The notes beneath the pieces are model-generated. The model was given only the letters and a program-made list of their open reading frames with translations. It was not told where the DNA came from and ran no database searches. DNA of 64,000 nt from the NCBI RefSeq assembly GCF_000355805.1, contig NZ_CM001837.1, forward strand, positions 1,189,408-1,253,407. The letters are read 5' to 3'. The stretch comes from Dokdonia sp. PRO95 (GTDB lineage: Bacteria > Bacteroidota > Bacteroidia > Flavobacteriales > Flavobacteriaceae). The translations under genes were made by a program, and so were the position numbers. Shown here piece by piece: positions 1 through 64,000 of the stretch. Every line of letters starts with the position of its first letter. The first letter of the stretch is position 1.

Positions 1-1
1 A

Positions 2-2599
2 ACTAAAAAAATAGCTTCTCGAGCGATTACCACTTCGTTTGCTCCTAAAGTTTTTTCAATAGAGGAATTTATTGGTCATGTTACTGGTTTAAAATCTGCT
101 AGTAATATTGACTTAATTTTCATCCTCTTTGAAAGTTATAAAGAAGTTGTGGGTAAGGAAAAGCTTGCCGATTTCCAGACGTTCTGTGGATGGGCTCAGT
201 CCATTTTAAGTGACTTCAACGAGATAGACAGATTTCTCTTAAATCAGTCAGAAGTATTTAATCATCTTAAAGATATTAAAGAACTATCTGATCACTGGTC
301 TTCCTCAAAAAATGAATTAGTACTCAACTATATTGATTTTTGGAATAGCTTATTTGATATCTATACGGTCTTTTGTTCAAAATCATTAGATAAAGGCTCT
401 GTACATCAAGGTTATGTTTATAGACAAGCGGTAGAGACTATAGAGCACTATATTCATTCATCAACCAATGTTAGACATGTGTTTATAGGATTCAACGCTT
501 TAAATACTGCTGAACAACAACTTATTCAGGCCTTGCTTTCAGAAGGCAACGCAGAAATTTATTGGGATACTGAGAAAACTTTTTTAAACAATCCTTTTCA
601 TGAGACTAACTCGTTTGTAAAAAACTATAAATCTAAGTGGACTTACTATAGCTCAAATCCTTTTAACTGGACCTTTGATAATTATAGTGCTCAAAAAAAT
701 ATTACTACATACGCATGCTCACAAGATATTTTGCAAGCCAAAACATTAGGAACAATTCTTGCAAAAATATCAGATCAAGAACTATCTAACACGGCCATTG
801 TACTGGGCGAAGAATCTCTTCTATTACCAATACTCAATGCCTTGCCGCGTACTGTACAAAAGGTGAATATTACTATGGGGTTACCTTTGAGTAAAACACC
901 TACAGCTTCCTTTTTTGACCAGCTTATTACCTTAAAAAAGAATCCTCATATAAATGGTTATTATTTTAAGGATATTTTAAATATTCTTCGCAATCCATTA
1001 TCTGCTGCATTACTAGGGTCGCAAACTGAGCATTTAGAACAAGGGATTATTACAAATAATCTTATATTTATTAGTGTTGCACAACTTGCTCAGCTTAGCA
1101 GTGATAGCGCAGATCCTGTTTTTAATTTGCTATTTAAAACTTGGAGTGAAAATCCTAAAGATGCAGTAACAAACTGCATACGTATCATAGAAGCACTGAG
1201 GGCATTATTTGATACTGGCAACAACACTCTACAACTAGAATACATTTATGGTTTTTACGTGGCATTTAATAAGCTCAAGCAGCTCATGGATACACAAGAC
1301 CACATTAAAGATATACCAACGTTTATACACTTCTACAGAGAAATATTATCTTCAGAAACCATAGACTTGCGTGGTGATCCTGAGCAAGGTCTTCAGATTA
1401 TGGGTGTATTAGAGTCAAGGGTATTAGATTATAAGCATGTAATTATAACCTCTGTTAATGAGGGAATATTACCTTCTGGAAAAAGTCAAAATTCATATAT
1501 CCCGTATGATTTAAAAATACTCTATAATTTACCTACCTACTCAGAGAAGGATGCGGTTTATGCGTATCACTTCTATCATTTATTACACAGGGCTAGCGCT
1601 GTAGATTTATTATACACCACACATAGTACTGGGCTAGGAAGCAGTGAGAAAAGTAGATTTATTAGACAAATAGAAGAGGAAGGTATACACAGTATAAAAA
1701 AACACGTCGTTACTCCAACTACCATTAAGATTGAAGAACGATTGCCTCATATTCCTAAGGACACAGCAATTATTGATTCGCTCAAGAACTTATTTAAAAA
1801 AGGTATTTCACCCTCTGCTCTCACGACCTACTTGAGAGATCCTATCGTGTTTTATGAACGATATGTTCTTGGTATCAATTCAAGTAATGAAGTTGAAGAA
1901 ACTGTGGCGGCAAATACTATGGGTACAATCGTTCATAATACACTTGAAGAATTATACAAACCACACATAGGGCAACAATTAACTGTTACCATCATTGAAG
2001 AATTACTTACAATGATAGAGGGGGAAGTTCGCAATCAATTTAAATTGGTATATGGACTTAATCATATCACTGAGGGTAAAAATAAGATTGTCTACGCGAT
2101 AGTTACCCGCTATGTAGAGAATTACCTCAAAAGAGAAAAAGGACTCCTCAAAAACGGCGATACGGTGATTATTAAATCTGTAGAAGATGATTTAAGAAAC
2201 ATACAGCTTGCAGAAGATATATTTTTGAGAGGAAAAGTAGACTTAGTAGAACAACGCAATAACAATCTCAACATCGTAGATTATAAAACCGGAAAAGTAG
2301 TACAGAAGGATTTAAACCTGTCTGCCTTTGATGATTTACTATTGCCAGAAGGTAAGTTTGAAAAAGCCTTTCAGGTCTTGATGTATGCCTATATGCTTAA
2401 CAAGAAAAAACCGCTTGATTTTCCAGTAAGCGTTGGTATCATATCTTTCAAAAATTTACAGTCGGGATATCTTCCATTTAGGTATAATAAAAATGAGCAG
2501 GTCACAGAAGATACACTTCTGGAGTTTGAAGGAGTTTTAAAATCACTCATAGCAGAGATACTCAATCCAGAAATTCCGTTTACACAACGGGAGGTATAA
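2..2599 (+). CDS. PD-(D/E)XK nuclease, AddB-like recombination subunit (5' partial)
   Basis: The reading frame is open back to the first base of the window, so the gene starts upstream and the GTG at 149 is only an internal codon. The C-terminal third carries a RecB-type nuclease domain: a G-x-x-x-H-N-T-L-E motif near 1921-1955, then K-V-D-L-V (near 2235) and V-D-Y-K-T-G-K (near 2275-2295), the usual metal-binding Asp and catalytic Asp/Lys arrangement. The long N-terminal part resembles the inactivated helicase fold of Bacteroidota AddB homologues, which pair with an AddA helicase-nuclease to process double-strand breaks. No AddA partner is visible here; it may lie to the left. Family assignment is fairly sure; the AddB name is inferred from architecture. 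Confidence 0.8.
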   Translation, partial: TKKIASRAITTSFAPKVFSIEEFIGHVTGLKSASNIDLIFILFESYKEVVGKEKLADFQTFCGWAQSILSDFNEIDRFLLNQSEVFNHLKDIKELSDHWSSSKNELVLNYIDFWNSLFDIYTVFCSKSLDKGSVHQGYVYRQAVETIEHYIHSSTNVRHVFIGFNALNTAEQQLIQALLSEGNAEIYWDTEKTFLNNPFHETNSFVKNYKSKWTYYSSNPFNWTFDNYSAQKNITTYACSQDILQAKTLGTILAKISDQELSNTAIVLGEESLLLPILNALPRTVQKVNITMGLPLSKTPTASFFDQLITLKKNPHINGYYFKDILNILRNPLSAALLGSQTEHLEQGIITNNLIFISVAQLAQLSSDSADPVFNLLFKTWSENPKDAVTNCIRIIEALRALFDTGNNTLQLEYIYGFYVAFNKLKQLMDTQDHIKDIPTFIHFYREILSSETIDLRGDPEQGLQIMGVLESRVLDYKHVIITSVNEGILPSGKSQNSYIPYDLKILYNLPTYSEKDAVYAYHFYHLLHRASAVDLLYTTHSTGLGSSEKSRFIRQIEEEGIHSIKKHVVTPTTIKIEERLPHIPKDTAIIDSLKNLFKKGISPSALTTYLRDPIVFYERYVLGINSSNEVEETVAANTMGTIVHNTLEELYKPHIGQQLTVTIIEELLTMIEGEVRNQFKLVYGLNHITEGKNKIVYAIVTRYVENYLKREKGLLKNGDTVIIKSVEDDLRNIQLAEDIFLRGKVDLVEQRNNNLNIVDYKTGKVVQKDLNLSAFDDLLLPEGKFEKAFQVLMYAYMLNKKKPLDFPVSVGIISFKNLQSGYLPFRYNKNEQVTEDTLLEFEGVLKSLIAEILNPEIPFTQREV

Positions 2600-2609
2600 G
2601 GGGTGTTAT

Positions 2610-2623
2610 GCTTTCGCGAAAGC
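2610..2623. repeat. GCTTTCGCGAAAGC palindrome, copy 1 (intergenic)
   Basis: Exact 14-bp palindrome eleven bases after the stop of the AddB-like gene. The flanks extend the symmetry to 20 bp (TATGCTTTCGCGAAAGCATA). Confidence 0.95.
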
Positions 2624-2650
2624 ATAAAAATCAACAATATCGCAAATAAA

Positions 2651-2683
2651 AAAGGCATTTACAGAAATCCTGTAAATGCCTTT
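2651..2683. terminator. Bidirectional rho-independent terminator
   Basis: Eleven-base inverted repeat (ggcatttacag and ctgtaaatgcc, five-base loop) with an A-run before and a T-rich run after. It lies between the AddB-like gene (+) and the convergent universal stress protein gene (-). Confidence 0.8.
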
Positions 2684-2751
2684 ATATCTTGGTGAAGAAT
2701 ACCAGATTAGAACTGGTCGCCTCTAGCCAAATAAGCTAATCCTCATCTATA

Positions 2752-3543
2752 TTATTGTACTCTTAAAATAAGAAGTGGTTTTGTTGTAAAAAACTCCTTT
2801 TTTAAGACCACATTTTTCTCCCAAAGTTTTTTAAAGAAACCACGTTTTCTACGCACAACACATAACATATCTGGCTCTACAGACTGGAAGTGCTCTAGCA
2901 CTCCTTGATAAGTAGTTGCATTTGTTGTGTTTTTATAAGACGCACTCATTTTTTTAAGATCATCAGATACTTCTTTCATAGCTTCGTCAGATTCTGGAGT
3001 TTCCACGTGCAACAAGTGAAGCTCTGTCCCAAAATGCTTTTGAAGCTTTCTCAATGGTTCTAAATGACGTTTTTTATCAAACTTTCCATTTTTAAAAGCC
3101 ATTAAAATATTAGAAGGCTCCTTAAATTTTTCATTTTCTGGTACTACCAGTACCGCAATATCAGTTCCTTTTACAAGCTTCCCTGTCATGTTACCTAGAT
3201 AGACCTCATCACGCACAGAGTTACTGCGTGGTGATAACACCATAAGATCTACCGGTACGTGTTTATTAAAGCGCTCTACGCCTTCTATCACACCACCTTT
3301 AATAGGGTGAGCAACTACAGATACTCCTTTATGATCTACTCCATTTACAACCTTCTCGAGCCTGCTTTCTGACTCTTCTTTAATAACAGTATTTAGCTTT
3401 GAAGCACTACCTGCTTTAGAAAACTCTTGAAAGACTGATATCGCATACACATTTGCATCAATCTCTTGTGCAAGATCTATTGCATATTGAAGCGTATTAA
3501 AAGCGCTGTCTGAAGAACCTATTGGAACGAGAATATTTTTCAT
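2752..3543 (-). CDS. Universal stress protein, tandem UspA domains
   Basis: About 263 residues forming two UspA-like halves. The N-terminal half starts M-K-N-I-L-V-P-I-G-S-S-D and reaches a G-N-M-T-G-K-L-V segment followed by the terminal strand A-V-L-V-V-P, the usual place of the UspA nucleotide-binding glycines. The second half (about residue 150 on) is more divergent. The start is set at 3543 because the UspA fold begins at that Met; an ATG ten codons upstream would add a non-conserved tail. Soluble stress proteins of this type are common in Flavobacteriaceae; the specific role is unknown. It is divergent from the acetyltransferase gene with about 48 bp between starts. Confidence 0.88.
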   Translation of the reverse strand: MKNILVPIGSSDSAFNTLQYAIDLAQEIDANVYAISVFQEFSKAGSASKLNTVIKEESESRLEKVVNGVDHKGVSVVAHPIKGGVIEGVERFNKHVPVDLMVLSPRSNSVRDEVYLGNMTGKLVKGTDIAVLVVPENEKFKEPSNILMAFKNGKFDKKRHLEPLRKLQKHFGTELHLLHVETPESDEAMKEVSDDLKKMSASYKNTTNATTYQGVLEHFQSVEPDMLCVVRRKRGFFKKLWEKNVVLKKEFFTTKPLLILRVQ

Positions 3544-3591
3544 ACTGTAACTTGTATTTTTACCTATTAACACAAAAATACTTTTTAATCT

Positions 3592-4092
3592 GTGATTGTA
3601 CCTGCAAAAAATTCAGAAATCCCTGAAATCCTTTCACTTACTCGTGCCTGTGCACAAGAAATGATCTCTAGAAATATCTTTCAGTGGAATGAGCACTACC
3701 CTACTGTCACTGCTTTTGAGCAAGATATTGCTCGTGATGAGCTCTTTCTTCTCAAAGAGAATGATAGCATTATAGGTACCATTGTATTGTCCACATTAAT
3801 GGATGATGAGTATCTAGACATTGACTGGCTTACACCATCTAAAAACAATTTGTACATCCATAGACTCGCAGTACATCCAGACCATCAAGGTCAAGGAAAC
3901 GCTCGCAAACTAATGGATTATGCATACGCTTTCGCGAAAGCGCACTCGGCACCCTCAATACGTCTCGATACTTTTTCTCAAAATAAACGCAATCAAAAGT
4001 TCTATGAGACTCGAGGTTATAAGAAGCTAGGGAGTATCTATTTTCCAAAACAAAGTGAGCACCCATTTTATTGCTATGAAAGAGTTCTGTAG
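3592..4092 (+). CDS. GNAT family N-acetyltransferase
   Basis: 166 residues with GTG start. The acetyl-CoA binding motif A is visible as L-Y-I-H-R-L-A-V-H-P-D-H-Q-G-Q-G-N-A-R-K-L (about residues 86-106), followed by the later strands (R-L-D-T-F, then F-Y-E-T-R-G-Y). The N-terminal part (L-T-R-A-C-A-Q-E-M, then I-F-Q-W-N-E-H-Y-P) matches a common Bacteroidota GNAT subfamily and supports the GTG start. Substrate unknown. A copy of the 14-bp palindrome is embedded in frame (Y-A-F-A-K-A-H) in the helix after motif A. Confidence 0.88.
   Translation: MIVPAKNSEIPEILSLTRACAQEMISRNIFQWNEHYPTVTAFEQDIARDELFLLKENDSIIGTIVLSTLMDDEYLDIDWLTPSKNNLYIHRLAVHPDHQGQGNARKLMDYAYAFAKAHSAPSIRLDTFSQNKRNQKFYETRGYKKLGSIYFPKQSEHPFYCYERVL
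3928..3941. repeat. GCTTTCGCGAAAGC palindrome, copy 2 (in GNAT gene, AFAKA frame)
   Basis: Exact copy inside the acetyltransferase gene, translated Ala-Phe-Ala-Lys-Ala. Confidence 0.95.
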
Positions 4093-4161
4093 AGGTGGGT
4101 TATCATTTTATTAGTCTGTAGTTTTACATTTTATTGATCTTTCTATTTAAAAAACTATCCT

Positions 4162-5505
4162 ATCAGTACCACCACAAGTAATATAGATATTTCATTCAAG
4201 CGTATACAACAGCTAGCTATTCCAGCACTTATTGCTGGTATTGCAGAGCCTATACTGTCGAGTACAGATGCTGCGGTAGTGGGAAATATGGCAGAAAATA
4301 GCGTTGAGTCACTTGCTGCGGTAGGTATTGTGGGTTCATTTTTATCTATGCTTATATGGATTTTAGGTCAAACACGTAGTGCGATATCTACCATTATCTC
4401 TCAAAATCTAGGTGCAGGAAAACTAGACGATATTAAGGTTCTCCCTGCCCAAGCAATTTACTTCAATATCATCTTAAGTATTGTGGTACTTGCCAGTACC
4501 TATTTCTTTGTTGCCGAAATTTTTACGCTACTCAATGCAAAAGGCTTAGTGCTCTCTTTAAGTATAGATTATTATAATATTAGAGTATGGGGCTTTCCGC
4601 TCACCTTATTTACGTTTGCTGTTTTTGGAATTTTCAGAGGATTACAAAACACTTTTTGGCCTATGATTGTTGCCATCATTGGTGCTTCTTTAAACATAGG
4701 TTTAGACATTGCATTAGTGTACGGTGTAGAGGGAATTATTGAGCCGCTTGGTGTAAAAGGGGCTGCGTGGGCTAGTTTAATTGCTCAGGCTTTTATGGCA
4801 GTTATGGCTCTCATACTTTTACTAGTAAAAACAGAGGTTTCTCTTAAACTTACATTGCCCTTACATCCAGAAATAAAAAGGCTTATCTCCATGAGTCTCA
4901 ACTTATTTGTGCGCTCATTTTCTCTTAACGTAGCACTTGTGCTGGCTGTGAGAGAAGCAACTGCAATAAGTGATGAAACTGTAGCGGCACATACTATTGC
5001 TGCCAATATCTGGCTATTTACAGCCTTTTTTATTGATGGTTATGGTGCTGCAGGAAACCTGCTAAGTGGTCGTCTACTTGGAGCAAAAGACTATCCTAAT
5101 CTATGGGAATTAACCAAGAAGGTTGTTCGTTACAATCTTGTTGTTTCGGCTGTATTAATTATTGTTTGTACATTTTTATACAAACCTCTAGGTCTTCTTT
5201 TTAGTAATGAAGAAACGGTACTCTCTGTTTTTTACGGAGTGTTTTTTATGGTAATTATCATGCAACCCATCAATGCTGTGGCATTTACACTAGACGCCAT
5301 TTTCAAAGGGCTTGGTGAGATGGCGTGGTTACGCAACACCCTACTACTAGCTACTTTTGTAGGTTTTGTACCTGTTCTATATTTAAGCAAGTATTTAGGA
5401 TGGGGCGTGATAGGCATCTGGCTCGCCTTTATAGTATGGATGCTTTTTAGAGCAGGCATGCTTATCATCTTTTACAAGAAAAAGTATTATAACAGACTAT
5501 CTTAA
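4162..5505 (+). CDS. MATE family efflux transporter, apparent AUC start
   Basis: Multidrug and toxin extrusion family membrane protein, about 447 residues with some 12 hydrophobic segments. The first obvious start is a GTG at 4279, but the frame is open upstream and encodes the conserved first MATE helix (R-I-Q-Q-L-A-I-P-A-L-I-A-G-I-A-E-P, then S-S-T-D-A-A-V-V-G-N-M). Between the preceding in-frame stop (4135-4137) and 4279 there is no ATG, GTG or TTG. The best candidate start is ATC at 4162, giving (M)-S-T-T-T-S-N-I-D-I-S-F-K-R-I. Either the gene uses AUC or a start-codon mutation has occurred. It converges on the antiporter gene, with stops eight bases apart. Family sure; start inferred. 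Confidence 0.82.
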   Translation: MSTTTSNIDISFKRIQQLAIPALIAGIAEPILSSTDAAVVGNMAENSVESLAAVGIVGSFLSMLIWILGQTRSAISTIISQNLGAGKLDDIKVLPAQAIYFNIILSIVVLASTYFFVAEIFTLLNAKGLVLSLSIDYYNIRVWGFPLTLFTFAVFGIFRGLQNTFWPMIVAIIGASLNIGLDIALVYGVEGIIEPLGVKGAAWASLIAQAFMAVMALILLLVKTEVSLKLTLPLHPEIKRLISMSLNLFVRSFSLNVALVLAVREATAISDETVAAHTIAANIWLFTAFFIDGYGAAGNLLSGRLLGAKDYPNLWELTKKVVRYNLVVSAVLIIVCTFLYKPLGLLFSNEETVLSVFYGVFFMVIIMQPINAVAFTLDAIFKGLGEMAWLRNTLLLATFVGFVPVLYLSKYLGWGVIGIWLAFIVWMLFRAGMLIIFYKKKYYNRLS

Positions 5506-5513
5506 GGTAATTT

Positions 5514-7418
5514 CTAATCACCTATTGGGACAACAATATCCTCATCATTATTAGATGGTGTCTCGCTAGCTTCGGTTACTTTGGCTAGATCTTCATCAGT
5601 AATAGGTTTACCTAAGTAGATTAAGTGGCTTCCCTGAAAAGATTTTACATCTACATCTTGCATAAATGAACTTATGATTTCTAGAGTATTATCCTTCTTC
5701 TTTACAAACAGCGGAATCATATTTTTATCATCTGCTACAAGTTTTCCTATAGCCATGTACTCCTCTTTTGAAGATACAGCGACCTCATTGATTGTAGGAT
5801 ACTGTCTCGTAACATCTGTCATATTAAAAAAGTCATCTGTTGCTGAAAATAATCCTTCCTTAGGTAGTTGTGCTATGTTGTCCATCTCTCTCTTGGAGAT
5901 AAGGCGGTAAGCTCCATTTTCTCCAAACTGCTTTCTAAAACGATTAATCGCATACTTATTTATATCGCTATTTCCTGTTAAAGACATTAGATATCCTATA
6001 TCACTAAGCTCAACATCAGCTGTAAGATCATCTGCATAGACATTTGCTTCTAGCGCCATGAGCCCAGCTTCTTTTGCTGTGCGTATGTGATTTGTATTAC
6101 TATCAAGAAGTACTACGTGGCGACCATTTTTTTGGAGATATTTGGCTATCAATCGTGGCATTTCTGATGCTCCTACAATTAATATCCCTTCAGATTTAGT
6201 AAGAAATACACCCACCATCTTTGCAAATAGTCGCGCAGTGGTCGCATTAAGTAATACCGTACCTAGTACAATCATAAATACCAGCGGCGTTATGTACTCT
6301 GCTCCTGGCTCGCCTTTAATTAATAACTTAGAACCAAAAAGTGAAGCAATACCTGCTGCTACAATTCCTCGTGGTCCTACCCAAGAAATAAAGAGCTTGG
6401 CATTGGTCTGTAAATCTGATCCCCAAGTGCTTAAAAATACACCTATAGGTCGTACCACAAATACTACTACTAGAAAAAGTGCTAGTGTCTCCCAGCGATA
6501 TAATAACTCAAGGTCCACAAGATTCATATTTGCCGAAAGCAAGATGAATAGCACAGAGATAAGTAATACACTTAATGATTCTTTAAAGTATAGTAGTTCC
6601 TTAATGTTAGGAAGATTTATATTTCCTAGTACCATTCCCATCACTACCACTGCAAGTAGTCCAGACTCGTGAGCAAACTGGTCTGACATTACAAACACAC
6701 CAAGTACTGCGGCTAGTGTAAATACATTCATTAAGTAATGTGGTACAAGCTTCTTTTTGATAATAAAAGCCAGCGCATGAGCAAACGTAAACCCAAACGT
6801 ACTTCCAAAAAGTACAATCTTACCAAACTCCACTAAGGCCGTCTTAGTAAAAGCTGCCCCTTCTCCTACAGAGATAAATTCATACATTAATACTGCCACA
6901 AGTGCTCCTATAGGGTCTATAAGAATCCCTTCCCATTTAAGTACTGTAGAGATATCTCGCTTTACGGGCACGTTTCTTAAAATAGGCGATATCACGGTAG
7001 GTCCTGTTACAATGATAAGTCCTGAGAATAATAAAGAGATCTGAAGGCTGAGTCCAAATATCCAGTAGGCGGCAAATCCTGCTCCTAAAAATGTTACAAG
7101 GCTGCCTAAAGAGATAAGCTTTGTAATTACTGGACCTACATTCTTAATTTCATCACGTTTAAGTGTAAGGCCGCCCTCAAAGAGTATAATAGATATCGCT
7201 AGCGAGACAAAGTAGTATAGACTCTCTCCCGGAAATAATCCTTCTTCTCCATTCCATATAGGTTCTATCCACTTTGTACCATCTTCAGATATGAGTGTAG
7301 ATACAGGTCCCACAAAAAGCCCTATGAGTAGTAGTGGTAAAATGGCAGGTAATTTTAAACGCCAAGCAGCCCATTGTGCAATGATCCCTAAAATTATGAT
7401 TCCGGCTAGTTCTAACAT
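5514..7418 (-). CDS. CPA1-type cation:proton antiporter with C-terminal NAD-binding domain
   Basis: 634 residues. The N-terminal part (about residues 1-410) is a Na+/H+ exchanger membrane domain with about 12 hydrophobic stretches, including I-L-F-E-G-G-L-T-L, T-G-P-T-V-I-S-P-I-L-R and W-V-G-P-R-G-I-V-A-A, typical of NhaP-like antiporters. The C-terminal cytoplasmic part begins with E-G-I-L-I-V-G-A-S-E-M-P-R-L-I (about residue 415), a Rossmann/TrkA-N-type nucleotide-binding motif, and probably gates transport. It likely exchanges Na+ or K+ for H+, fitting a marine organism; ion specificity cannot be read. The gene is divergent from the hydrolase gene. Confidence 0.9.
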   Translation of the reverse strand: MLELAGIIILGIIAQWAAWRLKLPAILPLLLIGLFVGPVSTLISEDGTKWIEPIWNGEEGLFPGESLYYFVSLAISIILFEGGLTLKRDEIKNVGPVITKLISLGSLVTFLGAGFAAYWIFGLSLQISLLFSGLIIVTGPTVISPILRNVPVKRDISTVLKWEGILIDPIGALVAVLMYEFISVGEGAAFTKTALVEFGKIVLFGSTFGFTFAHALAFIIKKKLVPHYLMNVFTLAAVLGVFVMSDQFAHESGLLAVVVMGMVLGNINLPNIKELLYFKESLSVLLISVLFILLSANMNLVDLELLYRWETLALFLVVVFVVRPIGVFLSTWGSDLQTNAKLFISWVGPRGIVAAGIASLFGSKLLIKGEPGAEYITPLVFMIVLGTVLLNATTARLFAKMVGVFLTKSEGILIVGASEMPRLIAKYLQKNGRHVVLLDSNTNHIRTAKEAGLMALEANVYADDLTADVELSDIGYLMSLTGNSDINKYAINRFRKQFGENGAYRLISKREMDNIAQLPKEGLFSATDDFFNMTDVTRQYPTINEVAVSSKEEYMAIGKLVADDKNMIPLFVKKKDNTLEIISSFMQDVDVKSFQGSHLIYLGKPITDEDLAKVTEASETPSNNDEDIVVPIGD

Positions 7419-7585
7419 ATGAATTCAGTTTTGATGCGATATTAATGTTTTAAAGCTTTTGGCTCTCGTTGTGAAGTTACAATTCTTTGTTAAAAACTAG
7501 TGTGTATAAGGGTTTAAAAACTCTCTTTTTGGTATTTTGCAGAGATTTATGCGGTGGTTAACACGCTTTTTTTGAGGTCTATTAC

Positions 7586-7599
7586 GCTTTCGCGAAAGC
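7586..7599. repeat. GCTTTCGCGAAAGC palindrome, copy 3 (intergenic)
   Basis: Exact copy in the 218-bp divergent gap between the antiporter and hydrolase genes, 38 bp before the hydrolase start. I see no other clear element in this gap. Confidence 0.95.
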
Positions 7600-7636
7600 A
7601 TAAAAAAACCATTATCATTCTTATTGACACGTTTTT

Positions 7637-8497
7637 ATGAAAATATACCCTATTGAGGCAGGAAATTTTAAACTGGATGGTGGTGCCATGTTCGGCGTGG
7701 TACCTAAGTCTATCTGGAGCCGAACAAACCCTGCAGATGCTAATAATCTTATAGATATCGCCGCAAGATGTATGCTTATAGAGGATGGCAAAAGACTTAT
7801 CCTCATTGATAACGGGATGGGAGATAAGCAGTCAGAAAAGTTTTTTGGCTATTATCACCAGTGGGGAGACCACTCTATAGATGCATCACTTGCTCAATAT
7901 GGTTTTCACCGTGATGACATTACAGACGTATTTATGACGCACCTACATTTTGATCACGTAGGTGGAGCCATCCAGTGGAATAAAGACCACACAGGTTATG
8001 AACCTGCATTTAAAAATGCAAAATTCTGGACCAACGAAAATCACTGGCAATGGGCTGTGGAGCCTAACAATAGAGAGAAAGCTAGTTTTTTAAAGGAAAA
8101 CCTCATCCCTATGCAAGAAAGTGGCCAGCTTCACTTTATAGAACGAGGAGAACAAGCTTTTCAAAAAAACAGCGAGCTCAACTTTGGTATTCTCTTTGCA
8201 GATGGTCATACAGAAAAGCAAATGCTTCCACATATTGAGTATCAAGGTAAGACCATTGTTTTTATGGCAGACCTACTTCCTACGCTAGGGCACTTACCTA
8301 TTCCTTATGTGACAGGTTATGATACAAGACCGCTTCTTTCTATTACAGAGAAAGAACAGTTTTTAAATATCGCTGCAGATAATAATTACTATCTCTGGCT
8401 AGAGCACGATGCTCACAATGAAATTATTACCGTACAGCATACCGAGAAAGGCGTGCGTGCAAATGAAATTTATACCTTTAAAGACTTATTTAACTAA
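7637..8497 (+). CDS. MBL fold metallo-hydrolase
   Basis: 286-residue metallo-beta-lactamase-fold protein. The zinc motif T-H-L-H-F-D-H-V-G-G is at about residues 100-109, with a further ligand candidate in F-A-D-G-H-T-E and a late W-L-E-H-D-A-H. The N-terminus (P-I-E-A-G-N-F-K-L-D-G-G-A-M-F-G) resembles the AHL-lactonase/quorum-quenching-like branch found widely in Bacteroidota, but substrate cannot be inferred. No signal peptide is seen, so it is likely cytoplasmic. The S8 peptidase gene follows directly with the start codon two bases after the stop, suggesting cotranscription. Confidence 0.88.
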   Translation: MKIYPIEAGNFKLDGGAMFGVVPKSIWSRTNPADANNLIDIAARCMLIEDGKRLILIDNGMGDKQSEKFFGYYHQWGDHSIDASLAQYGFHRDDITDVFMTHLHFDHVGGAIQWNKDHTGYEPAFKNAKFWTNENHWQWAVEPNNREKASFLKENLIPMQESGQLHFIERGEQAFQKNSELNFGILFADGHTEKQMLPHIEYQGKTIVFMADLLPTLGHLPIPYVTGYDTRPLLSITEKEQFLNIAADNNYYLWLEHDAHNEIITVQHTEKGVRANEIYTFKDLFN

Positions 8498-8498
8498 T

Positions 8499-10175
8499 AT
8501 GATGAATTTACAACACACAAAATCTCTTGTGATTGCAGCTATGGCTGCCACTTTTTTAGCCTCTTGTGAGACTCCATCTGCACTGGTAACTGTACCCGTA
8601 GAAAATGTAGATAGCAATCCTCTCAAAGTTTCTGCACTTACAGAAAGTGAGAAACAAGCATGGAGCTCAAGAGATCTTAGAACTGATACCATCCCAGGCA
8701 TGAGCGTAGATCGTACGTATGCAGAAATTCTTCCTGGTAAGTCTGGACAGCAAGTAATTGTTGCTGTAATAGATTCTGGTATTGATATTAACCACGAAGA
8801 TCTTAAAGGTCGTATCTGGACGAACCCTAAAGAGATTGCTGGTAACGGTAAGGATGACGATAACAATGGATATATAGATGACATACATGGCTGGAATTTT
8901 CTAGGCGATGTAGGTGCAGAGCAACTTGAGTTTGTACGTATCATCAAACGTTTTGAAAGTGAGTTTGCTGGTAAAACACTAGCAACTATTCCTGCTTCTC
9001 AAAAAGATATCTTTTTACAATATCAAAAAGCAAAAGCTGAGTATGACGAGAAAGTTGCAGGTGCACAGCGCCAAAAAACACAATACGAGCAAATCGCTAG
9101 CCAGCTTAAATCTTCTCATCCTGCGATAGTAAAAGCATTAGGAAAAGAAGATTACACGCAAGCAGATCTTGCAAGTATTAAAAACCCTTCTGCCGAGATG
9201 CAGAACCACCTTGGGTTTATTACTCAAATGTTTCAGTACACAGATAACATTCCTGACTTTATGAAAAACATAGATGAAGGTGTTGAGTACTTTACAGGAC
9301 AGCTAGAAGCAAATTATAATAAAACAGCCGATTTTAGAAAAGTGCTAGGTGATGATCCTTACGACATTACAGACACAAAATACGGTAATAACAACGTGTA
9401 TGGACCTGAACCAGACCGTGCAAAGCACGGTACTCATGTAGCAGGAATCATTGCTGCAACACGTAACAACGGTAAAGGAATGAATGGTGTTGCAAATAGC
9501 AACATTAAGATCATGGCAGTACGCGCAGTGCCAGACGGAGATGAGTATGATAAAGATATCGCACTTGCAATACGCTACGCAGTAGATAATGGTGCAAAGG
9601 TGATTAATACTTCTTTTGGAAAGTATTATGCACAAAACCCGGAGTGGGTTTATGATGCAATAAAATATGCTGCCAAAAATGATGTGCTTATCGTAAATGC
9701 TGCAGGTAATGAAGGGTTATCTCTCGATGATCCAGCAAACCGTGTGTATCCTAATGATCAACTAGACAACGTAACAGAAATGGCAGATACTTTCTTAACG
9801 ATAGGCGCACTAGCACCTAAATATGGAAGCCAGTTGCTTGCAAACTTCTCAAACTATGGGAAATCTAATGTAGATGTATTTGCTCCTGGAGTAGATATTT
9901 ACTCTACTACACCAGAAGATACGTATGAGTATCTGGGCGGTACGTCTATGGCTGCGCCTAACACAGCTGGAGTTGCTGCAATGTTACGTAGCTACTACCC
10001 TAAGCTTTCTGCAAACGAGGTTAAAAACATTATCATGAAGAGTGGTCTTACTACTAATACTTCGGTAATTCTAGGTGGAGATACAGAAAAGCAAGCACGC
10101 TTCAATGAAGTATCAAAATCTGGCGAAATGGTAAATATGTACAACGCTTTTAAACTAGCAGAACTACAAAAATAA
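8499..10175 (+). CDS. S8 family (subtilisin-like) serine peptidase, lipoprotein
   Basis: About 558 residues. The start ATG-ATG at 8499 gives a lipoprotein signal (hydrophobic stretch ending L-A-S-C). The subtilase triad is complete: Asp in V-I-D-S-G-I-D, His in H-G-T-H-V-A-G-I, Ser in G-G-T-S-M-A-A-P. The Asp and His blocks are separated by a long charged, helix-rich insertion of nearly 200 residues (around 8890-9400), much longer than in classical subtilisins but common in Bacteroidota S8 lipoproteins. It likely acts at the cell surface or in the periplasm. It sits directly behind the MBL-fold gene and ahead of the M1 peptidase gene, from which it is separated by a terminator. Confidence 0.92.
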   Translation: MMNLQHTKSLVIAAMAATFLASCETPSALVTVPVENVDSNPLKVSALTESEKQAWSSRDLRTDTIPGMSVDRTYAEILPGKSGQQVIVAVIDSGIDINHEDLKGRIWTNPKEIAGNGKDDDNNGYIDDIHGWNFLGDVGAEQLEFVRIIKRFESEFAGKTLATIPASQKDIFLQYQKAKAEYDEKVAGAQRQKTQYEQIASQLKSSHPAIVKALGKEDYTQADLASIKNPSAEMQNHLGFITQMFQYTDNIPDFMKNIDEGVEYFTGQLEANYNKTADFRKVLGDDPYDITDTKYGNNNVYGPEPDRAKHGTHVAGIIAATRNNGKGMNGVANSNIKIMAVRAVPDGDEYDKDIALAIRYAVDNGAKVINTSFGKYYAQNPEWVYDAIKYAAKNDVLIVNAAGNEGLSLDDPANRVYPNDQLDNVTEMADTFLTIGALAPKYGSQLLANFSNYGKSNVDVFAPGVDIYSTTPEDTYEYLGGTSMAAPNTAGVAAMLRSYYPKLSANEVKNIIMKSGLTTNTSVILGGDTEKQARFNEVSKSGEMVNMYNAFKLAELQK

Positions 10176-10190
10176 TTTTAGTAATTTCTC

Positions 10191-10228
10191 AAAATCCCAA
10201 ACTCCTCAATAACGGAGTTTGGGATTTT
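10191..10228 (+). terminator. Rho-independent terminator after S8 peptidase
   Basis: Fifteen-base inverted repeat (aaaatcccaaactcc and its complement) with an eight-base loop; the right arm ends in TTTT. Confidence 0.8.
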
Positions 10229-10247
10229 AACTTTAAATCAATCTATA

Positions 10248-12095
10248 ATGAAAAACGCTTACAAATTACTGTTGATGGTATCGTTGTTCGCTTTCGCGAA
10301 AGCGTATGCACAAAACAACACCTCTTACTGGCAACAGCACGTCGATTACGAAATGGAAATCGACATGAATGTAAAAAACTATCAGTATGATGGTACACAA
10401 AAGCTAGAGTACACAAACAACTCTCCAGAGACACTAGACCGTGTTTTCTATCACTTATATTTTAACGCGTTCCAACCTGGAAGTGAGATGGACGTGCGCT
10501 CACGCAACATTGCAGATCCAGATGGTCGTGTAAAAGATCGTATCAGTAAGCTAGCTCCAGATGAGATTGGGTTTATTAAAGTAAATAGCCTTACCCAAGA
10601 TGGTAAGCAGTTGACTTACGAAGTAGCGGGAACGGTACTTGAAGTACAGCTTGCAACTCCTATTGCACCCGGAGCAAAGACTACTTTTGAGATGGATTTT
10701 AAAGGTCAAGTACCTACACAAATACGCCGTAGTGGTCGTAACAACAAAGAAGGTGTTGCACTATCTATGACGCAATGGTACCCAAAAATGGCCGAATATG
10801 ATTTTGAAGGATGGCACGCAGATCCTTATATCGCTCGTGAGTTTCATGGAGTTTGGGGAGATTTTGATGTAAAAATCAATATTGATGAAAACTACACCGT
10901 AGGTGGTACAGGATATTTACAGGATCCAGAAGATATGGGTCATGGATATGCAGGAACTTCTATGAAGCCAGGTAAAAATGCAAAGCGTGGTAAATTACAA
11001 TGGCACTTTAAAGCACCAAACGTTCACGACTTTACATGGGCTGCAGATCCTGAGTATGTGCACGACATGATCATGGGAGAAAATGATACAGAGCTTCACT
11101 TTTTCTATAAAAATAAAGAGTCTATCAAAGCAAACTGGAAGAAACTCCAGCCTATGACGGCAGACTTACTTGCCTTTTACAACAAGCACGTAGGTACCTA
11201 TCCATATAAGCAGTACTCTGTGATACAAGGTGGTGATGGTGGTATGGAGTATGCGATGAGCACACTTATTACTGGTGAGCGCAAGTTTGGAAGCCTATTT
11301 GGTGTGACTGCACACGAGATGGCACACACTTGGTTCCAGTTCTTACTAGCAAGTAACGAAGCAAAACACGAGTGGATGGATGAAGGATTTACGTCATACA
11401 TCTCTTCTCTTGCCGAAAATGAACTTACAGGAGGTGATAATCCTAATCCGCTTTCTGGGTCGTACAGAGGCTACTATTACCTCGTTAAAAGCGGTAAAGA
11501 GCAACCACAAACTACGCACGCAGATCGTTACAACGAGAATATGCCTTACAGCATCGCTGCATATAGTAAAGGAGCAGTATTTCTTGCACAGTTAGGATAT
11601 GTTATTGGTGAAGACAATCTTAAGAAAACGCTTAAAAAGTATTTTGATGATTTTGCTTTCAAGCACCCTACACCTAACGATATTAAACGTACTGCAGAAA
11701 AAGTTTCTGGAATGGAGCTTGACTGGTATTTAATGGACTGGGCACAGACTACAAACACTATTGATTATGGTATCACAAGTGTTGAGGCAGATGGTAATAA
11801 AACAAAGGTTACGCTTACGCGAAAAGGACTTATGCCTATGCCTATAGATCTTTATGTTGATATGGCAGATGGTTCTCAAAAATCATACTACATGCCTCTA
11901 CGTATGATGCGCGCCGAAAAGCCAAACCCAACGCCAAACATCGCTCGTGAGCAACTAGCAGACTGGCCTTGGACAAACCCTACGTATACATTCACCATTG
12001 ATGCACCACTAAGTGAGGTAAAAATGATGAAAATTGATCCTACATCAATGATGGCAGATATTGATCAAACAGATAACGTTTGGGAGAAAGAGTAA
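10248..12095 (+). CDS. M1 family zinc metallopeptidase, secreted
   Basis: 615-residue aminopeptidase N-like protein. A Sec signal peptide (M-K-N-A-Y-K-L-L-L-M, then F-A-F-A-K-A-Y-A-Q) is followed by the N-terminal beta domain. The zinc site is textbook: H-E-M-A-H near 11311-11325, 18 residues, then the third ligand Glu in D-E-G-F. The exopeptidase motif appears as G-G-M-E-Y-A-M. It probably trims peptides in the periplasm or outside, consistent with the peptide-feeding habit of marine Flavobacteria. The C-region of the signal peptide is encoded by a copy of the 14-bp palindrome. Confidence 0.93.
   Translation: MKNAYKLLLMVSLFAFAKAYAQNNTSYWQQHVDYEMEIDMNVKNYQYDGTQKLEYTNNSPETLDRVFYHLYFNAFQPGSEMDVRSRNIADPDGRVKDRISKLAPDEIGFIKVNSLTQDGKQLTYEVAGTVLEVQLATPIAPGAKTTFEMDFKGQVPTQIRRSGRNNKEGVALSMTQWYPKMAEYDFEGWHADPYIAREFHGVWGDFDVKINIDENYTVGGTGYLQDPEDMGHGYAGTSMKPGKNAKRGKLQWHFKAPNVHDFTWAADPEYVHDMIMGENDTELHFFYKNKESIKANWKKLQPMTADLLAFYNKHVGTYPYKQYSVIQGGDGGMEYAMSTLITGERKFGSLFGVTAHEMAHTWFQFLLASNEAKHEWMDEGFTSYISSLAENELTGGDNPNPLSGSYRGYYYLVKSGKEQPQTTHADRYNENMPYSIAAYSKGAVFLAQLGYVIGEDNLKKTLKKYFDDFAFKHPTPNDIKRTAEKVSGMELDWYLMDWAQTTNTIDYGITSVEADGNKTKVTLTRKGLMPMPIDLYVDMADGSQKSYYMPLRMMRAEKPNPTPNIAREQLADWPWTNPTYTFTIDAPLSEVKMMKIDPTSMMADIDQTDNVWEKE
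10290..10303. repeat. GCTTTCGCGAAAGC palindrome, copy 4 (signal peptide of M1 peptidase)
   Basis: Exact copy, translated Ala-Phe-Ala-Lys-Ala just before the predicted signal peptidase cleavage after A-Y-A. Confidence 0.95.
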
Positions 12096-12123
12096 GGAAC
12101 TCTTTTAAGAATATAATATTATA

Positions 12124-12151
12124 AACCAACCCGCAATGGGTTGGTTTTTTT
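12124..12151 (+). terminator. Rho-independent terminator after M1 peptidase
   Basis: aaccaaccc and gggttggtt arms with a five-base loop, followed by a T-run. Confidence 0.85.
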
Positions 12152-12153
12152 AT

Positions 12154-12221
12154 TTCCCAATCTCCAGTAAACTATTCCATTACTTTGTATGTCGCGGCTG
12201 CGGTCTTCTTTGATGAGTTCC
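12154..12221 (-). pseudogene. Decayed copy of the umuC 3' end
   Basis: About 70 bp that align with the last 70 bp of umuC (13679-13748), roughly 85% identical by eye, including an uninterrupted 22-base match. Translated on the minus strand it begins E-L-I-K-E-D-R-S, matching E-L-I-K-E-E-R-S of UmuC, and then leaves the UmuC frame through a one-base indel. It has no start and no preceding umuC body, so it is a remnant. The complete umuC and this remnant flank the membrane protein gene at 12281-13615 as direct repeats. Confidence 0.75.
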
Positions 12222-12280
12222 TTCTTAAGAAAAGAATCCATTTTTAGGCATCAGATATCCTTGTCAGGATAGATTAAAAA

Positions 12281-13615
12281 CTACATATCCGGGTAATACC
12301 AAAAGGGAATGCTACCCAGTGTGTCATTTACGATAGCGTCTTTTTTGTTTAATTTTTTTGATATTATTTGAAATGTATGTCGCCCTCGTTCTAGGTTCTT
12401 TAAATCCAGATAGGTCTCATAACCCCTCTGACCATTTTCTAAAAAACTAGCAACTAAATTCTCTTTGTACATTATACTATCTATCTTAATGATAGTATTC
12501 TTATTCAATGTGTTCAAATATTCTTTAAAATTTTCTGAATCATATTCTATGTCATCTTTAAAGAGCTTTGAAAAAAAGGTGTTTACACCACGTTGATCGT
12601 TTTTTAAGGATAGTGAATCATTTAATTTCAGTACAATATCTTCTAGACTTGCATTATGCGTGAGAAAAACACGTAATGAATTTTTTGAAACATTTTTTCT
12701 TTGAATTGCAAAGTCCCTGAAATATCGCTTTCTATTATCCTCAACTCCCTCTAAGTACATTCCTCTAGAAGCAAAACTTTCACTTGCGGCATTCTCAGAT
12801 CTGTGAAAATTAGATTGCTCGTACTTTAATGTTGTTAAAGTGGCTATTATAATATAAAATGGAATCATCCAAAAGAGAATCCTTTTGCCTTTTTTATCAT
12901 CTAAAAAATTATAGAGAATAGGTCGGTAAATGAATGAAAGAGATACATAACTCATAATCCAATATAATGGAAAATAGAGCATCGCAATCGTTTCATTTTT
13001 CTTAAGTATTCCTTGTCCTAAAAAATCAATAAGCATAATCAATAGCACAATCGCAAAGCCTATTACCGCCAAACCAACAAGCATAACAATCACTATTGAG
13101 TCTAAATTTGAAGCAGAAATTACACCAAGTGCAAAAATGATGGAAAAAAATATAAAGAAAGATAACCCTATGAATACTAGTAAAAAACTCAAAGAGAAAA
13201 TGATACTACAGTAATCTTCAAGTTTACCTATATACTTATCAAACGATCCTATCTTCTTATTAAGATAGTCTGTGAATTTCTTAGAATAATTTAATTCATC
13301 AAAAATTATATCTCCTGAGTAGTAACGTAAGCCAATAGCACCTATCCACAATCCTCTCAGTACAAGGTGCACAATCAAGTTAAATATGAGTATATAATTA
13401 ATACTAAGTAACACAAACCCAGCTGCAGCAACTAACCCACCTGTGCGTCTATCTACAGAGTTAACTATACTATCCACTTTAGCAATTAAGGGGTCTATGG
13501 ATGAAAATAGTCCGAAAATCACAAAACCAGATACTAGCAATTCCAATTGCCAGCTCTCTCGCTGTAATTTATCAAGCCATTTTTTAAATTTCTTAGAAGT
13601 ATAATCGTTTTGCAT
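12281..13615 (-). CDS. Polytopic membrane protein of unknown function
   Basis: I do not recognise this 444-residue protein. It has a basic N-terminus (K-K-F-K-K-W-L-D-K-L-Q-R-E-S-W-Q-L-E-L-L), about six hydrophobic segments within the first 270 residues, and a hydrophilic, Lys/Asn/Asp-rich C-terminal domain of about 170 residues with no motif I can name. It is more AT-rich than its neighbours by eye. It lies 60 bp downstream of umuC on the same strand and between umuC and a decayed umuC 3'-end copy, so it may have arrived by insertion. No partner gene is obvious. Confidence 0.8.
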   Translation of the reverse strand: MQNDYTSKKFKKWLDKLQRESWQLELLVSGFVIFGLFSSIDPLIAKVDSIVNSVDRRTGGLVAAAGFVLLSINYILIFNLIVHLVLRGLWIGAIGLRYYSGDIIFDELNYSKKFTDYLNKKIGSFDKYIGKLEDYCSIIFSLSFLLVFIGLSFFIFFSIIFALGVISASNLDSIVIVMLVGLAVIGFAIVLLIMLIDFLGQGILKKNETIAMLYFPLYWIMSYVSLSFIYRPILYNFLDDKKGKRILFWMIPFYIIIATLTTLKYEQSNFHRSENAASESFASRGMYLEGVEDNRKRYFRDFAIQRKNVSKNSLRVFLTHNASLEDIVLKLNDSLSLKNDQRGVNTFFSKLFKDDIEYDSENFKEYLNTLNKNTIIKIDSIMYKENLVASFLENGQRGYETYLDLKNLERGRHTFQIISKKLNKKDAIVNDTLGSIPFWYYPDM

Positions 13616-13675
13616 AGGAAAATTTTCAGAAAGTACTTGTATTTCCTCAGCAATATAAGTGTTATTTTTAATTAC

Positions 13676-14947
13676 CTATTCCCCTATCTCCAGTAAACTA
13701 TTCCATTGCGTGGTATATCTAGGGCTGCGCTCTTCTTTGATGAGTTCCCATTCCTTGTTGCTTTTTGTGGTGCCGGATAATCCCGCAGAAACTGTAGACT
13801 TCCCGTAGCGGTTATTAATAGCATCAAAGGCTTTTATGAGACGTTTATCTCCTGTTGCTTCGGGCATAAATAGATTACCTTGTACTTGCTCCTCTGGGAT
13901 GAGACCTAGGAGGTCTACTCCTACTTTTTTATACTTAAATCCTGGCTTGTAGATTCGTTTTAAAGCTTTCTTAGCCTCTACTATGAGTATGAAAGTATCA
14001 TTTGTGGGTACAGATAAAGTGACAATGGTCTTATCTGCATGTTGAACATCATTTGTGCTGTGGTAGTTTGTAGTAAGATATATGCGCAGCTGTGTACAGC
14101 AACATTTCTGGAACCGTAGCACCTCGCTTACTTCGCTTATATAGTAGGCACAAGCCTCCTCAATTTGAGGCAGATTATCCAGTTTTTTGCCAAAGGACTT
14201 TGCGGTACCTATTGCTTTCTTCTTTCGCGGAAGCGTATCAAAAGGAATACATGATTCTCCATTGAGTTCGCGCCAGAGCCGCTCCCCTATTACCGTCATC
14301 TCCTTGCGTACCCACGCTAGCGGCAATTGTGTAAAATCATAAGCTGTGAAAACACCCACATTTGCCAGGCGTTCTACATGCTTTTTACCAAGTCCCCAAA
14401 CATCTTTTGTTTCGGCCCATTTGAGACATTCTATACGGCGTTCTTCGGTGTCCATGACAAAGACATAATTAAAGCGTGCTATCTTCTTTGAGATTCTATT
14501 GGCAAGTTTTGCAAGGACTTTAGTGGGTGCAATTCCTACGCCTACAGGAACTCCCGTGCGTCGCACAACGGAATCTTTTATTTTATGCCCATATGTTTCG
14601 AGGTTTACGTGGGTGATACCAGATAGGTCTACAAATGACTCATCTATACTATATACCTCAACGGCTGGTGAGAAGTCTCTGAGCACGTTCATCACGCGAT
14701 CAGACATATCGCCATAGAGCGTATAATTAGAAGAAAATAAGGTTACATCATTTTGAGCCAGCAACCCTTTTATCTTAAATAGCGGATCGCGATAAGGAAT
14801 ATGCGTGAGCGCTTTTGCTTCTTTATTTTTGGCGATAATACAACCATCATTATTGCTGAGTACCGCCACTGGTCTTCCTCGTAAATCTGGACGAAATACT
14901 TGCTCGCACGAGGCGTAGAAGCTATTACAATCTACCATTGCAATCAT
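13676..14947 (-). CDS. umuC: Y-family DNA polymerase, UmuC subunit
   Basis: 423-residue translesion polymerase of the DinB/UmuC fold. The N-terminus M-V-D-C-N-S-F-Y-A-S-C-E provides the first catalytic Asp; V-Y-S-I-D-E-S-F-V-D (about residues 97-106) supplies the second acidic pair; V-G-V-G-I-A-P-T-K-V-L-A-K-L-A follows. The C-terminal UmuC region ends E-R-S-P-R-Y-T-T-Q-W. It bypasses DNA lesions with a UmuD partner. The start overlaps the stop of the upstream umuD-like gene by four bases (14944-14947), indicating translational coupling. A two-mismatch variant of the palindrome lies inside at 14221-14234. Confidence 0.95.
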   Translation of the reverse strand: MIAMVDCNSFYASCEQVFRPDLRGRPVAVLSNNDGCIIAKNKEAKALTHIPYRDPLFKIKGLLAQNDVTLFSSNYTLYGDMSDRVMNVLRDFSPAVEVYSIDESFVDLSGITHVNLETYGHKIKDSVVRRTGVPVGVGIAPTKVLAKLANRISKKIARFNYVFVMDTEERRIECLKWAETKDVWGLGKKHVERLANVGVFTAYDFTQLPLAWVRKEMTVIGERLWRELNGESCIPFDTLPRKKKAIGTAKSFGKKLDNLPQIEEACAYYISEVSEVLRFQKCCCTQLRIYLTTNYHSTNDVQHADKTIVTLSVPTNDTFILIVEAKKALKRIYKPGFKYKKVGVDLLGLIPEEQVQGNLFMPEATGDKRLIKAFDAINNRYGKSTVSAGLSGTTKSNKEWELIKEERSPRYTTQWNSLLEIGE

Positions 14948-15303
14948 ACCGCTTTGTGAATTATGTAGCTTATCATTCCCCAGAATTCCACTGTTTTATT
15001 GGTGTCTATCCTCTGTACATCAAAACCATCTGAGGTCACTACTAATGCAAGTTTGCCCTGACTAGGATGCAAAGCTCTGTCTATAATTAAAACATCTTGA
15101 TCTAGAATATTGTAGTCCTTCCAGATATCTCCTTTTACGCGTACAAAGAATGTCGCATCTCGTGAAGAACTGAGCTCTTTGTTGAGGTCAATCATAGGCT
15201 CACGATAGTGCGTTGCAGGACTGGGAAACCCAGTTTGCACAGACCGATTACCTGCATAGTCTTCTTTGGCTCTTTTTACTTTATGAGGTTGTAGTTCATT
15301 CAC
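14944..15303 (-). CDS. umuD: UmuD-like S24 protein lacking the catalytic serine
   Basis: 119 residues, about 20 shorter than E. coli UmuD. The cleavage-site region T-G-F-P-S-P-A is present (UmuD cuts before the Gly of C-G-F-P-S-P-A), as are R-V-K-G-D, the Lys-bearing G-K-L-A-L-V-V, and the final W-G-M-I-S-Y-I-I-H. At the nucleophile, however, the expected G-D-S-M reads G-D-I-W (codons GGA GAT ATC TGG on the minus strand, near 15131-15142), so the Ser of the Ser-Lys dyad is missing. Self-cleavage should be impossible unless supplied in trans. It may act as a constitutive UmuC partner or be a decaying gene; the intact frame and four-base overlap with umuC favour function. Confidence 0.85.
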   Translation of the reverse strand: MNELQPHKVKRAKEDYAGNRSVQTGFPSPATHYREPMIDLNKELSSSRDATFFVRVKGDIWKDYNILDQDVLIIDRALHPSQGKLALVVTSDGFDVQRIDTNKTVEFWGMISYIIHKAV

Positions 15304-15307
15304 GCTA

Positions 15308-15315
15308 CAAATTTA
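15308..15315 (-). promoter_or_regulatory. Candidate -7 element for umuDC
   Basis: TAAATTTG on the minus strand fits the Bacteroidota TAnnTTTG -7 box. It lies only four bases before the umuD-like ATG, so a transcript from it would be almost leaderless. No clear -33 TTG is seen. Confidence 0.35.
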
Positions 15316-15350
15316 TGGATATATTCCTATTAAACGTATTTTATCCATAA
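15313..15350. promoter_or_regulatory. Inverted repeat, candidate umuDC operator
   Basis: Perfect nine-base arms TTATGGATA and TATCCATAA separated by 20 bp, in the divergent gap between the umuD-like gene and rnpA; one arm overlaps the candidate -7 box of umuDC. The arrangement fits binding of a dimeric repressor but the regulator is unknown. Confidence 0.4.
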
Positions 15351-15366
15351 TTTTATGTGCTTTTTT

Positions 15367-15380
15367 GCTTTCGCGAAAGC
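15367..15380. repeat. GCTTTCGCGAAAGC palindrome, copy 5 (intergenic)
   Basis: Exact copy between the divergent umuD-like gene and rnpA. Confidence 0.95.
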
Positions 15381-15413
15381 GTAATACTACCACACAACCT
15401 ATTTCAATTCTAC

Positions 15414-15421
15414 TATCTTTG
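15414..15421 (+). promoter_or_regulatory. Candidate -7 element for rnpA
   Basis: TATCTTTG matches TAnnTTTG and lies six bases before the rnpA ATG, which would give a leaderless or near-leaderless mRNA. Confidence 0.45.
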
Positions 15422-15427
15422 CCAGCA

Positions 15428-15811
15428 ATGCCACATACCTATCCAAAAGCCGAAAAATTAAAGTCTAAAAAATTGATAGACACCCTTTTTATTGAGGGAA
15501 AGTCTGTAAAGTCTTTTCCGCTTAGGATGGTTTATATAGAGACCCCACTATCTACTGATGCTTATATGGTCCAAGCTGGAGTCTCTGTATCCAAGCGTAA
15601 TTTTAAGCTGGCCGTTTCTCGCAATCGCATAAAACGTTTAATGCGAGAGTCCTATCGTTTACATAAAGACCTTATAGATACAAAAGGCACGACATTTGCG
15701 ATGCTTATTTTATATACAGGCCAAGAGGAAGTCCCGCAAGCAGTTCTTCATAAGGCAATGGTCAAACTTATAAAACGTTTTAACGATGCGACAGCTCCTA
15801 CTACTTCTTAG
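15428..15811 (+). CDS. rnpA: Ribonuclease P protein component
   Basis: 127-residue basic protein that assists the RNase P RNA in maturing tRNA 5' ends. The signature V-S-V-S-K-R-N-F-K-L-A-V-S-R-N-R-I-K-R-L is clear at about residues 54-73, with the family's K-L-K-S-K-K-L-I-D-T-L-F near the N-terminus. The start is placed at 15428 (M-P-H-T-Y-P-K-A-E-K-L); an upstream ATG at 15365 would run through the palindrome repeat and the candidate promoter and is rejected. rpmH, the usual upstream neighbour, is absent. The 3' end overlaps the next gene by 26 bp. Confidence 0.92.
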   Translation: MPHTYPKAEKLKSKKLIDTLFIEGKSVKSFPLRMVYIETPLSTDAYMVQAGVSVSKRNFKLAVSRNRIKRLMRESYRLHKDLIDTKGTTFAMLILYTGQEEVPQAVLHKAMVKLIKRFNDATAPTTS

Positions 15812-16607
15812 TTTTTTACTCATTCTTTCATGTGAGAATGCTAATAACGGTACTTCTAGCACTAGCGAACCAGGACTAGCATACGAGTCTTTTGACGATA
15901 TGGAGATTGATGAAATAGTACTTGAAGAAACTGCTCCAGATACTCAAGCCACTGCACAAAAAATTATCAAAACAGGAAATCTACGTTTTGAAACTCAGGA
16001 TATGGCGACAACGCACGCACATATTCTCAATATTATAAAAAAGACTGAAGGATATATACAGAATGATAATTCTGGTAAAGAAAGCTACGGTGGCGTTTTT
16101 CAAAATCTTACTGTACGCGTTCCTACTCGTAATTTCCGGATGGCACTTGATGAGATTTCAAAAGGTGTAGCATATTTTGATGAGAAAACCATCTCTCAAA
16201 AAGACGTTACAGAAGAGTTTGTAGACCTCAACGCCCGCCTTAAAGCAAAGCGAGCGCTAGAAGATCGTTACATTAACTTACTTTCTAAGGCAAAAAATGT
16301 CAAAGAAATGCTAGAGATAGAACGCGAACTCGCAGAGATAAGAGAAGAAATAGAAGCAAAGCAGGGAAGACTTAAATATCTACAAAGCCAGGTCTCGCTC
16401 AGTACACTACACATCCATTTTTATAAGAACGAGGTGGCGACTAAGGTCACAAACTCCTATGGTTCAAAAATGATGAATGCCCTTAAAAGTGGCTGGAACG
16501 GTGTTTCAGTATTCTTTTTAGGTTTGTTGCATCTTTGGCCATTTCTTATCTTGTTAAGTGTAAGCACGTTTTTTGTGCGTCGCTGGATAAAAAAGAAAGA
16601 TAAATAA
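15786..16607 (+). CDS. DUF4349 domain lipoprotein
   Basis: 273 residues. A lipoprotein signal (L-L-L-L-S-F-L-L-I-L-S-C) is followed by an acidic linker, the DUF4349 core (K-I-I-K-T-G-N-L-R-F-E near residue 60, then R-V-P-T-R-N-F), a coiled coil around residues 165-205 and a C-terminal membrane helix (about 245-265) with a positively charged tail. It is probably anchored in the inner membrane with an extracytoplasmic coiled coil; role unknown. The start overlaps the end of rnpA in another frame. Confidence 0.85.
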   Translation: MRQLLLLLSFLLILSCENANNGTSSTSEPGLAYESFDDMEIDEIVLEETAPDTQATAQKIIKTGNLRFETQDMATTHAHILNIIKKTEGYIQNDNSGKESYGGVFQNLTVRVPTRNFRMALDEISKGVAYFDEKTISQKDVTEEFVDLNARLKAKRALEDRYINLLSKAKNVKEMLEIERELAEIREEIEAKQGRLKYLQSQVSLSTLHIHFYKNEVATKVTNSYGSKMMNALKSGWNGVSVFFLGLLHLWPFLILLSVSTFFVRRWIKKKDK

Positions 16608-16616
16608 TATACGTAC

Positions 16617-16630
16617 GCTTTCGCGAAAGC
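16617..16630. repeat. GCTTTCGCGAAAGC palindrome, copy 6 (intergenic)
   Basis: Exact copy in the 64-bp gap between the DUF4349 gene and the S41 peptidase gene. Confidence 0.95.
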
Positions 16631-16671
16631 GTTATACTCACAACTACGGTCTACTACAGATATAAAAGATT

Positions 16672-18297
16672 ATGAAAAAGAAAATATTCATCCCCATCAT
16701 TGCGGTTGCGATTGGTATAGGAACGGTAAGTTTTAAAAGTGACTTTTTTGAAATTGCAAAGCAAATCGAAATTTTTACAGAGCTTTTTAAGGAGCTTAAC
16801 ATGAATTATGTAGATGAGACTAACCCTGCAGAATTGATGGATAGCGCAATAGAAGGGATGCTTGCAGATCTTGATCCTTATACTAAATACTGGACTGAGC
16901 AAGAGGTTGAGGACGCCAAAATTAATCGCTCTGGAGATTACTCTGGAATAGGAGCAACGGTAAGAAACGTAGATAATAAAATGACCATAATTGAACCTCG
17001 TAAAGGATATCCAGCAGATAAAGCAGGATTAAAAGCGGGTGACAATATCCTTAAAATAGGAGATATCACCGTTGCAGATATGGACGGAGATGCAGGAGAT
17101 TTATTAAAAGGAGCGCCTAACAGTGAGGTTGTTATCACTTATGAACGTCAAGGAAAAACGAATACCACTACGATAAAACGCTCTTCTGTTGAGATTGATG
17201 CGGTTCCGTTTTCAAAATTAATTGATGGAGATACTGGGTACATCGTACTTACTACTTTTAGTAAAAAAGCATCAAGCCAAGTGAAGGATGCACTCGTAAG
17301 TTTAAAAACGGATGGGGCAAAAAAAATCATTCTAGATCTACGTGGTAATGGTGGTGGATTACTAAGTGAAGCTATCAATATCTGTAATCTATTTTTACCT
17401 AAAGGATCTCTTATAACTACGACAAAGTCTGTTGTAAAAAAGTATAATAAAACCTATGTAACCCAGCAAGAACCGGTGGATATTGAAATACCACTCGTAG
17501 TGCTCGTAAACGGTAGATCTGCCTCTGCATCTGAGATTGTATCTGGTGGTTTACAAGATTATGATAGAGCAGTGGTAGTGGGAGCAAGAACCTTTGGGAA
17601 AGGTCTTGTACAGCGTCCTAAGCCTCTTACTTATGGGACTTCTGTAAAGATTACGATATCGCGATATTACACGCCTTCTGGACGTTGTATCCAAGCGTTA
17701 GATTACTGGAATCGTGATAATGATGGTAATGCCGTGCGTACGAATTCTGAAGATTATAACGAGTTTAAAACTAAGAACGGCCGTAAGGTTTTTGATGGTG
17801 GTGGTGTACTACCAGACATTCAAGTATCATCTGCAAAGCTTAGTCCTGTGACTACAGCGTTACTTAAGGATAACGCCATTTTTGAATACGCTACAGATTA
17901 TTATTATAAGCATCAGTACAGCGATATGAGCGAATTCTCATGGTCTCAAGCAGATTTTAATGACTTTAAAAACTTCTTGACACGTACAGGTTTCAACTAT
18001 GAGACTGAGACTGAAAAAGCATTTGCAAAAGCGCTTCTTCAAGCAGAAAAGGATGATCTTAAAAAAGAAGTACAGACTGCATACTCACAACTAGACAATG
18101 CTATTGCACAAGCTAAGGAGAAAGCGATAGATGAACGTCAAGAGGAGATTCAAAATTTACTGATTGATGAGATTGTAAAACGATACTTCTATCGTGACGG
18201 ACTGTATGAATACCAGCTTATTAACAATACAGAAATTAAAGAAGCGATTACTGTGCTCAATGATAGTAAACGCTATAGTAAGATTTTAAATTATTAA
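16672..18297 (+). CDS. S41 family C-terminal processing peptidase
   Basis: 541-residue CtpA/Prc-like periplasmic protease. N-terminal membrane/signal segment, a helical region, a PDZ domain around residues 85-165 (Y-S-G-I-G-A-T-V, then A-G-L-K-A-G-D), then the S41 core with G-G-L-L-S-E-A and V-N-G-R-S-A-S-A-S-E-I carrying the nucleophilic Ser and G-A-R-T-F-G-K-G carrying the catalytic Lys. A C-terminal helical extension of about 150 residues is typical of Bacteroidota members. It sits downstream of rnpA and DUF4349, and its stop overlaps the apparent start of the OmpA-domain gene. Confidence 0.93.
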   Translation: MKKKIFIPIIAVAIGIGTVSFKSDFFEIAKQIEIFTELFKELNMNYVDETNPAELMDSAIEGMLADLDPYTKYWTEQEVEDAKINRSGDYSGIGATVRNVDNKMTIIEPRKGYPADKAGLKAGDNILKIGDITVADMDGDAGDLLKGAPNSEVVITYERQGKTNTTTIKRSSVEIDAVPFSKLIDGDTGYIVLTTFSKKASSQVKDALVSLKTDGAKKIILDLRGNGGGLLSEAINICNLFLPKGSLITTTKSVVKKYNKTYVTQQEPVDIEIPLVVLVNGRSASASEIVSGGLQDYDRAVVVGARTFGKGLVQRPKPLTYGTSVKITISRYYTPSGRCIQALDYWNRDNDGNAVRTNSEDYNEFKTKNGRKVFDGGGVLPDIQVSSAKLSPVTTALLKDNAIFEYATDYYYKHQYSDMSEFSWSQADFNDFKNFLTRTGFNYETETEKAFAKALLQAEKDDLKKEVQTAYSQLDNAIAQAKEKAIDERQEEIQNLLIDEIVKRYFYRDGLYEYQLINNTEIKEAITVLNDSKRYSKILNY

Positions 18298-19168
18298 GTT
18301 CCTTGCGTTACATATTGTATGTTACCTCTGTGTACTTTCTGCAAGTGCGCAAGTAGATCGCACTCATGAAACCTTTTTTGACACCGATAAATCGGCGCTT
18401 ATTAAAACGGAGTTAGCGTCTTTAAATCGCTTTATCGTATCGCTGCCTAAGGATAAAATAGAAGATATATCAATCTACGGTTATTGTGATGATCGTGGCA
18501 CAGATGCCTATAATAAACGTCTCTCGCAAGATCGCGCAAATACTATTAAAGACATTTTTATGTTGCAAGGTATTGCAGACACGATTATCAAAAATTCTGA
18601 TGGAAAGGGAGAGCTTTTACTCACCAGATTAGATGATGCGGGGAGCGAGATACAACGTAAACTTAATCGTAAAGTAGAGATTATTGTTTCTCTAAAACAA
18701 GCCCGCAAGACTACTCCAGAAGAAGTAGAAGTGGCTGAAGAAATCACGACCAAAGTAGATCGCTATAAAAACTACGAGGAAGACACGATAGCCAAAGGAG
18801 ATCGTATTTTACTTAAAAACATCCTTTTTAAAACTAACTATAGCTACATACACGGGAAGTCATACAATGATCTAAAAAAACTAGCCAAATACTTAAAAGA
18901 ACGCCCTGAAATCATATTTAAGATTCAAGGTCATGTATGTTGTGTAGATCACGGTCGGGATGGTATCAATCTTAAAACTGGCAAGCGCAATCTTTCTGAA
19001 GCAAGAGCAAAGTTCATTTATGATTATCTCGCAGATCAAGGAGTAGCAAAAAAACGCATGCGTTATCAAGGTTTTGGAAGTAGATTTCCACTAGGTGGTG
19101 ATCCTTCTGAGGATAAGCGTGTGGAAATTTATGTGACTTATATCAAGAAGGTGAAGCCTAAGAAATAA
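18293..19168 (+). CDS. Tandem OmpA-domain protein, apparent AUU start
   Basis: About 291 residues if started at ATT 18293: a signal peptide (I-K-F-L-A-L-H-I-V-C-Y-L-C-V-L-S-A-S-A-Q) and two OmpA C-terminal-like domains, the first from F-F-D-T-D-K-S-A-L (about residue 28) and the second from residue 170 with R-N-L-S-E-A-R-A-K-F and G-F-G-S-R-F-P-L-G-G. The first ATG, at 18560, would delete the signal peptide and most of the first domain. The frame has no ATG, GTG or TTG between its upstream stop (18287-18289) and 18560. The ATT start overlaps the S41 stop, as in coupled genes. Such proteins bind peptidoglycan in the periplasm; role otherwise unknown. Confidence 0.75.
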   Translation: MKFLALHIVCYLCVLSASAQVDRTHETFFDTDKSALIKTELASLNRFIVSLPKDKIEDISIYGYCDDRGTDAYNKRLSQDRANTIKDIFMLQGIADTIIKNSDGKGELLLTRLDDAGSEIQRKLNRKVEIIVSLKQARKTTPEEVEVAEEITTKVDRYKNYEEDTIAKGDRILLKNILFKTNYSYIHGKSYNDLKKLAKYLKERPEIIFKIQGHVCCVDHGRDGINLKTGKRNLSEARAKFIYDYLADQGVAKKRMRYQGFGSRFPLGGDPSEDKRVEIYVTYIKKVKPKK

Positions 19169-19196
19169 TAAAATTGACGTGAGAATATTATTGCTT

Positions 19197-19652
19197 TTAT
19201 GTTCTGATCATCACAATGTGAGGAATCCCATCTTCTAGATATTCTGCTCCTTGTTCTTTAAAACCTAGGTTGTTGTAAAAGCTTTTTAAATACTTCTGCG
19301 CAGATATTTTTATAATGCGCTCATCATAGTATTTCTGTACGGCTTCTATAGATGCGTTCATAAGATCATAACCGTACTTGAAGTTTCGCTGGTTTTCTTT
19401 TACAAGTACGCGACCTATACTTGCCTCATCAAAATATGCACCTGGTTTGAAAATACGCGTGTAAGCAATGAGTTCATCACCTTTATAACCCAGAACGTGT
19501 ACGGCCTTGTCATCCTTACCATCTATATCTTGGTAAACACAGTCTTGCTCAACAACAAAAACCTCAGATCTGAGCTGTAGTATAGCGTACAGCTCGTCTC
19601 TACTTATAAACTCGTACTTCTTTATAATAAAACTAAGGCCAGCTTCTTCCAT
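19197..19652 (-). CDS. ElaA-type GNAT acetyltransferase
   Basis: 151 residues from the Met at 19652. Typical ElaA features: E-L-Y-A-I-L-Q-L-R-S-E-V-F-V-V-E-Q (about 18-34), Y-Q-D-I-D-G-K-D, and I-G-R-V-L-V-K-E-N-Q-R-N, the acetyl-CoA site. The longer start at 19697 would overlap rpiB by 14 bases and adds residues not seen in the family. Substrate unknown. It is transcribed with rpiB immediately upstream. Confidence 0.88.
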   Translation of the reverse strand: MEEAGLSFIIKKYEFISRDELYAILQLRSEVFVVEQDCVYQDIDGKDDKAVHVLGYKGDELIAYTRIFKPGAYFDEASIGRVLVKENQRNFKYGYDLMNASIEAVQKYYDERIIKISAQKYLKSFYNNLGFKEQGAEYLEDGIPHIVMIRT

Positions 19653-19683
19653 ATGTATATCGCGCAGCGAATTTTTTTTTGAG

Positions 19684-20115
19684 TTATTTACAAGCAATCT
19701 TATCTACGCGTCTTTGGTGGCGTCCGCCTTCAAAATCTGTTGCGAGAAACGCTTTAACCATGTCTAGTGCTTGATTTTCTGAGGTGTATCTAGCAGGAAT
19801 CGCTATTACATTTGCATTGTTATGCTCGCGTGCAAGCACAGCAATTTCTTTAATCCAGCAGAGTGCTGCTCTTACACCTTGATGTTTATTAACAGTCATG
19901 GCAATACCGTTACCACTTCCACAAATTACAATCCCAAAATCTGCCTCACCCTTCTCTACATCGCTAGCGACTGGGTGTCCAAAGTCTGGATAGTCTACAC
20001 TTCCATCATCGTTTGTACCGTAGTTATTAACGGTATGTCCAGCTTCTTTTAAAAATTTTACAATAAGATTCTTATAACTGGTTCCTGCGTGATCGTTACC
20101 TATAGAGATTTTCAT
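19684..20115 (-). CDS. rpiB: Ribose 5-phosphate isomerase B
   Basis: 143-residue LacAB/RpiB family enzyme interconverting ribose 5-phosphate and ribulose 5-phosphate in the pentose phosphate pathway. N-terminal I-G-N-D-H-A-G-T-S-Y-K and the active-site block V-I-C-G-S-G-N-G-I-A-M-T-V-N-K (Cys at about residue 66) are diagnostic, with E-H-N-N-A-N-V further on. It borders the long AT-rich gap proposed as the origin, and reads away from it. Confidence 0.95.
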   Translation of the reverse strand: MKISIGNDHAGTSYKNLIVKFLKEAGHTVNNYGTNDDGSVDYPDFGHPVASDVEKGEADFGIVICGSGNGIAMTVNKHQGVRAALCWIKEIAVLAREHNNANVIAIPARYTSENQALDMVKAFLATDFEGGRHQRRVDKIACK

Positions 20116-20339
20116 AGTACGTTTGTTTTACACATCAAAGTTAAGGAATAGCATTCTCGTTTTATAAATAAGTGGTAACGTGATATCCTTCTTATATGAA
20201 CAATAAGGTGAATGATAGCTCTTAACTACATTATGGTATAAAGCACGACAATTATTAATAACGTTAAGTGATTGAAATAATGACACTTAACTTAATATTA
20301 ATTGTGTTTATTATCCTAATTAGCTATAAAATGTTCCAA

Positions 20340-20800
20340 TTCTAGTCCATTGTTAATAACCCTTGAATAGCTGTTAATAGCGTTTGTCAATAACTTTTGA
20401 CGGTAAATGATAAGTCTACTTGCAGATTAAGATTAAAAAAACAATACTAGACATAAGGTACACGAACCAAATTTTTCTTTGCTTAATAGTGATCAATTTT
20501 ATGAGCATAAAAAGAGTCGATTTTTAATAAGTTAATAACTCGACTTATGAGCAATTTGTAATAATCTCTGGTTATCAACATTTGTTAACAGCGCTTCATA
20601 AATCTCATGTTTTCAGCGAAAAAAGAATCTAATAAGTGCATGATAAGCTGTGAACAAGTATCAAAAAGTGATATTTACAATATTCTCTCTTAAAAGTTAT
20701 ACCGCTATTCACAGTATATAATAAGCATCATTATTTTTTAAAATTTTAAAAGAAAACAAATGATATATATATATATGTGAATAACATCTAAAATTTAAAA
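20340..20800. other. Candidate chromosomal replication origin (oriC)
   Basis: The region 20116-21020 is the longest stretch here without a recognisable gene, very AT-rich. It contains a run of DnaA-box-like 9-mers: TTATTCACA (minus, 20776-20784, a full TTATnCACA match), TTATCAACA (plus, 20572-20580), TTATTAACA (minus, 20351-20359), and near-matches at 20372-20380, 20386-20394, 20582-20590, 20649-20657 and 20705-20713. A TA-dinucleotide run (20764-20776) in an A/T block could unwind. parS-like sites lie about 19-22 kb away. No dnaA gene is adjacent, and I could not compute GC skew, so this is inference. Confidence 0.5.
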
Positions 20801-21020
20801 AATTGAATTCTGTAAAATGAAATCTTTCTTTAGTCAATTAAATGAAAAAAGAGATTGACTACTTTATATTATTCTGAAGTGATTTGTTTTTTTAATCGAT
20901 TACCTGACTTTCGGTATACTTAAAAAGGAAAATGCTAGGAAGATGAAGGAAAGAGTATATGCTTCAATTTCTTATAAAAAAGGAAGGGCCACTCAAAAAA
21001 AGAAAAGTTTTAATAGAAAA

Positions 21021-21197
21021 CTACGAGTTGTAAGAAACAACTTTGATTGTAGAAGGTGTTGCTGTCTGACGACCATTTGATTCCTCTTCAAAAGTTGCAT
21101 TAATATATATCACAGCGACTACAATCCCTATCAAGAAAATAGCGAGTAGTAAAATCGTGTTTTTATGTATTAATTTAGAAGAGTTCATAGATGTCAT
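21021..21197 (-). CDS. Small single-pass membrane protein
   Basis: A 58-residue frame: M-T-S-M-N-S-S-K-L-I-H-K-N-T, then a hydrophobic helix (I-L-L-L-A-I-F-L-I-G-I-V-V-A-V-I-Y-I, residues 15-32) and a short polar C-terminus. A basic N-terminus before the helix predicts N-in topology. ATG at 21197, or at 21188 (M4). No family recognised. It lies alone between the candidate origin and rnr. Coding character rests on the well-formed membrane helix only. Confidence 0.5.
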   Translation of the reverse strand: MTSMNSSKLIHKNTILLLAIFLIGIVVAVIYINATFEEESNGRQTATPSTIKVVSYNS

Positions 21198-21372
21198 CTA
21201 CTTAAAGACGCAATAAAATTTAAAACGTTACAGCAAAATTAAGATTTAATTAAGATAATCCTAATTTTTTGTTAAAATTAGAGTGTTAAACTTTAGAACT
21301 GATTACGTTAAGATGGTAAGACTATCTAAAAACGGTATAAGAGTTGCTTTACATATTATATCTTTAAAGTAC

Positions 21373-21386
21373 GCTTTCGCGAAAGC
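21373..21386. repeat. GCTTTCGCGAAAGC palindrome, copy 7 (intergenic)
   Basis: Exact copy upstream of rnr, with flanks extending symmetry to the 20-mer TACGCTTTCGCGAAAGCGTA. Confidence 0.95.
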
Positions 21387-21468
21387 GTAAAAAACCAATT
21401 TAAAGTATACAAAACGTTACTAAACCTTAAATTTTTAACATAAAAGCTATAGTTGAGCTTTTTAAGGC

Positions 21469-21476
21469 TAATTTTG
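21469..21476 (+). promoter_or_regulatory. Candidate -7 element for rnr
   Basis: TAATTTTG fits TAnnTTTG, 17 bases before the rnr ATG. The 296-bp gap from 21198 otherwise holds only the palindrome copy. Confidence 0.4.
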
Positions 21477-21493
21477 TGACAGAAATAAAATAG

Positions 21494-23698
21494 ATGAATA
21501 AGAAGAAGAGAAGGAGAGGACCGGGAAAAATATCAAACCTCTCAGAAAGAATCGTAAGAATATTAAAAGACGATCACCAAAAGACCTACAATTACAAACA
21601 AATAGCGGCAAAACTTGATGTAGACGATCCATCGAGCCGTAATCAAATTATCAAAAACTTACAGCAACTTAAGGCCAAAGAACAAATCGTAGAAGAGGGA
21701 CGTGGCCAGTTTAAGATTGCAGCAAATAAAAATTACCACACTGGGATACTCGATGTTTCTGGTAAAGGTGGTGGTTATGTGATGGTAGATGATCTCGAAC
21801 AAGATATCTATGTACCACCACATCACTTAAACAAAGCACTTAATGGTGACGAGGTTGAGGTTTACATATATCGCCAGCGACGCAGCAAGAAGCACGAAGG
21901 TGAGATTACTAAAATCATAAAGCGCAAGACAGAAGAATTTGTTGGTGTTGTAAAACTTCAAAAAAAGTTTGCCTTTGTACTTACCTCTGAGTCTAACAAG
22001 ATGTATACAGACATCTTTGTACCACTTAAAAAAATAGGTGATGCACAAGATGGTGATAAAGTAGTAGTTACCATAGAAGACTGGCCAGAAAAAGCAGACT
22101 CTCCTTATGGTAAAATCACAAAAGTACTAGGTAAACCAGGTGAGCATAACACAGAGATACATTCTATCCTTGCTCAGTATGGTCTTCCATATGAATTTCC
22201 AGTAGAGGTAGAAGAGTATGCAAATAAGATAGATACCTCTATTAAAGCTGAGGAAATTGCAAAACGTCGCGACATGCGTGATGTACTCACTTATACCATA
22301 GATCCTAAAGATGCAAAAGATTTTGATGATGCATTAAGTTTTCAAAAACTTGAGAATGGTAATTATGAAATAGGAATTCACATTGCAGATGTAAGTCATT
22401 ATCTCGTACCAGGAACAATACTAGATGATGAAGCTTATGAGCGTGCAACATCTGTATATCTAGTAGATAGGGTAGTACCTATGTTACCAGAAATATTAAG
22501 TAATGGTGCTTGTTCCTTAAGACCTCATGAAGAGAAGTATACCTTCTCTGCAGTGTTTGAAATGAAAGCAGACTCTGGAAAAATAGTAGATTCTTGGTAT
22601 GGACGTACTGTAACTTATAGTGATGCCCGATTTGCATATGAAGAAGCGCAAGCAATTATAGAAAGCAGATCAAACCTCATCCCAGTCGAAGTTTCTCTTA
22701 CTGGAGAAGCTTATAAAGTATCTGATGAGCTTGTAGAAGCAACATTAGAAATGGATAGAATTGCTAAGATTATGCGTCGCCAGCGTATGAAGGATGGAGC
22801 TATTTCTTTTGATAAAGTAGAAGTAAAATTCAAGCTTGACGATGAGATGAATCCAGAAGGCGTTTATTTTAAAACCTCTAAGGATGCAAATAAACTCATA
22901 GAAGAATTTATGTTGCTGGCAAATAGAAAAGTGTCTGAGTTCATTGGTAAACAAACACCTAAAAAGACATTTGTATACAGAATACACGATGAGCCTAATG
23001 ATGAAAAACTAGCGTCTCTTGAAAAAGTGATAGGGAAGTTTGGTTATAAATTAGACTTAAAAGATCGCAAGACTACCACCTCTTCTTTAAACCAACTTCT
23101 TACAGATGTACAAGGGAAGAAGGAGCAAAATATGGTAGATACACTAGCTATACGCACCATGAGTAAAGCAGTATATTCTACAGAAAATATAGGTCATTAC
23201 GGTCTTGCTTTTGATTATTATAGTCACTTTACATCTCCTATACGTCGTTATCCTGATGTAATGGTACACCGTTTACTACAACATTATCTAGATGGTGGTA
23301 AATCAGTAAGTGAAGAAGAGTATGAGCAAAAATGTAAGCACTCTTCACAAATGGAGCAGCTAGCTACAAGTTCAGAACGAGACAGCATCAAGTATATGCA
23401 AGTTAAGTTTATGCAAGATCATCAAGATGAAGAGTTTGTAGGTGTTATTTCTGGAGTTACAGAGTGGGGAATCTATGTAGAGATTATCTCAAACAAGTGT
23501 GAAGGAATGGTGCGCTTAAGAGACATTAAAGGTGATCACTATGAATTTGATCAAGATAGCTACTCTGTAATAGGGCAGAAGTCTGGTAACCAGATTACCC
23601 TAGGTGATGAAGTTATTGTAAAAGTAAAAGAAGCAGATCTAGTGAAGAAGCATCTAGATTTTACACTTGTGGGTGTAAAGGAAGGGTTGCATCAGTAG
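21494..23698 (+). CDS. rnr: Ribonuclease R
   Basis: 734-residue 3'-5' exoribonuclease. A basic N-terminus (K-K-K-R-R-R-G-P-G-K) leads into a winged-helix region, cold-shock-like domains, and the RNB catalytic domain with D-P-K-D-A-K-D-F-D-D-A-L (about residues 271-282), the metal-binding Asp cluster, then G-I-H-I-A-D-V-S-H-Y. The conserved H-F-T-S-P-I-R-R-Y-P-D-V-M-V-H-R block is near residue 579. An S1 domain closes the protein (F-V-G-V-I-S-G-V-T-E-W-G-I-Y-V-E). It degrades structured RNA in RNA turnover and quality control. It is monocistronic, followed by a strong terminator. Confidence 0.96.
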   Translation: MNKKKRRRGPGKISNLSERIVRILKDDHQKTYNYKQIAAKLDVDDPSSRNQIIKNLQQLKAKEQIVEEGRGQFKIAANKNYHTGILDVSGKGGGYVMVDDLEQDIYVPPHHLNKALNGDEVEVYIYRQRRSKKHEGEITKIIKRKTEEFVGVVKLQKKFAFVLTSESNKMYTDIFVPLKKIGDAQDGDKVVVTIEDWPEKADSPYGKITKVLGKPGEHNTEIHSILAQYGLPYEFPVEVEEYANKIDTSIKAEEIAKRRDMRDVLTYTIDPKDAKDFDDALSFQKLENGNYEIGIHIADVSHYLVPGTILDDEAYERATSVYLVDRVVPMLPEILSNGACSLRPHEEKYTFSAVFEMKADSGKIVDSWYGRTVTYSDARFAYEEAQAIIESRSNLIPVEVSLTGEAYKVSDELVEATLEMDRIAKIMRRQRMKDGAISFDKVEVKFKLDDEMNPEGVYFKTSKDANKLIEEFMLLANRKVSEFIGKQTPKKTFVYRIHDEPNDEKLASLEKVIGKFGYKLDLKDRKTTTSSLNQLLTDVQGKKEQNMVDTLAIRTMSKAVYSTENIGHYGLAFDYYSHFTSPIRRYPDVMVHRLLQHYLDGGKSVSEEEYEQKCKHSSQMEQLATSSERDSIKYMQVKFMQDHQDEEFVGVISGVTEWGIYVEIISNKCEGMVRLRDIKGDHYEFDQDSYSVIGQKSGNQITLGDEVIVKVKEADLVKKHLDFTLVGVKEGLHQ

Positions 23699-23724
23699 GT
23701 AACTTATTACTTATATTAAAGTTT

Positions 23725-23760
23725 AAACCATCACACTATCATAAGTGTGATGGTTTTTTT
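23725..23760 (+). terminator. Rho-independent terminator after rnr
   Basis: aaaccatcacact with its complement agtgtgatggttt, six-base loop, then a T-run. Confidence 0.85.
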
Positions 23761-23812
23761 TATGCTATTAATTATTCTTAAAAGTTTAGTAAATTATTAA
23801 GAAAAAGCGCAC

Positions 23813-23820
23813 TAATTTTG
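23813..23820 (+). promoter_or_regulatory. Candidate -7 element for acetyltransferase-nitrilase gene
   Basis: TAATTTTG fits TAnnTTTG and lies 45 bases before the ATG. Confidence 0.4.
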
Positions 23821-23865
23821 TCATTCTGTAGAAGAATTAAAAATCACTCTTCTTACCCATGATAC

Positions 23866-25389
23866 ATGTCAACACCTATAGAAAATATCGAGCTTAAATA
23901 TCTTACGCTCAACGATTACGAAGAACTTAAAAGTGCAATGATACAGGCGTATTCTAATATGCCAGACATGTACTGGAATGAGAAGCAAATCACTGCACTT
24001 ATTAATAAGTTTCCAGAAGGTCAAGTTGTTATTAAAATTGATGGAAAACTTGCAGGTTGTGCGCTCTCTATAAAACTCAATGAGTCTACTTTTGACAGTG
24101 TTCATACCTACGAAGAAATTACAGGTAATTATACGTTCAACACACATAAGCCAGATGGAGATATTCTATACGGTATAGACGTGTTTATTAAAACAGAATA
24201 TAGAGGTTTACGTCTAGGAAGAAGATTATACGATTACCGTAAAGAGCTTTGTGAGGAGCAAAATTTAAAAGGAATCCTCTTTGGTGGGCGTATTCCTAAC
24301 TACCACAAACACGCAGATTCTGTAACTCCTAAGGAATATATTGAGAAGGTGAAACGCAAGGAAATTCATGATCCGGTATTAAACTTCCAGATTAATAATG
24401 ATTTTCACCCTGCTAAGATTTTAAAAGGATACCTACCTGGTGATGAAGACTCAGGTGAGTTTGCCGTACTTCTAGAGTGGAATAACATCTACTATGAGAA
24501 AAAATCTGTTGTAGCAGCTACGCAGAAAAAGGTAGTAAGACTTGGCTTGATACAATGGCAAATGCGTTTGTATAAAGATCTTGAAGAACTCATGCAGCAA
24601 GCAGAGTACTTTGTAGATGCAGTTTCTGGTTATCGATCAGATTTTGCACTCTTTCCAGAGTTTTTTAACGCTCCGCTTATGGCAGAAAATAACCATTTAC
24701 CAGTTTCAGAAGCTATACGTGAGCTTGCAAAACATACAGAGGAGATTAAAAATCGTTTTTCACAGTTAGCAATATCTTATAACATCAATATCATTACAGG
24801 TAGTATGCCAGAAGTGGTAGATGATTTACTATACAACGTAGGCTATTTATGCCGTAGAGATGGAAGTACAGAGCGTTATGAAAAACTTCATGTAACTCCA
24901 GATGAGGCAAAAGTATGGGGAATGCAAGGAGGTAATAAATTACACTCTTTTGATACAGACTGTGGTAAGATAGGAATCCTTATTTGCTATGATTCTGAGT
25001 TTCCAGAACTAAGCAGGATTCTTGCAGATGATGGTATGGATATTCTTTTTGTTCCTTTCCTTACAGACACTCAAAACGGATATTCTCGTGTGCGTAACTG
25101 CGCACAAGCAAGAGCTATTGAAAATGAATGTTACGTTGCCATTGCAGGTAGTGTGGGTAACTTACCTAAGGTGCATAACATGGATATCCAGTATGCACAG
25201 TCTATGGTATTTACTCCTTGTGACTTTTCATTTCCAGCAAACGGGATTAAGGCAGAGGCTACACCTAACACAGAGATGATTCTTATTGCAGATTGTGATA
25301 TAGACTTACTACGTAACCTCAACCAGTTTGGAGCAGTGAAGAACCTAAGAGATCGTCGTAAAGATTTATTTGAATTGAGAAGAAGATAG
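23866..25389 (+). CDS. GNAT acetyltransferase fused to carbon-nitrogen hydrolase
   Basis: 507 residues in two domains. Residues about 1-210 are a GNAT fold with Y-R-G-L-R-L-G-R-R-L-Y-D in the acetyl-CoA site. Residues about 225-500 are a nitrilase-superfamily domain with the full triad: Glu in F-P-E-F-F, Lys in E-K-L-H-V-T-P, Cys in I-C-Y-D-S-E-F-P-E. This fused architecture is widespread in bacteria, including Bacteroidota, but the joint reaction is not settled; amide hydrolysis coupled to acyl transfer is plausible. It has its own candidate promoter. Confidence 0.93.
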   Translation: MSTPIENIELKYLTLNDYEELKSAMIQAYSNMPDMYWNEKQITALINKFPEGQVVIKIDGKLAGCALSIKLNESTFDSVHTYEEITGNYTFNTHKPDGDILYGIDVFIKTEYRGLRLGRRLYDYRKELCEEQNLKGILFGGRIPNYHKHADSVTPKEYIEKVKRKEIHDPVLNFQINNDFHPAKILKGYLPGDEDSGEFAVLLEWNNIYYEKKSVVAATQKKVVRLGLIQWQMRLYKDLEELMQQAEYFVDAVSGYRSDFALFPEFFNAPLMAENNHLPVSEAIRELAKHTEEIKNRFSQLAISYNINIITGSMPEVVDDLLYNVGYLCRRDGSTERYEKLHVTPDEAKVWGMQGGNKLHSFDTDCGKIGILICYDSEFPELSRILADDGMDILFVPFLTDTQNGYSRVRNCAQARAIENECYVAIAGSVGNLPKVHNMDIQYAQSMVFTPCDFSFPANGIKAEATPNTEMILIADCDIDLLRNLNQFGAVKNLRDRRKDLFELRRR

Positions 25390-25401
25390 TTTTTTAAATA
25401 C

Positions 25402-25415
25402 GCTTTCGCGAAAGC
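25402..25415. repeat. GCTTTCGCGAAAGC palindrome, copy 8 (intergenic)
   Basis: Exact copy 13 bases after the stop of the acetyltransferase-nitrilase gene. Confidence 0.95.
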
Positions 25416-25456
25416 GTAACACATCTCACAAAGAGCTGTTTCATAAATAATTTGAT

Positions 25457-25624
25457 ATTAAAACAAAGGCCTGTCATACTTGTAACAAAGAAATAACTGT
25501 AGCTTTTAGAGCAAGGTTAAATCACGCCAAAGAGTGGGTTTTTATATGTGAAACATGTTGCAATAAACATCGTTATGAAGAAGGTTACACCTATGGTGGA
25601 ACATGGAAAGGGAAGAGGCATTAA
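25457..25624 (+). CDS. Small zinc-ribbon protein, apparent AUU start
   Basis: A 55-codon frame with two zinc knuckles: C-H-T-C (residues 6-9) and C-E-T-C-C (31-35), between them V-A-F-R-A-R-L and E-W-V-F-I-C, and a C-terminal Y-T-Y-G-G-T-W-K-G-K-R. Paired Cys-x2-Cys motifs and the Y-G-G-T-W-K ending look like a real small protein of Flavobacteriaceae. The frame opens after a TAA at 25448-25450 and has no ATG, GTG or TTG before the first Cys pair; ATT at 25457 (I/M-K-T-K-A-C) is the only sensible start. The alternative is a gene killed by a start-codon mutation. Function unknown. Confidence 0.6.
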   Translation: MKTKACHTCNKEITVAFRARLNHAKEWVFICETCCNKHRYEEGYTYGGTWKGKRH

Positions 25625-25678
25625 CATGTAAACTGTAACAATCTAGTAATAGCTAGGTCTCTATATCAAACAAAAACA

Positions 25679-26356
25679 ATGAATATGAAATTTATATATA
25701 CCATAGTAGCGCTAGTAATTACAGCAACAGCATTTGCTCAAAATCCAGTTACAAAAGACGTAGGAGATTTTACAGAAGTAAAAGTGTATGATCGCATTGT
25801 AGTAAATCTTGTAAAGTCTACCGAAAATAAAGTTATTATTACGGGAGAAGATGTAAGCCAAGTTAATGTGGTAAACAAAGACGGAACGTTAAAGATTAAA
25901 ATGGATCTTGATCTTATTTTTGACGGAAACAAAACTTTTGTACATGTGCATTACAACAACCTGCAAGTAATAGATGGAAATGAAGGAGCTGTTATTACCT
26001 CAAATGAGCTTATAGAGCAAGACAAAATTGAAATCAAAATGCAAGAAGGAGCTCGCGTTAAAGTAGGTTTACAAGTACGAGAAGCTCTTTTAAGGGCAGT
26101 TACAGGTGGTGTAATAGAAGCAAGCGGTCAAGCAAGCCTGCAGAAGGTAAAAGTAAACACAGGAGGCATTTATGAAGGTAGAGATCTTGAGACAGAAACA
26201 GCAGAGATATTTGTACAAGCAGGAGGAGAGGTAGAAGCTTATGCTAGTAAACTAGCAGATCTAACAATAAGAGCTGGTGGAGATATTGTGATTTATGGTA
26301 ACCCAGCAGAGGTAAAGCGTCGTCGTACTTTTGGAGGACGTATCAAAATAATGTAA
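25679..26356 (+). CDS. Secreted head-GIN domain (DUF2807) protein
   Basis: 225 residues. A Sec signal peptide ends A-T-A-F-A-Q (cleavage about residue 20). The rest is a repetitive beta-helix-like domain typical of DUF2807 (F-T-E-V-K-V-Y-D-R-I-V-V-N-L-V near the start, then alternating G-rich turns). These exported proteins are abundant in Bacteroidota and called auto-transporter adhesin heads; direct function is unproven. The start is M-N-M-K; the second Met (25685) is equally possible. Confidence 0.85.
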   Translation: MNMKFIYTIVALVITATAFAQNPVTKDVGDFTEVKVYDRIVVNLVKSTENKVIITGEDVSQVNVVNKDGTLKIKMDLDLIFDGNKTFVHVHYNNLQVIDGNEGAVITSNELIEQDKIEIKMQEGARVKVGLQVREALLRAVTGGVIEASGQASLQKVKVNTGGIYEGRDLETETAEIFVQAGGEVEAYASKLADLTIRAGGDIVIYGNPAEVKRRRTFGGRIKIM

Positions 26357-26430
26357 GTAATTAAGACTGTAGTGCAATCAATCAAAATGATTTGAAATAC
26401 ACTTTAATCTTTAAATGATTAGATATATAC

Positions 26431-26463
26431 AAAGGATGTTTACATACGTAGGCATCCTTTTCT
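26431..26463 (+). terminator. Probable rho-independent terminator
   Basis: Arms aaaggatg and catccttt with a 14-base loop, followed by a T-rich run, 75 bases after the DUF2807 gene. Confidence 0.55.
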
Positions 26464-26483
26464 TTTTACTGTATGCTTTTGTC

Positions 26484-26491
26484 TAACTTTG
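26484..26491 (+). promoter_or_regulatory. Candidate -7 element for LysE-family gene
   Basis: TAACTTTG fits TAnnTTTG, 17 bases before the ATG. Confidence 0.4.
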
Positions 26492-26508
26492 TGTAAAGCA
26501 CTTTCTAT

Positions 26509-27210
26509 ATGTTTCAAGATTTACACACGGCTATACCTCTAGGATTTTTCTTAGCGTTCTTAATAGGCCCTGTATTTTTTGTGTTATTAGAAACGGCAGC
26601 TACCAAAGGTTTTAGAGCTGCACTTACCTTTGACATAGGTGTTATTATTGCAGATATTGTTTTTATAGTAGTTGCATATTTAAGTAGTTATCAATTACTA
26701 GAAAATTTAAGTAATCAGCCGGGTCTTTATGTTTTTGGAGGAGCGATTTTAATCGTATACGGACTTACTATTTACCTCAAAAAACCAACAAGAGATGCAC
26801 TTGACCCTAATAGGGCAAAAGTGAAGAAAGGTGGTTACTTACAGCTTTTTATAAAAGGATTTTTACTCAATTTTATAAATATAGGTGTACTTGTTTTCTG
26901 GCTAGGTATCTTAATAATTGTAGGTCCTACGGTAGAGAATGATGGTGAACGCCTATTGGGTTTCTTTATTGGGATGATAGGTGCTTATCTTATTACAGAC
27001 ATAGGTAAAATAGTGCTTGCAAAACAACTCAAGCGCTACCTTACACCACGTAGAATTTTTAAAGTAAAGAAATCATTAGGTCTTATTCTTATCTTTTGTG
27101 GTCTTGTACTAGTAACAAAAGGTTTTGTTCCTTCAGATGAGTTTAATATCCAGCAAGAGATGGAGCGTTTTCAAGAGATTCCAGAAGTCAAACCAGACAC
27201 TATCCATTAA
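26509..27210 (+). CDS. LysE family amino-acid exporter
   Basis: 233 residues with about six hydrophobic helices and the family's N-terminal pattern (I-P-L-G-F-F-L-A-F-L-I-G-P-V-F-F, then K-G-F-R-A-A-L-T-F-D-I-G). A Lys/Arg-rich loop separates helices 3 and 4, as is usual. LysE/RhtB proteins export amino acids or related small molecules; substrate unknown. A short acidic tail follows the last helix. It converges on tRNA-Cys, separated by a terminator. Confidence 0.88.
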   Translation: MFQDLHTAIPLGFFLAFLIGPVFFVLLETAATKGFRAALTFDIGVIIADIVFIVVAYLSSYQLLENLSNQPGLYVFGGAILIVYGLTIYLKKPTRDALDPNRAKVKKGGYLQLFIKGFLLNFINIGVLVFWLGILIIVGPTVENDGERLLGFFIGMIGAYLITDIGKIVLAKQLKRYLTPRRIFKVKKSLGLILIFCGLVLVTKGFVPSDEFNIQQEMERFQEIPEVKPDTIH

Positions 27211-27228
27211 TTTATTAGGGTTTAAGAC

Positions 27229-27260
27229 AAAAAAAAAGGAACTCCGTGAGAAGTTCCTTT
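27229..27260 (-). terminator. Rho-independent terminator for tRNA-Cys
   Basis: Inverted repeat ggaact/agttcc with flanking A/T pairs. On the minus strand it is followed by a run of nine T, directly after the tRNA 3' end. Confidence 0.75.
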
Positions 27261-27262
27261 TG

Positions 27263-27333
27263 AGGTATCGAGCGGATTCGAACCGCTGTAGATGGTGTTG
27301 CAGACCACTGCCTAGCCACTCGGCCACGATACC
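27263..27333 (-). tRNA. tRNA-Cys (anticodon GCA)
   Basis: The minus strand folds as a cloverleaf: acceptor GGTATCG pairs with CGATACC, anticodon loop CTGCAAC with GCA, T-arm containing GGTTCGAATCC, discriminator U73 as expected for cysteine. The 3' CCA is not encoded. It is 71 nt long. Confidence 0.95.
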
Positions 27334-27460
27334 AGTTTGTGGGTGCAAATATATGAATAGTCCCGACAAATATCGAAATGAGATATTCTTTTTTTATTTT
27401 AAAAATATCCTTTTTGTTAAGTGATTGTTTTACCCACAATTGTAAGTGGTTAATATGGTT

Positions 27461-27817
27461 TTATCGCACTCGCGTGCGCTCTACGGTAACCATCTCAACA
27501 TCTCCACCTATAGGAGGATTTACTTTTGATACTGCAACTGTAGCTAGCTGTATAAGAGCCTCTTCCTTAAAAAATCTACTTAAAATACGCTCGCATACTA
27601 CTTCTAGTAATGCAGATGGAATTGCCATTTCTTCTTTTACAATACGATTAAGTAATACGTAGTCTACTGTGTCTGCAAGTTTATCTGTTTGCGCACTTTT
27701 TGATAAATCTGCTTCAATCTCAACATCTACTCTGTAGTCTGATCCTATGGCAGTTTCCTCAGAAAGACAACCGTGGTAGGCGTATGCACGTATATTTGTT
27801 ACTCTTATTTTTCCCAT
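27461..27817 (-). CDS. folB: Dihydroneopterin aldolase
   Basis: 118 residues, FolB family, converting dihydroneopterin to 6-hydroxymethyl-dihydropterin in folate synthesis. Visible signatures: I-R-A-Y-A-Y-H-G-C-L-S-E-E, L-A-D-T-V-D-Y and V-V-C-E-R-I-L, with V-S-K-V-N-P-P at the end. The start is placed at the Met of M-G-K-I-R-V (27817); an ATG nine codons upstream adds a non-conserved extension. Confidence 0.92.
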   Translation of the reverse strand: MGKIRVTNIRAYAYHGCLSEETAIGSDYRVDVEIEADLSKSAQTDKLADTVDYVLLNRIVKEEMAIPSALLEVVCERILSRFFKEEALIQLATVAVSKVNPPIGGDVEMVTVERTRVR

Positions 27818-27900
27818 AATATGGTGTTGTTTATAAGTGTTCAAAGTTACAACTCAAAACATGATGTTGCATTTTTAAATCCCAAGGTTAAACCTTTGGT

Positions 27901-28110
27901 TTATCCCCCAAACAAATCAAAAATATTGCTAAGTGCTCCAGTTTTTGCCTTGTAAAACTCGGTGTAAGAACAATTGCGGCAAGTGACTGTGCTGTACTTT
28001 TCTGTTTGCATATTGAGCAATTTTGTTAGAAAACTACCAGTAGCGCGCATTTCACCTATTTTGTAAGTATGGTTTTGGCATTTTACGCAAGTATAATTAA
28101 GTGGTTTCAT
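27901..28110 (-). CDS. Zinc-ribbon nucleic-acid-binding-like small protein
   Basis: 69 residues with two Cys pairs (Y-T-C-V-K-C at the N-terminus and V-T-C-R-N-C-S-Y-T-E-F-Y about residue 43), matching the small zinc-ribbon family common in bacteria and once annotated as GTP-binding. The C-terminus (I-F-D-L-F-G-G) is also typical. Function unknown. It is upstream of folB on the same strand. Confidence 0.82.
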   Translation of the reverse strand: MKPLNYTCVKCQNHTYKIGEMRATGSFLTKLLNMQTEKYSTVTCRNCSYTEFYKAKTGALSNIFDLFGG

Positions 28111-28363
28111 AATGTATTGTTGTTGTAATAGATGAGTGTCTATTTTTTTAAAATGTTACACAATGCCTGTTTAAACCTTATAAGTCAGTTATAAACAACA
28201 GCTTTTGATACTATGCTTGGTAAGAGAGTTACCTAGCACAATGATTTGTATGAATGCTTTTGTATAATGATTTCAAGTTTTCGCGCAAGCAATAAAACAT
28301 CAGTTAAAACACTTATTAAATCCAACTACAAATTGATTAATTTTACCCCTACAATCATACATC

Positions 28364-30400
28364 ATGACAGAGGATAATAAATCATTGAATTTTCTAGAAC
28401 AAATCGTTGAAGAAGACCTTAAAGGTGGCTATAGTAAGGAGGATTTGCGTTTTCGCTTTCCACCAGAACCTAATGGATATTTACACATAGGTCACTGTAA
28501 GGCAATCTGTATAAGTTTTGGACTAGGGGAGAAGTACGGGGCACCGGTAAACTTACGTTTTGACGATACTAATCCTGCAAAGGAAGAGCAAGAATATGTA
28601 GATGCTATCAAGGAAGATGTTTCTTGGTTAGGGTATCAATGGGATAAGGAATGTTTTTCTAGTGATTATTTCCAGCAGTTATATGATTGGACTGTCCAGC
28701 TTATTAAAGATGGAAAAGCTTATGTAGATTCTCAATCTAGTGAGGCCATGGCAGAGCAGAAGGGAACACCTACACAACCTGGTGTGCCTGGTCCTTATCG
28801 TGATCGTACGGTAGAAGAAAACTTAGACCTTTTTGCTAGAATGAAAGCGGGTGAGTTTAAGGAAGGAGAGCATATTTTACGTGCAAAAATTGATATGGCG
28901 CATGTAAACATGTTAATGCGTGATCCCATTATTTATCGTGTGTTGCACAAAGATCACCACCGTACAGGCAGTGACTGGTGTATCTACCCTATGTATGACT
29001 GGACACATGGAGAGAGTGATTATATAGAGCAAATAAGCCATAGTTTATGTTCGCTTGAGTTTAAGCCTCACAGAGAACTTTATGATTGGTTTTTAGACCA
29101 AGTATACTCTGGTGAGGATTTACGTCCCAAGCAGCGCGAGTTTGCACGTCTCAACCTTAACTACACGATTATGAGTAAACGTAAGTTACTCAGACTGGTA
29201 GAAGAAGGAGTGGTATCTGGATGGGATGACCCACGTATGCCTACTATATCTGGACTGAGACGTCGTGGTTATACAGCTGCAGCAATACGTAATTTTATAG
29301 ATGCAGTAGGAGTTGCAAAGCGTGAGAATGTGATTGATGTTGCATTATTAGAATTCCATATTCGTCAGGATTTAAATAACATTGCTCCAAGAGTAATGGC
29401 AGTATTAGATCCAGTAAAACTGGTGATTACTAACTATCCAGAAGGGCAAGAGGAGTGGCTAGATGCAGAGAATAATCCAGAGGATGAGGCTGCAGGAGAG
29501 CGCAAAGTTCCTTTTAGCCGAGAGTTGTACATAGAGCGTGAAGATTTTAAAGAAAATGCTGGAAACAAGTATTTCCGCCTTACTACAGATAAAGAAGTAC
29601 GTTTAAAGAACTCATACATCATTAAAGGTGGTGAGGTTATCAAAGATGAGAACGGAGTTATCACAGAGATACATTGTACCTATGACCCAGAAAGTAGATC
29701 TGGAAGCGGTACAGAAGCTTCTAAGCGCAATGTAAAAGGAACACTACACTGGGTTTCTATTGCTCATGCTATTAAAGCTGAGGTACGTTTATTTGATAGA
29801 CTATTTAGTGATGAAAATCCTGATGGTCATGAGGATAAAGACTTTATGGAATTTATAAATCCTAACAGTCTTACTACTATTACTGGATATCTTGAGCCTA
29901 GCCTTAAAGATGTTGAGGTAGGTGATATATTCCAGTTCCAGCGTAAAGGATATTTTAATGTAGATAAGGAATCTACGGCAGAGCATCTTATTTTTAATAG
30001 AACAGTAGGTTTACGTGATTCATGGGCAAAAGTGAAGCCTAAGCAAAAACAAGCTAATGGTCAAGGTCAATCAAAACCACAGCAGCAGCAAAAGGCTTCA
30101 GCTCTTAGTACTATCAACAAACTAGGTAAGAAACTTGCAAATCTTCCAGAAGACAAGCGTGTTGCAACTATTACAGATATACAGAAGCTAGCAGCGAGTT
30201 TAACAGAAGATGAGGTAAAAGGATTCTTTAATACTTCGGCAAAGAAGGTGGGTACTCGTATTGCGGGTATTGAGAGTTTGTACGCTTTCGCGAAAGCGCA
30301 AAATAAAAACATTAAAGACATTGAAGGAGCCGAAGCATTTGTTGAAAAGGCAAAAGATGATAGCAACGAAATATTAAAAGAAGCAGCGTCTAAATTTTAA
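28364..30400 (+). CDS. glnS: Glutaminyl-tRNA synthetase with C-terminal extension
   Basis: 678-residue class I synthetase charging tRNA-Gln. HIGH motif as Y-L-H-I-G-H-C-K-A-I (about residues 40-49) and KMSKS-like I-M-S-K-R-K-L (about 270-276). The catalytic domain and anticodon-binding beta-barrels run to about residue 560. Beyond that is a Gln/Lys-rich linker and a roughly 90-residue helical extension not found in E. coli GlnRS, comparable in position to the appended tail of some other bacterial GlnRS. A palindrome copy lies in the extension (L-Y-A-F-A-K-A-Q). The gap 28111-28363 upstream holds only a two-mismatch palindrome variant (28277-28290). Confidence 0.95.
   Translation: MTEDNKSLNFLEQIVEEDLKGGYSKEDLRFRFPPEPNGYLHIGHCKAICISFGLGEKYGAPVNLRFDDTNPAKEEQEYVDAIKEDVSWLGYQWDKECFSSDYFQQLYDWTVQLIKDGKAYVDSQSSEAMAEQKGTPTQPGVPGPYRDRTVEENLDLFARMKAGEFKEGEHILRAKIDMAHVNMLMRDPIIYRVLHKDHHRTGSDWCIYPMYDWTHGESDYIEQISHSLCSLEFKPHRELYDWFLDQVYSGEDLRPKQREFARLNLNYTIMSKRKLLRLVEEGVVSGWDDPRMPTISGLRRRGYTAAAIRNFIDAVGVAKRENVIDVALLEFHIRQDLNNIAPRVMAVLDPVKLVITNYPEGQEEWLDAENNPEDEAAGERKVPFSRELYIEREDFKENAGNKYFRLTTDKEVRLKNSYIIKGGEVIKDENGVITEIHCTYDPESRSGSGTEASKRNVKGTLHWVSIAHAIKAEVRLFDRLFSDENPDGHEDKDFMEFINPNSLTTITGYLEPSLKDVEVGDIFQFQRKGYFNVDKESTAEHLIFNRTVGLRDSWAKVKPKQKQANGQGQSKPQQQQKASALSTINKLGKKLANLPEDKRVATITDIQKLAASLTEDEVKGFFNTSAKKVGTRIAGIESLYAFAKAQNKNIKDIEGAEAFVEKAKDDSNEILKEAASKF
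30284..30297. repeat. GCTTTCGCGAAAGC palindrome, copy 9 (in glnS, AFAKA frame)
   Basis: Exact copy in the C-terminal extension of glnS, where a change is least likely to hurt catalysis. Confidence 0.95.
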
Positions 30401-30580
30401 TATCTAGGTTCTATATTTTAACAATTATTGGCATAAACGTCTCATTTAAGGGTCATAAGAGACTTGTTTTAACAAACATTGTGAGTTGGTTAAAGAGATA
30501 TTAACCGGTTATTAACGGAGTAAAGAAACATATCAAAATATCTTTACACTCAACCAATTATTAATATAAAATAGAATCAT

Positions 30581-30955
30581 ATGAGTAAGTCAAGTAATAC
30601 ATTGTTAGCGTTAGTTTTAGGTGGTGCAATAGGTGCAGCAGCAGGAATATTATATGCTCCAGATAAAGGAACTAAAACAAGAAAGGATCTTTCTAAAAAA
30701 GCTAAGAAGGAGCAAGAAAAGCTTGTGAAGCAACTTAAGGAAACTAGAGAGTCACTTTCAGATAATGCGCAAAAGGCAAAGCTAACTTTTGAAGAAAAGT
30801 TAAATGATAGTATTTCAACTGCAAGTCATAAAGCAGATGATGTAATCTCAACATTAGAATCAAAACTAGCTGAGTTACGTGTACAAAATGCAAAACTTCA
30901 AAAAGATGCAGTGGTAGATAAAAATGCAGCCAAAGTGGAGAAAGCATTATCATAA
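30581..30955 (+). CDS. YtxH domain protein
   Basis: 124 residues. An N-terminal membrane helix with small residues (L-V-L-G-G-A-I-G-A-A-A-G-I-L-Y-A-P) and a Lys-rich coiled coil define the YtxH-like family (general stress protein type). First of three genes in a tight row (21-bp gap to the next, then an overlap) that is common in Flavobacteriaceae; likely an envelope stress or membrane organisation module. Confidence 0.85.
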   Translation: MSKSSNTLLALVLGGAIGAAAGILYAPDKGTKTRKDLSKKAKKEQEKLVKQLKETRESLSDNAQKAKLTFEEKLNDSISTASHKADDVISTLESKLAELRVQNAKLQKDAVVDKNAAKVEKALS

Positions 30956-30976
30956 GCCAAAAGAAACCAATCAGAT

Positions 30977-31396
30977 ATGGCTTTTGAAAAGTTAACAAAT
31001 AACTTAAAAGGACTCACAGATAACGGGCAGGAATATGCCAAAGTCACTGCAGAATACTACAAACTAAGCTTGTTCAAAAATGGAATGAGAGGATTAGTAA
31101 GTAGTGCAAACTTAGCTTTAAGAGCCACTTTTGGTCTTATAGCACTGATGTTCTTTTCTATAGGCCTTTCAATTGTGATAGGGGAGTCTCTAGATAGCTT
31201 GAGTGCAGGATTCTTTATTGTAGGAGGAATTTACTTAGTTATATTCTTTCTAGTGTTTCTTTTTGCTGGAAAGCCTTTAGAAACTATGTTACTTAAGAAA
31301 TATAGTAAGCTTGCCTTTAGCGAAGATTCACTTCCAGATGTTTCACCAGTTGCTCCTGTAGCTTCTAAAAATATAAACATTGATGAGAGAGTATAG
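30977..31396 (+). CDS. Holin-III/phage-holin-like family membrane protein
   Basis: 139 residues with two hydrophobic segments (about residues 53-78 and 84-108) after an amphipathic N-terminal helix. The layout fits the putative Actinobacteriophage holin III superfamily, widespread chromosomally and not phage-derived here. Second gene of the YtxH row; its stop overlaps the start of the next gene. Confidence 0.75.
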   Translation: MAFEKLTNNLKGLTDNGQEYAKVTAEYYKLSLFKNGMRGLVSSANLALRATFGLIALMFFSIGLSIVIGESLDSLSAGFFIVGGIYLVIFFLVFLFAGKPLETMLLKKYSKLAFSEDSLPDVSPVAPVASKNINIDERV

Positions 31397-31643
31397 TAGT
31401 TTTGAACAAATAGAGCACGATCTTAAAATTCTCAAACTTAAAAGACAAATAAGCGAGGAAGAAGTAAGGCTTAATGTAAACGGTGCAAAGAGCGGTATGA
31501 GCTCTGGATTTTCTCCAGTATCCTCATTAGGAACTGTCTTAGGATCTTTAATTCAAAAAGCAGTAGTTACAAAGTTATTAGGTACAATCTTTGGCTATAA
31601 GCGTGTTAAGGAAGTCAATAAGAAAGGTGACTACAAAGTGTAA
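31383..31643 (+). CDS. DUF6327-like small protein
   Basis: 86 residues from ATG 31383 (a TTG one codon earlier is less likely). N-terminus R-E-Y-S-S-F-E-Q-I-E-H-D-L-K-I-L-K-L-K-R-Q-I is characteristic of the family that follows YtxH and holin-III genes in Flavobacteriaceae. A hydrophobic, Gly-containing C-terminal half may associate with membrane. It overlaps the previous gene by 14 bases. Function unknown. Confidence 0.75.
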   Translation: MREYSSFEQIEHDLKILKLKRQISEEEVRLNVNGAKSGMSSGFSPVSSLGTVLGSLIQKAVVTKLLGTIFGYKRVKEVNKKGDYKV

Positions 31644-31665
31644 AGACTTATTTTATAAATAAATA

Positions 31666-31698
31666 AAAACCCCAATAACAATTTGTTCTTGGGGTTTT
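31666..31698. terminator. Bidirectional terminator
   Basis: aaaaccccaa and ttggggtttt arms with a 13-base loop, A-rich before and T-rich after, between the convergent DUF6327-like and SPFH genes. Confidence 0.75.
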
Positions 31699-31720
31699 CT
31701 TATGAGGTCAATGATTATTA

Positions 31721-32680
31721 TTAATCTTCTTGAGCGTCTCTATTTTTCTTATTAATGATACCTTTTGCTTCGTTATCCTTTTTCATTTGCTCTCCTATTT
31801 GATTAGAAGCTACAAAGGAGGTGATCATATCATTAAGCATATTACTTCCAGCTTGTGGAGAGTTAGGCATTAAAATTAAGTTAGAATTAGTTTGTTCACC
31901 CATAGATTGTAAAGTGTCATAATGTTGTGTTACAACTATAAGCGCAGATGCTTCTTGAGAATTGATCCCCACATTATTTAATACATCTACAGACTCTTCA
32001 AGACCACGAGCAATCTCTCTACGCTGGTCTGCAATACCTTGTCCTTGTAAACGCTTAGATTCTGCCTCTGCACGAGCTTTTGCTACTATCTTGATACGAT
32101 CTGCTTCTGCTTCAAACTCTGCAGCCACTTTCTCGCGTTCTGCTGCATTAATTCTGTTCATTGCTGCCTTTACCTGTAAATCTGGATCAATGTCTGTTAC
32201 AAGTGTTTTAATGATGTCAAAACCGTAGTTAGACATTGCTTCGTTAAGCTCACGCTTTACTGCAATGGCAATATCATCCTTACGCTCAAAAACATCATCT
32301 AGTTTCATTTTAGGTACCTCTGCACGTACTACGTCAAAAACGTATGATGTAATTTGATCTCCAGGGTTTTCTAGTTTGTAAAAAGCATCATATACTTGAT
32401 CTTTTACTACTTGAAACTGTACAGAGATTTTAAGTCTGACAAAAACGTCATCTTTTGTTTTTGTTTCTACTACAACATCTAGTTGTTGAATTTTTAGGTT
32501 GATACGTCCCGCAATTTTATCAAAAACAGGGATTTTAAATTGAAGTCCTGAGTTACGCACTCCTATAAATCTTCCAAAACGCTCCACAACGGCAGCGGTT
32601 TGCTGTTTAACCATAAATATCCCTGAGAGGATAATAAGTATGGCTAGTACTACTAATACTGGTAAAAGAATCTGTCCCAT
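31721..32680 (-). CDS. SPFH/Band 7 membrane scaffold protein
   Basis: 319 residues. N-terminal membrane helix (residues 1-24), SPFH domain (V-V-E-R-F-G-R-F, then V-V-E-T-K-T-K-D-D-V-F-V) and the long Ala/Glu/Lys/Arg-rich coiled coil (A-A-M-N-R-I-N-A-A-E-R-E-K) typical of the stomatin/HflK-like QmcA group. It probably forms membrane microdomain scaffolds. No NfeD partner gene is adjacent. Confidence 0.9.
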   Translation of the reverse strand: MGQILLPVLVVLAILIILSGIFMVKQQTAAVVERFGRFIGVRNSGLQFKIPVFDKIAGRINLKIQQLDVVVETKTKDDVFVRLKISVQFQVVKDQVYDAFYKLENPGDQITSYVFDVVRAEVPKMKLDDVFERKDDIAIAVKRELNEAMSNYGFDIIKTLVTDIDPDLQVKAAMNRINAAEREKVAAEFEAEADRIKIVAKARAEAESKRLQGQGIADQRREIARGLEESVDVLNNVGINSQEASALIVVTQHYDTLQSMGEQTNSNLILMPNSPQAGSNMLNDMITSFVASNQIGEQMKKDNEAKGIINKKNRDAQED

Positions 32681-32841
32681 AATGGATATTTTAAAAATTA
32701 TTGATGGTGATTATTGTAATCTTAAAGATAAGTAGCCATAATCGATTAAATGTAACACATAAACTAAAAGTTTCTTGATTGCCTTAAAGTTATTATACCT
32801 TACAACAATAATTAAGCATAATCCTCTTTACATAATCCCCT

Positions 32842-33513
32842 ATGAAATATCTATCACTTCTCGTTTTACTAATTGTTACATCTACAGCTATGCATGCTCA
32901 ATCTTACAGAGGTAGTGGTAACTACAATCGGATAGGACTTCAAGGTAAAGTAGCATTGATAGATTTAGACACAAAGAATTTTGATGTACAAGGAGAAACC
33001 GGTTTCCTAGCAGGTTTTACTACTAGAGGAAATGTGTATAATAATTGGGGTATGGTTTACGGAATTGATTTTTTAAGCACTGCGGTTACAGTTCAAACAA
33101 CTTCCTTAGATCAACTAACTAGTGAGGATACTCAATATAATATTATAGGTGCTCAACTTAATCTATTACTCAGTTATAATTTAATAGCAAACCATCTAGC
33201 AGTAGATATTGGACCTGCACTACTTATCAACAGTAAGATGAAGCTAGATAATTCTAGTCAAAGCACAAATATAGTAAGTGGTTATACTACTCTTACTGCA
33301 AGTGACATACAAGAAATATCTCGAGTAAATGGTTTTGGCGTCATAGGACTCACAGGAGGTTTTGAACACGTAAGGCTTAGTCTACAATATCAATATGGAT
33401 TTACAAACATCCTGAATAATCTTAACGATCAAAACCTTGTAATTGATAACAATGCGAGAGATTTTAAAGGCAATGCATCAATAATCGCTGCTGGAGTTGT
33501 CTTTTATTTATAA
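32842..33513 (+). CDS. Outer-membrane beta-barrel-like secreted protein
   Basis: 223 residues. Signal peptide ending T-A-M-H-A-Q, then alternating amphipathic strands with a terminal F-Y-L, as in small eight-stranded Bacteroidota outer membrane beta-barrel proteins (A-V-D-I-G-P-A-L-L, then L-S-L-Q-Y-Q-Y-G). No specific family or ligand can be named. Convergent with gltX, sharing a terminator. Confidence 0.72.
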   Translation: MKYLSLLVLLIVTSTAMHAQSYRGSGNYNRIGLQGKVALIDLDTKNFDVQGETGFLAGFTTRGNVYNNWGMVYGIDFLSTAVTVQTTSLDQLTSEDTQYNIIGAQLNLLLSYNLIANHLAVDIGPALLINSKMKLDNSSQSTNIVSGYTTLTASDIQEISRVNGFGVIGLTGGFEHVRLSLQYQYGFTNILNNLNDQNLVIDNNARDFKGNASIIAAGVVFYL

Positions 33514-33528
33514 ACTATCGGTAAAAAA

Positions 33529-33561
33529 TTAAGGCTACAAATCAATGATTTGTAGCCTTAA
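33529..33561. terminator. Bidirectional terminator
   Basis: Fifteen-base arms (ttaaggctacaaatc and complement) around a three-base loop, between the convergent outer membrane protein gene and gltX. Confidence 0.8.
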
Positions 33562-33583
33562 TTAATAATGTGATGTATAACAA

Positions 33584-35101
33584 TTACCCTAGTGTGGTAA
33601 TTGCATAGTCTATACGTCGCAATGTTTCTTCTTTACCAACGGTGGTAGCAATATCAAAAACATCAGGTCCTTGCATAGCGCCCACAAGTGATAATCTAAA
33701 AGGTTGCATTACTTTTCCAAAACCTAATTCCTTTGCTACAATCCACTCTTTAAGAGCTGTTTGAGCCTCTATTGTTGTAAAGTTTGATACACCAGATAAG
33801 ATAATTTTCACCTCTTGCATGATGGCTGCGGTATCTTCTTTCCAAGCTTTTTTAGAAGCTTTGGCATCAAATTCTGTTGGTGCAGTAAAGAAGTAACTTC
33901 CTAGTGTCCATAAATCTTCTACAAAGATGGCGCGTTCTTTAATTAAATCAACTACGTGTGTTGTATACTCCTCTGTCGTAGTTACATTCTTATCCTTTAA
34001 GAATGTCATAAATTGATCTGCTATAAGTGCTACAGGAGATTCTTGCATATACTGCTGCTGGAACCACTTAGTTTTTTCTGGATCAAATTTTGCTCCAGCT
34101 TTATTAACACGTTTTAAATCAAAAGCTGCTACAAGCTCTTCTAGACTAAAAATTTCTTGCTCTGTTCCAGGATTCCATCCTAAAAAGGCAAGCATGTTTA
34201 CCATGGCTTCTGCAAAGTAACCATCTTCTCGATATCCAGATGAGATTTCTTTTGATTTTGGATCTTCCCATTGTAGCGGAAATACTGGAAATCCTAGTTT
34301 ATCACCATCACGCTTACTTAATTTTCCTTTTCCTACAGGTTTATGAATAAGTGGTAAGTGAGCAAATACTGGTGCATCCCATCCAAAGGCTCTATATAAT
34401 AACACGTGTAACGCTAGAGATGGTAACCACTCTTCACCACGTATCACATGAGTAATTTCCATTAAATGGTCATCTACTATGTTTGCTAGGTGATAGGTAG
34501 GCATCCCGTCAGATTTAAATAACACCTTATCATCTAGAATGTTAGTATCAATCTCCATAGCACCACGTATTTCATCACGTAGTTGCAACATTTCGTCTTG
34601 TGGAGACTTAAAACGGATTACATAGTTTTCACCAGCAGCAATACGTTTCTCTGTTTCTTCTTGTGATAGAACGAGAGAGTTATCTAGTTTAAGGCGATTG
34701 TGCCAGTTATAGATAAAGGTCTTGCCGTTTGCCTCGTGATCTTTTCTGTGTGCATCAAGGCTTTCGGCAGTATCAAATGCATAGTAAGCATTATTGGTGT
34801 CTACTAACGCTTTCGCGAAAGCGTGATACTTATCCTTACGTTCACTTTGTCTATAAGGTCCAAAACCACCGTCTTTTGTAGGTCCCTCGTCATACGAAAT
34901 CCCGCACCAGTCTAGACTTTCACGTATATAATCTTCTGCACCAGGTACATAGCGATTTTGATCTGTATCTTCTATACGGAGGATAAAAGTACCTCCATGT
35001 TTTTTGGCAAATAAATAATTAAAAAGCGCCGTACGCACACCACCGATGTGCAATGGCCCAGTAGGTGAAGGTGCAAATCGCACCCGAACGTTTTGAGACA
35101 T
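33584..35101 (-). CDS. gltX: Glutamyl-tRNA synthetase
   Basis: 505-residue class I synthetase. HIGH motif in P-S-P-T-G-P-L-H-I-G-G-V-R-T-A-L (residues 11-26) and K-L-S-K-R-D-G motif near residue 262. It charges tRNA-Glu. A glnS gene in the same window implies that tRNA-Gln is charged directly, so a discriminating GltX is expected. A palindrome copy at 34809-34822 encodes H-A-F-A-K-A-L on this strand. Confidence 0.96.
   Translation of the reverse strand: MSQNVRVRFAPSPTGPLHIGGVRTALFNYLFAKKHGGTFILRIEDTDQNRYVPGAEDYIRESLDWCGISYDEGPTKDGGFGPYRQSERKDKYHAFAKALVDTNNAYYAFDTAESLDAHRKDHEANGKTFIYNWHNRLKLDNSLVLSQEETEKRIAAGENYVIRFKSPQDEMLQLRDEIRGAMEIDTNILDDKVLFKSDGMPTYHLANIVDDHLMEITHVIRGEEWLPSLALHVLLYRAFGWDAPVFAHLPLIHKPVGKGKLSKRDGDKLGFPVFPLQWEDPKSKEISSGYREDGYFAEAMVNMLAFLGWNPGTEQEIFSLEELVAAFDLKRVNKAGAKFDPEKTKWFQQQYMQESPVALIADQFMTFLKDKNVTTTEEYTTHVVDLIKERAIFVEDLWTLGSYFFTAPTEFDAKASKKAWKEDTAAIMQEVKIILSGVSNFTTIEAQTALKEWIVAKELGFGKVMQPFRLSLVGAMQGPDVFDIATTVGKEETLRRIDYAITTLG
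34809..34822. repeat. GCTTTCGCGAAAGC palindrome, copy 10 (in gltX, AFAKA frame)
   Basis: Exact copy; on the minus coding strand it again reads Ala-Phe-Ala-Lys-Ala. Confidence 0.95.
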
Positions 35102-35267
35102 AGTCTTAGATTTTGTGCAAAGATACTTTTAAGCCTTTAAAAAGGCTTAACGATTACCGTTTAAAGTTTTTTATGAAGTTCACAGTGATATCTTTGTAAA
35201 TGTTGACATCCTCTTAAAACATAATAAAATAGTACTTTAGAGGTTGCTATAAAGAGAATTAGGATAG

Positions 35268-38200
35268 ATGACGAACAGATTTGAAAAAATAGAGAGGAAG
35301 CTAGAGGGATTTATTAGAAAATATTACACTAATGAATTGCTGCGCGGTGCGATATTATTTTTTGCACTAGGGTTGATTTATTTTTTAATCACACTGCTCA
35401 TTGAGTACTTTTTCTGGCTTAGTCCTGCGGGAAGAACGGTTCTCTTCTGGGCATTTATAGCGGTAGAAATTGCCTTACTCATCAAGTTTATAGCAATACC
35501 ACTAGCCAGATTATTTAAATTGTCAAAAGGTATCAACTATAAGGATGCTGCTAGTTTGATAGGAAATTATTTTCCAGAAGTAAGCGACAAGCTTATAAAC
35601 ACCTTACAATTACATAGTGAAGTTACAGACTCAGAGCTAATGCTCGCAAGTATAGAGCAGAAGAGTGAAGAGCTTGAGCCTATCCCTTTTAGACTAGCTA
35701 TAGATTTTACAAAAAATAAGAAGTACCTCAAATATGCTGCAATACCTGTAGTTATATTTCTCATTGCAAACTATGCAGGGAAGGAAAAGGTTTTCTCAAC
35801 AAGCTATGAACGTGTTGTAAATTACAACGAGGCGTATGAGCCACCAGCACCGTTTAGTTTTTATGTAGTCAATGAGAATTTACAGGCGATAGAAAATAAA
35901 GATTTTGAATTGCGCGTGCGCACACTGGGAGATATAATTCCTGAGGAGGCCTCTGTGAGATTTAATGATGAGGTGTATTTTTTACAGCAAATTGCTCCGG
36001 GAGAGTATAGCTATATATTTGAACAGCCTACAGAAAATATCACCTTTAACCTTAAGGGTAATAAAGTCGTATCCCAGCCTTATACCATTGAGGTACTCAA
36101 GGTTCCTGTACTTATGGATTTTGATATGGAGCTCAACTATCCTGCACATACTCGCAAAGGAAAAGAGACTGTAAAAAATACTGGGAATGCAATCATCCCA
36201 GAAGGAACTACCGTTACTTGGAATATAAGTACGAGGCAGACGGAAGGTGTAGATCTTGTGCTTAAGGATACTATTATTCCTTTCGCTTTAAGCGAAAATG
36301 TGACAACCTCAAAAGTTTTTAAAGCAGTAAAACGTATCTATAATAACACGAGTTATGAAGTAAGTACAAGTAATAGCCAACTGAAAAACTATGAAAATCT
36401 AGCTTATAATTTACAAGTCATAAAAGATCAGTATCCTCAAATATCCTTAGAAGCAAAAAAAGATACTGTAAACGAGCAGCAGAATTATTTCTACGGAAAA
36501 GTGAGCGACGATTACGGGCTTAAAAAATTACAAATTGTTTATTATCCTGCAGAGAGTGATAATAAACAGTATGAGGAAATCAGTATTTCAAAGGGTAATG
36601 TAGATCAGTTTATTTATGCATTCCCTAATAATCTTGATTTACAAGAAGGAGTAAATTATGAGTATTATTTTGAGGTTTTTGATAACGATGCCATCCATCG
36701 CTTCAAGAGTACGAAGAGCACGATTTATAGTTTTGTGAAACTCACCGATGATGAGCTTAAAAATAAACAGCTTGAACAACAACAAAAATCTATAGGTAAT
36801 CTTGACAAGTCCTTACAGAAGATGAAGGATAGTGAGAAAGAATTACAAGAAATCTCACGCACTCAGAAAGAGAAAAAGCAACTGAGTTTTAACGATCAAA
36901 AGAAACTTGATAGTTTTCTGAAACGCCAGAAACAGCAAGAGGAAATGATGAAAGATTTTTCTAAACAATTAAAGGTGAATCTTGATGAGTTTCAAAAGGA
37001 AGAAGAGCTTACAGATGAGGATAAGGAAAGACTCAAGGAACGTCTAGAACGTCAAGAAAAGAAAGCAAAGGAAAATGAAAAGCTTCTAAAAGAATTACAA
37101 GAGCTACGAGAGAAAATGCCAAAAGAAGAACTCTCTGAAAAGCTTGAGGAACTTGAAAAACAGAATAAAAATAATAAGCGCAACCTAGAGCAAATGGTTG
37201 AGCTTACAAAGCGCTATTATGTTCAGAAAAAGACTGAGCAAATTGCTCGTGACTTAGAAGAACTTGCAAAAAAACAAGAAGACTTAAGTAAGAAGGAGGG
37301 CAAAGACAATACTAAGGAAAAGCAAGATGAACTCAATGAAGAGTTCAAAAAACTTGAGGAAGCATTAAAAGATCTTGAGAAAGAAAATCAAGAACTTAAA
37401 AAACCTATGGAGCTTCCTGGTGACGAAAAGAAACAAGAAGAAATTAAAGAAGAGCAGGAGGGAGCTAGCGAAGAATTAGAAAAACAAGAAGATCAAGAAC
37501 AACAAGACGGAACACCCCAGGATAAATCTAGTGCTCAAGCGAAACAGAAAAAGGCTGCAGAAAAGATGAAGCAAATGAGTAAGTCTATGCAGTCCCAAAT
37601 GCAAATGGGTGGTGAAGAAAGTCTTGAAGAAGATGCAGAGATGTTACGCCAGATATTAGATAATCTTCTTGTTTTTAGTTTTGAAGAAGAGACTATAATG
37701 ATGGAATTTCGTAAGATGGATGGGAAGAATCCTAATTACGCACGTAAATTAAGAAGGCAAAATGTACTCAAACAAAATTTCAAACACATAGATGATAGTT
37801 TATATGCATTGTCACTGCGTCAGCCTAAATTGGATGAAGTTATTAATGAGACTTTAGTAGATATTGATTACAGCATGGATCAAGCCTTATCAAGACTTGC
37901 CGAAAATCAAATCATGCAAGGAGTAAGTAGCCAGCAATATGTGATCACTGGAACTAATAAACTAGCAGACTTCCTTAGTCAGACGCTGGATAATATGCAA
38001 AATGCAATGATGTCTGGTAGCGGCTCCGGTAAAGGAAAAGGTATGGGCATGGGTTCTGGCAGTGGTGGCGGAGGACAACTCCCCGATATTATACAGAGTC
38101 AAGAAGAACTCAATAAGAAAATGGGTGAGGGTAAGAAACCCGGGGAAGGAAAAGAAGGTGAAGGCAAGGAAGGAGAATCTGGTGAAGGTTCTGATGGAAA

Positions 38201-38783
38201 AGAAGGAGAAGGAAAAGGAGGCGGTGATCAACCTGGGTCTGAAGGCGAGGAAGGAAAAGATGGTGAAGGTGGTCAAGGTGGAGGAAAAGGCTCGAGTAAT
38301 AGTGATTTAAAAGGTGATGGAAATGGCGAGAATGGGGATGGAGAAAATGGAGAAGGACAAAGTGACGAGTATGAGCAGGGACTTCTTTATGAAATATATA
38401 AAGAGCAGTCTAAGTTAAGACAACAACTAGAAGATGCTATTCAAAGGGAAGGTCTTGGGGACAATGCAGAGAAGCTTGTTAAAGATATGAAGGATGTCGA
38501 GCAGCAATTATTAGACAAGGGTTTTAATAATGAAACCTTACAACGTATGACTAATCTTAAGCACGAACTACTTAAACTTAAAGAAGCAACGCTACAACAA
38601 GGAGAGGAGAATAAGCGTGAAGCAAATACCAACTTAAAGGAGTTTTCAAATCCTGTAAACAGTGCTCTTGAGAAAGCAAAAAAGTATTTTAATACAACAG
38701 AAATATTAAACAGAAATGCACTTCCGCTTAAGGAAGAATACAAGCGTAAAGTGCAGGATTACTTCCAGAAAAACAATGATTGA
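35268..38783 (+). CDS. DUF4175-family giant coiled-coil membrane protein
   Basis: 1171 residues. Two or three N-terminal membrane helices (about 27-48, 55-85 and 145-165), an Ig-like extracytoplasmic region to about residue 480, then a very long Glu/Lys/Gln-rich coiled coil (about 490-770), and a Gly/Lys/Glu-rich low-complexity stretch (38010-38370) before a final helical segment. Matches the large Bacteroidota DUF4175 proteins found next to ybeY and mnmG. Function unknown; an envelope structural role is a guess. It overlaps ybeY by eight bases, so the two are probably coupled. Confidence 0.85.
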   Translation: MTNRFEKIERKLEGFIRKYYTNELLRGAILFFALGLIYFLITLLIEYFFWLSPAGRTVLFWAFIAVEIALLIKFIAIPLARLFKLSKGINYKDAASLIGNYFPEVSDKLINTLQLHSEVTDSELMLASIEQKSEELEPIPFRLAIDFTKNKKYLKYAAIPVVIFLIANYAGKEKVFSTSYERVVNYNEAYEPPAPFSFYVVNENLQAIENKDFELRVRTLGDIIPEEASVRFNDEVYFLQQIAPGEYSYIFEQPTENITFNLKGNKVVSQPYTIEVLKVPVLMDFDMELNYPAHTRKGKETVKNTGNAIIPEGTTVTWNISTRQTEGVDLVLKDTIIPFALSENVTTSKVFKAVKRIYNNTSYEVSTSNSQLKNYENLAYNLQVIKDQYPQISLEAKKDTVNEQQNYFYGKVSDDYGLKKLQIVYYPAESDNKQYEEISISKGNVDQFIYAFPNNLDLQEGVNYEYYFEVFDNDAIHRFKSTKSTIYSFVKLTDDELKNKQLEQQQKSIGNLDKSLQKMKDSEKELQEISRTQKEKKQLSFNDQKKLDSFLKRQKQQEEMMKDFSKQLKVNLDEFQKEEELTDEDKERLKERLERQEKKAKENEKLLKELQELREKMPKEELSEKLEELEKQNKNNKRNLEQMVELTKRYYVQKKTEQIARDLEELAKKQEDLSKKEGKDNTKEKQDELNEEFKKLEEALKDLEKENQELKKPMELPGDEKKQEEIKEEQEGASEELEKQEDQEQQDGTPQDKSSAQAKQKKAAEKMKQMSKSMQSQMQMGGEESLEEDAEMLRQILDNLLVFSFEEETIMMEFRKMDGKNPNYARKLRRQNVLKQNFKHIDDSLYALSLRQPKLDEVINETLVDIDYSMDQALSRLAENQIMQGVSSQQYVITGTNKLADFLSQTLDNMQNAMMSGSGSGKGKGMGMGSGSGGGGQLPDIIQSQEELNKKMGEGKKPGEGKEGEGKEGESGEGSDGKEGEGKGGGDQPGSEGEEGKDGEGGQGGGKGSSNSDLKGDGNGENGDGENGEGQSDEYEQGLLYEIYKEQSKLRQQLEDAIQREGLGDNAEKLVKDMKDVEQQLLDKGFNNETLQRMTNLKHELLKLKEATLQQGEENKREANTNLKEFSNPVNSALEKAKKYFNTTEILNRNALPLKEEYKRKVQDYFQKNND

Positions 38784-39183
38784 ATTTAATAGTACAAATG
38801 ATTTTGAATTATCAAATCCTGGAGAGTTACTTCAGTGGTTAACATCCGTTATAGAAGCCGAGCAAAAACAAATGGGTGAGATCAATTACATTTTTTGTGA
38901 TGATGCTTACTTGCATAAACTCAATGTTGAATATTTGAATCATGATACCCTTACAGATGTAATTAGTTTTGATTATACAAGTGGAGATGTGATTAGTGGA
39001 GATGTTTATATTTCTGTAGAGCGTGTCGAGGATAACGCTGCAGATTTTAAAACTTCATTTAAAGACGAATTAAGCCGTGTTATGGTTCACGGACTACTGC
39101 ACTATTGCGGTTATAAAGATAAGAGTGAGGATGAGGCTAAGGAGATGAGAGCTAAGGAAAACTTATATTTATCAGTTAGATAA
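38776..39183 (+). CDS. ybeY: Endoribonuclease YbeY (rRNA maturation)
   Basis: 135 residues from ATG 38776; an ATG 20 codons upstream lies within the preceding gene and is not conserved. Catalytic block H-G-L-L-H-Y-C-G-Y-K-D-K-S-E-D-E: the first two zinc histidines are present, while the third His of the classical H-x3-H-x5-H motif is replaced by Asp, as I recall for Bacteroidota YbeY. It acts in 16S rRNA 3' maturation and ribosome quality control. Translationally coupled to the DUF4175 gene. Confidence 0.93.
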   Translation: MIEFNSTNDFELSNPGELLQWLTSVIEAEQKQMGEINYIFCDDAYLHKLNVEYLNHDTLTDVISFDYTSGDVISGDVYISVERVEDNAADFKTSFKDELSRVMVHGLLHYCGYKDKSEDEAKEMRAKENLYLSVR

Positions 39184-39265
39184 GTAGTAAATTTCTTACA
39201 ACTCTCGAGTTCAAGGTTTAACATCTGTCCCAGTGGGAAGTTGTGTTAGAGAGAACTAAAGGCTG

Positions 39266-39273
39266 TATCTTTG
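39266..39273 (+). promoter_or_regulatory. Candidate -7 element for mnmG
   Basis: TATCTTTG fits TAnnTTTG. The resulting 5' untranslated region would carry both the palindrome copy and the parS-like site. Confidence 0.45.
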
Positions 39274-39299
39274 CACGCCTTTAAAAGAATGTATATAAT

Positions 39300-39313
39300 G
39301 CTTTCGCGAAAGC
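39300..39313. repeat. GCTTTCGCGAAAGC palindrome, copy 11 (intergenic)
   Basis: Exact copy 31 bp before the first parS-like site, upstream of mnmG. Confidence 0.95.
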
Positions 39314-39344
39314 GTAACTTCTCTTAGAGATATTAATATTTTAA

Positions 39345-39360
39345 TGTTCCACGTGAAACA
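39345..39360. promoter_or_regulatory. parS-like ParB binding site 1
   Basis: TGTTCCACGTGAAACA fits the known parS consensus TGTTnCACGTGAAACA at every position. It abuts the mnmG ATG. Confidence 0.85.
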
Positions 39361-41238
39361 ATGAGTCTATTTCAAGATACATACGATGTTATAGTAGTAG
39401 GTGCTGGCCATGCAGGTTGTGAAGCTGCCGCTGCCGCTGCAAATATGGGAAGTTCTACACTTCTTATAACTATGAACCTACAAACCATTGCCCAAATGAG
39501 TTGTAATCCTGCTATGGGAGGAATTGCAAAAGGGCAAATAGTAAGAGAGATTGACGCGCTAGGAGGATACAGTGGTATCGTGTCTGATAAGACAGCGATA
39601 CAATTCAAGATGCTCAACAAATCTAAAGGTCCTGCCATGTGGTCTCCACGTGTGCAATCTGATAGAATGAGATTTGCAGAGGAGTGGAGAATGAAGCTTG
39701 AGCAAACTAAGAATCTTGATTTTTATCAAGAGATGGTTAGCGGTCTTATCGTAGAAAATGATAAAGTAGTTGGTGTAAAAACCTCACTTGGAATCGAAGT
39801 ACGAGGAAGATCTGTAGTGCTAACTAATGGTACTTTTTTAAATGGATTAATCCACATAGGAGATAAACAATTTGGTGGAGGTAGAGCAGGTGAAAGAGCA
39901 GCCACCGGAATTACAGAACAGCTAGTTGGATTTGGATTTGAATCTGGTAGAATGAAAACAGGAACACCTCCACGAGTGGATGGTAGATCGTTAGATTTCT
40001 CTAAGATGATTATTCAACCAGGTGATGAAGTTCCAGAGAAGTTTAGTTATAGTAAAGAAACAAGTCCGCTTACAAATCAGCGTCCTTGTCATATGAGTTA
40101 TACTTCGCTTGAAGTTCATGATATATTGAGAGAAGGTTTTGATCGTTCACCTATGTTTAATGGTCGAATTAAATCTCTTGGGCCAAGATATTGTCCATCT
40201 ATCGAAGACAAGATTAACCGCTTTGCAGATAAGGATAGGCATCAATTATTTATTGAGCCAGAGGGTTGGAATACTTGCGAGATCTATGTAAATGGATTCT
40301 CAACATCACTTCCAGAAGATGTCCAGTTTAAGGCTTTAAAGTCTGTAGCAGGTTTTGAAAATGTAAAATTCTTCCGTCCAGGTTATGCCATCGAGTATGA
40401 TTATTTTCCGCCTACACAGTTAAAGCATACTTTAGAAACTAAGCTTGTGAGCGGACTGTATTTTGCGGGACAAATTAATGGAACCACTGGATATGAAGAG
40501 GCAGCTTCTCAAGGATTAATGGCAGGTATGAATGCACACCTTAAAGTGCATGAGAAAGATCCTTTCATGCTCAAAAGAGATGAAGCATATATAGGGGTTC
40601 TTATTGATGATTTAATTACAAAAGGTACAGAAGAGCCGTACAGGATGTTTACATCTCGTGCAGAGTATAGAACACTGTTGCGTCAAGATAATGCAGATGA
40701 GCGTCTCACACCTATGTCAAATGCTGTAGGTTTAGCCTCTGAGGAACGTCTCATTACCATGGAAAAGAAACAGGCAGAATCTAATGATCTCGTAAAGTTC
40801 TTTGAAGAGACAAGTATTCTCCCTGAAGAGGTAAATGATATACTAGAGGAAAGAGGATCTTCTCCTATGAGACAATCTGATAAAATGTTTAAAGTATTTT
40901 CTAGACCTCAAATCACGCTTGATGATATGAAAGGCTTTGAGAAAGTAGCTGCCTATATTGAGGAGAAAGATCTTGATCGTGATGTATTAGAACAAGCAGA
41001 AATTAAAGTTAAGTATGCAGGTTACATTGCAAAGGAAAAAGCAAATGCAGACAAGCTACAGCGATTAGAAAATATTAAAATCCCAGAAGGTTTTGATTAT
41101 GCAAAACTGAAGTCGTTGTCTTTTGAGGCTAGGGAAAAATTATCTAAAATTAGGCCAACTACAATTTCTCAAGCATCAAGAGTGAGCGGAGTTTCTCCTT
41201 CAGACATAAGTGTAATGTTAGTTTATATGGGGCGATAG
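39361..41238 (+). CDS. mnmG: tRNA uridine 5-carboxymethylaminomethyl modification enzyme MnmG
   Basis: 625-residue FAD protein (GidA). FAD-binding [10 protein letters not shown] near the N-terminus, [20 protein letters not shown] (about residues 46-65), G-T-P-P-R (about 201) and the C-terminal helical region ([16 protein letters not shown]). With MnmE it modifies wobble U34 of several tRNAs. mnmG is often near the replication origin, which agrees with parS sites on both sides. Confidence 0.97.
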
Positions 41239-41253
41239 TTTTTAAATAGTATA

Positions 41254-41269
41254 CGTTCCACGTGAAACA
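41254..41269. promoter_or_regulatory. parS-like ParB binding site 2
   Basis: CGTTCCACGTGAAACA differs from TGTTnCACGTGAAACA only at the first base. It lies six bases before the methyltransferase ATG. Confidence 0.8.
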
Positions 41270-41275
41270 AAGTTG

Positions 41276-42109
41276 ATGAAAGAAGATTTTAAAGTAAGAG
41301 ATCATTCGGTAAGTGGAGAAGAATTTACACTAAAGTATGATAAGAAGTACCACATGTATTTTACAAATCCTAAGCCGGATATTTCTAAGCTTCCTTCATA
41401 TTATGAAAGTGAAGATTATATATCTCACACAGATGGAAAACGATCTTTATTTGAAATCGCATATCAAACTATAAAAGGTATCACGCTTTCGCGAAAGCAA
41501 AAACTCTTAAAAAAGTTTCATCCTGACCAAGGTTCTGTTTTAGACATAGGAGCTGGAACTGGAGATTTTTTAGAATTTCTATCTAAAAAAAAATGGAACG
41601 TAAAAGGAGTAGAGCCAAATGATAAAGCTAAAAAGCTTGCTCAACATAAAGGACTCGATATTTATAACACTATTGATGAAGTAGGAGGGGAGTTATACGA
41701 TGTGATAACGATGTGGCATGTGCTAGAACATGTTTACGATTTACAAGAGCAAATAGCATGGTTGAAAAAGCAACTAGCAAAAAATGGAACTTTATTTATT
41801 GCCGTTCCGAATTTCGAATCTTTTGATGCTAGTTATTATAAATCATATTGGGCAGCTTTTGATGTGCCAAGACACTTATACCATTTTTCAGAAACTTCTA
41901 TAAAAAGACTTTTTGCAGAACAAGATTTACAATTAGTAAAAACACTGCCTATGAAATTTGATTCCTATTATGTGAGTCTTCTTTCAGAAAAGTATAAAAG
42001 TGGTAAAATGAATTTCTTCACTGCATTTGTGAGTGGATTCAAGTCAAATCGTAAAGCAAAGCAGTCTGGAGGTTATTCATCTCATATTTATGTCCTTAAA
42101 CACGCTTAA
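41276..42109 (+). CDS. Class I SAM-dependent methyltransferase
   Basis: 277 residues from ATG 41276 (a TTG one codon earlier is less likely). SAM site V-L-D-I-G-A-G-T-G-D-F-L-E (about residues 94-106) and the later D-V-I-T-M-W-H-V-L-E-H-V motif place it with the Ubie/COQ5-like group often seen acting on small molecules or saccharides; substrate unknown. A palindrome copy (41485-41498) is read here in the L-S-R-K frame. A parS-like site sits in its ribosome-binding region. Confidence 0.88.
   Translation: MKEDFKVRDHSVSGEEFTLKYDKKYHMYFTNPKPDISKLPSYYESEDYISHTDGKRSLFEIAYQTIKGITLSRKQKLLKKFHPDQGSVLDIGAGTGDFLEFLSKKKWNVKGVEPNDKAKKLAQHKGLDIYNTIDEVGGELYDVITMWHVLEHVYDLQEQIAWLKKQLAKNGTLFIAVPNFESFDASYYKSYWAAFDVPRHLYHFSETSIKRLFAEQDLQLVKTLPMKFDSYYVSLLSEKYKSGKMNFFTAFVSGFKSNRKAKQSGGYSSHIYVLKHA
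41485..41498. repeat. GCTTTCGCGAAAGC palindrome, copy 12 (in methyltransferase, LSRK frame)
   Basis: Exact copy, translated T-L-S-R-K-Q, a different frame from the AFAKA copies. Confidence 0.95.
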
Positions 42110-42355
42110 ATTGCAAATAAGCGCTTTTAAGGGCTTATGAGCACGAATGCTTTAAATATATATAGCTAAATGCCGAAACCGCTTAAAAACAGTGTTTATA
42201 GGCTTCGTTTTTAATAAGGTTTTATTATTAATTCATTTTTTGACGATTAGTTTTTCTTATGACGGCTTGTTTCGACAATTTTTCATTTTTTATTTAATCT
42301 GGAATTGACAATTTAGTTTTCAATGTTTCTGTTCAAAATGTAATTTGATATGAAA

Positions 42356-42371
42356 TGTTCCACGTGGAATA
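42356..42371. promoter_or_regulatory. parS-like ParB binding site 3
   Basis: TGTTCCACGTGGAATA, two changes from the parS consensus on the right arm. It lies in the AT-rich 591-bp gap 42110-42700, where I see no other feature or reading frame of note. Confidence 0.65.
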
Positions 42372-42700
42372 TTTTCAATTAACAATGTCATTTTTATATC
42401 ACACAATTACTATCGGCTGTAATATGTGTATCAATCTTCCAGATTATTTCATTTCTGTTTTCAATGTTAATGCTTTCAGTATATCGTATTGATTAATTAC
42501 GAATTAATTCTCTTTTTGAAATTGTAGCCTTCTCAATAAATTCTCTAAGTGTAGGTTTCAAAAGATTCAAGTTTTAGTGAATAATCGATAAGGTTAAGTC
42601 TTTTTACATTTATTTGAGAATCAAAATGGAAATAGAATTAATTTTAATTCAGTTTTAATGGATTCTACCTATTTTCGCATCAAATAATCAAAACAATAAA

Positions 42701-43219
42701 ATGAAAAAAATAGGAATGCTACTTGTTACCGCTATGATGGCTGTAGCTTGTCAAACAGAAAAAACTGGTTTTGTAGATACTGAAGAGCTACTTACAGAAT
42801 ATGCAGAGCTTAAAAGCGCAAAAGATCGCTTTACAAAGCAAAATGATGAAATCATGGGCGAGCTAGAGGTAAAAATCAAAGCTTATCAAATCAAAGAAGA
42901 CTTGTTTAGAAAAAACGGGCCATCTATGTCTCGTAAAAAGCAAGAAGCAACTTATAACGAACTAGGAGCAGAGGCACAACAATTACAACAAGAACGCCAG
43001 GCAAGAATAGGTCAACTACAAGTAGAAAGCCAGAAAGTAATAGACTCACTTATTACAAAAGTGAAGGACAAGGTAAAGGATTACGGAAAGACAAATGGTT
43101 ACTCTTATATCTATGGATCTAACGATGCTGGAAGTGTTCTTTATGGTAAAGATGAGTTAAATCTTACAGAAGCAATTCTTACAGAAATGAATGGAGAATA
43201 TGCTCCAAAAGAAGACTAA
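42701..43219 (+). CDS. OmpH/Skp-like periplasmic lipoprotein
   Basis: 172 residues. Lipoprotein signal M-K-K-I-G-M-L-L-V-T-A-M-M-A-V-A-C (Cys at 17), then G-F-V-D-T-E-E-L-L-T-E-Y and a long coiled coil (about residues 35-125) as in OmpH/Skp chaperones that hold outer membrane proteins, and a C-terminal Y-S-Y-I-Y-G-S. Being a lipoprotein, it would be membrane-tethered rather than free. Confidence 0.82.
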   Translation: MKKIGMLLVTAMMAVACQTEKTGFVDTEELLTEYAELKSAKDRFTKQNDEIMGELEVKIKAYQIKEDLFRKNGPSMSRKKQEATYNELGAEAQQLQQERQARIGQLQVESQKVIDSLITKVKDKVKDYGKTNGYSYIYGSNDAGSVLYGKDELNLTEAILTEMNGEYAPKED

Positions 43220-43241
43220 ATTCTAGTCTTCAAAATAGCTT

Positions 43242-43271
43242 AAAAAGCGATGAGAAATCATCGCTTTTTTT
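43242..43271 (+). terminator. Rho-independent terminator after OmpH-like gene
   Basis: aaaaagcgatga and tcatcgcttttt around a GAAA loop, then T-run. Confidence 0.85.
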
Positions 43272-43555
43272 ATGCCTAATACTCATTGATTATCTCGTCC
43301 CGAAATGACTAGAGAGCGCCGTAAAATCTCCGTACTTTTTATCAAGATAATCAAGCTTATTTAAATAAGATTTCACCAACCAAATGGTACTGCTTAACGG
43401 GATAGAAACCGTGCCGGTAGATTATAGAGCCTCTAAGTGTTGTCGTTTAGTAAAAGATCTGAGATCATCTAGTATATTGATAGCGTATACTATTGATTGT
43501 TTATCTAAAAATATATTTAGTCGAGGCTAAATATAGATGTAACTATTTGATATGA
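43272..43555. other. Intergenic stretch, no supported gene
   Basis: About 280 bp between the OmpH-like terminator and the end of holB. On the minus strand an open stretch of about 43 codons (reading ...P-L-S-S-T-I-W-L-V-K-S-Y-L-N-K-L-D-Y-L-D-K-K-Y-...) looks protein-like but has no start and no family I recognise; it could be a gene remnant. Confidence 0.3.
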
Positions 43556-44704
43556 TCAGCTCTTACGATGTAAAAATCGAGTTAATTTAATTGAGAGATC
43601 TGTTAAGATTATTTTTGCATTTCCATTACGTTCTATATGATATGAAGCGTCTTGTATGGCCTCTACAATAGGAAATATATTATTATTGTGAACAAACGGA
43701 GCAAATTTTGAGAGATCAAAACCGGTCTCTGGTTCCATAAAAACAAGATCATTTGCCTTGTAATTTTTAAGCAAAGCTTGACGAAAAAATTGCACGCAAT
43801 AAGCCAGGAAATTCTTTTGAGTTTCACGACCAGATTTTGCTATGATTTCGCTCCACTCCATAAGTCCTAAAACGGCTTCTTTTTTACCCTTTGCTTGGAA
43901 GGCTGTTCGTACCCATGTAACAAACCATTTTTCAAACTGAATATCGTCTCCATCATGATGCAATAAATGCATTGCTTGCTGGTAATCTCCTTGTGCTTGA
44001 TGAGCAATTTTATGAGCTTCGGCATCTGGAGTATTATGATGATTAATTAAAGCATCGGCAATTTGTGGTTCGCTTAATCTTGGGAAATGTAATACTTGGC
44101 ATCTTGACTTTATCGTTTCTATAATGCTATCCTCATTTTCAGATATGAGAATAAATAAAGTTTTTGCTGGTGGCTCCTCTAGTAGTTTGAGAAGTTTATT
44201 TGATCCAGCAGTATTCATTTTATCGACTGCCCATATAATCATTACTTTATAACCTCCTTCATAAGATTTTAGGGCGAGTGCTTTATTGATTTCGGCAGCT
44301 TCATCTACTCCTATTTGCCCTTGCTTCTTTTCAATACCTAGATGCTGGTGCCATTCAAAAAGATCTCCATATGGATTTTCTGTAATAAATGATCGCCACT
44401 CTTTCATAAAATTATTAGAGACAGGATGGCTTTTTACTTCAGGAGTAGTGGCTACAGGAAAAGCAAAGTGCAAATCTGGATGTGATAAGTGTTCAAACTT
44501 TAAATTACAAGCTTGAGATCCTCCCTCATTTTCGCCTTGAGCGTTATTACATAAAATATATTGTGCATAAGCAATCGCCATGGGTAAAACCCCTGTACCA
44601 GATAAACCTATAAAAAGTTGAGCATGAGCAATACGCCCTGCATCAACACTTGTTGTGAGATGATTTTTGATAAAATCTTGCCCGATAACGTTTGAGAACA
44701 GCAT
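43556..44704 (-). CDS. holB: DNA polymerase III delta' subunit-like ATPase
   Basis: 382 residues from Met 44704 (M-L-F-S-N-V-I-G-Q-D-F); a GTG start further upstream adds non-conserved residues. Clamp-loader AAA+ fold: G-L-S-G-T-G-V-L-P in the Walker A position lacks the Lys, as expected for a non-hydrolysing delta'; S-R-C-Q-V-L-H-F is the SRC motif. It helps load the sliding clamp. Divergent from pgk with 68 bp between starts. Confidence 0.9.
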   Translation of the reverse strand: MLFSNVIGQDFIKNHLTTSVDAGRIAHAQLFIGLSGTGVLPMAIAYAQYILCNNAQGENEGGSQACNLKFEHLSHPDLHFAFPVATTPEVKSHPVSNNFMKEWRSFITENPYGDLFEWHQHLGIEKKQGQIGVDEAAEINKALALKSYEGGYKVMIIWAVDKMNTAGSNKLLKLLEEPPAKTLFILISENEDSIIETIKSRCQVLHFPRLSEPQIADALINHHNTPDAEAHKIAHQAQGDYQQAMHLLHHDGDDIQFEKWFVTWVRTAFQAKGKKEAVLGLMEWSEIIAKSGRETQKNFLAYCVQFFRQALLKNYKANDLVFMEPETGFDLSKFAPFVHNNNIFPIVEAIQDASYHIERNGNAKIILTDLSIKLTRFLHRKS

Positions 44705-44752
44705 AGCTCCAAATATAAAGGAATCACTGCATTTTTTATCCTCTGTATCTAT

Positions 44753-44760
44753 TATATTTG
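44753..44760 (+). promoter_or_regulatory. Candidate -7 element for pgk
   Basis: TATATTTG fits TAnnTTTG, 12 bases before the pgk ATG. Confidence 0.45.
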
Positions 44761-44772
44761 TTAGCAAAACCA

Positions 44773-45966
44773 ATGAAAATGATTACAGTAGACGACTTTA
44801 ATTTTGAGAATAAGAAAGCTTTAATCCGCGTAGATTTTAATGTTCCCCTTGATGAAGATGGTAATGTTACTGATACTACAAGAATTGAGGCCGCAAAACC
44901 TACTATTTTAAAGATATTAGAAGACGGAGGATCTGCTATCCTTATGTCTCATTTAGGTCGCCCTAAAAACAAAGAAGAGGAGTTTTCTCTTTCTCAGATT
45001 TGTAGAACTGTTTCTGAAGTCATTGGTGTAGAAGTAAACTTTGTGGAGGATTGTGTAGGTACAAAAGCTATAGAGGCAGCATCTAACCTTGAAATGGGAA
45101 AGATATTATTACTAGAAAACCTTCGTTACCATAGCGAAGAAACAGCTGGTGATGTTGAATTTGCAAAGCAGCTAAGTGGGCTAGGAGATATTTATGTAAA
45201 TGATGCCTTTGGTACTGCACACCGCGCTCATGCATCTACTACGATCATAGCTCAGTTTTTTCCAGATGCAAAATGTTATGGTTATTTACTAGCTAAAGAA
45301 ATTGAGAGTCTTGATCGCGTGCTTAATAACAGCGAGAAGCCTGTACTAGCTATTCTTGGTGGTTCTAAGGTATCTTCAAAAATTACGGTTATTGAGAATA
45401 TTCTTGATAAAGTAGATGAGATGATTATAGGTGGAGGTATGGCTTTTACCTTTATTAAGGCACAAGGAGGTACCATAGGAGATTCTATTTGTGAAGATGA
45501 TAAAATGGAGCTCGCACTTGATATTCTTAAACAAGCCAAAGAAAAAGGAGTACAGATTCACATACCAGTAGATGTTATTGCAGCAGATGATTTCTCAAAC
45601 GATGCAAACACAAAGGTGTCTGATATCATGAGTATCGAAGATGGATGGCAAGGCCTTGACGCTGGACCAAAATCTCGCGAACTCTTTGATGAAGTAGCAA
45701 GGCGTGCAAAAACTATTTTATGGAATGGACCATTAGGAGTTTTTGAGATGGAAACATTTGCCGGAGGAACTATCGCACTAGGTCATAGTATTGCTGCAGC
45801 TACAAAGGATGGCGCGTTCTCACTAGTAGGAGGTGGAGATAGTGTTGCTGCTGTAAAACAATTTGGTTTTGATACAAAAGTAAGCTACGTCTCTACTGGA
45901 GGCGGTGCAATGCTTGAGATGCTGGAAGGTAAAACTCTACCAGGTATAGCTGCTATACAAGAATAA
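44773..45966 (+). CDS. pgk: Phosphoglycerate kinase
   Basis: 397-residue glycolytic enzyme transferring phosphate from 1,3-bisphosphoglycerate to [11 protein letters not shown] (about residues 22-29), [14 protein letters not shown] and the C-terminal nucleotide loop G-G-G-D-S-V-A-A-V. Start at ATG 44773 (M-K-M-I-T-V); a TTG five codons earlier lies inside the promoter region. Monocistronic with a strong terminator. Confidence 0.97.
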
Positions 45967-45986
45967 TTAACAATACATCAATAGAT

Positions 45987-46017
45987 AAGACCACCTCTTG
46001 AGGTGGTCTTATTTTTT
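45987..46017 (+). terminator. Rho-independent terminator after pgk
   Basis: aagaccacct and aggtggtctt around a four-base loop, then A-T-run. Confidence 0.88.
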
Positions 46018-46113
46018 TATACTTAACAGAAGTTGTGCTGGCTAGAAGTTATATCCCCTATCTTTAAAACCATACGATTTTCCCGTATCTTTCGTTCCTT
46101 GACTATGACTCTA

Positions 46114-47727
46114 ATGCAACATAATTTTAAAATATCCCTAGTAGCTTCTATACTCTTGTTTTCCGCTTTCGCGAAAGCGCAAGATACCCTCTCATATGAG
46201 GCCTACAAACAGAAAGCTCCGGTTATAAAAGAAAATAAAAAACCAACACTCCAAAGAGATACTATCAAAGTAGTAGATACTGTCATTACAAATACAATCT
46301 CTCAAGATTTACCTCAAGTATTACTAGATACACAAGTGAGAGATTCTATAACCTTTAACTTACCAGATAATCCTCAAGCAGCACTTATAGATATGCGCTG
46401 GCGTAAGGAACTGGCAAGAATGGATCTATTTGATTCTATAAATAATATACGTGAAAGCCACACATACCGTCCAGAAGTAAACTTAGAACTTCCTACAGAC
46501 ACACTAAAAAAACGCCTTGCCGAAATAAATGCGCGTACTCCATTTAACGTGGAGTATAACCCGTCGCTAGAAAGCGTGATAAATCGTTACTTAAAGCGTC
46601 ACAAACCTACCATGGAGAAGCTTATGGCCGTGAGCCAGTTTTACTTCCCTATGTTTGAGGAGCGTCTCGATAAGTACGACATTCCTTTAGAGATGAAATA
46701 TCTCGCCATTGTAGAGAGTGCACTGCGACCTAGAGCAAAATCAAGAGTAGGAGCAACGGGATTATGGCAGTTTATGTTTGCAACAGGTAAAATGTTTAAG
46801 CTCGAAGTAAACAGCTATGTAGATGATCGCATGGATCCTATTGCAGCAACAGAGGCGGCTTGTGCTTACTTATCACAACTTTATGACATACATGGAGACT
46901 GGGATCTTGCGCTAGCATCTTATAACTCTGGTCCAGGAAATGTGTCTAAAGCAATAAGACGCTCTGGAGGTGCTACAAATTACTGGAATATTAGAAAGAA
47001 TTTACCTCGAGAAACCGCTGGTTATGTACCTGCGTTTCTAGCCACGATGTATCTTTTTGAATATGCAGACGAGCATGGATACACACCAGAAAAAGCTCCT
47101 GTAAATTACTTTGCAACAGACACCATTCACATAAAACAAAGCATCGCTTTAGATCAGGTTTCTAGTATTGTAGGTATTCCTTTGGAGATTGTTCAGTTTT
47201 TAAATCCGCAGTATAAATTAGATATTATTCCGGTGGTAAAGGATAAGAAATATTACGTGCGACTCCCTATCGAGAGTGTGGGTAAATTTGTACAAAATGA
47301 ACAGGCTATTTACGCTTTCGCGAAAGCAGAATTAGACAAACGTGAAAAACCATTACCTGAGGTACTTACAGCAAGTTCGCAGGTGAGATATCGAGTACGT
47401 AGTGGGGATTATTTAGGTAAAATTGCCAATAAATATGGCGTAAGAGTAAGCCAAATCAAGAAATGGAATAACCTCCGATCCAATGCCCTTAAAATAGGAC
47501 AGCGATTAACGATTTACCCTAGAAAACCTGTTACTAGTAGCTCATCAAATAGCAGTAAAAAAACTGTATCATTTAAAGGAAAGAAAACATATATCGTTCA
47601 AGACGGTGATTCGCTATGGAAAATTGCAAATAAATATCCTGGAGTAAGTATTGAAAATATTAAAGTTTGGAACGATATTAGTAGTTCTAAACTCAAACCA
47701 GGAATGAAATTACGCGTTTCTAAATAA
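46114..47727 (+). CDS. MltD-like lytic transglycosylase with LysM repeats
   Basis: About 537 residues from ATG 46114 (ATG 46105 also possible; an ATG at 46033 would put non-conserved sequence before the signal peptide). Signal peptide ending S-A-F-A-K-A-Q. SLT domain with the catalytic Glu in A-I-V-E-S-A-L-R-P-R and G-A-T-G-L-W-Q-F-M, then two LysM peptidoglycan-binding repeats (Y-R-V-R-S-G-D-Y-L-G-K-I-A near 47389 and Y-I-V-Q-D-G-D-S-L-W-K-I-A near 47590). It cleaves peptidoglycan glycan strands. Two palindrome copies lie in this gene, one in the signal peptide and one in a linker. Confidence 0.93.
   Translation: MQHNFKISLVASILLFSAFAKAQDTLSYEAYKQKAPVIKENKKPTLQRDTIKVVDTVITNTISQDLPQVLLDTQVRDSITFNLPDNPQAALIDMRWRKELARMDLFDSINNIRESHTYRPEVNLELPTDTLKKRLAEINARTPFNVEYNPSLESVINRYLKRHKPTMEKLMAVSQFYFPMFEERLDKYDIPLEMKYLAIVESALRPRAKSRVGATGLWQFMFATGKMFKLEVNSYVDDRMDPIAATEAACAYLSQLYDIHGDWDLALASYNSGPGNVSKAIRRSGGATNYWNIRKNLPRETAGYVPAFLATMYLFEYADEHGYTPEKAPVNYFATDTIHIKQSIALDQVSSIVGIPLEIVQFLNPQYKLDIIPVVKDKKYYVRLPIESVGKFVQNEQAIYAFAKAELDKREKPLPEVLTASSQVRYRVRSGDYLGKIANKYGVRVSQIKKWNNLRSNALKIGQRLTIYPRKPVTSSSSNSSKKTVSFKGKKTYIVQDGDSLWKIANKYPGVSIENIKVWNDISSSKLKPGMKLRVSK
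46165..46178. repeat. GCTTTCGCGAAAGC palindrome, copy 13 (signal peptide of MltD-like gene)
   Basis: Exact copy, Ala-Phe-Ala-Lys-Ala immediately before the predicted cleavage A-K-A/Q. Confidence 0.95.
47314..47327. repeat. GCTTTCGCGAAAGC palindrome, copy 14 (MltD-like gene, linker)
   Basis: Exact copy, AFAKA frame, between the SLT domain and the first LysM repeat; second copy in the same gene. Confidence 0.95.
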
Positions 47728-47734
47728 TTAGATT

Positions 47735-48232
47735 ATGAAAAAGTTATTTCTCGTCTTAAGCCTATGCTTTACAGCAGCACTTGCCGCACAAGAAGTAACT
47801 CTCAAACCTTTTGACCCTGCTGCTTATGTAGCAATAGATAGTGAAGGAAATGAAAATCGTACTGTTAAGAATCCAGTTTATACATACTTGATAGATAACT
47901 ACAAAGCCATTTCAGAAAAGGAAATTCTTTCACCTAATGGTGGCGGAGATTGTGGTTTTACACAAAATTTTGATAATGGGATCATCTACACAAAACGTAA
48001 TTGTGGCGATGCATCACTTGCAACTGGAGAAGTACTCACTATAGCAAACCCTGATAGAGAATCTGTGCTGTTATGGGTAGAGTCGGTGAATAAGATTTTT
48101 GGAGATTATGGTCAGAATCATTGGAACTTCGACCTTACAGAATACAGACCTACGGACAATATACTAGGCGGTTTTTTTACAATTAAGAGAGATACAGATT
48201 ACACCACGATCCTTGTGATGTCTGGATGTTAA
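47735..48232 (+). CDS. Secreted protein of unknown function
   Basis: 165 residues with a signal peptide (L-F-L-V-L-S-L-C-F-T-A-A-L-A-A-Q) and three cysteines (D-C-G-F, N-C-G-D, C-terminal S-G-C) that could form disulphides. No family recognised. It starts seven bases after the lytic transglycosylase stop and is followed 17 bases later by the DUF4837 gene, so the three form an operon and it may act at the cell wall. Confidence 0.75.
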   Translation: MKKLFLVLSLCFTAALAAQEVTLKPFDPAAYVAIDSEGNENRTVKNPVYTYLIDNYKAISEKEILSPNGGGDCGFTQNFDNGIIYTKRNCGDASLATGEVLTIANPDRESVLLWVESVNKIFGDYGQNHWNFDLTEYRPTDNILGGFFTIKRDTDYTTILVMSGC

Positions 48233-48249
48233 TCATTAATAATAGCAAT

Positions 48250-49221
48250 ATGATAAAAAGAATATTTTTAAGTATAGTAACAGCGTCCTTACTTATTTCT
48301 TGTGGGGATAATGACGGTAAACGCATTTTAAGCCAGTCTGTAGGTAATATTAACAACGTTAAGGTAATTGTGACTAAAGCACAATGGCAAGGAGCTATAG
48401 GAGACGCGCTACGCGATGTGCTGGCAGATCCTGTTTATGGATTACCACGTGAGGAGCCTAAGTTTTCTATAGATCAGATTCCGCCTGAGGCTTTTAGTGA
48501 TTTTTTACTTAAGAATAGAATTTATTTGCAAATAAAACCGGCAGATAGTGCTTCTTTAACTATCGTAAAAGATAAGTATGCACGCCCACAAACAGGAGTA
48601 ATTGTTACTGGAAGTAGCCACACACAAATTGCAAATCTTATTATTGATAATGAGGAACGTATTGTAACTGCTTTTAAAGAACAAGAGCTTGTTGCAAATC
48701 AAAGTCGAATTAAAAAGGCATTGAAGAAAACAGATTCTTTACAAAAGGTATTTGGAGTAAAACTTAACTTTCCAAATGCATATCGATATGCAGAACAGAA
48801 ATCAGATTTCTTCTGGATGCGCAAAGAGCTAAAGCGCAGCGGTAACATGAATATCACAGTGTACGAGGTGCCGCTACAAGCAATTGATAAGGACACCTTA
48901 ACAATCAAGAACATTATACGCATGCGTGATTCTATAGGAGGAAAGAAAATACCAGTAGATGATGGTCGCTTTATTACAGAACGTGCTTTCTCACCATACT
49001 TACAAGAAACAGAGATAGATGGAAAACTAGCTTATGAAACTAAAGGAACATGGGAAGTAGACGGTCGTTATATGGCTGGACCTTTTGTAAACTATGCCGT
49101 AAGAGATGAAAAAAATGGAAGATACTTGATATTAGAAGGTTTCATCTTCTCCCCATCACAAGACCAGCGTGATAATATGTTTGAGCTTGAGAGTATCTTG
49201 AAAAGTGCTAGGTTGAGGTAA
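48250..49221 (+). CDS. DUF4837 family lipoprotein
   Basis: 323 residues from ATG 48250; a start eight codons earlier would overlap the previous gene. Lipoprotein signal ending L-L-I-S-C. Conserved family stretches: G-L-P-R-E-E-P, F-F-W-M-R-K-E-L, E-T-K-G-T-W-E-V and M-A-G-P-F-V-N-Y-A, a Flavobacteriia family always near peptidoglycan hydrolases as far as I recall. Function unknown. Confidence 0.88.
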   Translation: MIKRIFLSIVTASLLISCGDNDGKRILSQSVGNINNVKVIVTKAQWQGAIGDALRDVLADPVYGLPREEPKFSIDQIPPEAFSDFLLKNRIYLQIKPADSASLTIVKDKYARPQTGVIVTGSSHTQIANLIIDNEERIVTAFKEQELVANQSRIKKALKKTDSLQKVFGVKLNFPNAYRYAEQKSDFFWMRKELKRSGNMNITVYEVPLQAIDKDTLTIKNIIRMRDSIGGKKIPVDDGRFITERAFSPYLQETEIDGKLAYETKGTWEVDGRYMAGPFVNYAVRDEKNGRYLILEGFIFSPSQDQRDNMFELESILKSARLR

Positions 49222-49257
49222 AAACGTTATCTTTATTATGTTGTTAAACAGTATATT

Positions 49258-49503
49258 ATGGGAGCACTAGAGTTACGAGAAGAAGTTTTAAGAAAAGTGC
49301 AAGATGCAGATGAGCGTTTACTTGCAATGATAAATGCCCTAGCAATAAGCTATCAAGAATCTGAAGTAATTGCTTATACTGTGGAGGGAGAACCTTTGAG
49401 TAGAGAACAATACAAACAAGAGCTACAGGAGGCAAAAGCAGAATATAAACGAGGAGAGTATACAGCCGTAGATGATCTCAAGAAAGAAATAAAGGATTGG
49501 TAA
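49258..49503 (+). CDS. Antitoxin-like protein of a ParE-type toxin-antitoxin pair
   Basis: 81-residue acidic, helical protein ending D-D-L-K-K-E-I-K-D-W. Its segment E-Q-Y-K-Q-E-L-Q-E-A-K-A-E-Y resembles the short antitoxins coupled to ParE toxins in Bacteroidota. The toxin gene follows three bases after the stop. Confidence 0.75.
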   Translation: MGALELREEVLRKVQDADERLLAMINALAISYQESEVIAYTVEGEPLSREQYKQELQEAKAEYKRGEYTAVDDLKKEIKDW

Positions 49504-49506
49504 TTG

Positions 49507-49803
49507 ATGCTTAATACTGTCTGGACCAATACAGCAAAAAGAGATTTAAAGCAAATTTACAATTACATAAAGAATGTAAAGAAATCACCACAAGGCGCTC
49601 TAAATGTGGTTAATGATATTATCGAGGCTAGTGAAACTATTATTTACTTTGAGCAATATCAAAAGGATGAAATTAATAATACCTTTAGAAGGATTATAAT
49701 AAGACATTATAAAATAGTGTATGATAGAGAAGGTGATGACATTGTTATTTTACGAGTCTTTAGCACATATCAAAACCCTAGTAGATTGATAAATGACGTT
49801 TAG
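49507..49803 (+). CDS. RelE/ParE family toxin
   Basis: 98 residues from ATG 49507 (a TTG one codon earlier is possible). V-W-T-N-T-A-K-R-D-L-K-Q-I-Y-N-Y-I at the N-terminus and R-R-I-I-I-R-H-Y-K-I-V-Y-D at about residue 65 match the ParE/RelE fold. ParE toxins inhibit gyrase and RelE toxins cut mRNA; which activity applies cannot be told. Adjacent to the antitoxin-like gene. Confidence 0.85.
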   Translation: MLNTVWTNTAKRDLKQIYNYIKNVKKSPQGALNVVNDIIEASETIIYFEQYQKDEINNTFRRIIIRHYKIVYDREGDDIVILRVFSTYQNPSRLINDV

Positions 49804-49834
49804 AAATTATGCTTTCGCGAAAGGTGGTAAATAT

Positions 49835-49871
49835 AAAAAAACCGCATAACTCAAAGAGCTATGCGGTTTTT
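49835..49871. terminator. Bidirectional terminator
   Basis: aaaaccgcata and tatgcggtttt arms around a loop of about 12 bases, A-run before and T-run after, between the toxin gene and convergent tatA. A one-mismatch palindrome variant (GCTTTCGCGAAAGG, 49811-49824) is just before it. Confidence 0.75.
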
Positions 49872-49892
49872 CTATATAAGAAAGAGGGAGTA

Positions 49893-50087
49893 TTACTTCT
49901 TCTCTTCTATCATATCGTCTTCTTCGTCCTTAGACGCTTTCTTAAATTCTTTGATACCGCCACCTAAGCCGCGCATCATTTCAGGGATTTTCTTACCTCC
50001 AAAAAGTAATAAAACAACTAATACAATAAGTCCTATTTGCCAAGGGCCTACCATTCCTAAAAATATTGCTAAAAAATTCATCTTCAT
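49893..50087 (-). CDS. tatA: Sec-independent translocase TatA/E
   Basis: 64 residues: N-terminal membrane helix ([23 protein letters not shown]) and amphipathic helix ([15 protein letters not shown]), as in TatA pore-forming components of the twin-arginine exporter. F-G-G-K-K-I-P-E is the hinge. The start is ambiguous between M1 and M3. Confidence 0.92.
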
Positions 50088-50228
50088 CTGTTTTAGAAAA
50101 ACAAAGATAGTAAGAAAACAGACATACGAGCGTTAAAGTGATAAAAAGGACTTAATTGGTGCTGAGTGGTTATCGCAATCCAATTTTCGCGAAAGCGTAA
50201 AGACATCAATTATCTCATATCTAAAAAG

Positions 50229-50236
50229 TATATTTG
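50229..50236 (+). promoter_or_regulatory. Candidate -7 element for M23 peptidase gene
   Basis: TATATTTG fits TAnnTTTG, eight bases before the ATG. A two-mismatch palindrome variant lies at 50183-50196. Confidence 0.4.
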
Positions 50237-50244
50237 TATCTCAA

Positions 50245-51111
50245 ATGACAGAAAAAAAAGAGAAGAAAAAAAAGATTGCAAAAAAGCTACTGCATAAGTA
50301 TCGCTTAGTTATTCTCAATGAAGATACTTTTGAGGAGCGTATTTCTTTTAAACTCACACGACTCAATGTGTTTATTCTAGTAGGTATATCTGCTATTATT
50401 CTTATTGCACTTACTACATTACTTATCGCATTTACACCATTAAGGGAATATATTCCTGGTTACTCAAGCACAAAACTCAAGCGCAATGCGACGCTACTCG
50501 TTGCAAAAACAGATTCTCTTGAAAATGCAATTAGAGTAAATGAGCAATATTACTCTTCTATACGTAGAGTGTTAAGTGGAGACGTAGAGGAGCTAGAATT
50601 TGATAGAGATTCTATACGCGATGCTGTTTTTAATGATGAAGAAATATATGTGCTCCCTAGTAAGGAAGATAGCCTGTTGAGGCAAACAGTAGAGCAGGAA
50701 GACAAGTATAATGTGTTTGATAAAGCTATTGAGGATACAGATTTCTCACTATTTCCTCCTGTGAAAGGAACCATATCGTCTGCATATAATGCTAGCCAAA
50801 AACACTTTGCAGTAGATATTGTAACGGTAAAAGATGCCCCAGTAAAAGCGGCAGCAGATGGTACTGTAATTTTTGCCGAGTGGACTGCAGAGACAGGTCA
50901 TGTACTTATTATAAATCATGGTAAAAACCTTATCACTGTTTATAAGCACAACGCTTCTCTCAATAAGTCACAAGGAGCCTTGGTTCAAGCAGGTGAAGTT
51001 ATTGCCACGGTGGGTAATACAGGTGAGTATAGTACTGGACCACACTTACATTTTGAGTTGTGGAGTAATGGTTACCCTATAAATCCGACTAATTTTATAG
51101 ATTTTAACTAA
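50245..51111 (+). CDS. M23 family peptidoglycan endopeptidase, membrane-anchored
   Basis: 288 residues. Lys-rich cytoplasmic N-terminus, one membrane helix (about residues 46-68), a coiled-coil linker, and a C-terminal LytM domain with H-F-A-V-D (about 188-192), a middle His in I-N-H-G-K, and H-L-H-F-E (about 270-274), the zinc and catalytic residues. It cuts cross-links in peptidoglycan. Its stop overlaps the GH3-like start (TAATG), so the two are coupled. Confidence 0.92.
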   Translation: MTEKKEKKKKIAKKLLHKYRLVILNEDTFEERISFKLTRLNVFILVGISAIILIALTTLLIAFTPLREYIPGYSSTKLKRNATLLVAKTDSLENAIRVNEQYYSSIRRVLSGDVEELEFDRDSIRDAVFNDEEIYVLPSKEDSLLRQTVEQEDKYNVFDKAIEDTDFSLFPPVKGTISSAYNASQKHFAVDIVTVKDAPVKAAADGTVIFAEWTAETGHVLIINHGKNLITVYKHNASLNKSQGALVQAGEVIATVGNTGEYSTGPHLHFELWSNGYPINPTNFIDFN

Positions 51112-52601
51112 TGTCGATAAAGTCTTTTGGAGCAAAAATTTTTGCGTCGTACATACAGCGAAGTATAAAAAAATGGGCAGACAACCCTATTGAGACTCAG
51201 CACAAGGTTTTTGAGAGTCTTATAGATGCGGCTCAGTATACGACCTTTGGTAATGATCACCGTTTTGACACAATAAAATCGCATGCAGATTTTGTTAAGC
51301 AGGTGCCTATAAGAGATTATGAAGACTTGCGCTACTATGTAGATAAAATGGTTGCTGGAGAACCAGATATACTCTGGCCAGGTAAACCTCTTTACTTTGC
51401 AAAAACTTCTGGAACGACTTCTGGGGTAAAGTACATACCGCTTACTAAGGATAGCATGAAAACGCATCCTAACAGTGCACGTAACGCAATTCTCTCTTAC
51501 ATCGCAGAGACAGGAAATACAGACTTTGTAGATGGTAAGATGATTTTTTTACAAGGAAGCCCAGAGATGACCGAAAAGAATGGCATCAAACTAGGCCGTC
51601 TTTCTGGTATCGTCGCACATTATGTGCCTAATTATCTACAGAAGAATAGGCTTCCTAGTCTGGAAACTAATTGTATAGACGACTGGGAGCAAAAGGTAGA
51701 TGCTATTGTAGATGAAACCATAGATCAAGATATGACGCTCATAGGTGGGATTCCTCCGTGGGTACAGATGTATTATGAGCGCCTTATCCAGAAGAGTGGT
51801 AAAACGGTGGGAGAACTCTTTAAAAACTATCAGTTGTTTGTGTACGGAGGTGTAAATTATGAACCTTACCGTCGCAAGCTAGAAGATCTTATAGGTAGAA
51901 GCGTAGATAGCATTGAGTTATATCCAGCGAGTGAAGGGTTTTTTGCCTTCCAAGATTCACAGACAGAGAAAGGAATGCTGTTGCAACTAGACAACGGTAT
52001 CTTTTACGAGTTTGTAAAAGCAGATGAGTTTTTTAATGAAAACCCAACGAGAATAACGCTTAAGGATGTAGCTCTTGACGTAAATTATGTGATGATTATC
52101 TCTACCACAGCCGGTTTATGGGCTTATAACATAGGAGATACCGTGATATTTACGAGCCTTAAACCCTATCGTATCATGGTTTCTGGTAGAATCAAGCATT
52201 TTATCTCTGCTTTTGGAGAGCATGTGATAGGCAAGGAGGTAGAGCAGGCCATGCTTGAAGCCTCAGCCGAAACAGACATTAAAGTGACAGAGTTTACCGT
52301 AGCACCGCAAGTAGCACCTCAAGAAGGATTACCTTATCATGAGTGGTTTATAGAATTTGAAAATGAGGGTAGTGATGATTTGCACGCTTTCGCGAAAGCG
52401 TTAGATTCCTCACTACAAGCTCAAAACTCATACTACCTTGACTTAATCACAGGAAAGGTACTCCAGCCATTAAAAATCACGAAGGTGGTAAAAGATGGCT
52501 TTAATAATTACATGAAATCACAAGGAAAGTTAGGTGGTCAAAATAAAATTCCAAGACTTTCAAACGATCGAAAGATTGCCGATCTATTGCAATCAAAATA
52601 G
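51111..52601 (+). CDS. GH3 auxin-responsive promoter family protein (acyl-adenylating)
   Basis: 496 residues. ATP-binding T-S-G-T-T-S-G-V-K-Y-I-P-L (about residues 101-113), as in GH3 adenylate-forming enzymes that in plants join amino acids to jasmonate or auxin. Bacterial members are widespread in Bacteroidota; their substrate is unknown. Coupled by a one-base overlap to the M23 gene. A palindrome copy encodes H-A-F-A-K-A-L in the C-terminal third. Confidence 0.9.
   Translation: MSIKSFGAKIFASYIQRSIKKWADNPIETQHKVFESLIDAAQYTTFGNDHRFDTIKSHADFVKQVPIRDYEDLRYYVDKMVAGEPDILWPGKPLYFAKTSGTTSGVKYIPLTKDSMKTHPNSARNAILSYIAETGNTDFVDGKMIFLQGSPEMTEKNGIKLGRLSGIVAHYVPNYLQKNRLPSLETNCIDDWEQKVDAIVDETIDQDMTLIGGIPPWVQMYYERLIQKSGKTVGELFKNYQLFVYGGVNYEPYRRKLEDLIGRSVDSIELYPASEGFFAFQDSQTEKGMLLQLDNGIFYEFVKADEFFNENPTRITLKDVALDVNYVMIISTTAGLWAYNIGDTVIFTSLKPYRIMVSGRIKHFISAFGEHVIGKEVEQAMLEASAETDIKVTEFTVAPQVAPQEGLPYHEWFIEFENEGSDDLHAFAKALDSSLQAQNSYYLDLITGKVLQPLKITKVVKDGFNNYMKSQGKLGGQNKIPRLSNDRKIADLLQSK
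52386..52399. repeat. GCTTTCGCGAAAGC palindrome, copy 15 (in GH3-like gene, AFAKA frame)
   Basis: Exact copy in the C-terminal third of the GH3-like gene. Confidence 0.95.
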
Positions 52602-52669
52602 TAGTTAATAATCAACTTGAACACGAAATTACCGCGGTCAAGTTCAATTAAGTACCTTTATCCCCAATT

Positions 52670-54364
52670 ATGAGCACACAAAAAAAACAAGGCCGTACGA
52701 GAGCCCAAGAGAGCAGCAGCGCTATAGAACGCATGTATATTACTATGCGTCACCTTTTTAATAGAGGATTTTATAAACCTATGGGAGTCTCTGGTGAGAC
52801 ACTTAGAGAGTCACTTCTTATACTAAGACCAGAAATTTACGGTACCATCGCCGAAGAAAAGGTAGAACTAGATGGTCTTCTTTACGTTATTGATAGACTT
52901 CCAGAAGGAATAGAGCAGTGCAGGTTTATTAACCTAACAAGTGATGAGGGTTATAAAAACAGCCACTTTGAACCTATTATTCCAGCAAAACGACGTCGTA
53001 ACTGCTACCGCATAGATGAAGAACAAATGAACATCGAGATTACTCGTGGTCGTTCTGAAATTTATGATATTCTTACACACGTGACGTTCTTATTCATAGA
53101 GTCTCACAAGATTATGAAACGTGTCCTTATAAATGATGAGGGTGCAGTAATACGCGATTGGGAAAAGCTAGAAAAAGCAGTTTTAAATAACGAAGAGTTA
53201 GATCAAAATAGCTGGGAGATTGCCACCACGCATACTGCAAACATCTTAGGACGCACCTTTGCAGAGGTACGAGCTATTGCACCGCACTTTAATACTAGAT
53301 CAAACAATAAACGTTTTTTTGAACTTATTTACTGGTTAGGTAAGCTGGCTATAGCAGAAGTACTTAGAGAGGAAAAGCGTACAGTTACCTTTAGTCCTGT
53401 TCTAAGAGAGCGTCTAGGTCACCACATACATGGTGAGATCTGGGCAAATGATATAAAGGCTACGTTAAAAAAGAACAACCTTCTAGGTAGGCCTTTACAT
53501 ATTATAAGTGCAAATATGCACTCTGTAATGAACACACTGTATGCTCCACTCGCACTTAAATCTGAGCTTAAGAAAAAGTCTAAACTAGAGGTGTATGAGA
53601 TGCTTAGTGATAGCGGTAATAGTGCTCTACGTGCCAAAGTAGAGAGGGCTGCATTACAAAATGGAATGATATACCTACCAGATGATAGTGGTACTAATAT
53701 CAATGTGCAAATTTTTGACATGTGTAAGCTACCAGTAGCCGAAAATGATTTTTGTAGTAATGATCTAAAAAAGGAGGAGCAGCCAGTCATTATAGTGATG
53801 GACTACGCCTTTGGAGAGCAGGCTTATGAAACTATGGAAGAGCTTCTCAAACCGTATGAAGAGGGAGAGGAGAAAACATATTTAGACGTAGATTCTGTAT
53901 CTATTATGGGTAAAGCAGGTATTCTAGAAGGTGGAAAGGGAGACCTTATGATACCAAGTGCACACCTTTTTGAAGGTACGGCAGATAACTATCCGTTTGA
54001 GAACGAACTTACTAAAGAGGATTTTGAAGGACATGGATTAGAAGTGTTTGAAGGTGCTATGGTTTCTGTATTAGGAACATCACTGCAAAATAGAGATATC
54101 CTTAAATTCTTCCATGACAGTACTTGGAGTGTAATAGGTCTAGAAATGGAAGGAGCACACTATCAAAAAGCAATACAAGCTGCCGCAAAACTACGTAAGA
54201 GTATACAAGAAGATGTAAAAGTAAGATATGCGTATTATGCTAGTGATAACCCACTAGAAACGGGTAGTACACTCGCATCTGGCGGACTAGGAACTACAGG
54301 AGTAAAACCTACGTACCTTATTACAGAAAAGATTCTACATCAGCTTTTTACCTCTAATAAGTAG
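52670..54364 (+). CDS. DUF6909 family protein
   Basis: 564 residues, a Bacteroidota family of unknown function. The C-terminal half shows I-G-L-E-M-E-G-A-H-Y (about residue 503), like the E-M-E motif of the purine nucleoside phosphorylase (NP-I) fold, and Y-A-Y-Y-A-S-D-N-P, while the N-terminal half (I-E-R-M-Y-I-T-M-R-H-L-F-N-R-G) is helical and unlike enzymes I can name. A nucleoside-processing role is a guess. Monocistronic by spacing. Confidence 0.75.
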   Translation: MSTQKKQGRTRAQESSSAIERMYITMRHLFNRGFYKPMGVSGETLRESLLILRPEIYGTIAEEKVELDGLLYVIDRLPEGIEQCRFINLTSDEGYKNSHFEPIIPAKRRRNCYRIDEEQMNIEITRGRSEIYDILTHVTFLFIESHKIMKRVLINDEGAVIRDWEKLEKAVLNNEELDQNSWEIATTHTANILGRTFAEVRAIAPHFNTRSNNKRFFELIYWLGKLAIAEVLREEKRTVTFSPVLRERLGHHIHGEIWANDIKATLKKNNLLGRPLHIISANMHSVMNTLYAPLALKSELKKKSKLEVYEMLSDSGNSALRAKVERAALQNGMIYLPDDSGTNINVQIFDMCKLPVAENDFCSNDLKKEEQPVIIVMDYAFGEQAYETMEELLKPYEEGEEKTYLDVDSVSIMGKAGILEGGKGDLMIPSAHLFEGTADNYPFENELTKEDFEGHGLEVFEGAMVSVLGTSLQNRDILKFFHDSTWSVIGLEMEGAHYQKAIQAAAKLRKSIQEDVKVRYAYYASDNPLETGSTLASGGLGTTGVKPTYLITEKILHQLFTSNK

Positions 54365-54405
54365 TACGGATATAATACAACTAACATTCAATTTTAAGTA
54401 AGCTC

Positions 54406-55404
54406 ATGAGCGATCACAACAATCCGCCTGTAAATCAGCAAGAAATGGACCTCTCAGATATCTTTTCTTTGATAGGTAGACTATTTAAAAATATAGTTTA
54501 TTCATTTTTTAGGGTTGTTGATTACTTCATCAAAATGTGGTGGGCCTTCTTATTACTCATTGTTGCTGGAATAGCTCTAGGGTTTGTTTTTAAGGAGGAG
54601 CCATCTTATGAGGCAAATCTGTTATTAAAAACTAATTTTACTAGTCAGGCGTATGTTTATACGGCAATAGATCAGTTTAATAATAACCTTGAGGAAGACG
54701 ATGAAGGTTTTATAACCTCCCTTGGTAAATCACCAGAAAGCTTTAGTATTAAAGAAGTAAGCGTAGAGCCTGTAGTTGAGGTGCTAGATTTAGTGAATTA
54801 TATTGGAGAAAATGACGGTGCACTAGGAGAGATGACTAGAGAGTTTAAGCTTGAAGATGATCGTGAGTTGTTTGCAACAGATCGGTTTTTATCTAAGTTT
54901 AAATTTCATAAACTCAAATTTGTATTTGATAGTGATAAAAACTTAAACGATATTGAGACTTTCTTGTCATTTATTAATGACAACTCGTATGCTAAAGAAT
55001 TGAAAAAGGAAGGCCTCAAAAACCACATAGCTTACCTTGAAAGTCAAGAACAATCTATTGCTCAGATAAATGAGCTTATTAATTCTATTAGTACGGATAA
55101 GAATATATCAGATCAAAAAGGGCAGCAGGGGTTCTATTTTAATAATCAAAATGAAAACTTAGCATCATTATTTCACACCAAATCAAATCTGGTAGGAAAT
55201 TTAGAAATAGAAAAGAATGACTTTGTAAGTTATAGTAATCTAGCAGTAATCGTAAGTGACATTCAAGTATCAAAGAAATCATCTATAACAGATAACTTAA
55301 TTGTTATCTACCCATTAGTATTTGTGATAATATTTTTAATACTCTCGGGTATTGTAAGTGCATATAGATCATACAAGCGTGAAACTTCTGCATTAAAAAG
55401 ATAG
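54406..55404 (+). CDS. Wzz-like polysaccharide chain-length regulator
   Basis: 332 residues. Membrane helix near the N-terminus (about 45-63), an extracytoplasmic coiled-coil region (about 70-290), and a second membrane helix near 301-321. This co-polymerase layout sets the number of repeat units added during O-antigen or capsule assembly. It is the first gene of the polysaccharide cluster, 26 bp before gmd. Confidence 0.82.
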   Translation: MSDHNNPPVNQQEMDLSDIFSLIGRLFKNIVYSFFRVVDYFIKMWWAFLLLIVAGIALGFVFKEEPSYEANLLLKTNFTSQAYVYTAIDQFNNNLEEDDEGFITSLGKSPESFSIKEVSVEPVVEVLDLVNYIGENDGALGEMTREFKLEDDRELFATDRFLSKFKFHKLKFVFDSDKNLNDIETFLSFINDNSYAKELKKEGLKNHIAYLESQEQSIAQINELINSISTDKNISDQKGQQGFYFNNQNENLASLFHTKSNLVGNLEIEKNDFVSYSNLAVIVSDIQVSKKSSITDNLIVIYPLVFVIIFLILSGIVSAYRSYKRETSALKR

Positions 55405-55430
55405 TTTTTCATACATATTAATAATTATTT

Positions 55431-56549
55431 ATGAGTAATAAAGTAGCATTAATTACCGGTGTGACTGGTCAAGACGGAGCGTACTTAAGTGAGTTTTTAC
55501 TTAAAAAGGGCTATGAGGTACACGGTATTAAACGCAGATCATCTTTATTTAATACAGATAGGATAGATCACCTTTATGAAGATCCTCATATAGATAATCA
55601 GCGATTTTTTCTGCACTATGGAGATCTTACAGACAGTACAAACTTGTTTAGAATTATTCAAGAAGTACAGCCAGATGAGATTTATAACTTAGGTGCAATG
55701 AGTCATGTACAGGTATCCTTTGAGATGCCAGAGTATACAGCAAATGTAGATGGACTGGGTGCCTTACGATTATTAGAAGCTGTGAGAGCTCTAGGACTTG
55801 AAAAAAAGACGCGCATTTATCAAGCAAGTACATCAGAGTTGTATGGAAAAGTACAAGAAGTACCGCAATCTGAAACCACACCTTTTTATCCAAGAAGCCC
55901 TTATGCAGTAGCAAAACTATATGCATACTGGTCTACCGTAAATCATCGTGAAGCTTATGATATGTTTGCGTGTAACGGTATTTTATTTAATCACGAGTCT
56001 CCAGTACGAGGAGAAACTTTTGTGACTAGAAAGATCACTAGAGCTACATCAAAAATTGCTTTAGGATTACAAGATAAAATGTATTTAGGTAATCTAGATG
56101 CAAAGCGTGACTGGGGTCATGCTAAGGACTACGTAAGGATGATGTGGATGATCTTGCAAGCAGAAGAGCCAGAAGATTGGGTAATCGCCACGGGAGAGAC
56201 TACAACAGTACGTGACTTTATAAAAATGGCCTTTACACATATAGGTGTTACCTTATCTTTTGAAGGTGAAGGAATTGATGAAAAAGGAATTGTTACTGCA
56301 TCAGAAAATGCAGATTATCCTGTAAAAATAGGGCAAGTAGTGGTTGAGGTAGACCCAAAATATTTTAGACCTACGGAGGTAGAGCTTTTAATAGGTGATG
56401 CTACAAAAGCCCTCAAAAAGCTGGGCTGGAAGCCCGAATATAAACTTCAAGGTCTTGTAGATGATATGATGCAGAGCGACCTAAGGTTAATGAAAAAAGA
56501 TAGCTACCTCAAAGAAGGCGGATATAAAACGATGAATTATTTTGAGTAA
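55431..56549 (+). CDS. gmd: GDP-mannose 4,6-dehydratase
   Basis: 372-residue short-chain dehydrogenase/reductase. NADP site [10 protein letters not shown] (about residues 9-18); S-T-S-E-L-Y-G-K-V; catalytic Tyr-x3-Lys in Y-A-V-A-K; and [16 protein letters not shown], diagnostic for GMD. It forms GDP-4-keto-6-deoxymannose for GDP-fucose. Its 3' end overlaps fcl. Confidence 0.97.
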
Positions 56550-57609
56550 TACATCCATACCTACAAACGCTAGAATTTTTGTTGCTGGACATCGCGGCTT
56601 AGTGGGAAGCGCGATTGTTAATACACTTGTAGCAAAAGGCTATACGGATATAATCACGCGCACTCACAAGGAACTCGACTTAACAAACACAGTAGCAACA
56701 CAAGAGTTTTTTAAGAAAGAAAAGCCAGAATATGTTTTTCTCGCAGCTGCAAAAGTGGGTGGGATTATAGCAAATAATACGTATCGAGCAGATTTTCTTT
56801 ATGTGAATCTCATGATTCAAAACAATGTGATTCATCAGAGTTATGTACACGGAGTTAAGAAATTGTTGTTTTTAGGAAGTACTTGTATTTACCCTAAAAA
56901 TGCACCGCAACCTATGCCAGAAGACGCTCTGCTTACAGGAGCTTTAGAATATACAAATGAGCCCTATGCCATTGCCAAAATAGCCGGCATCAAACTTTGC
57001 GAGAGTTATAATTTGCAATACGGGACAGATTTCATTTCAGTGATGCCTACTAATCTTTATGGAATTAATGACAACTTCGACTTAGAGAAATCTCATGTCT
57101 TACCAGCATTGATAAGAAAGATTCACCTTGCAAAATTACTTTCAGAAGGAAAGAATGATGAGGTCTGTAGAGACTTAGATGTTTCCGCTTTCGCGAAAGC
57201 GCAACCTATACTAGAAAAGTACGGTGTAACAGCCAAAAGCGTTGAGATATGGGGAACAGGAACGCCTAGAAGAGAGTTTTTATGGAGCCAAGATATGGCA
57301 GATGCTTGTGTGCACATTTTAGAAAACACAAGTTTTGATGACGTAAGAGGAAGCACAACCGAAGTAAGAAATACACACATAAACATAGGCACAGGAGAGG
57401 ATATATCTATAAAAGAGCTAGCAACGCTTATTAAAGAAACGATAGGTTTTAAAGGACAACTAATTTTTGATAGCTCAAAACCAGATGGCACACCGCGCAA
57501 GCTTACAGACGTTACAAAACTTAATAGTTTAGGATGGAAACATACGGTAGCGCTTGAGGATGGAGTTAATAGATTATATAATTGGTATTTAGATATTAAG
57601 AACCGATAA
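56542..57609 (+). CDS. fcl: GDP-L-fucose synthase
   Basis: 355 residues, TTG start overlapping the gmd stop. N-terminal [16 protein letters not shown] site, L-G-S-T-C-I-Y-P-K, catalytic Y-A-I-A-K. It carries out the epimerase and reductase step to GDP-L-fucose, so the surface polymer should contain fucose or a derivative. It is longer than the classical enzyme by a loop around residues 198-230, and a palindrome copy (S-A-F-A-K-A-Q) sits in that loop. Confidence 0.95.
57187..57200. repeat. GCTTTCGCGAAAGC palindrome, copy 16 (in fcl, AFAKA frame)
   Basis: Exact copy in a loop of the GDP-fucose synthase gene. Confidence 0.95.
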
Positions 57610-57611
57610 GA

Positions 57612-58490
57612 ATGTCATTTTACAATACACTTAAATTTATAGTTACACATCCTCTTAATAAGAAAAATCCTGTAGCTGGCCTTGTACGTTTTGGTAAATG
57701 GCAGTTAAAAAGTAGGCTTCTTAACAGGCCTATAATTTGCAATTTTGCTACTAAAAGTAAGCTATTAGTCTCTAAAGGAATGACTGGAGCAACCCAGAAT
57801 ATATACTGTGGCCTTCAGGAATTTAATGATATGTCTTTCCTTCTTCATTTTCTGCGAGATACGGATCAATTTATTGACATAGGGGCAAACGTAGGTAGTT
57901 ACAGTATACTTGCTTCTTCTGAGATAGGTGCTACCACGTTTGCTGTGGAACCAGTTCCTAAAACTTTCGAAAGTTTACAAAGAAATATTGAACTAAATAA
58001 TAGTCAAGATAGAACGCAATCATTTAATATGGGTGTGGGTAGTACTAAAGGGAAGATTTTATTTACTGCCGGATTAGACACAATGAATCATGTAGCTATA
58101 GAAGGAGAAAAAAATACTATAGAGGTCCTTGTAGACACTTTTGATAATCTGTTTGAATTAAATAAAACTACTCTCGTTAAGATAGATACAGAAGGATTTG
58201 AATCTGCCGTTTTAGAAGGAATGGAGGAATCAATCTCAAATAGCAACTTGCAAGCTATAATCATTGAGTTAAATGGACTATCTAAAAGATATGGTTATGA
58301 TGATAATAAAATTCACAATAAGCTCATAGAAAGCGGTTTTAAGCCATATGACTATAATCCTTTTACACGCACTCTGAATTTACGCAAATCGTACGGACAA
58401 TATAATACTTTGTATTTACGTGATTATAATTTTATTTTAAACAGAGTTCAAGCGGCTCCATTATTTAAGATTCATAACACTGAATTTTAA
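57612..58490 (+). CDS. FkbM family methyltransferase
   Basis: 292 residues. SAM site F-I-D-I-G-A-N-V-G-S-Y-S (about residues 92-103), V-E-P-V-P-K, and L-V-K-I-D-T-E-G-F-E-S (about 188-198), which is the FkbM signature. It probably O-methylates a sugar of the polymer. It starts two bases after the fcl stop. Confidence 0.9.
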   Translation: MSFYNTLKFIVTHPLNKKNPVAGLVRFGKWQLKSRLLNRPIICNFATKSKLLVSKGMTGATQNIYCGLQEFNDMSFLLHFLRDTDQFIDIGANVGSYSILASSEIGATTFAVEPVPKTFESLQRNIELNNSQDRTQSFNMGVGSTKGKILFTAGLDTMNHVAIEGEKNTIEVLVDTFDNLFELNKTTLVKIDTEGFESAVLEGMEESISNSNLQAIIIELNGLSKRYGYDDNKIHNKLIESGFKPYDYNPFTRTLNLRKSYGQYNTLYLRDYNFILNRVQAAPLFKIHNTEF

Positions 58491-58511
58491 ATGTAACAAT
58501 CACATTAGAGT

Positions 58512-59783
58512 TTGAAAAACCTTCATGAAATTAAGGCGTTAATTCATTCCTCATTTGGGAAGAGAATTTCTGTAAATTATATCTCGCTTTTACTTATTCA
58601 AGTTACAAACCTAGTATTACCTATAGTTACCTTTCCTTATCTCATCTCAATATTAGGCTTGCAGAAGTTTGGGTTGATAATGTTTGCACAAGCCATTTGT
58701 TCTGTACTTTACATTTTTGTTGATTATGGGTTTAGTCTCAGCGCAACAAGACATATAACGCTACAGAGATCTGATAAGGAAGAAATGGCAACTGTTTTTT
58801 CAACTGTCCTTCTTATAAAAATTGTAATCGCTACAAGTGTATTTATGTTATACGCTATTACTGTTTTTGTTGTGCCCAAATTTCAAATTGAAAAAGAAGT
58901 GTTTTTATTAAGCTACCTTATGGTCTTTGGACAGGCGTGCTTTGTAGATTGGTTTTTTCAAGGAATAGAAAAGATGAAAGTGATGGCACTCTTGAGTCTT
59001 TTGGCAAAAGGAGTTTTTACACTTCTTATATTTGTGTTTATACGTGATGTGTCAGATTATGTTCAAGTTCCATTCTTTATGGGTATAGGATATATTCTAG
59101 CAGGAATTCTAAGTATTATTTTAGCTTTGAAATACGTTTCCATTGTTAAACCTAGTTTCACCTTAGTAAGAAAATTATTAAGGGAAAGCTTTAGTTTATT
59201 TGTGTCTAACCTCGCTGCTAGATTGATTAACACTATTCCCATCTTAGTGCTAGGTTTCTTTGTTAATGAGTCTACAGTAGCTATTTACACAAGTATGGAA
59301 AAGCTTATCACAACTTCAAAAGGGGTCTTTGTTTCCCTATATCAAGCGTTATTTCCATGGTTAGTTAGTCAAACACGTGTAAAACAGAGAGAATACGTAA
59401 TAAAAATGTTACCTATAGTTGGCTTACTTGCAATTATGGTTACACTACCATTCCTAATTTGTGGAGGATGGCTGTTAAACATATTGTATGATAATGTAGC
59501 TATAAATGAAAATAGTTACCTTTTCTACATACTTGCACTTAATATCATTTTCACTAGTTATTTTATGCTATTTATTGCCCATTATTTTCCAGCGGTTGGT
59601 GATTTTATGTCTCGATTGAAGACATTGGCTTTTTCAGCTGTTTGCGGGATTATAATAGGCTTAATTTTTATCAGTCAGCTTGAGATACTTGGAGCAGTTA
59701 TCACGGCGGTTTCTATAGAAGCTATTCTATTAATATTCTCAATATATTACTTTATTAAAACGAGACCTGTTGGAACTATCTAA
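58512..59783 (+). CDS. Wzx-like oligosaccharide flippase
   Basis: 423 residues, TTG start, with about 12 hydrophobic helices of the polysaccharide transporter family. It should move lipid-linked repeat units across the inner membrane. The TTG is supported by the run M-K-N-L-H-E-I-K-A-L-I before the first helix. AT-rich like the following genes. Its end overlaps the glycosyltransferase start by 14 bases. Confidence 0.88.
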   Translation: MKNLHEIKALIHSSFGKRISVNYISLLLIQVTNLVLPIVTFPYLISILGLQKFGLIMFAQAICSVLYIFVDYGFSLSATRHITLQRSDKEEMATVFSTVLLIKIVIATSVFMLYAITVFVVPKFQIEKEVFLLSYLMVFGQACFVDWFFQGIEKMKVMALLSLLAKGVFTLLIFVFIRDVSDYVQVPFFMGIGYILAGILSIILALKYVSIVKPSFTLVRKLLRESFSLFVSNLAARLINTIPILVLGFFVNESTVAIYTSMEKLITTSKGVFVSLYQALFPWLVSQTRVKQREYVIKMLPIVGLLAIMVTLPFLICGGWLLNILYDNVAINENSYLFYILALNIIFTSYFMLFIAHYFPAVGDFMSRLKTLAFSAVCGIIIGLIFISQLEILGAVITAVSIEAILLIFSIYYFIKTRPVGTI

Positions 59784-60852
59784 AGATAAAAAGTTGATTA
59801 TTATTCAAACGGCTGTCCCAGATTATAGAAAAGGTTTCTTTAAAGCCTTGAGAGATAATCTAGGGGATAATTTTGAGTTGTATAGTGGTAGTCACTATTT
59901 TGAAAAATCTATACAGTCTGACGCGACAATCCCTTATAAGAAAACTAAGAACACTTACCTTTTTAACGCTAGATTTTTAATTCAATTTCAAATCATAAAA
60001 TTAATAGCGAGTGATAACCTGTTAGTGCTTGAACTCAACCCTAGAATAATTTCGAATTGGATATTATTGATAGGTAGAAAAATTTTAGGTAAACAAACGA
60101 TACTGTGGGGTCACGCATGGCCACGACAAGGTAAAGATGCTAGTACTGATAGTTTAAGACATCTCATGCGTAAACTAGCAAGGGCTATAGTAGTATATAC
60201 TAATAAACAGCAATTAGAACTTCAAGAGAAAATGCCCCGTAAAATCATTCTCGCAGCACCTAATGCACTTCTCAATACATCTCAAATGGGTGCAATTGCT
60301 GGAAACCCTAAACACCTTATTTATGTGGGGCGTTTAACAGAAAGTAAAAAAACACTTTTTCTTGCAAAGGCATTTAGCAAAGCACTTAATGATATTCCAA
60401 ACGATGTACAGCTTTTTATTGTAGGAGATGGAGAAGAAAAGGAGGCTCTAGAATCATTTATAATAGAAAACAACTTGTCTCACAGAATACATTTGCTGGG
60501 CCATATAAATGATATAGCTCGATTGAGAGAATTATATAGCAACAGTTATTTTAGTGTTTCTCCTGGTTACGTTGGGTTGTCTGTAACTCAAAGTTTTGGT
60601 TTTGGTGTACCTATGATCGTTTCAAGAGATGAAAACCATTCCCCAGAAATTGAAGCAGTTTTAGATGGTGTAAATGCTCTTTTTTTTGATACTAATAGCG
60701 AATTAAGCTTTCGCGAAAGCTTAATAAATATGTACAGCAATATTGATTTATGGACATCAAGAAGAGATGAAATTGCCGCATTTTGCGCCAAAAATTATTC
60801 TGTAGAGGCAATGGCTCAAGTATTTTGTAAATTGTTAAATACTAAGAGGTAA
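59770..60852 (+). CDS. Glycosyltransferase family 4-type
   Basis: 360 residues, TTG start. GT-B fold: N-terminal half with L-I-I-I-Q-T-A-V-P-D-Y, C-terminal half with I-Y-V-G-R-L-T-E-S-K-K, I-V-G-D-G-E-E-K-E-A and F-G-F-G-V-P-M-I-V-S-R. The acceptor and sugar are unknown. A palindrome copy (60707-60720) is read here as S-F-R-E-S, the third frame. Confidence 0.88.
   Translation: MELSKDKKLIIIQTAVPDYRKGFFKALRDNLGDNFELYSGSHYFEKSIQSDATIPYKKTKNTYLFNARFLIQFQIIKLIASDNLLVLELNPRIISNWILLIGRKILGKQTILWGHAWPRQGKDASTDSLRHLMRKLARAIVVYTNKQQLELQEKMPRKIILAAPNALLNTSQMGAIAGNPKHLIYVGRLTESKKTLFLAKAFSKALNDIPNDVQLFIVGDGEEKEALESFIIENNLSHRIHLLGHINDIARLRELYSNSYFSVSPGYVGLSVTQSFGFGVPMIVSRDENHSPEIEAVLDGVNALFFDTNSELSFRESLINMYSNIDLWTSRRDEIAAFCAKNYSVEAMAQVFCKLLNTKR
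60707..60720. repeat. GCTTTCGCGAAAGC palindrome, copy 17 (in glycosyltransferase, SFRES frame)
   Basis: Exact copy in the third reading frame, S-F-R-E-S; the only copy in this frame. Confidence 0.95.
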
Positions 60853-60942
60853 TGAGCCTCTATAACCACTAGCCCGTCAAGCGAAGCTTTTTTTACTTGT
60901 ACTCAATAAAGAAAGTGATAATTTCTAATAATTCTCAATTAA

Positions 60943-62181
60943 ATGGATATAATAAGGAGCCAAAATAGTATCAAGTTAGTAGAGGGTGCTCTCTTGTTAT
61001 TATTTGCCTCTATTTTATTACCCTCTAATATAAAATCGATTGCAATCGGCCTCTTTGCCGTTGTGAGTTGTTTACATTTTTTTAAAAGTGGAAACACCTT
61101 TAATATTAGGTTTTTCTTTTTAAATAGTGCCGTTTTTATAGTAATGGTCTTTACGTTACTATATAGTGATAATCTTGAGTATGGAGTACAGAGACTTATC
61201 ATGTTTTTATCTCTTGTAGTTTTCCCACTTTGCTTTTCTATGTACTCCCAAAAAGATATTAACTTCTTATATAGAAATAAGTATAGGTACTTGTTTGCAT
61301 ATATAATTACAGTGGTTCTATTTAATGTAATACCTTTTTTGTGGTTTTATATCACTCATTACAGTTTTATAGAAATGTTAGAACACTTTCCTATGACAAT
61401 GAAATTAAATGTAGGAAAATATGGAATGCATGCTATATATCTATCCATGCATTGTAGTGTTGCCCTTATCTTTTCAGTGTATGTATTACAGTCCTTAACA
61501 ACAAAATGGAAAGTAATATGTTTAATTGCCTTAGATCTAATATTAGTATGTTTCTTATTAATTTACGCAAAGAAAGGATCAATGATTGGTTTAACTATAG
61601 TTGCTTTTCTCTTTATACTCTTTCGACGAAAAAAGGTAACTATAAGGCCTTATCTTTTTGCTTTAGTAGGACTTATGGTACTTATAGTAGCAATTCCGCG
61701 CACTCGAAATAAATTTTTAGAATTTAAGAAAATTGAGGCAGTAGGTGAAGGAGCCCCTACCTCCACAAATATTAGATACACTATCTATAATGTTGCTAAA
61801 GATGTAATACTAGATAGCCCTATTTTAGGTTATGGAGTAGGTGATTTTAGATCAGTTTTAACTGATAAATATCAGGAATTAGAAATACCAATATTGCAAG
61901 AAGGAGGATATAATGCACATAATCAGTTTCTAAGTTTTTTGATTATTGGCGGTATTGTAGCGCTTCTAGCTTTTATATGTACGCTTTTAATAAACTTTAT
62001 CTTTGCTGTAAAGTTTAATAACGAATTACTAATACTATTTATCATTTTTTATGGTATTTTAATGCTTACCGACAATATTTTAGAGAAGGAGGCAGGTGTT
62101 GTATACTTTTCATTATTCTTCAATTTTCTTACTGCCAAATCACTATTTGCAATTCCTAATCACAGTGACTTAAGAAGATAA
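60943..62181 (+). CDS. O-antigen ligase/polymerase family membrane protein
   Basis: 412 residues, about 10-12 hydrophobic segments. A large periplasmic loop carries G-Y-G-V-G-D-F-R, then G-G-Y-N-A-H-N-Q-F-L-S-F-L, the Wzy_C/WaaL pattern with the key His. It joins or polymerises lipid-linked saccharides; ligase or polymerase cannot be decided. Ninety bases separate it from the preceding gene. Confidence 0.85.
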   Translation: MDIIRSQNSIKLVEGALLLLFASILLPSNIKSIAIGLFAVVSCLHFFKSGNTFNIRFFFLNSAVFIVMVFTLLYSDNLEYGVQRLIMFLSLVVFPLCFSMYSQKDINFLYRNKYRYLFAYIITVVLFNVIPFLWFYITHYSFIEMLEHFPMTMKLNVGKYGMHAIYLSMHCSVALIFSVYVLQSLTTKWKVICLIALDLILVCFLLIYAKKGSMIGLTIVAFLFILFRRKKVTIRPYLFALVGLMVLIVAIPRTRNKFLEFKKIEAVGEGAPTSTNIRYTIYNVAKDVILDSPILGYGVGDFRSVLTDKYQELEIPILQEGGYNAHNQFLSFLIIGGIVALLAFICTLLINFIFAVKFNNELLILFIIFYGILMLTDNILEKEAGVVYFSLFFNFLTAKSLFAIPNHSDLRR

Positions 62182-62222
62182 TTAGAATGGGTTTAGTTGA
62201 AAATATTCAAGTTTAAAGATGT

Positions 62223-63668
62223 ATGCTAGGTAAACTCATATTGATGTTATCTTATCTACTGATAAGTATATTTCTATTTGCAACATTCAGTGCAGATACT
62301 TCTGTATGGATATCATTCTTTATAAGTAATCTCTTATTATTTGGGATGTTCTGGTGGCATTTGTATCAAGAGAAAGAGTTTTCTCCTTTCATTTCTGTGT
62401 TTCTTGTCTTTAGCTTTCTGTTTTTCATACTTTCTCCGCTTCTCCAAGTAGGAGAATTAAACCTTACAAATGGAGTTTTCATAACTAAATTAAAATACTC
62501 CCAAGCGGCAATTGTACACACAAATGTACTTGTAATCATATTCAACCTGACCTTTGCTGTAGCATATCTTTATTTTAAAAAGTTTCGAAAACTGAGAGTT
62601 ATTCCAGTTTATGATCAGACCAAATATAAAGCCCTGCCAGTACTAATTAGTATAATCTCTATCGCTACAGTGCTAGTGTTTATTGCTAGCTTCGGTTTTG
62701 TACAAGAAGAAATAAGAAGACATAGTGGGACACCCTCGTCTGCGTCAATAGGGATGCTATTGTTGTGGAAAAAGGTGCTATTTATGATGCCATTTGCAGG
62801 AATCGTACTATGCTTTCAATATTTTGAGAAACGAAAAAAACTACCAATAAACATTATTATTGTAGCCTTACTTTTCTTAATTCTTGGAGCGTTTTTATTG
62901 TGGTTTAAAAACCCCTTGACAGAAAAGCGCAACGCTTTAGGTCCCATTTATATTTGTATTATATTCTTGATGGCACCTAGATTACTTAATAGCAATGTTA
63001 AAATGACGCTATTTATGTTCTTTTCAATGATTATAGTTTTCCCACTCTCTGCCATACTTACACATGTGACAGCCACGTTTGAGGAGATTTTAGACAGACC
63101 TAGAGTGTTATTGGACAGTTTTGAAGGTTATGGTATAGGTCAGGTTTTTAATACATTACACTATGATGCCTTTATAAATATTACAGCAACCTTAGACTAT
63201 GTAAAATATGAGGGCTTTTCATACGGTTATCAATTGCTAAGCGGTTTATTATTTTTTGTTCCTCGTAGTCTATGGGAGACAAAACCCACAACCACTGGAA
63301 AATTAGTTGGTGAACATCTTATTGAATATCATGGGTTCCATTATAGTAATTTATCTAATCCACTAGTATCTGAGGGTTATATTAATTTTGGGATTTTTGG
63401 AGTCGTTATGATGGCTATTTTTCTCGCAATTACATGTATAAAGCTTCTTTCATGGTTTAAAAGCGACGACTATCTTAAGAAGATTTTAGCACTTTACTTT
63501 GCTATACATTTATTATTCTTATTGAGAGGTGATTTTGCAAATGGCTTTTCTTATTACATTGGCATCTTTGTCGGAGTTTATATACTTACGCGCTTTTTAC
63601 AATATATAATGGAACAGATGTTTTTAAACCAGAAATCATGGAAGGCAAAACATAAGCAACGTATATAA
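62223..63668 (+). CDS. Oligosaccharide repeat-unit polymerase (Wzy-like)
   Basis: 481 residues with about 12 hydrophobic segments and a long loop around residues 285-385 (G-L-L-F-F-V-P-R-S-L-W, then N-P-L-V-S-E-G-Y-I-N-F-G), typical of Wzy-type polymerases. It is the second polymerase/ligase-like protein in a row, so one may be polymerase and the other ligase. The start is ATG 62223, 41 bp after the preceding gene. Confidence 0.78.
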   Translation: MLGKLILMLSYLLISIFLFATFSADTSVWISFFISNLLLFGMFWWHLYQEKEFSPFISVFLVFSFLFFILSPLLQVGELNLTNGVFITKLKYSQAAIVHTNVLVIIFNLTFAVAYLYFKKFRKLRVIPVYDQTKYKALPVLISIISIATVLVFIASFGFVQEEIRRHSGTPSSASIGMLLLWKKVLFMMPFAGIVLCFQYFEKRKKLPINIIIVALLFLILGAFLLWFKNPLTEKRNALGPIYICIIFLMAPRLLNSNVKMTLFMFFSMIIVFPLSAILTHVTATFEEILDRPRVLLDSFEGYGIGQVFNTLHYDAFINITATLDYVKYEGFSYGYQLLSGLLFFVPRSLWETKPTTTGKLVGEHLIEYHGFHYSNLSNPLVSEGYINFGIFGVVMMAIFLAITCIKLLSWFKSDDYLKKILALYFAIHLLFLLRGDFANGFSYYIGIFVGVYILTRFLQYIMEQMFLNQKSWKAKHKQRI

Positions 63669-63785
63669 AGAAGCCTTATACTATGCAATTTTATAAGTTA
63701 ATATACGCATCATTTTGAACTGTAAAAAGTGATTTACTTATCTGTATTTTTGATTGTTTTCACTTCTAATATTTCCAAGTAGCAA

Positions 63786-64000
63786 ATGCACATAGTCCAA
63801 ATACATAATAGATATAAAGACATAGGCGGTGAAGATATTGTTGTGAGTCGAGAAAAATTGCTACTAGAGTCTGCAGGTCATAAAGTCTCTCAATATATTG
63901 TAAATAACAATGATATTAATACGCTTTCGCGAAAGCTAAAAACGGCATTGTCGCTACCATATTCGGTTTCTCAAAAGAAATTAATTAAGGCATTTTTAAA
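63786..64000 (+). CDS. Glycosyltransferase, N-terminal fragment (3' partial)
   Basis: ATG at 63786, open to the window edge (71 codons). The N-terminus H-I-V-Q-I-H-N-R-Y-K-D-I-G-G-E-D-I-V-V-S, then E-S-A-G-H-K-V, is characteristic of GT4-type glycosyltransferases whose donor/acceptor fold starts G-G-E-D. A palindrome copy (63923-63936) is read T-L-S-R-K-L. It belongs to the polysaccharide cluster. Confidence 0.82.
   Translation, partial: MHIVQIHNRYKDIGGEDIVVSREKLLLESAGHKVSQYIVNNNDINTLSRKLKTALSLPYSVSQKKLIKAFL
63923..63936. repeat. GCTTTCGCGAAAGC palindrome, copy 18 (in glycosyltransferase, LSRK frame)
   Basis: Exact copy near the right edge, L-S-R-K frame. Confidence 0.95.

Follow-up and report, generated by a model that had tools for sequence, protein, structure and literature searches.

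A high-copy 14-bp palindrome in Dokdonia sp. PRO95 and its possible function as a genome-wide DNA signal

The palindrome in the window and along the chromosome

The window analyzed here is a stretch of 64,000 nt of the Dokdonia sp. PRO95 chromosome (NZ_CM001837.1), in which a 14-bp palindrome recurs inside and outside open reading frames (ORFs). The initial annotation had listed 18 exact copies, and all 18 were recovered at their starts, with none appearing in 100 dinucleotide shuffles. The four imperfect copies that it had named (14221, 28277, 49811, and 50183) turned out to be the sole further sites at two mismatches or fewer, so that 22 such sites, exact ones included, are present in the window, against a shuffle mean of 0.25. 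The flanking bases were likewise as described, with C preceding the core in 14 of the 18 copies and G following it in 12. The copies are given below with window-based positions; no strand is assigned to them.

2610-2623: exact copy, 10 bases past the long ORF 149-2599 and inside the short antisense ORF 2389-2658
3928-3941: exact copy, within the GNAT acetyltransferase ORF 3592-4092 (+)
7586-7599: exact copy, divergent intergenic (7418/7637), exact also in the relatives G399, G401, G397, and G402
10290-10303: exact copy, AFAKA frame, near the N terminus of the M1 peptidase ORF 10248-12095 (+)
14221-14234: two-mismatch copy, TCTTTCGCGGAAGC
15367-15380: exact copy, on a doubtful TTG start, ORF 15365-15811 (+)
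16617-16630: exact copy, intergenic (16607/16654)
21373-21386: exact copy, intergenic (20115/21494)
25402-25415: exact copy, between long ORFs (25389/25679), overlapping the short antisense ORF 25131-25424
28277-28290: two-mismatch copy, exact in G397 at the aligned place
30284-30297: exact copy, AFAKA frame, tRNA-synt_1c ORF 28364-30400 (+), exact in G399, G401, G397, and G402
34809-34822: exact copy, gltX-like ORF 33584-35101 (-), where G402 (75% identity) differs without a gap
39300-39313: exact copy, intergenic, upstream of mnmG, with a parS-like site 32 bases further on
41485-41498: exact copy, LSRK frame, methyltransferase ORF 41273-42109 (+), exact in 14 of 17 genus rows, including that of the window
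46165-46178: exact copy, AFAKA frame, near the N terminus of the SLT/LysM ORF 46033-47727 (+)
47314-47327: exact copy, AFAKA frame, the second in the SLT/LysM ORF 46033-47727 (+)
49811-49824: one-mismatch copy, exact in G401 at the aligned place
50183-50196: one-arm variant, ATTTTCGCGAAAGC, a recurrent second form
52386-52399: exact copy, AFAKA frame, GH3 ORF 51111-52601 (+), exact in 5 of 5 relatives compared
57187-57200: exact copy, AFAKA frame, epimerase ORF 56542-57609 (+)
60707-60720: exact copy, FRES frame, ORF 59770-60852 (+)
63923-63936: exact copy, past ORF 62223-63668

The seven copies that had been called intergenic (2610, 7586, 16617, 21373, 25402, 39300, and 63923) do lie outside long ORFs, with the caveat that those at 2610 and 25402 overlap short ORFs on the antisense strand, 89 and 97 aa long, respectively. 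At copy 10290, the N terminus of the M1 peptidase ORF looks, in our reading, signal-peptide-like. The second form, [AT]TTTTCGCGAAAGC, was found 39 times in 844 kb of the window's genome.

The whole-genome count, which had been proposed as a check, returned 794 copies in 3,305,093 bases, corresponding to one per 4.2 kb, and no copy of the reversed control word. Two outcomes that had been named as fatal to a selected site, namely, a count near expectation and presence in this window only, are thus at variance with the data. The shuffles and the genome-wide count rule out chance or a local artifact as the origin of the palindrome, which is confirmed as a real, high-copy, and chromosome-wide feature of the Dokdonia genome. 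Over 464 kb, exact, one-mismatch, and two-mismatch sites numbered 110, 11, and 36, against averages of 0, 0.025, and 1.0 for 40 composition-matched palindromes.

Placement, spacing, and conservation of the copies

The core belongs to a symmetric extended element of about 54 bp, in which the 14 bp are flanked by GTAA on each side and by about 15 G-poor bases in each 3' arm, and both intergenic and coding copies present the symmetric GTAA and the G-poor arms. In 844 kb of the window's genome, crude gene calling placed 109 of 207 copies between genes and 98 inside them, superseding a still cruder calling in which 44 of 110 copies were coding and 66 intergenic, and the intergenic density exceeded the genic one 8.5- to 9.3-fold. 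The density of copies per kb was 1.13 in divergent, 1.14 in tandem, and 1.24 in convergent gaps, and the lack of an orientation preference speaks against a terminator or promoter role. The arms of one copy paired no better than arms taken from different copies, no T tract was present in the flanks of the palindrome, and a helical phasing, to which flanking T peaks near +5, +14, and +24 had pointed, was unsupported (permutation P = 0.70). Among 245,155 called residues, AFAKA was encoded by the palindrome in 67 cases and by other sequences in 6, and a codon-pair bias in such peptides does not by itself account for the word, given the intergenic copies. The equal intergenic densities, the three frames, and the arms unpaired beyond chance agree with the initial proposal of a DNA-level site selected genome-wide, as opposed to a hairpin or a protein domain.

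The copies repel one another. In the Dokdonia stretches, with the exception of locus L213, which is probably a repeat of that of G412, 9 pairs lay within 1 kb of each other where 66.5 were expected; the window's genome alone gave 8 such pairs against 50 expected, and only 2 of 99 successive gaps were shorter than 1 kb, against 20.6 expected. Furthermore, the counts per 20 kb were sub-Poisson over 37 stretches (variance/mean, 0.44). No preferred spacing was found beyond this short-range exclusion, nor was an origin-terminus trend detected in the same number of stretches, with the origin assumed from GC skew (Spearman, -0.20; P = 0.24). The E. coli Chi site, of similar density (61 sites in 250 kb, one per 4.1 kb), shows no repulsion, with 13 close pairs against 14.8 expected. 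The few close pairs were also considered as pointers to an autoregulated reader protein, an idea that was dropped, as the neighbors of three close pairs in the window's genome (a fourth, L033, was left aside) included no reader candidate; these neighbors encode topoisomerase IB, SAICAR synthetase, PhoH, kynureninase, an FMN-binding protein, a radical SAM protein, an M20 peptidase, and a peroxidase.

Orthologous copies were exact in 15 of 17, 13 of 16, 12 of 16, 10 of 13, and 6 of 11 alignable cases in five relatives at 93, 91, 79, 75, and 74% identity, respectively (1, 2, 2, 5, and 7 of the 18 copies being unalignable), where identity raised to the 14th power predicts exactness of 35, 26, 3.8, 1.9, and 1.6%. 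Coding orthologues without the palindrome presented no gap of the word's length at the site, and in genes the palindrome changes by substitution. For the coding places, a REP/BIME or small insertion element is ruled out by the lack of word-length gaps and of hairpin pairing beyond chance.

Among 397 sampled Flavobacteriaceae genomes, hundreds of copies were present in six, two of which belong to Dokdonia, three to a second genus, and one to a third, and 74 further genomes contained low counts of 1 to 19 copies (e.g., 16 to 19 in g77 and 17 in G051). In Leeuwenhoekiella, the sister genus, the counts were 6 and 9, and the three motif-rich genera stand apart in a single-gene tree and do not form one clade. 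The hypothesis that low-count copies represent an ancestral parS-like set was ruled out in 13 loci from 7 of the 74 low-count genomes, other than g77 and G051.

Possible functions of the element

In the sources cited here, uptake sequences, which are named for two families, Neisseriaceae and Pasteurellaceae, are highly conserved, occupy permissive and mostly intergenic sites with a spacing matched to conversion fragments (PMC2397512), and originate by point mutation, with a contribution of AT-rich flanks (PMC7811141). Their even spacing is presented as one view, the evenness of the USS falling short of what compaction would need (PMC1939737), and the USS distribution is given as uneven in PMC7811141. 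On the features compared, the Dokdonia palindrome appears closer to uptake sequences than to HIP1, though the resemblance is incomplete. Hundreds of exact dispersed copies, a flanking preference, an intergenic bias, permissive coding places, substitution-type change, strong conservation, and presence in resident phage (HP1) are the points of likeness with the DUS and USS. In the same sources, however, the DUS and USS are not palindromes (PMC1939737), whereas the Dokdonia element is palindromic and longer; the USS are denser, about 1 kb apart (PMC7811141); uptake sequences often form close inverted pairs (PMC2397512), with 109 USS pairs within 14 bp in a single strain of H. influenzae (PMC7811141), in contrast to Dokdonia, where such pairs are almost lacking; and the DUS are reported to be absent from recently acquired genes (PMC2397512), whereas the Dokdonia-type word is found in island genes. 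Moreover, the latter spans three genera not forming one clade, compared with the two families of the uptake sequences.

It is possible to hypothesize, tentatively and with less than even confidence, that the palindrome is a genome-wide signal working in the manner of the Neisseria and Haemophilus uptake sequences, by way of a putative sequence-specific reader. We infer the existence of this reader and its recognition of the palindrome during DNA exchange: the putative protein would bind the 54-bp site as double-stranded DNA, probably as a dimer, given the symmetry of the site and its arms; DNA in which copies recur at least every few kilobases would be treated as own in uptake or recombination; and copies would accumulate by preferential exchange and purifying selection. 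All 18 genomes searched from the three motif-rich genera have a ComEC-type channel, but the same holds for all 15 motif-poor genomes, and ComEC therefore explains nothing about specificity. The T2SSE/PilB-PilT ATPases (PF00437) were over the cutoff in 3 of 10 motif-rich genomes but not in that of the window. Since they are missing in the other seven, these genomes cannot rely on the pilus-driven uptake known from bacteria with uptake sequences, which counts against the uptake reading that we prefer, as does the fact that the searches for a reader yielded no candidate. Riemerella columbina, of the same family, favors its own DNA (PMC7965970). Our searches returned no relevant literature on Dokdonia competence and no occurrence of the 14-mer, nor, judging by titles and the opening of abstracts, any relevant occurrence of TTTCGCGAAA.

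Chromosome organization by a nucleoid protein, which would occupy the roughly 800 spaced sites and, at the few-kilobase scale, fold, tether, or insulate the DNA, seems somewhat unlikely to us, even though a long symmetric site of protein type, its exactness, and its DNA-level placement would suit such a function, as would the sub-Poisson counts, the mutual exclusion, and the avoidance of close pairs, which is unlike uptake sequences. The near absence from Leeuwenhoekiella and the abundance in two unrelated genera would be odd for core architecture, the origin-terminus trend and a preferred spacing past the exclusion distance were not observed, and some phages and islands carry sites. parS and Noc-binding sites are palindromes of similar length with TTTC/GAAA-like half sites, as in the Dokdonia element. 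An identity with them was nevertheless rejected, as parS-like sites exist apart from the palindrome (39346, 41255, and 42357) and ParB shows no consistent change: of 11 Dokdonia genomes, 10 had one ParB_N match, as did the four genomes of g11 and g191, and an alignment of 10 motif-rich and 19 motif-poor rows contained only two weakly diagnostic columns. Improbable, in our judgment, is a self-marker limiting a defense or repair nuclease, Chi-like yet bidirectional because palindromic. Chi of E. coli (GCTGGTGG) has a near-identical density, and a patchy distribution with carriage by phages and islands would suit a transferable defense system; but Chi is oriented, 8 bases long, and not mutually exclusive, so that the palindrome, which has no orientation and repels its own copies, is not Chi itself. 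In addition, a 54-bp site of double-strand type is unlike an 8-base strand signal, and it can be argued that hundreds of sites would have to predate the nuclease.

The initial annotation had compared the palindrome with HIP1 (GCGATCGC) of cyanobacteria, likewise a highly iterated, clade-specific palindrome with no agreed role. The analogy is fair; it is incomplete in that HIP1 has 8 bp (PMC4390886), whereas the Dokdonia word is another one, with a 14-bp core in about 54 bp, G-poor arms, avoidance below about 1 kb, and an abundance limited to three genera among those sampled. An orphan DNA methyltransferase acting on a HIP1-like modification site would account for a palindrome iterated within and between genes, and alternate HIPs of cyanobacteria are linked with methyltransferases (PMC4390886). 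The mutual exclusion would, however, be left unexplained, and a C5 DNA methyltransferase match, the one enzyme class searched, is absent in 5 of 11 motif-rich genomes, a result that counts against conserved C5 methylation and lends no support to the modification site first suggested. The preference over about 54 bp extends far past known methyltransferase sites. All this makes the methylation hypothesis very unlikely. Still harder to credit is a transcription element, whether terminator, insulator, or site of a global regulator: although more than half of the copies are intergenic and the core could fold as a short hairpin, it is at odds with the many copies inside genes, the near-equal density in the three types of gaps, the flanks without a T tract, and arms that pair no better than across copies.

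Phages, plasmids, and islands carrying the palindrome

Returning to the uptake reading, if it were true, the palindrome would add another independent example of one signal saturating a genome, in this instance longer and palindromic and with a measured exclusion distance, and such a signal would occur in genomes mostly without pilus ATPases. With a motif-rich genus and a motif-poor sister (Dokdonia and Leeuwenhoekiella) at hand and named strains available, comparative genomics could be used to look for the reader, and its identification would make the question of why genomes gather one signal word directly testable. In a broader and more speculative form, which we regard as unlikely, the palindrome-rich genomes would share a pilus-independent, palindromic self-DNA tag in Bacteroidota, whose putative double-strand-binding reader would have been acquired independently by three unrelated genera or transferred among them, with the 54-bp tag adopted by phages and efflux/metal-type islands and marking a gene exchange community.

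Some phage contigs and mobile-looking efflux islands do carry the palindrome, which is present in island genes of other genera. A BLAST search with a 30-base consensus matched two plasmid and seven phage records, none of them by name from the motif-rich genera. Five virus records contain 4 to 7 copies in 24 to 40 kb, and a tyrosine integrase was found in only 4 of 15 motif-bearing records, many of which are fragments; both observations count against the uptake reading. To judge from the islands and phage contigs, the palindrome may mark DNA that once resided in these hosts. The Haemophilus phage HP1 contains 17 USS in 32 kb, and thus the carriage of the palindrome by phages fits the uptake-sequence reading.

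Copy number and anatomy of the element

The solid results of our analysis are that the word is highly iterated in the genome, forms a long, symmetric and strongly conserved site, has an exclusion distance that we measured and is scattered in its distribution. All 18 exact copies of the 14-mer reported in the window by the initial annotation were recovered, with none in 100 dinucleotide shuffles, and allowing up to two mismatches gave 22 words, the extra four being precisely the imperfect copies it had named. The genome-wide count that it had proposed returned 794 exact copies in the single contig of 3,305,093 bases that makes up the chromosome, versus 0 for the reversed word. In 464 kb of the window's genome, exact, one-mismatch and two-mismatch words numbered 110, 11 and 36, versus averages of 0, 0.025 and 1.0 for 40 palindromes of the same composition. 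The 14-mer was not found in the literature searched for it.

Each arm extends beyond the core as G-T-A-A, and from there to about +19 its 3' side is poor in G: across 206 copies, the two arms average 1.03 and 1.10 G at +4 to +19 versus 2.98 in the genome, and 35% of the arms, versus 4% in the genome, contain no G there. The G-poor arms are alike in intergenic and coding copies and are also present in genus g11. A second recurrent form has one changed arm, [AT]TTTTCGCGAAAGC, mostly after T-C/T-A-A/C (n = 39 in 844 kb), and three doubly altered words had no occurrence in 464 kb. With these arms the element measures about 54 bp and is symmetric, the form that we would expect of a dimer-binding site on double-stranded DNA. 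It forms no extended hairpin, since arm-arm complementarity is no better than chance, in agreement with the earlier view that it is not a REP hairpin. Helical periodicity in the flanks was tested and found unsupported. The second half-site, roughly TCAAATTTTCG, substitutes one palindrome arm, never both in the part checked, at 50183-50196 and in 38 more cases; it may represent a different use of the same putative reader.

Placement, spacing and conservation

In 844 kb of the window's genome, analyzed with our own crude gene calls, 109 of the 207 copies are intergenic (58 tandem, 28 divergent, 20 convergent, 3 at stretch ends) and 98 are genic (67, 20 and 11 in the frames encoding AFAKA, LSRK and FRES, respectively), corresponding to 1.14, 1.13 and 1.24 copies per kb in tandem, divergent and convergent gaps and 0.133 in genes. 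These peptides are written as the motif versus otherwise in 67 versus 6 (AFAKA), 20 versus 8 (LSRK) and 11 versus 4 (FRES) cases.

Close pairs are avoided. Among the chromosome's first 99 gaps, 2 are shorter than 1 kb versus 20.6 expected (CV, 0.67 versus 0.99), and the window's genome alone has 8 pairs below 1 kb versus 50 expected. In pooled Dokdonia stretches, some of them orthologous between species and hence not fully independent, the pairs observed versus expected are 9 versus 66.5 below 1 kb, 12 versus 32.2 at 1-1.5 kb and 22 versus 31.3 at 1.5-2 kb. The replication origin is probably close to the window, because the sign of the GC skew flips roughly there and three parS-like sites (GTTCCACGTGRAAY type) surround mnmG (39346-39359, 41255-41268 and 42357-42370). 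No trend of copy count with distance from the origin was detected (Spearman, -0.20; p, 0.24; 37 stretches of 20 kb), with the origin assumed at the GC-skew change and the window and three stretches left out.

At aligned places the exact word is kept in 15/17, 13/16, 12/16, 10/13 and 6/11 cases in relatives at 93, 91, 79, 75 and 74% identity (1, 2, 2, 5 and 7 of the 18 window places, respectively, had no alignment), where unconstrained decay would leave from 35% down to 2% of exact words. A methyltransferase gene has its copy exact in 14 of 17 rows, counting that of the window. One substitution separates 8 of the 17 differing words, including all 5 from the two closest relatives; two imperfect window copies are exact in a relative at the aligned place, and where a coding orthologue lacks the word, the alignment has no gap of motif length.

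Distribution among genomes and in mobile DNA

Dokdonia are the nearest named relatives of the window's genome, and the only 3 of 80 named loci around gltX with the 14-mer belong to this genus. A survey of 397 Flavobacteriaceae genomes, an even sample of a larger group, found at least one copy in 80, of which 74 have 1-19 and six 408-857; we call motif rich a genome so counted whole or so sampled.

Exact copies in the six motif-rich genomes counted whole
Dokdonia, genus of the window's genome: G000 (the window's genome), 794; G206, 857
Genus g11: G010, 578; G242, 664; G394, 609
Genus g191: G190, 408

Exact whole-genome counts within Dokdonia cover two genomes; other species were sampled by stretches of 70-75 kb, with 17 (G399), 18 (G401), 19 (G397), 19 (G402) and 11 (G412) copies. 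Leeuwenhoekiella has 6 and 9 copies, and G076 (16) and G287 (19), both of genus g77, and G051 (17; g52) stand above other motif-poor genomes. Among 395 genomes across the phylum, a sample without g11 and g191, the 12-mer TTTCGCGAAAGC is abundant in the window's genome only (901 on one strand and 909 on the other), the next-highest count being 14 and 17 in G042. In G190 (L272-L278; GC, 46%), 140 kb hold 17 exact and 11 one-mismatch words with weaker flanks, and in this third genus the less exact motif may be decaying or young. A GltX tree (140 rows; a single-gene tree in which G190, among others, has a long branch) places Dokdonia beside Leeuwenhoekiella and g11 and g191 elsewhere, implying three state changes for motif richness, at least two of them forced by well-supported branches.

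In 7 of the 74 genomes with low counts, we read 13 stretches (L001-L013) in which copies cluster; by our reading, efflux or metal-type genes hold about 24 of their 34 copies, and the others lie elsewhere. Pfam supports these gene types by example (RND pumps [ACR_tran], the outer-membrane efflux protein OEP and P-type ATPases, one of these ATPases having heavy-metal domains); the small Fur-like gene had no Pfam match at 1e-10. Most comparisons of the efflux gene between genera give 68-78% identity, and its two motif places are exact in 5/7 and 6/7 sequences. We read these stretches as DNA that once resided in motif-rich hosts, and the motif may be a tracer of island origin. The conserved places of the motif in efflux and metal-type genes of these other Flavobacteriaceae include a pair 933 bp apart in an outer-membrane efflux gene.

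A virus scan gave at least 120 stretches with the motif, and the 18 picked by base composition, repeated copies and flanks represent 15 records among the matches listed, taken as examples and not as a census. Five records among the matches listed (G792, G793, G795, G798 and G802) hold 4 to 7 copies in 24-40 kb; the G+C of the loci read is 0.36-0.48. Terminase, portal, head, tail, primase and integrase genes were found across the four records examined (G789, G792, G795 and G802), and a tyrosine integrase in 4 of the 15. In virus contigs L068, L119, L146 and L153, all four with such phage genes, and also in L085 and L086, the motif density is close to that of the host, a feature that could aid phage-host assignment.

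Comparison with known sequences and candidate readers

The closest functional analogue of the element would be an uptake or self-recognition sequence, but we claim no membership in that class: the pilus machine is absent from most of the motif-rich genomes tested, and the avoidance of close pairs sets the element apart. Known uptake-sequence bacteria have a pilus machine, whereas T2SSE ATPases pass the cut-off in 3/10 motif-rich and 4/30 motif-poor genomes, which led us to reject pilus-driven uptake as a general explanation; a search for a ComEC-type channel found one in 33/33 genomes, of which 18 belong to the three motif-rich genera. Uptake sequences often occur in close pairs, whereas the Dokdonia element avoids them. 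Phage carriage is no argument against uptake, since Haemophilus phage HP1 has 17 uptake words in 32 kb, where 50 shuffled words average 0.28. According to PMC7811141, USS originate through point mutation and have AT-rich flanks, an uneven distribution and frequent close pairs. For DUS, PMC2397512 reports strong conservation, permissive, mostly intergenic sites, a spacing that fits conversion fragments, an origin partly from recombination and not point mutation, occurrence also as close inverted repeats and absence from recently acquired genes. Even spacing of uptake sequences is, in PMC1939737, one author's view contested by another.

The strongest rival is that the element organizes the chromosome. 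As a yardstick, the 61 Chi sites in 250 kb of E. coli (one per 4.1 kb) do not exclude one another (13 pairs below 1 kb versus 14.8 expected), unlike copies of the Dokdonia motif. A second ParB as reader was rejected, one ParB_N match being found in 10 of 11 Dokdonia genomes and likewise in four g11/g191 genomes; the exception, G398, has a second match in a 616-aa protein. In the ParB alignment, only two columns distinguish, and weakly, the 10 motif-rich rows from the 19 motif-poor ones. HIPs are linked to methyltransferases in PMC4390886; here, a conserved methyltransferase of the C5 type, the type searched, was discarded as reader, since 5 of 11 motif-rich genomes lack a match while 14 of 30 motif-poor genomes have one. 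In one g11 species (G394), the motif lies within a parB stretch (L395, position 1675), giving LSRKR in the ParB linker, and five further parB neighborhoods (L392 and L397-L400) have one copy each in 2.5 kb.
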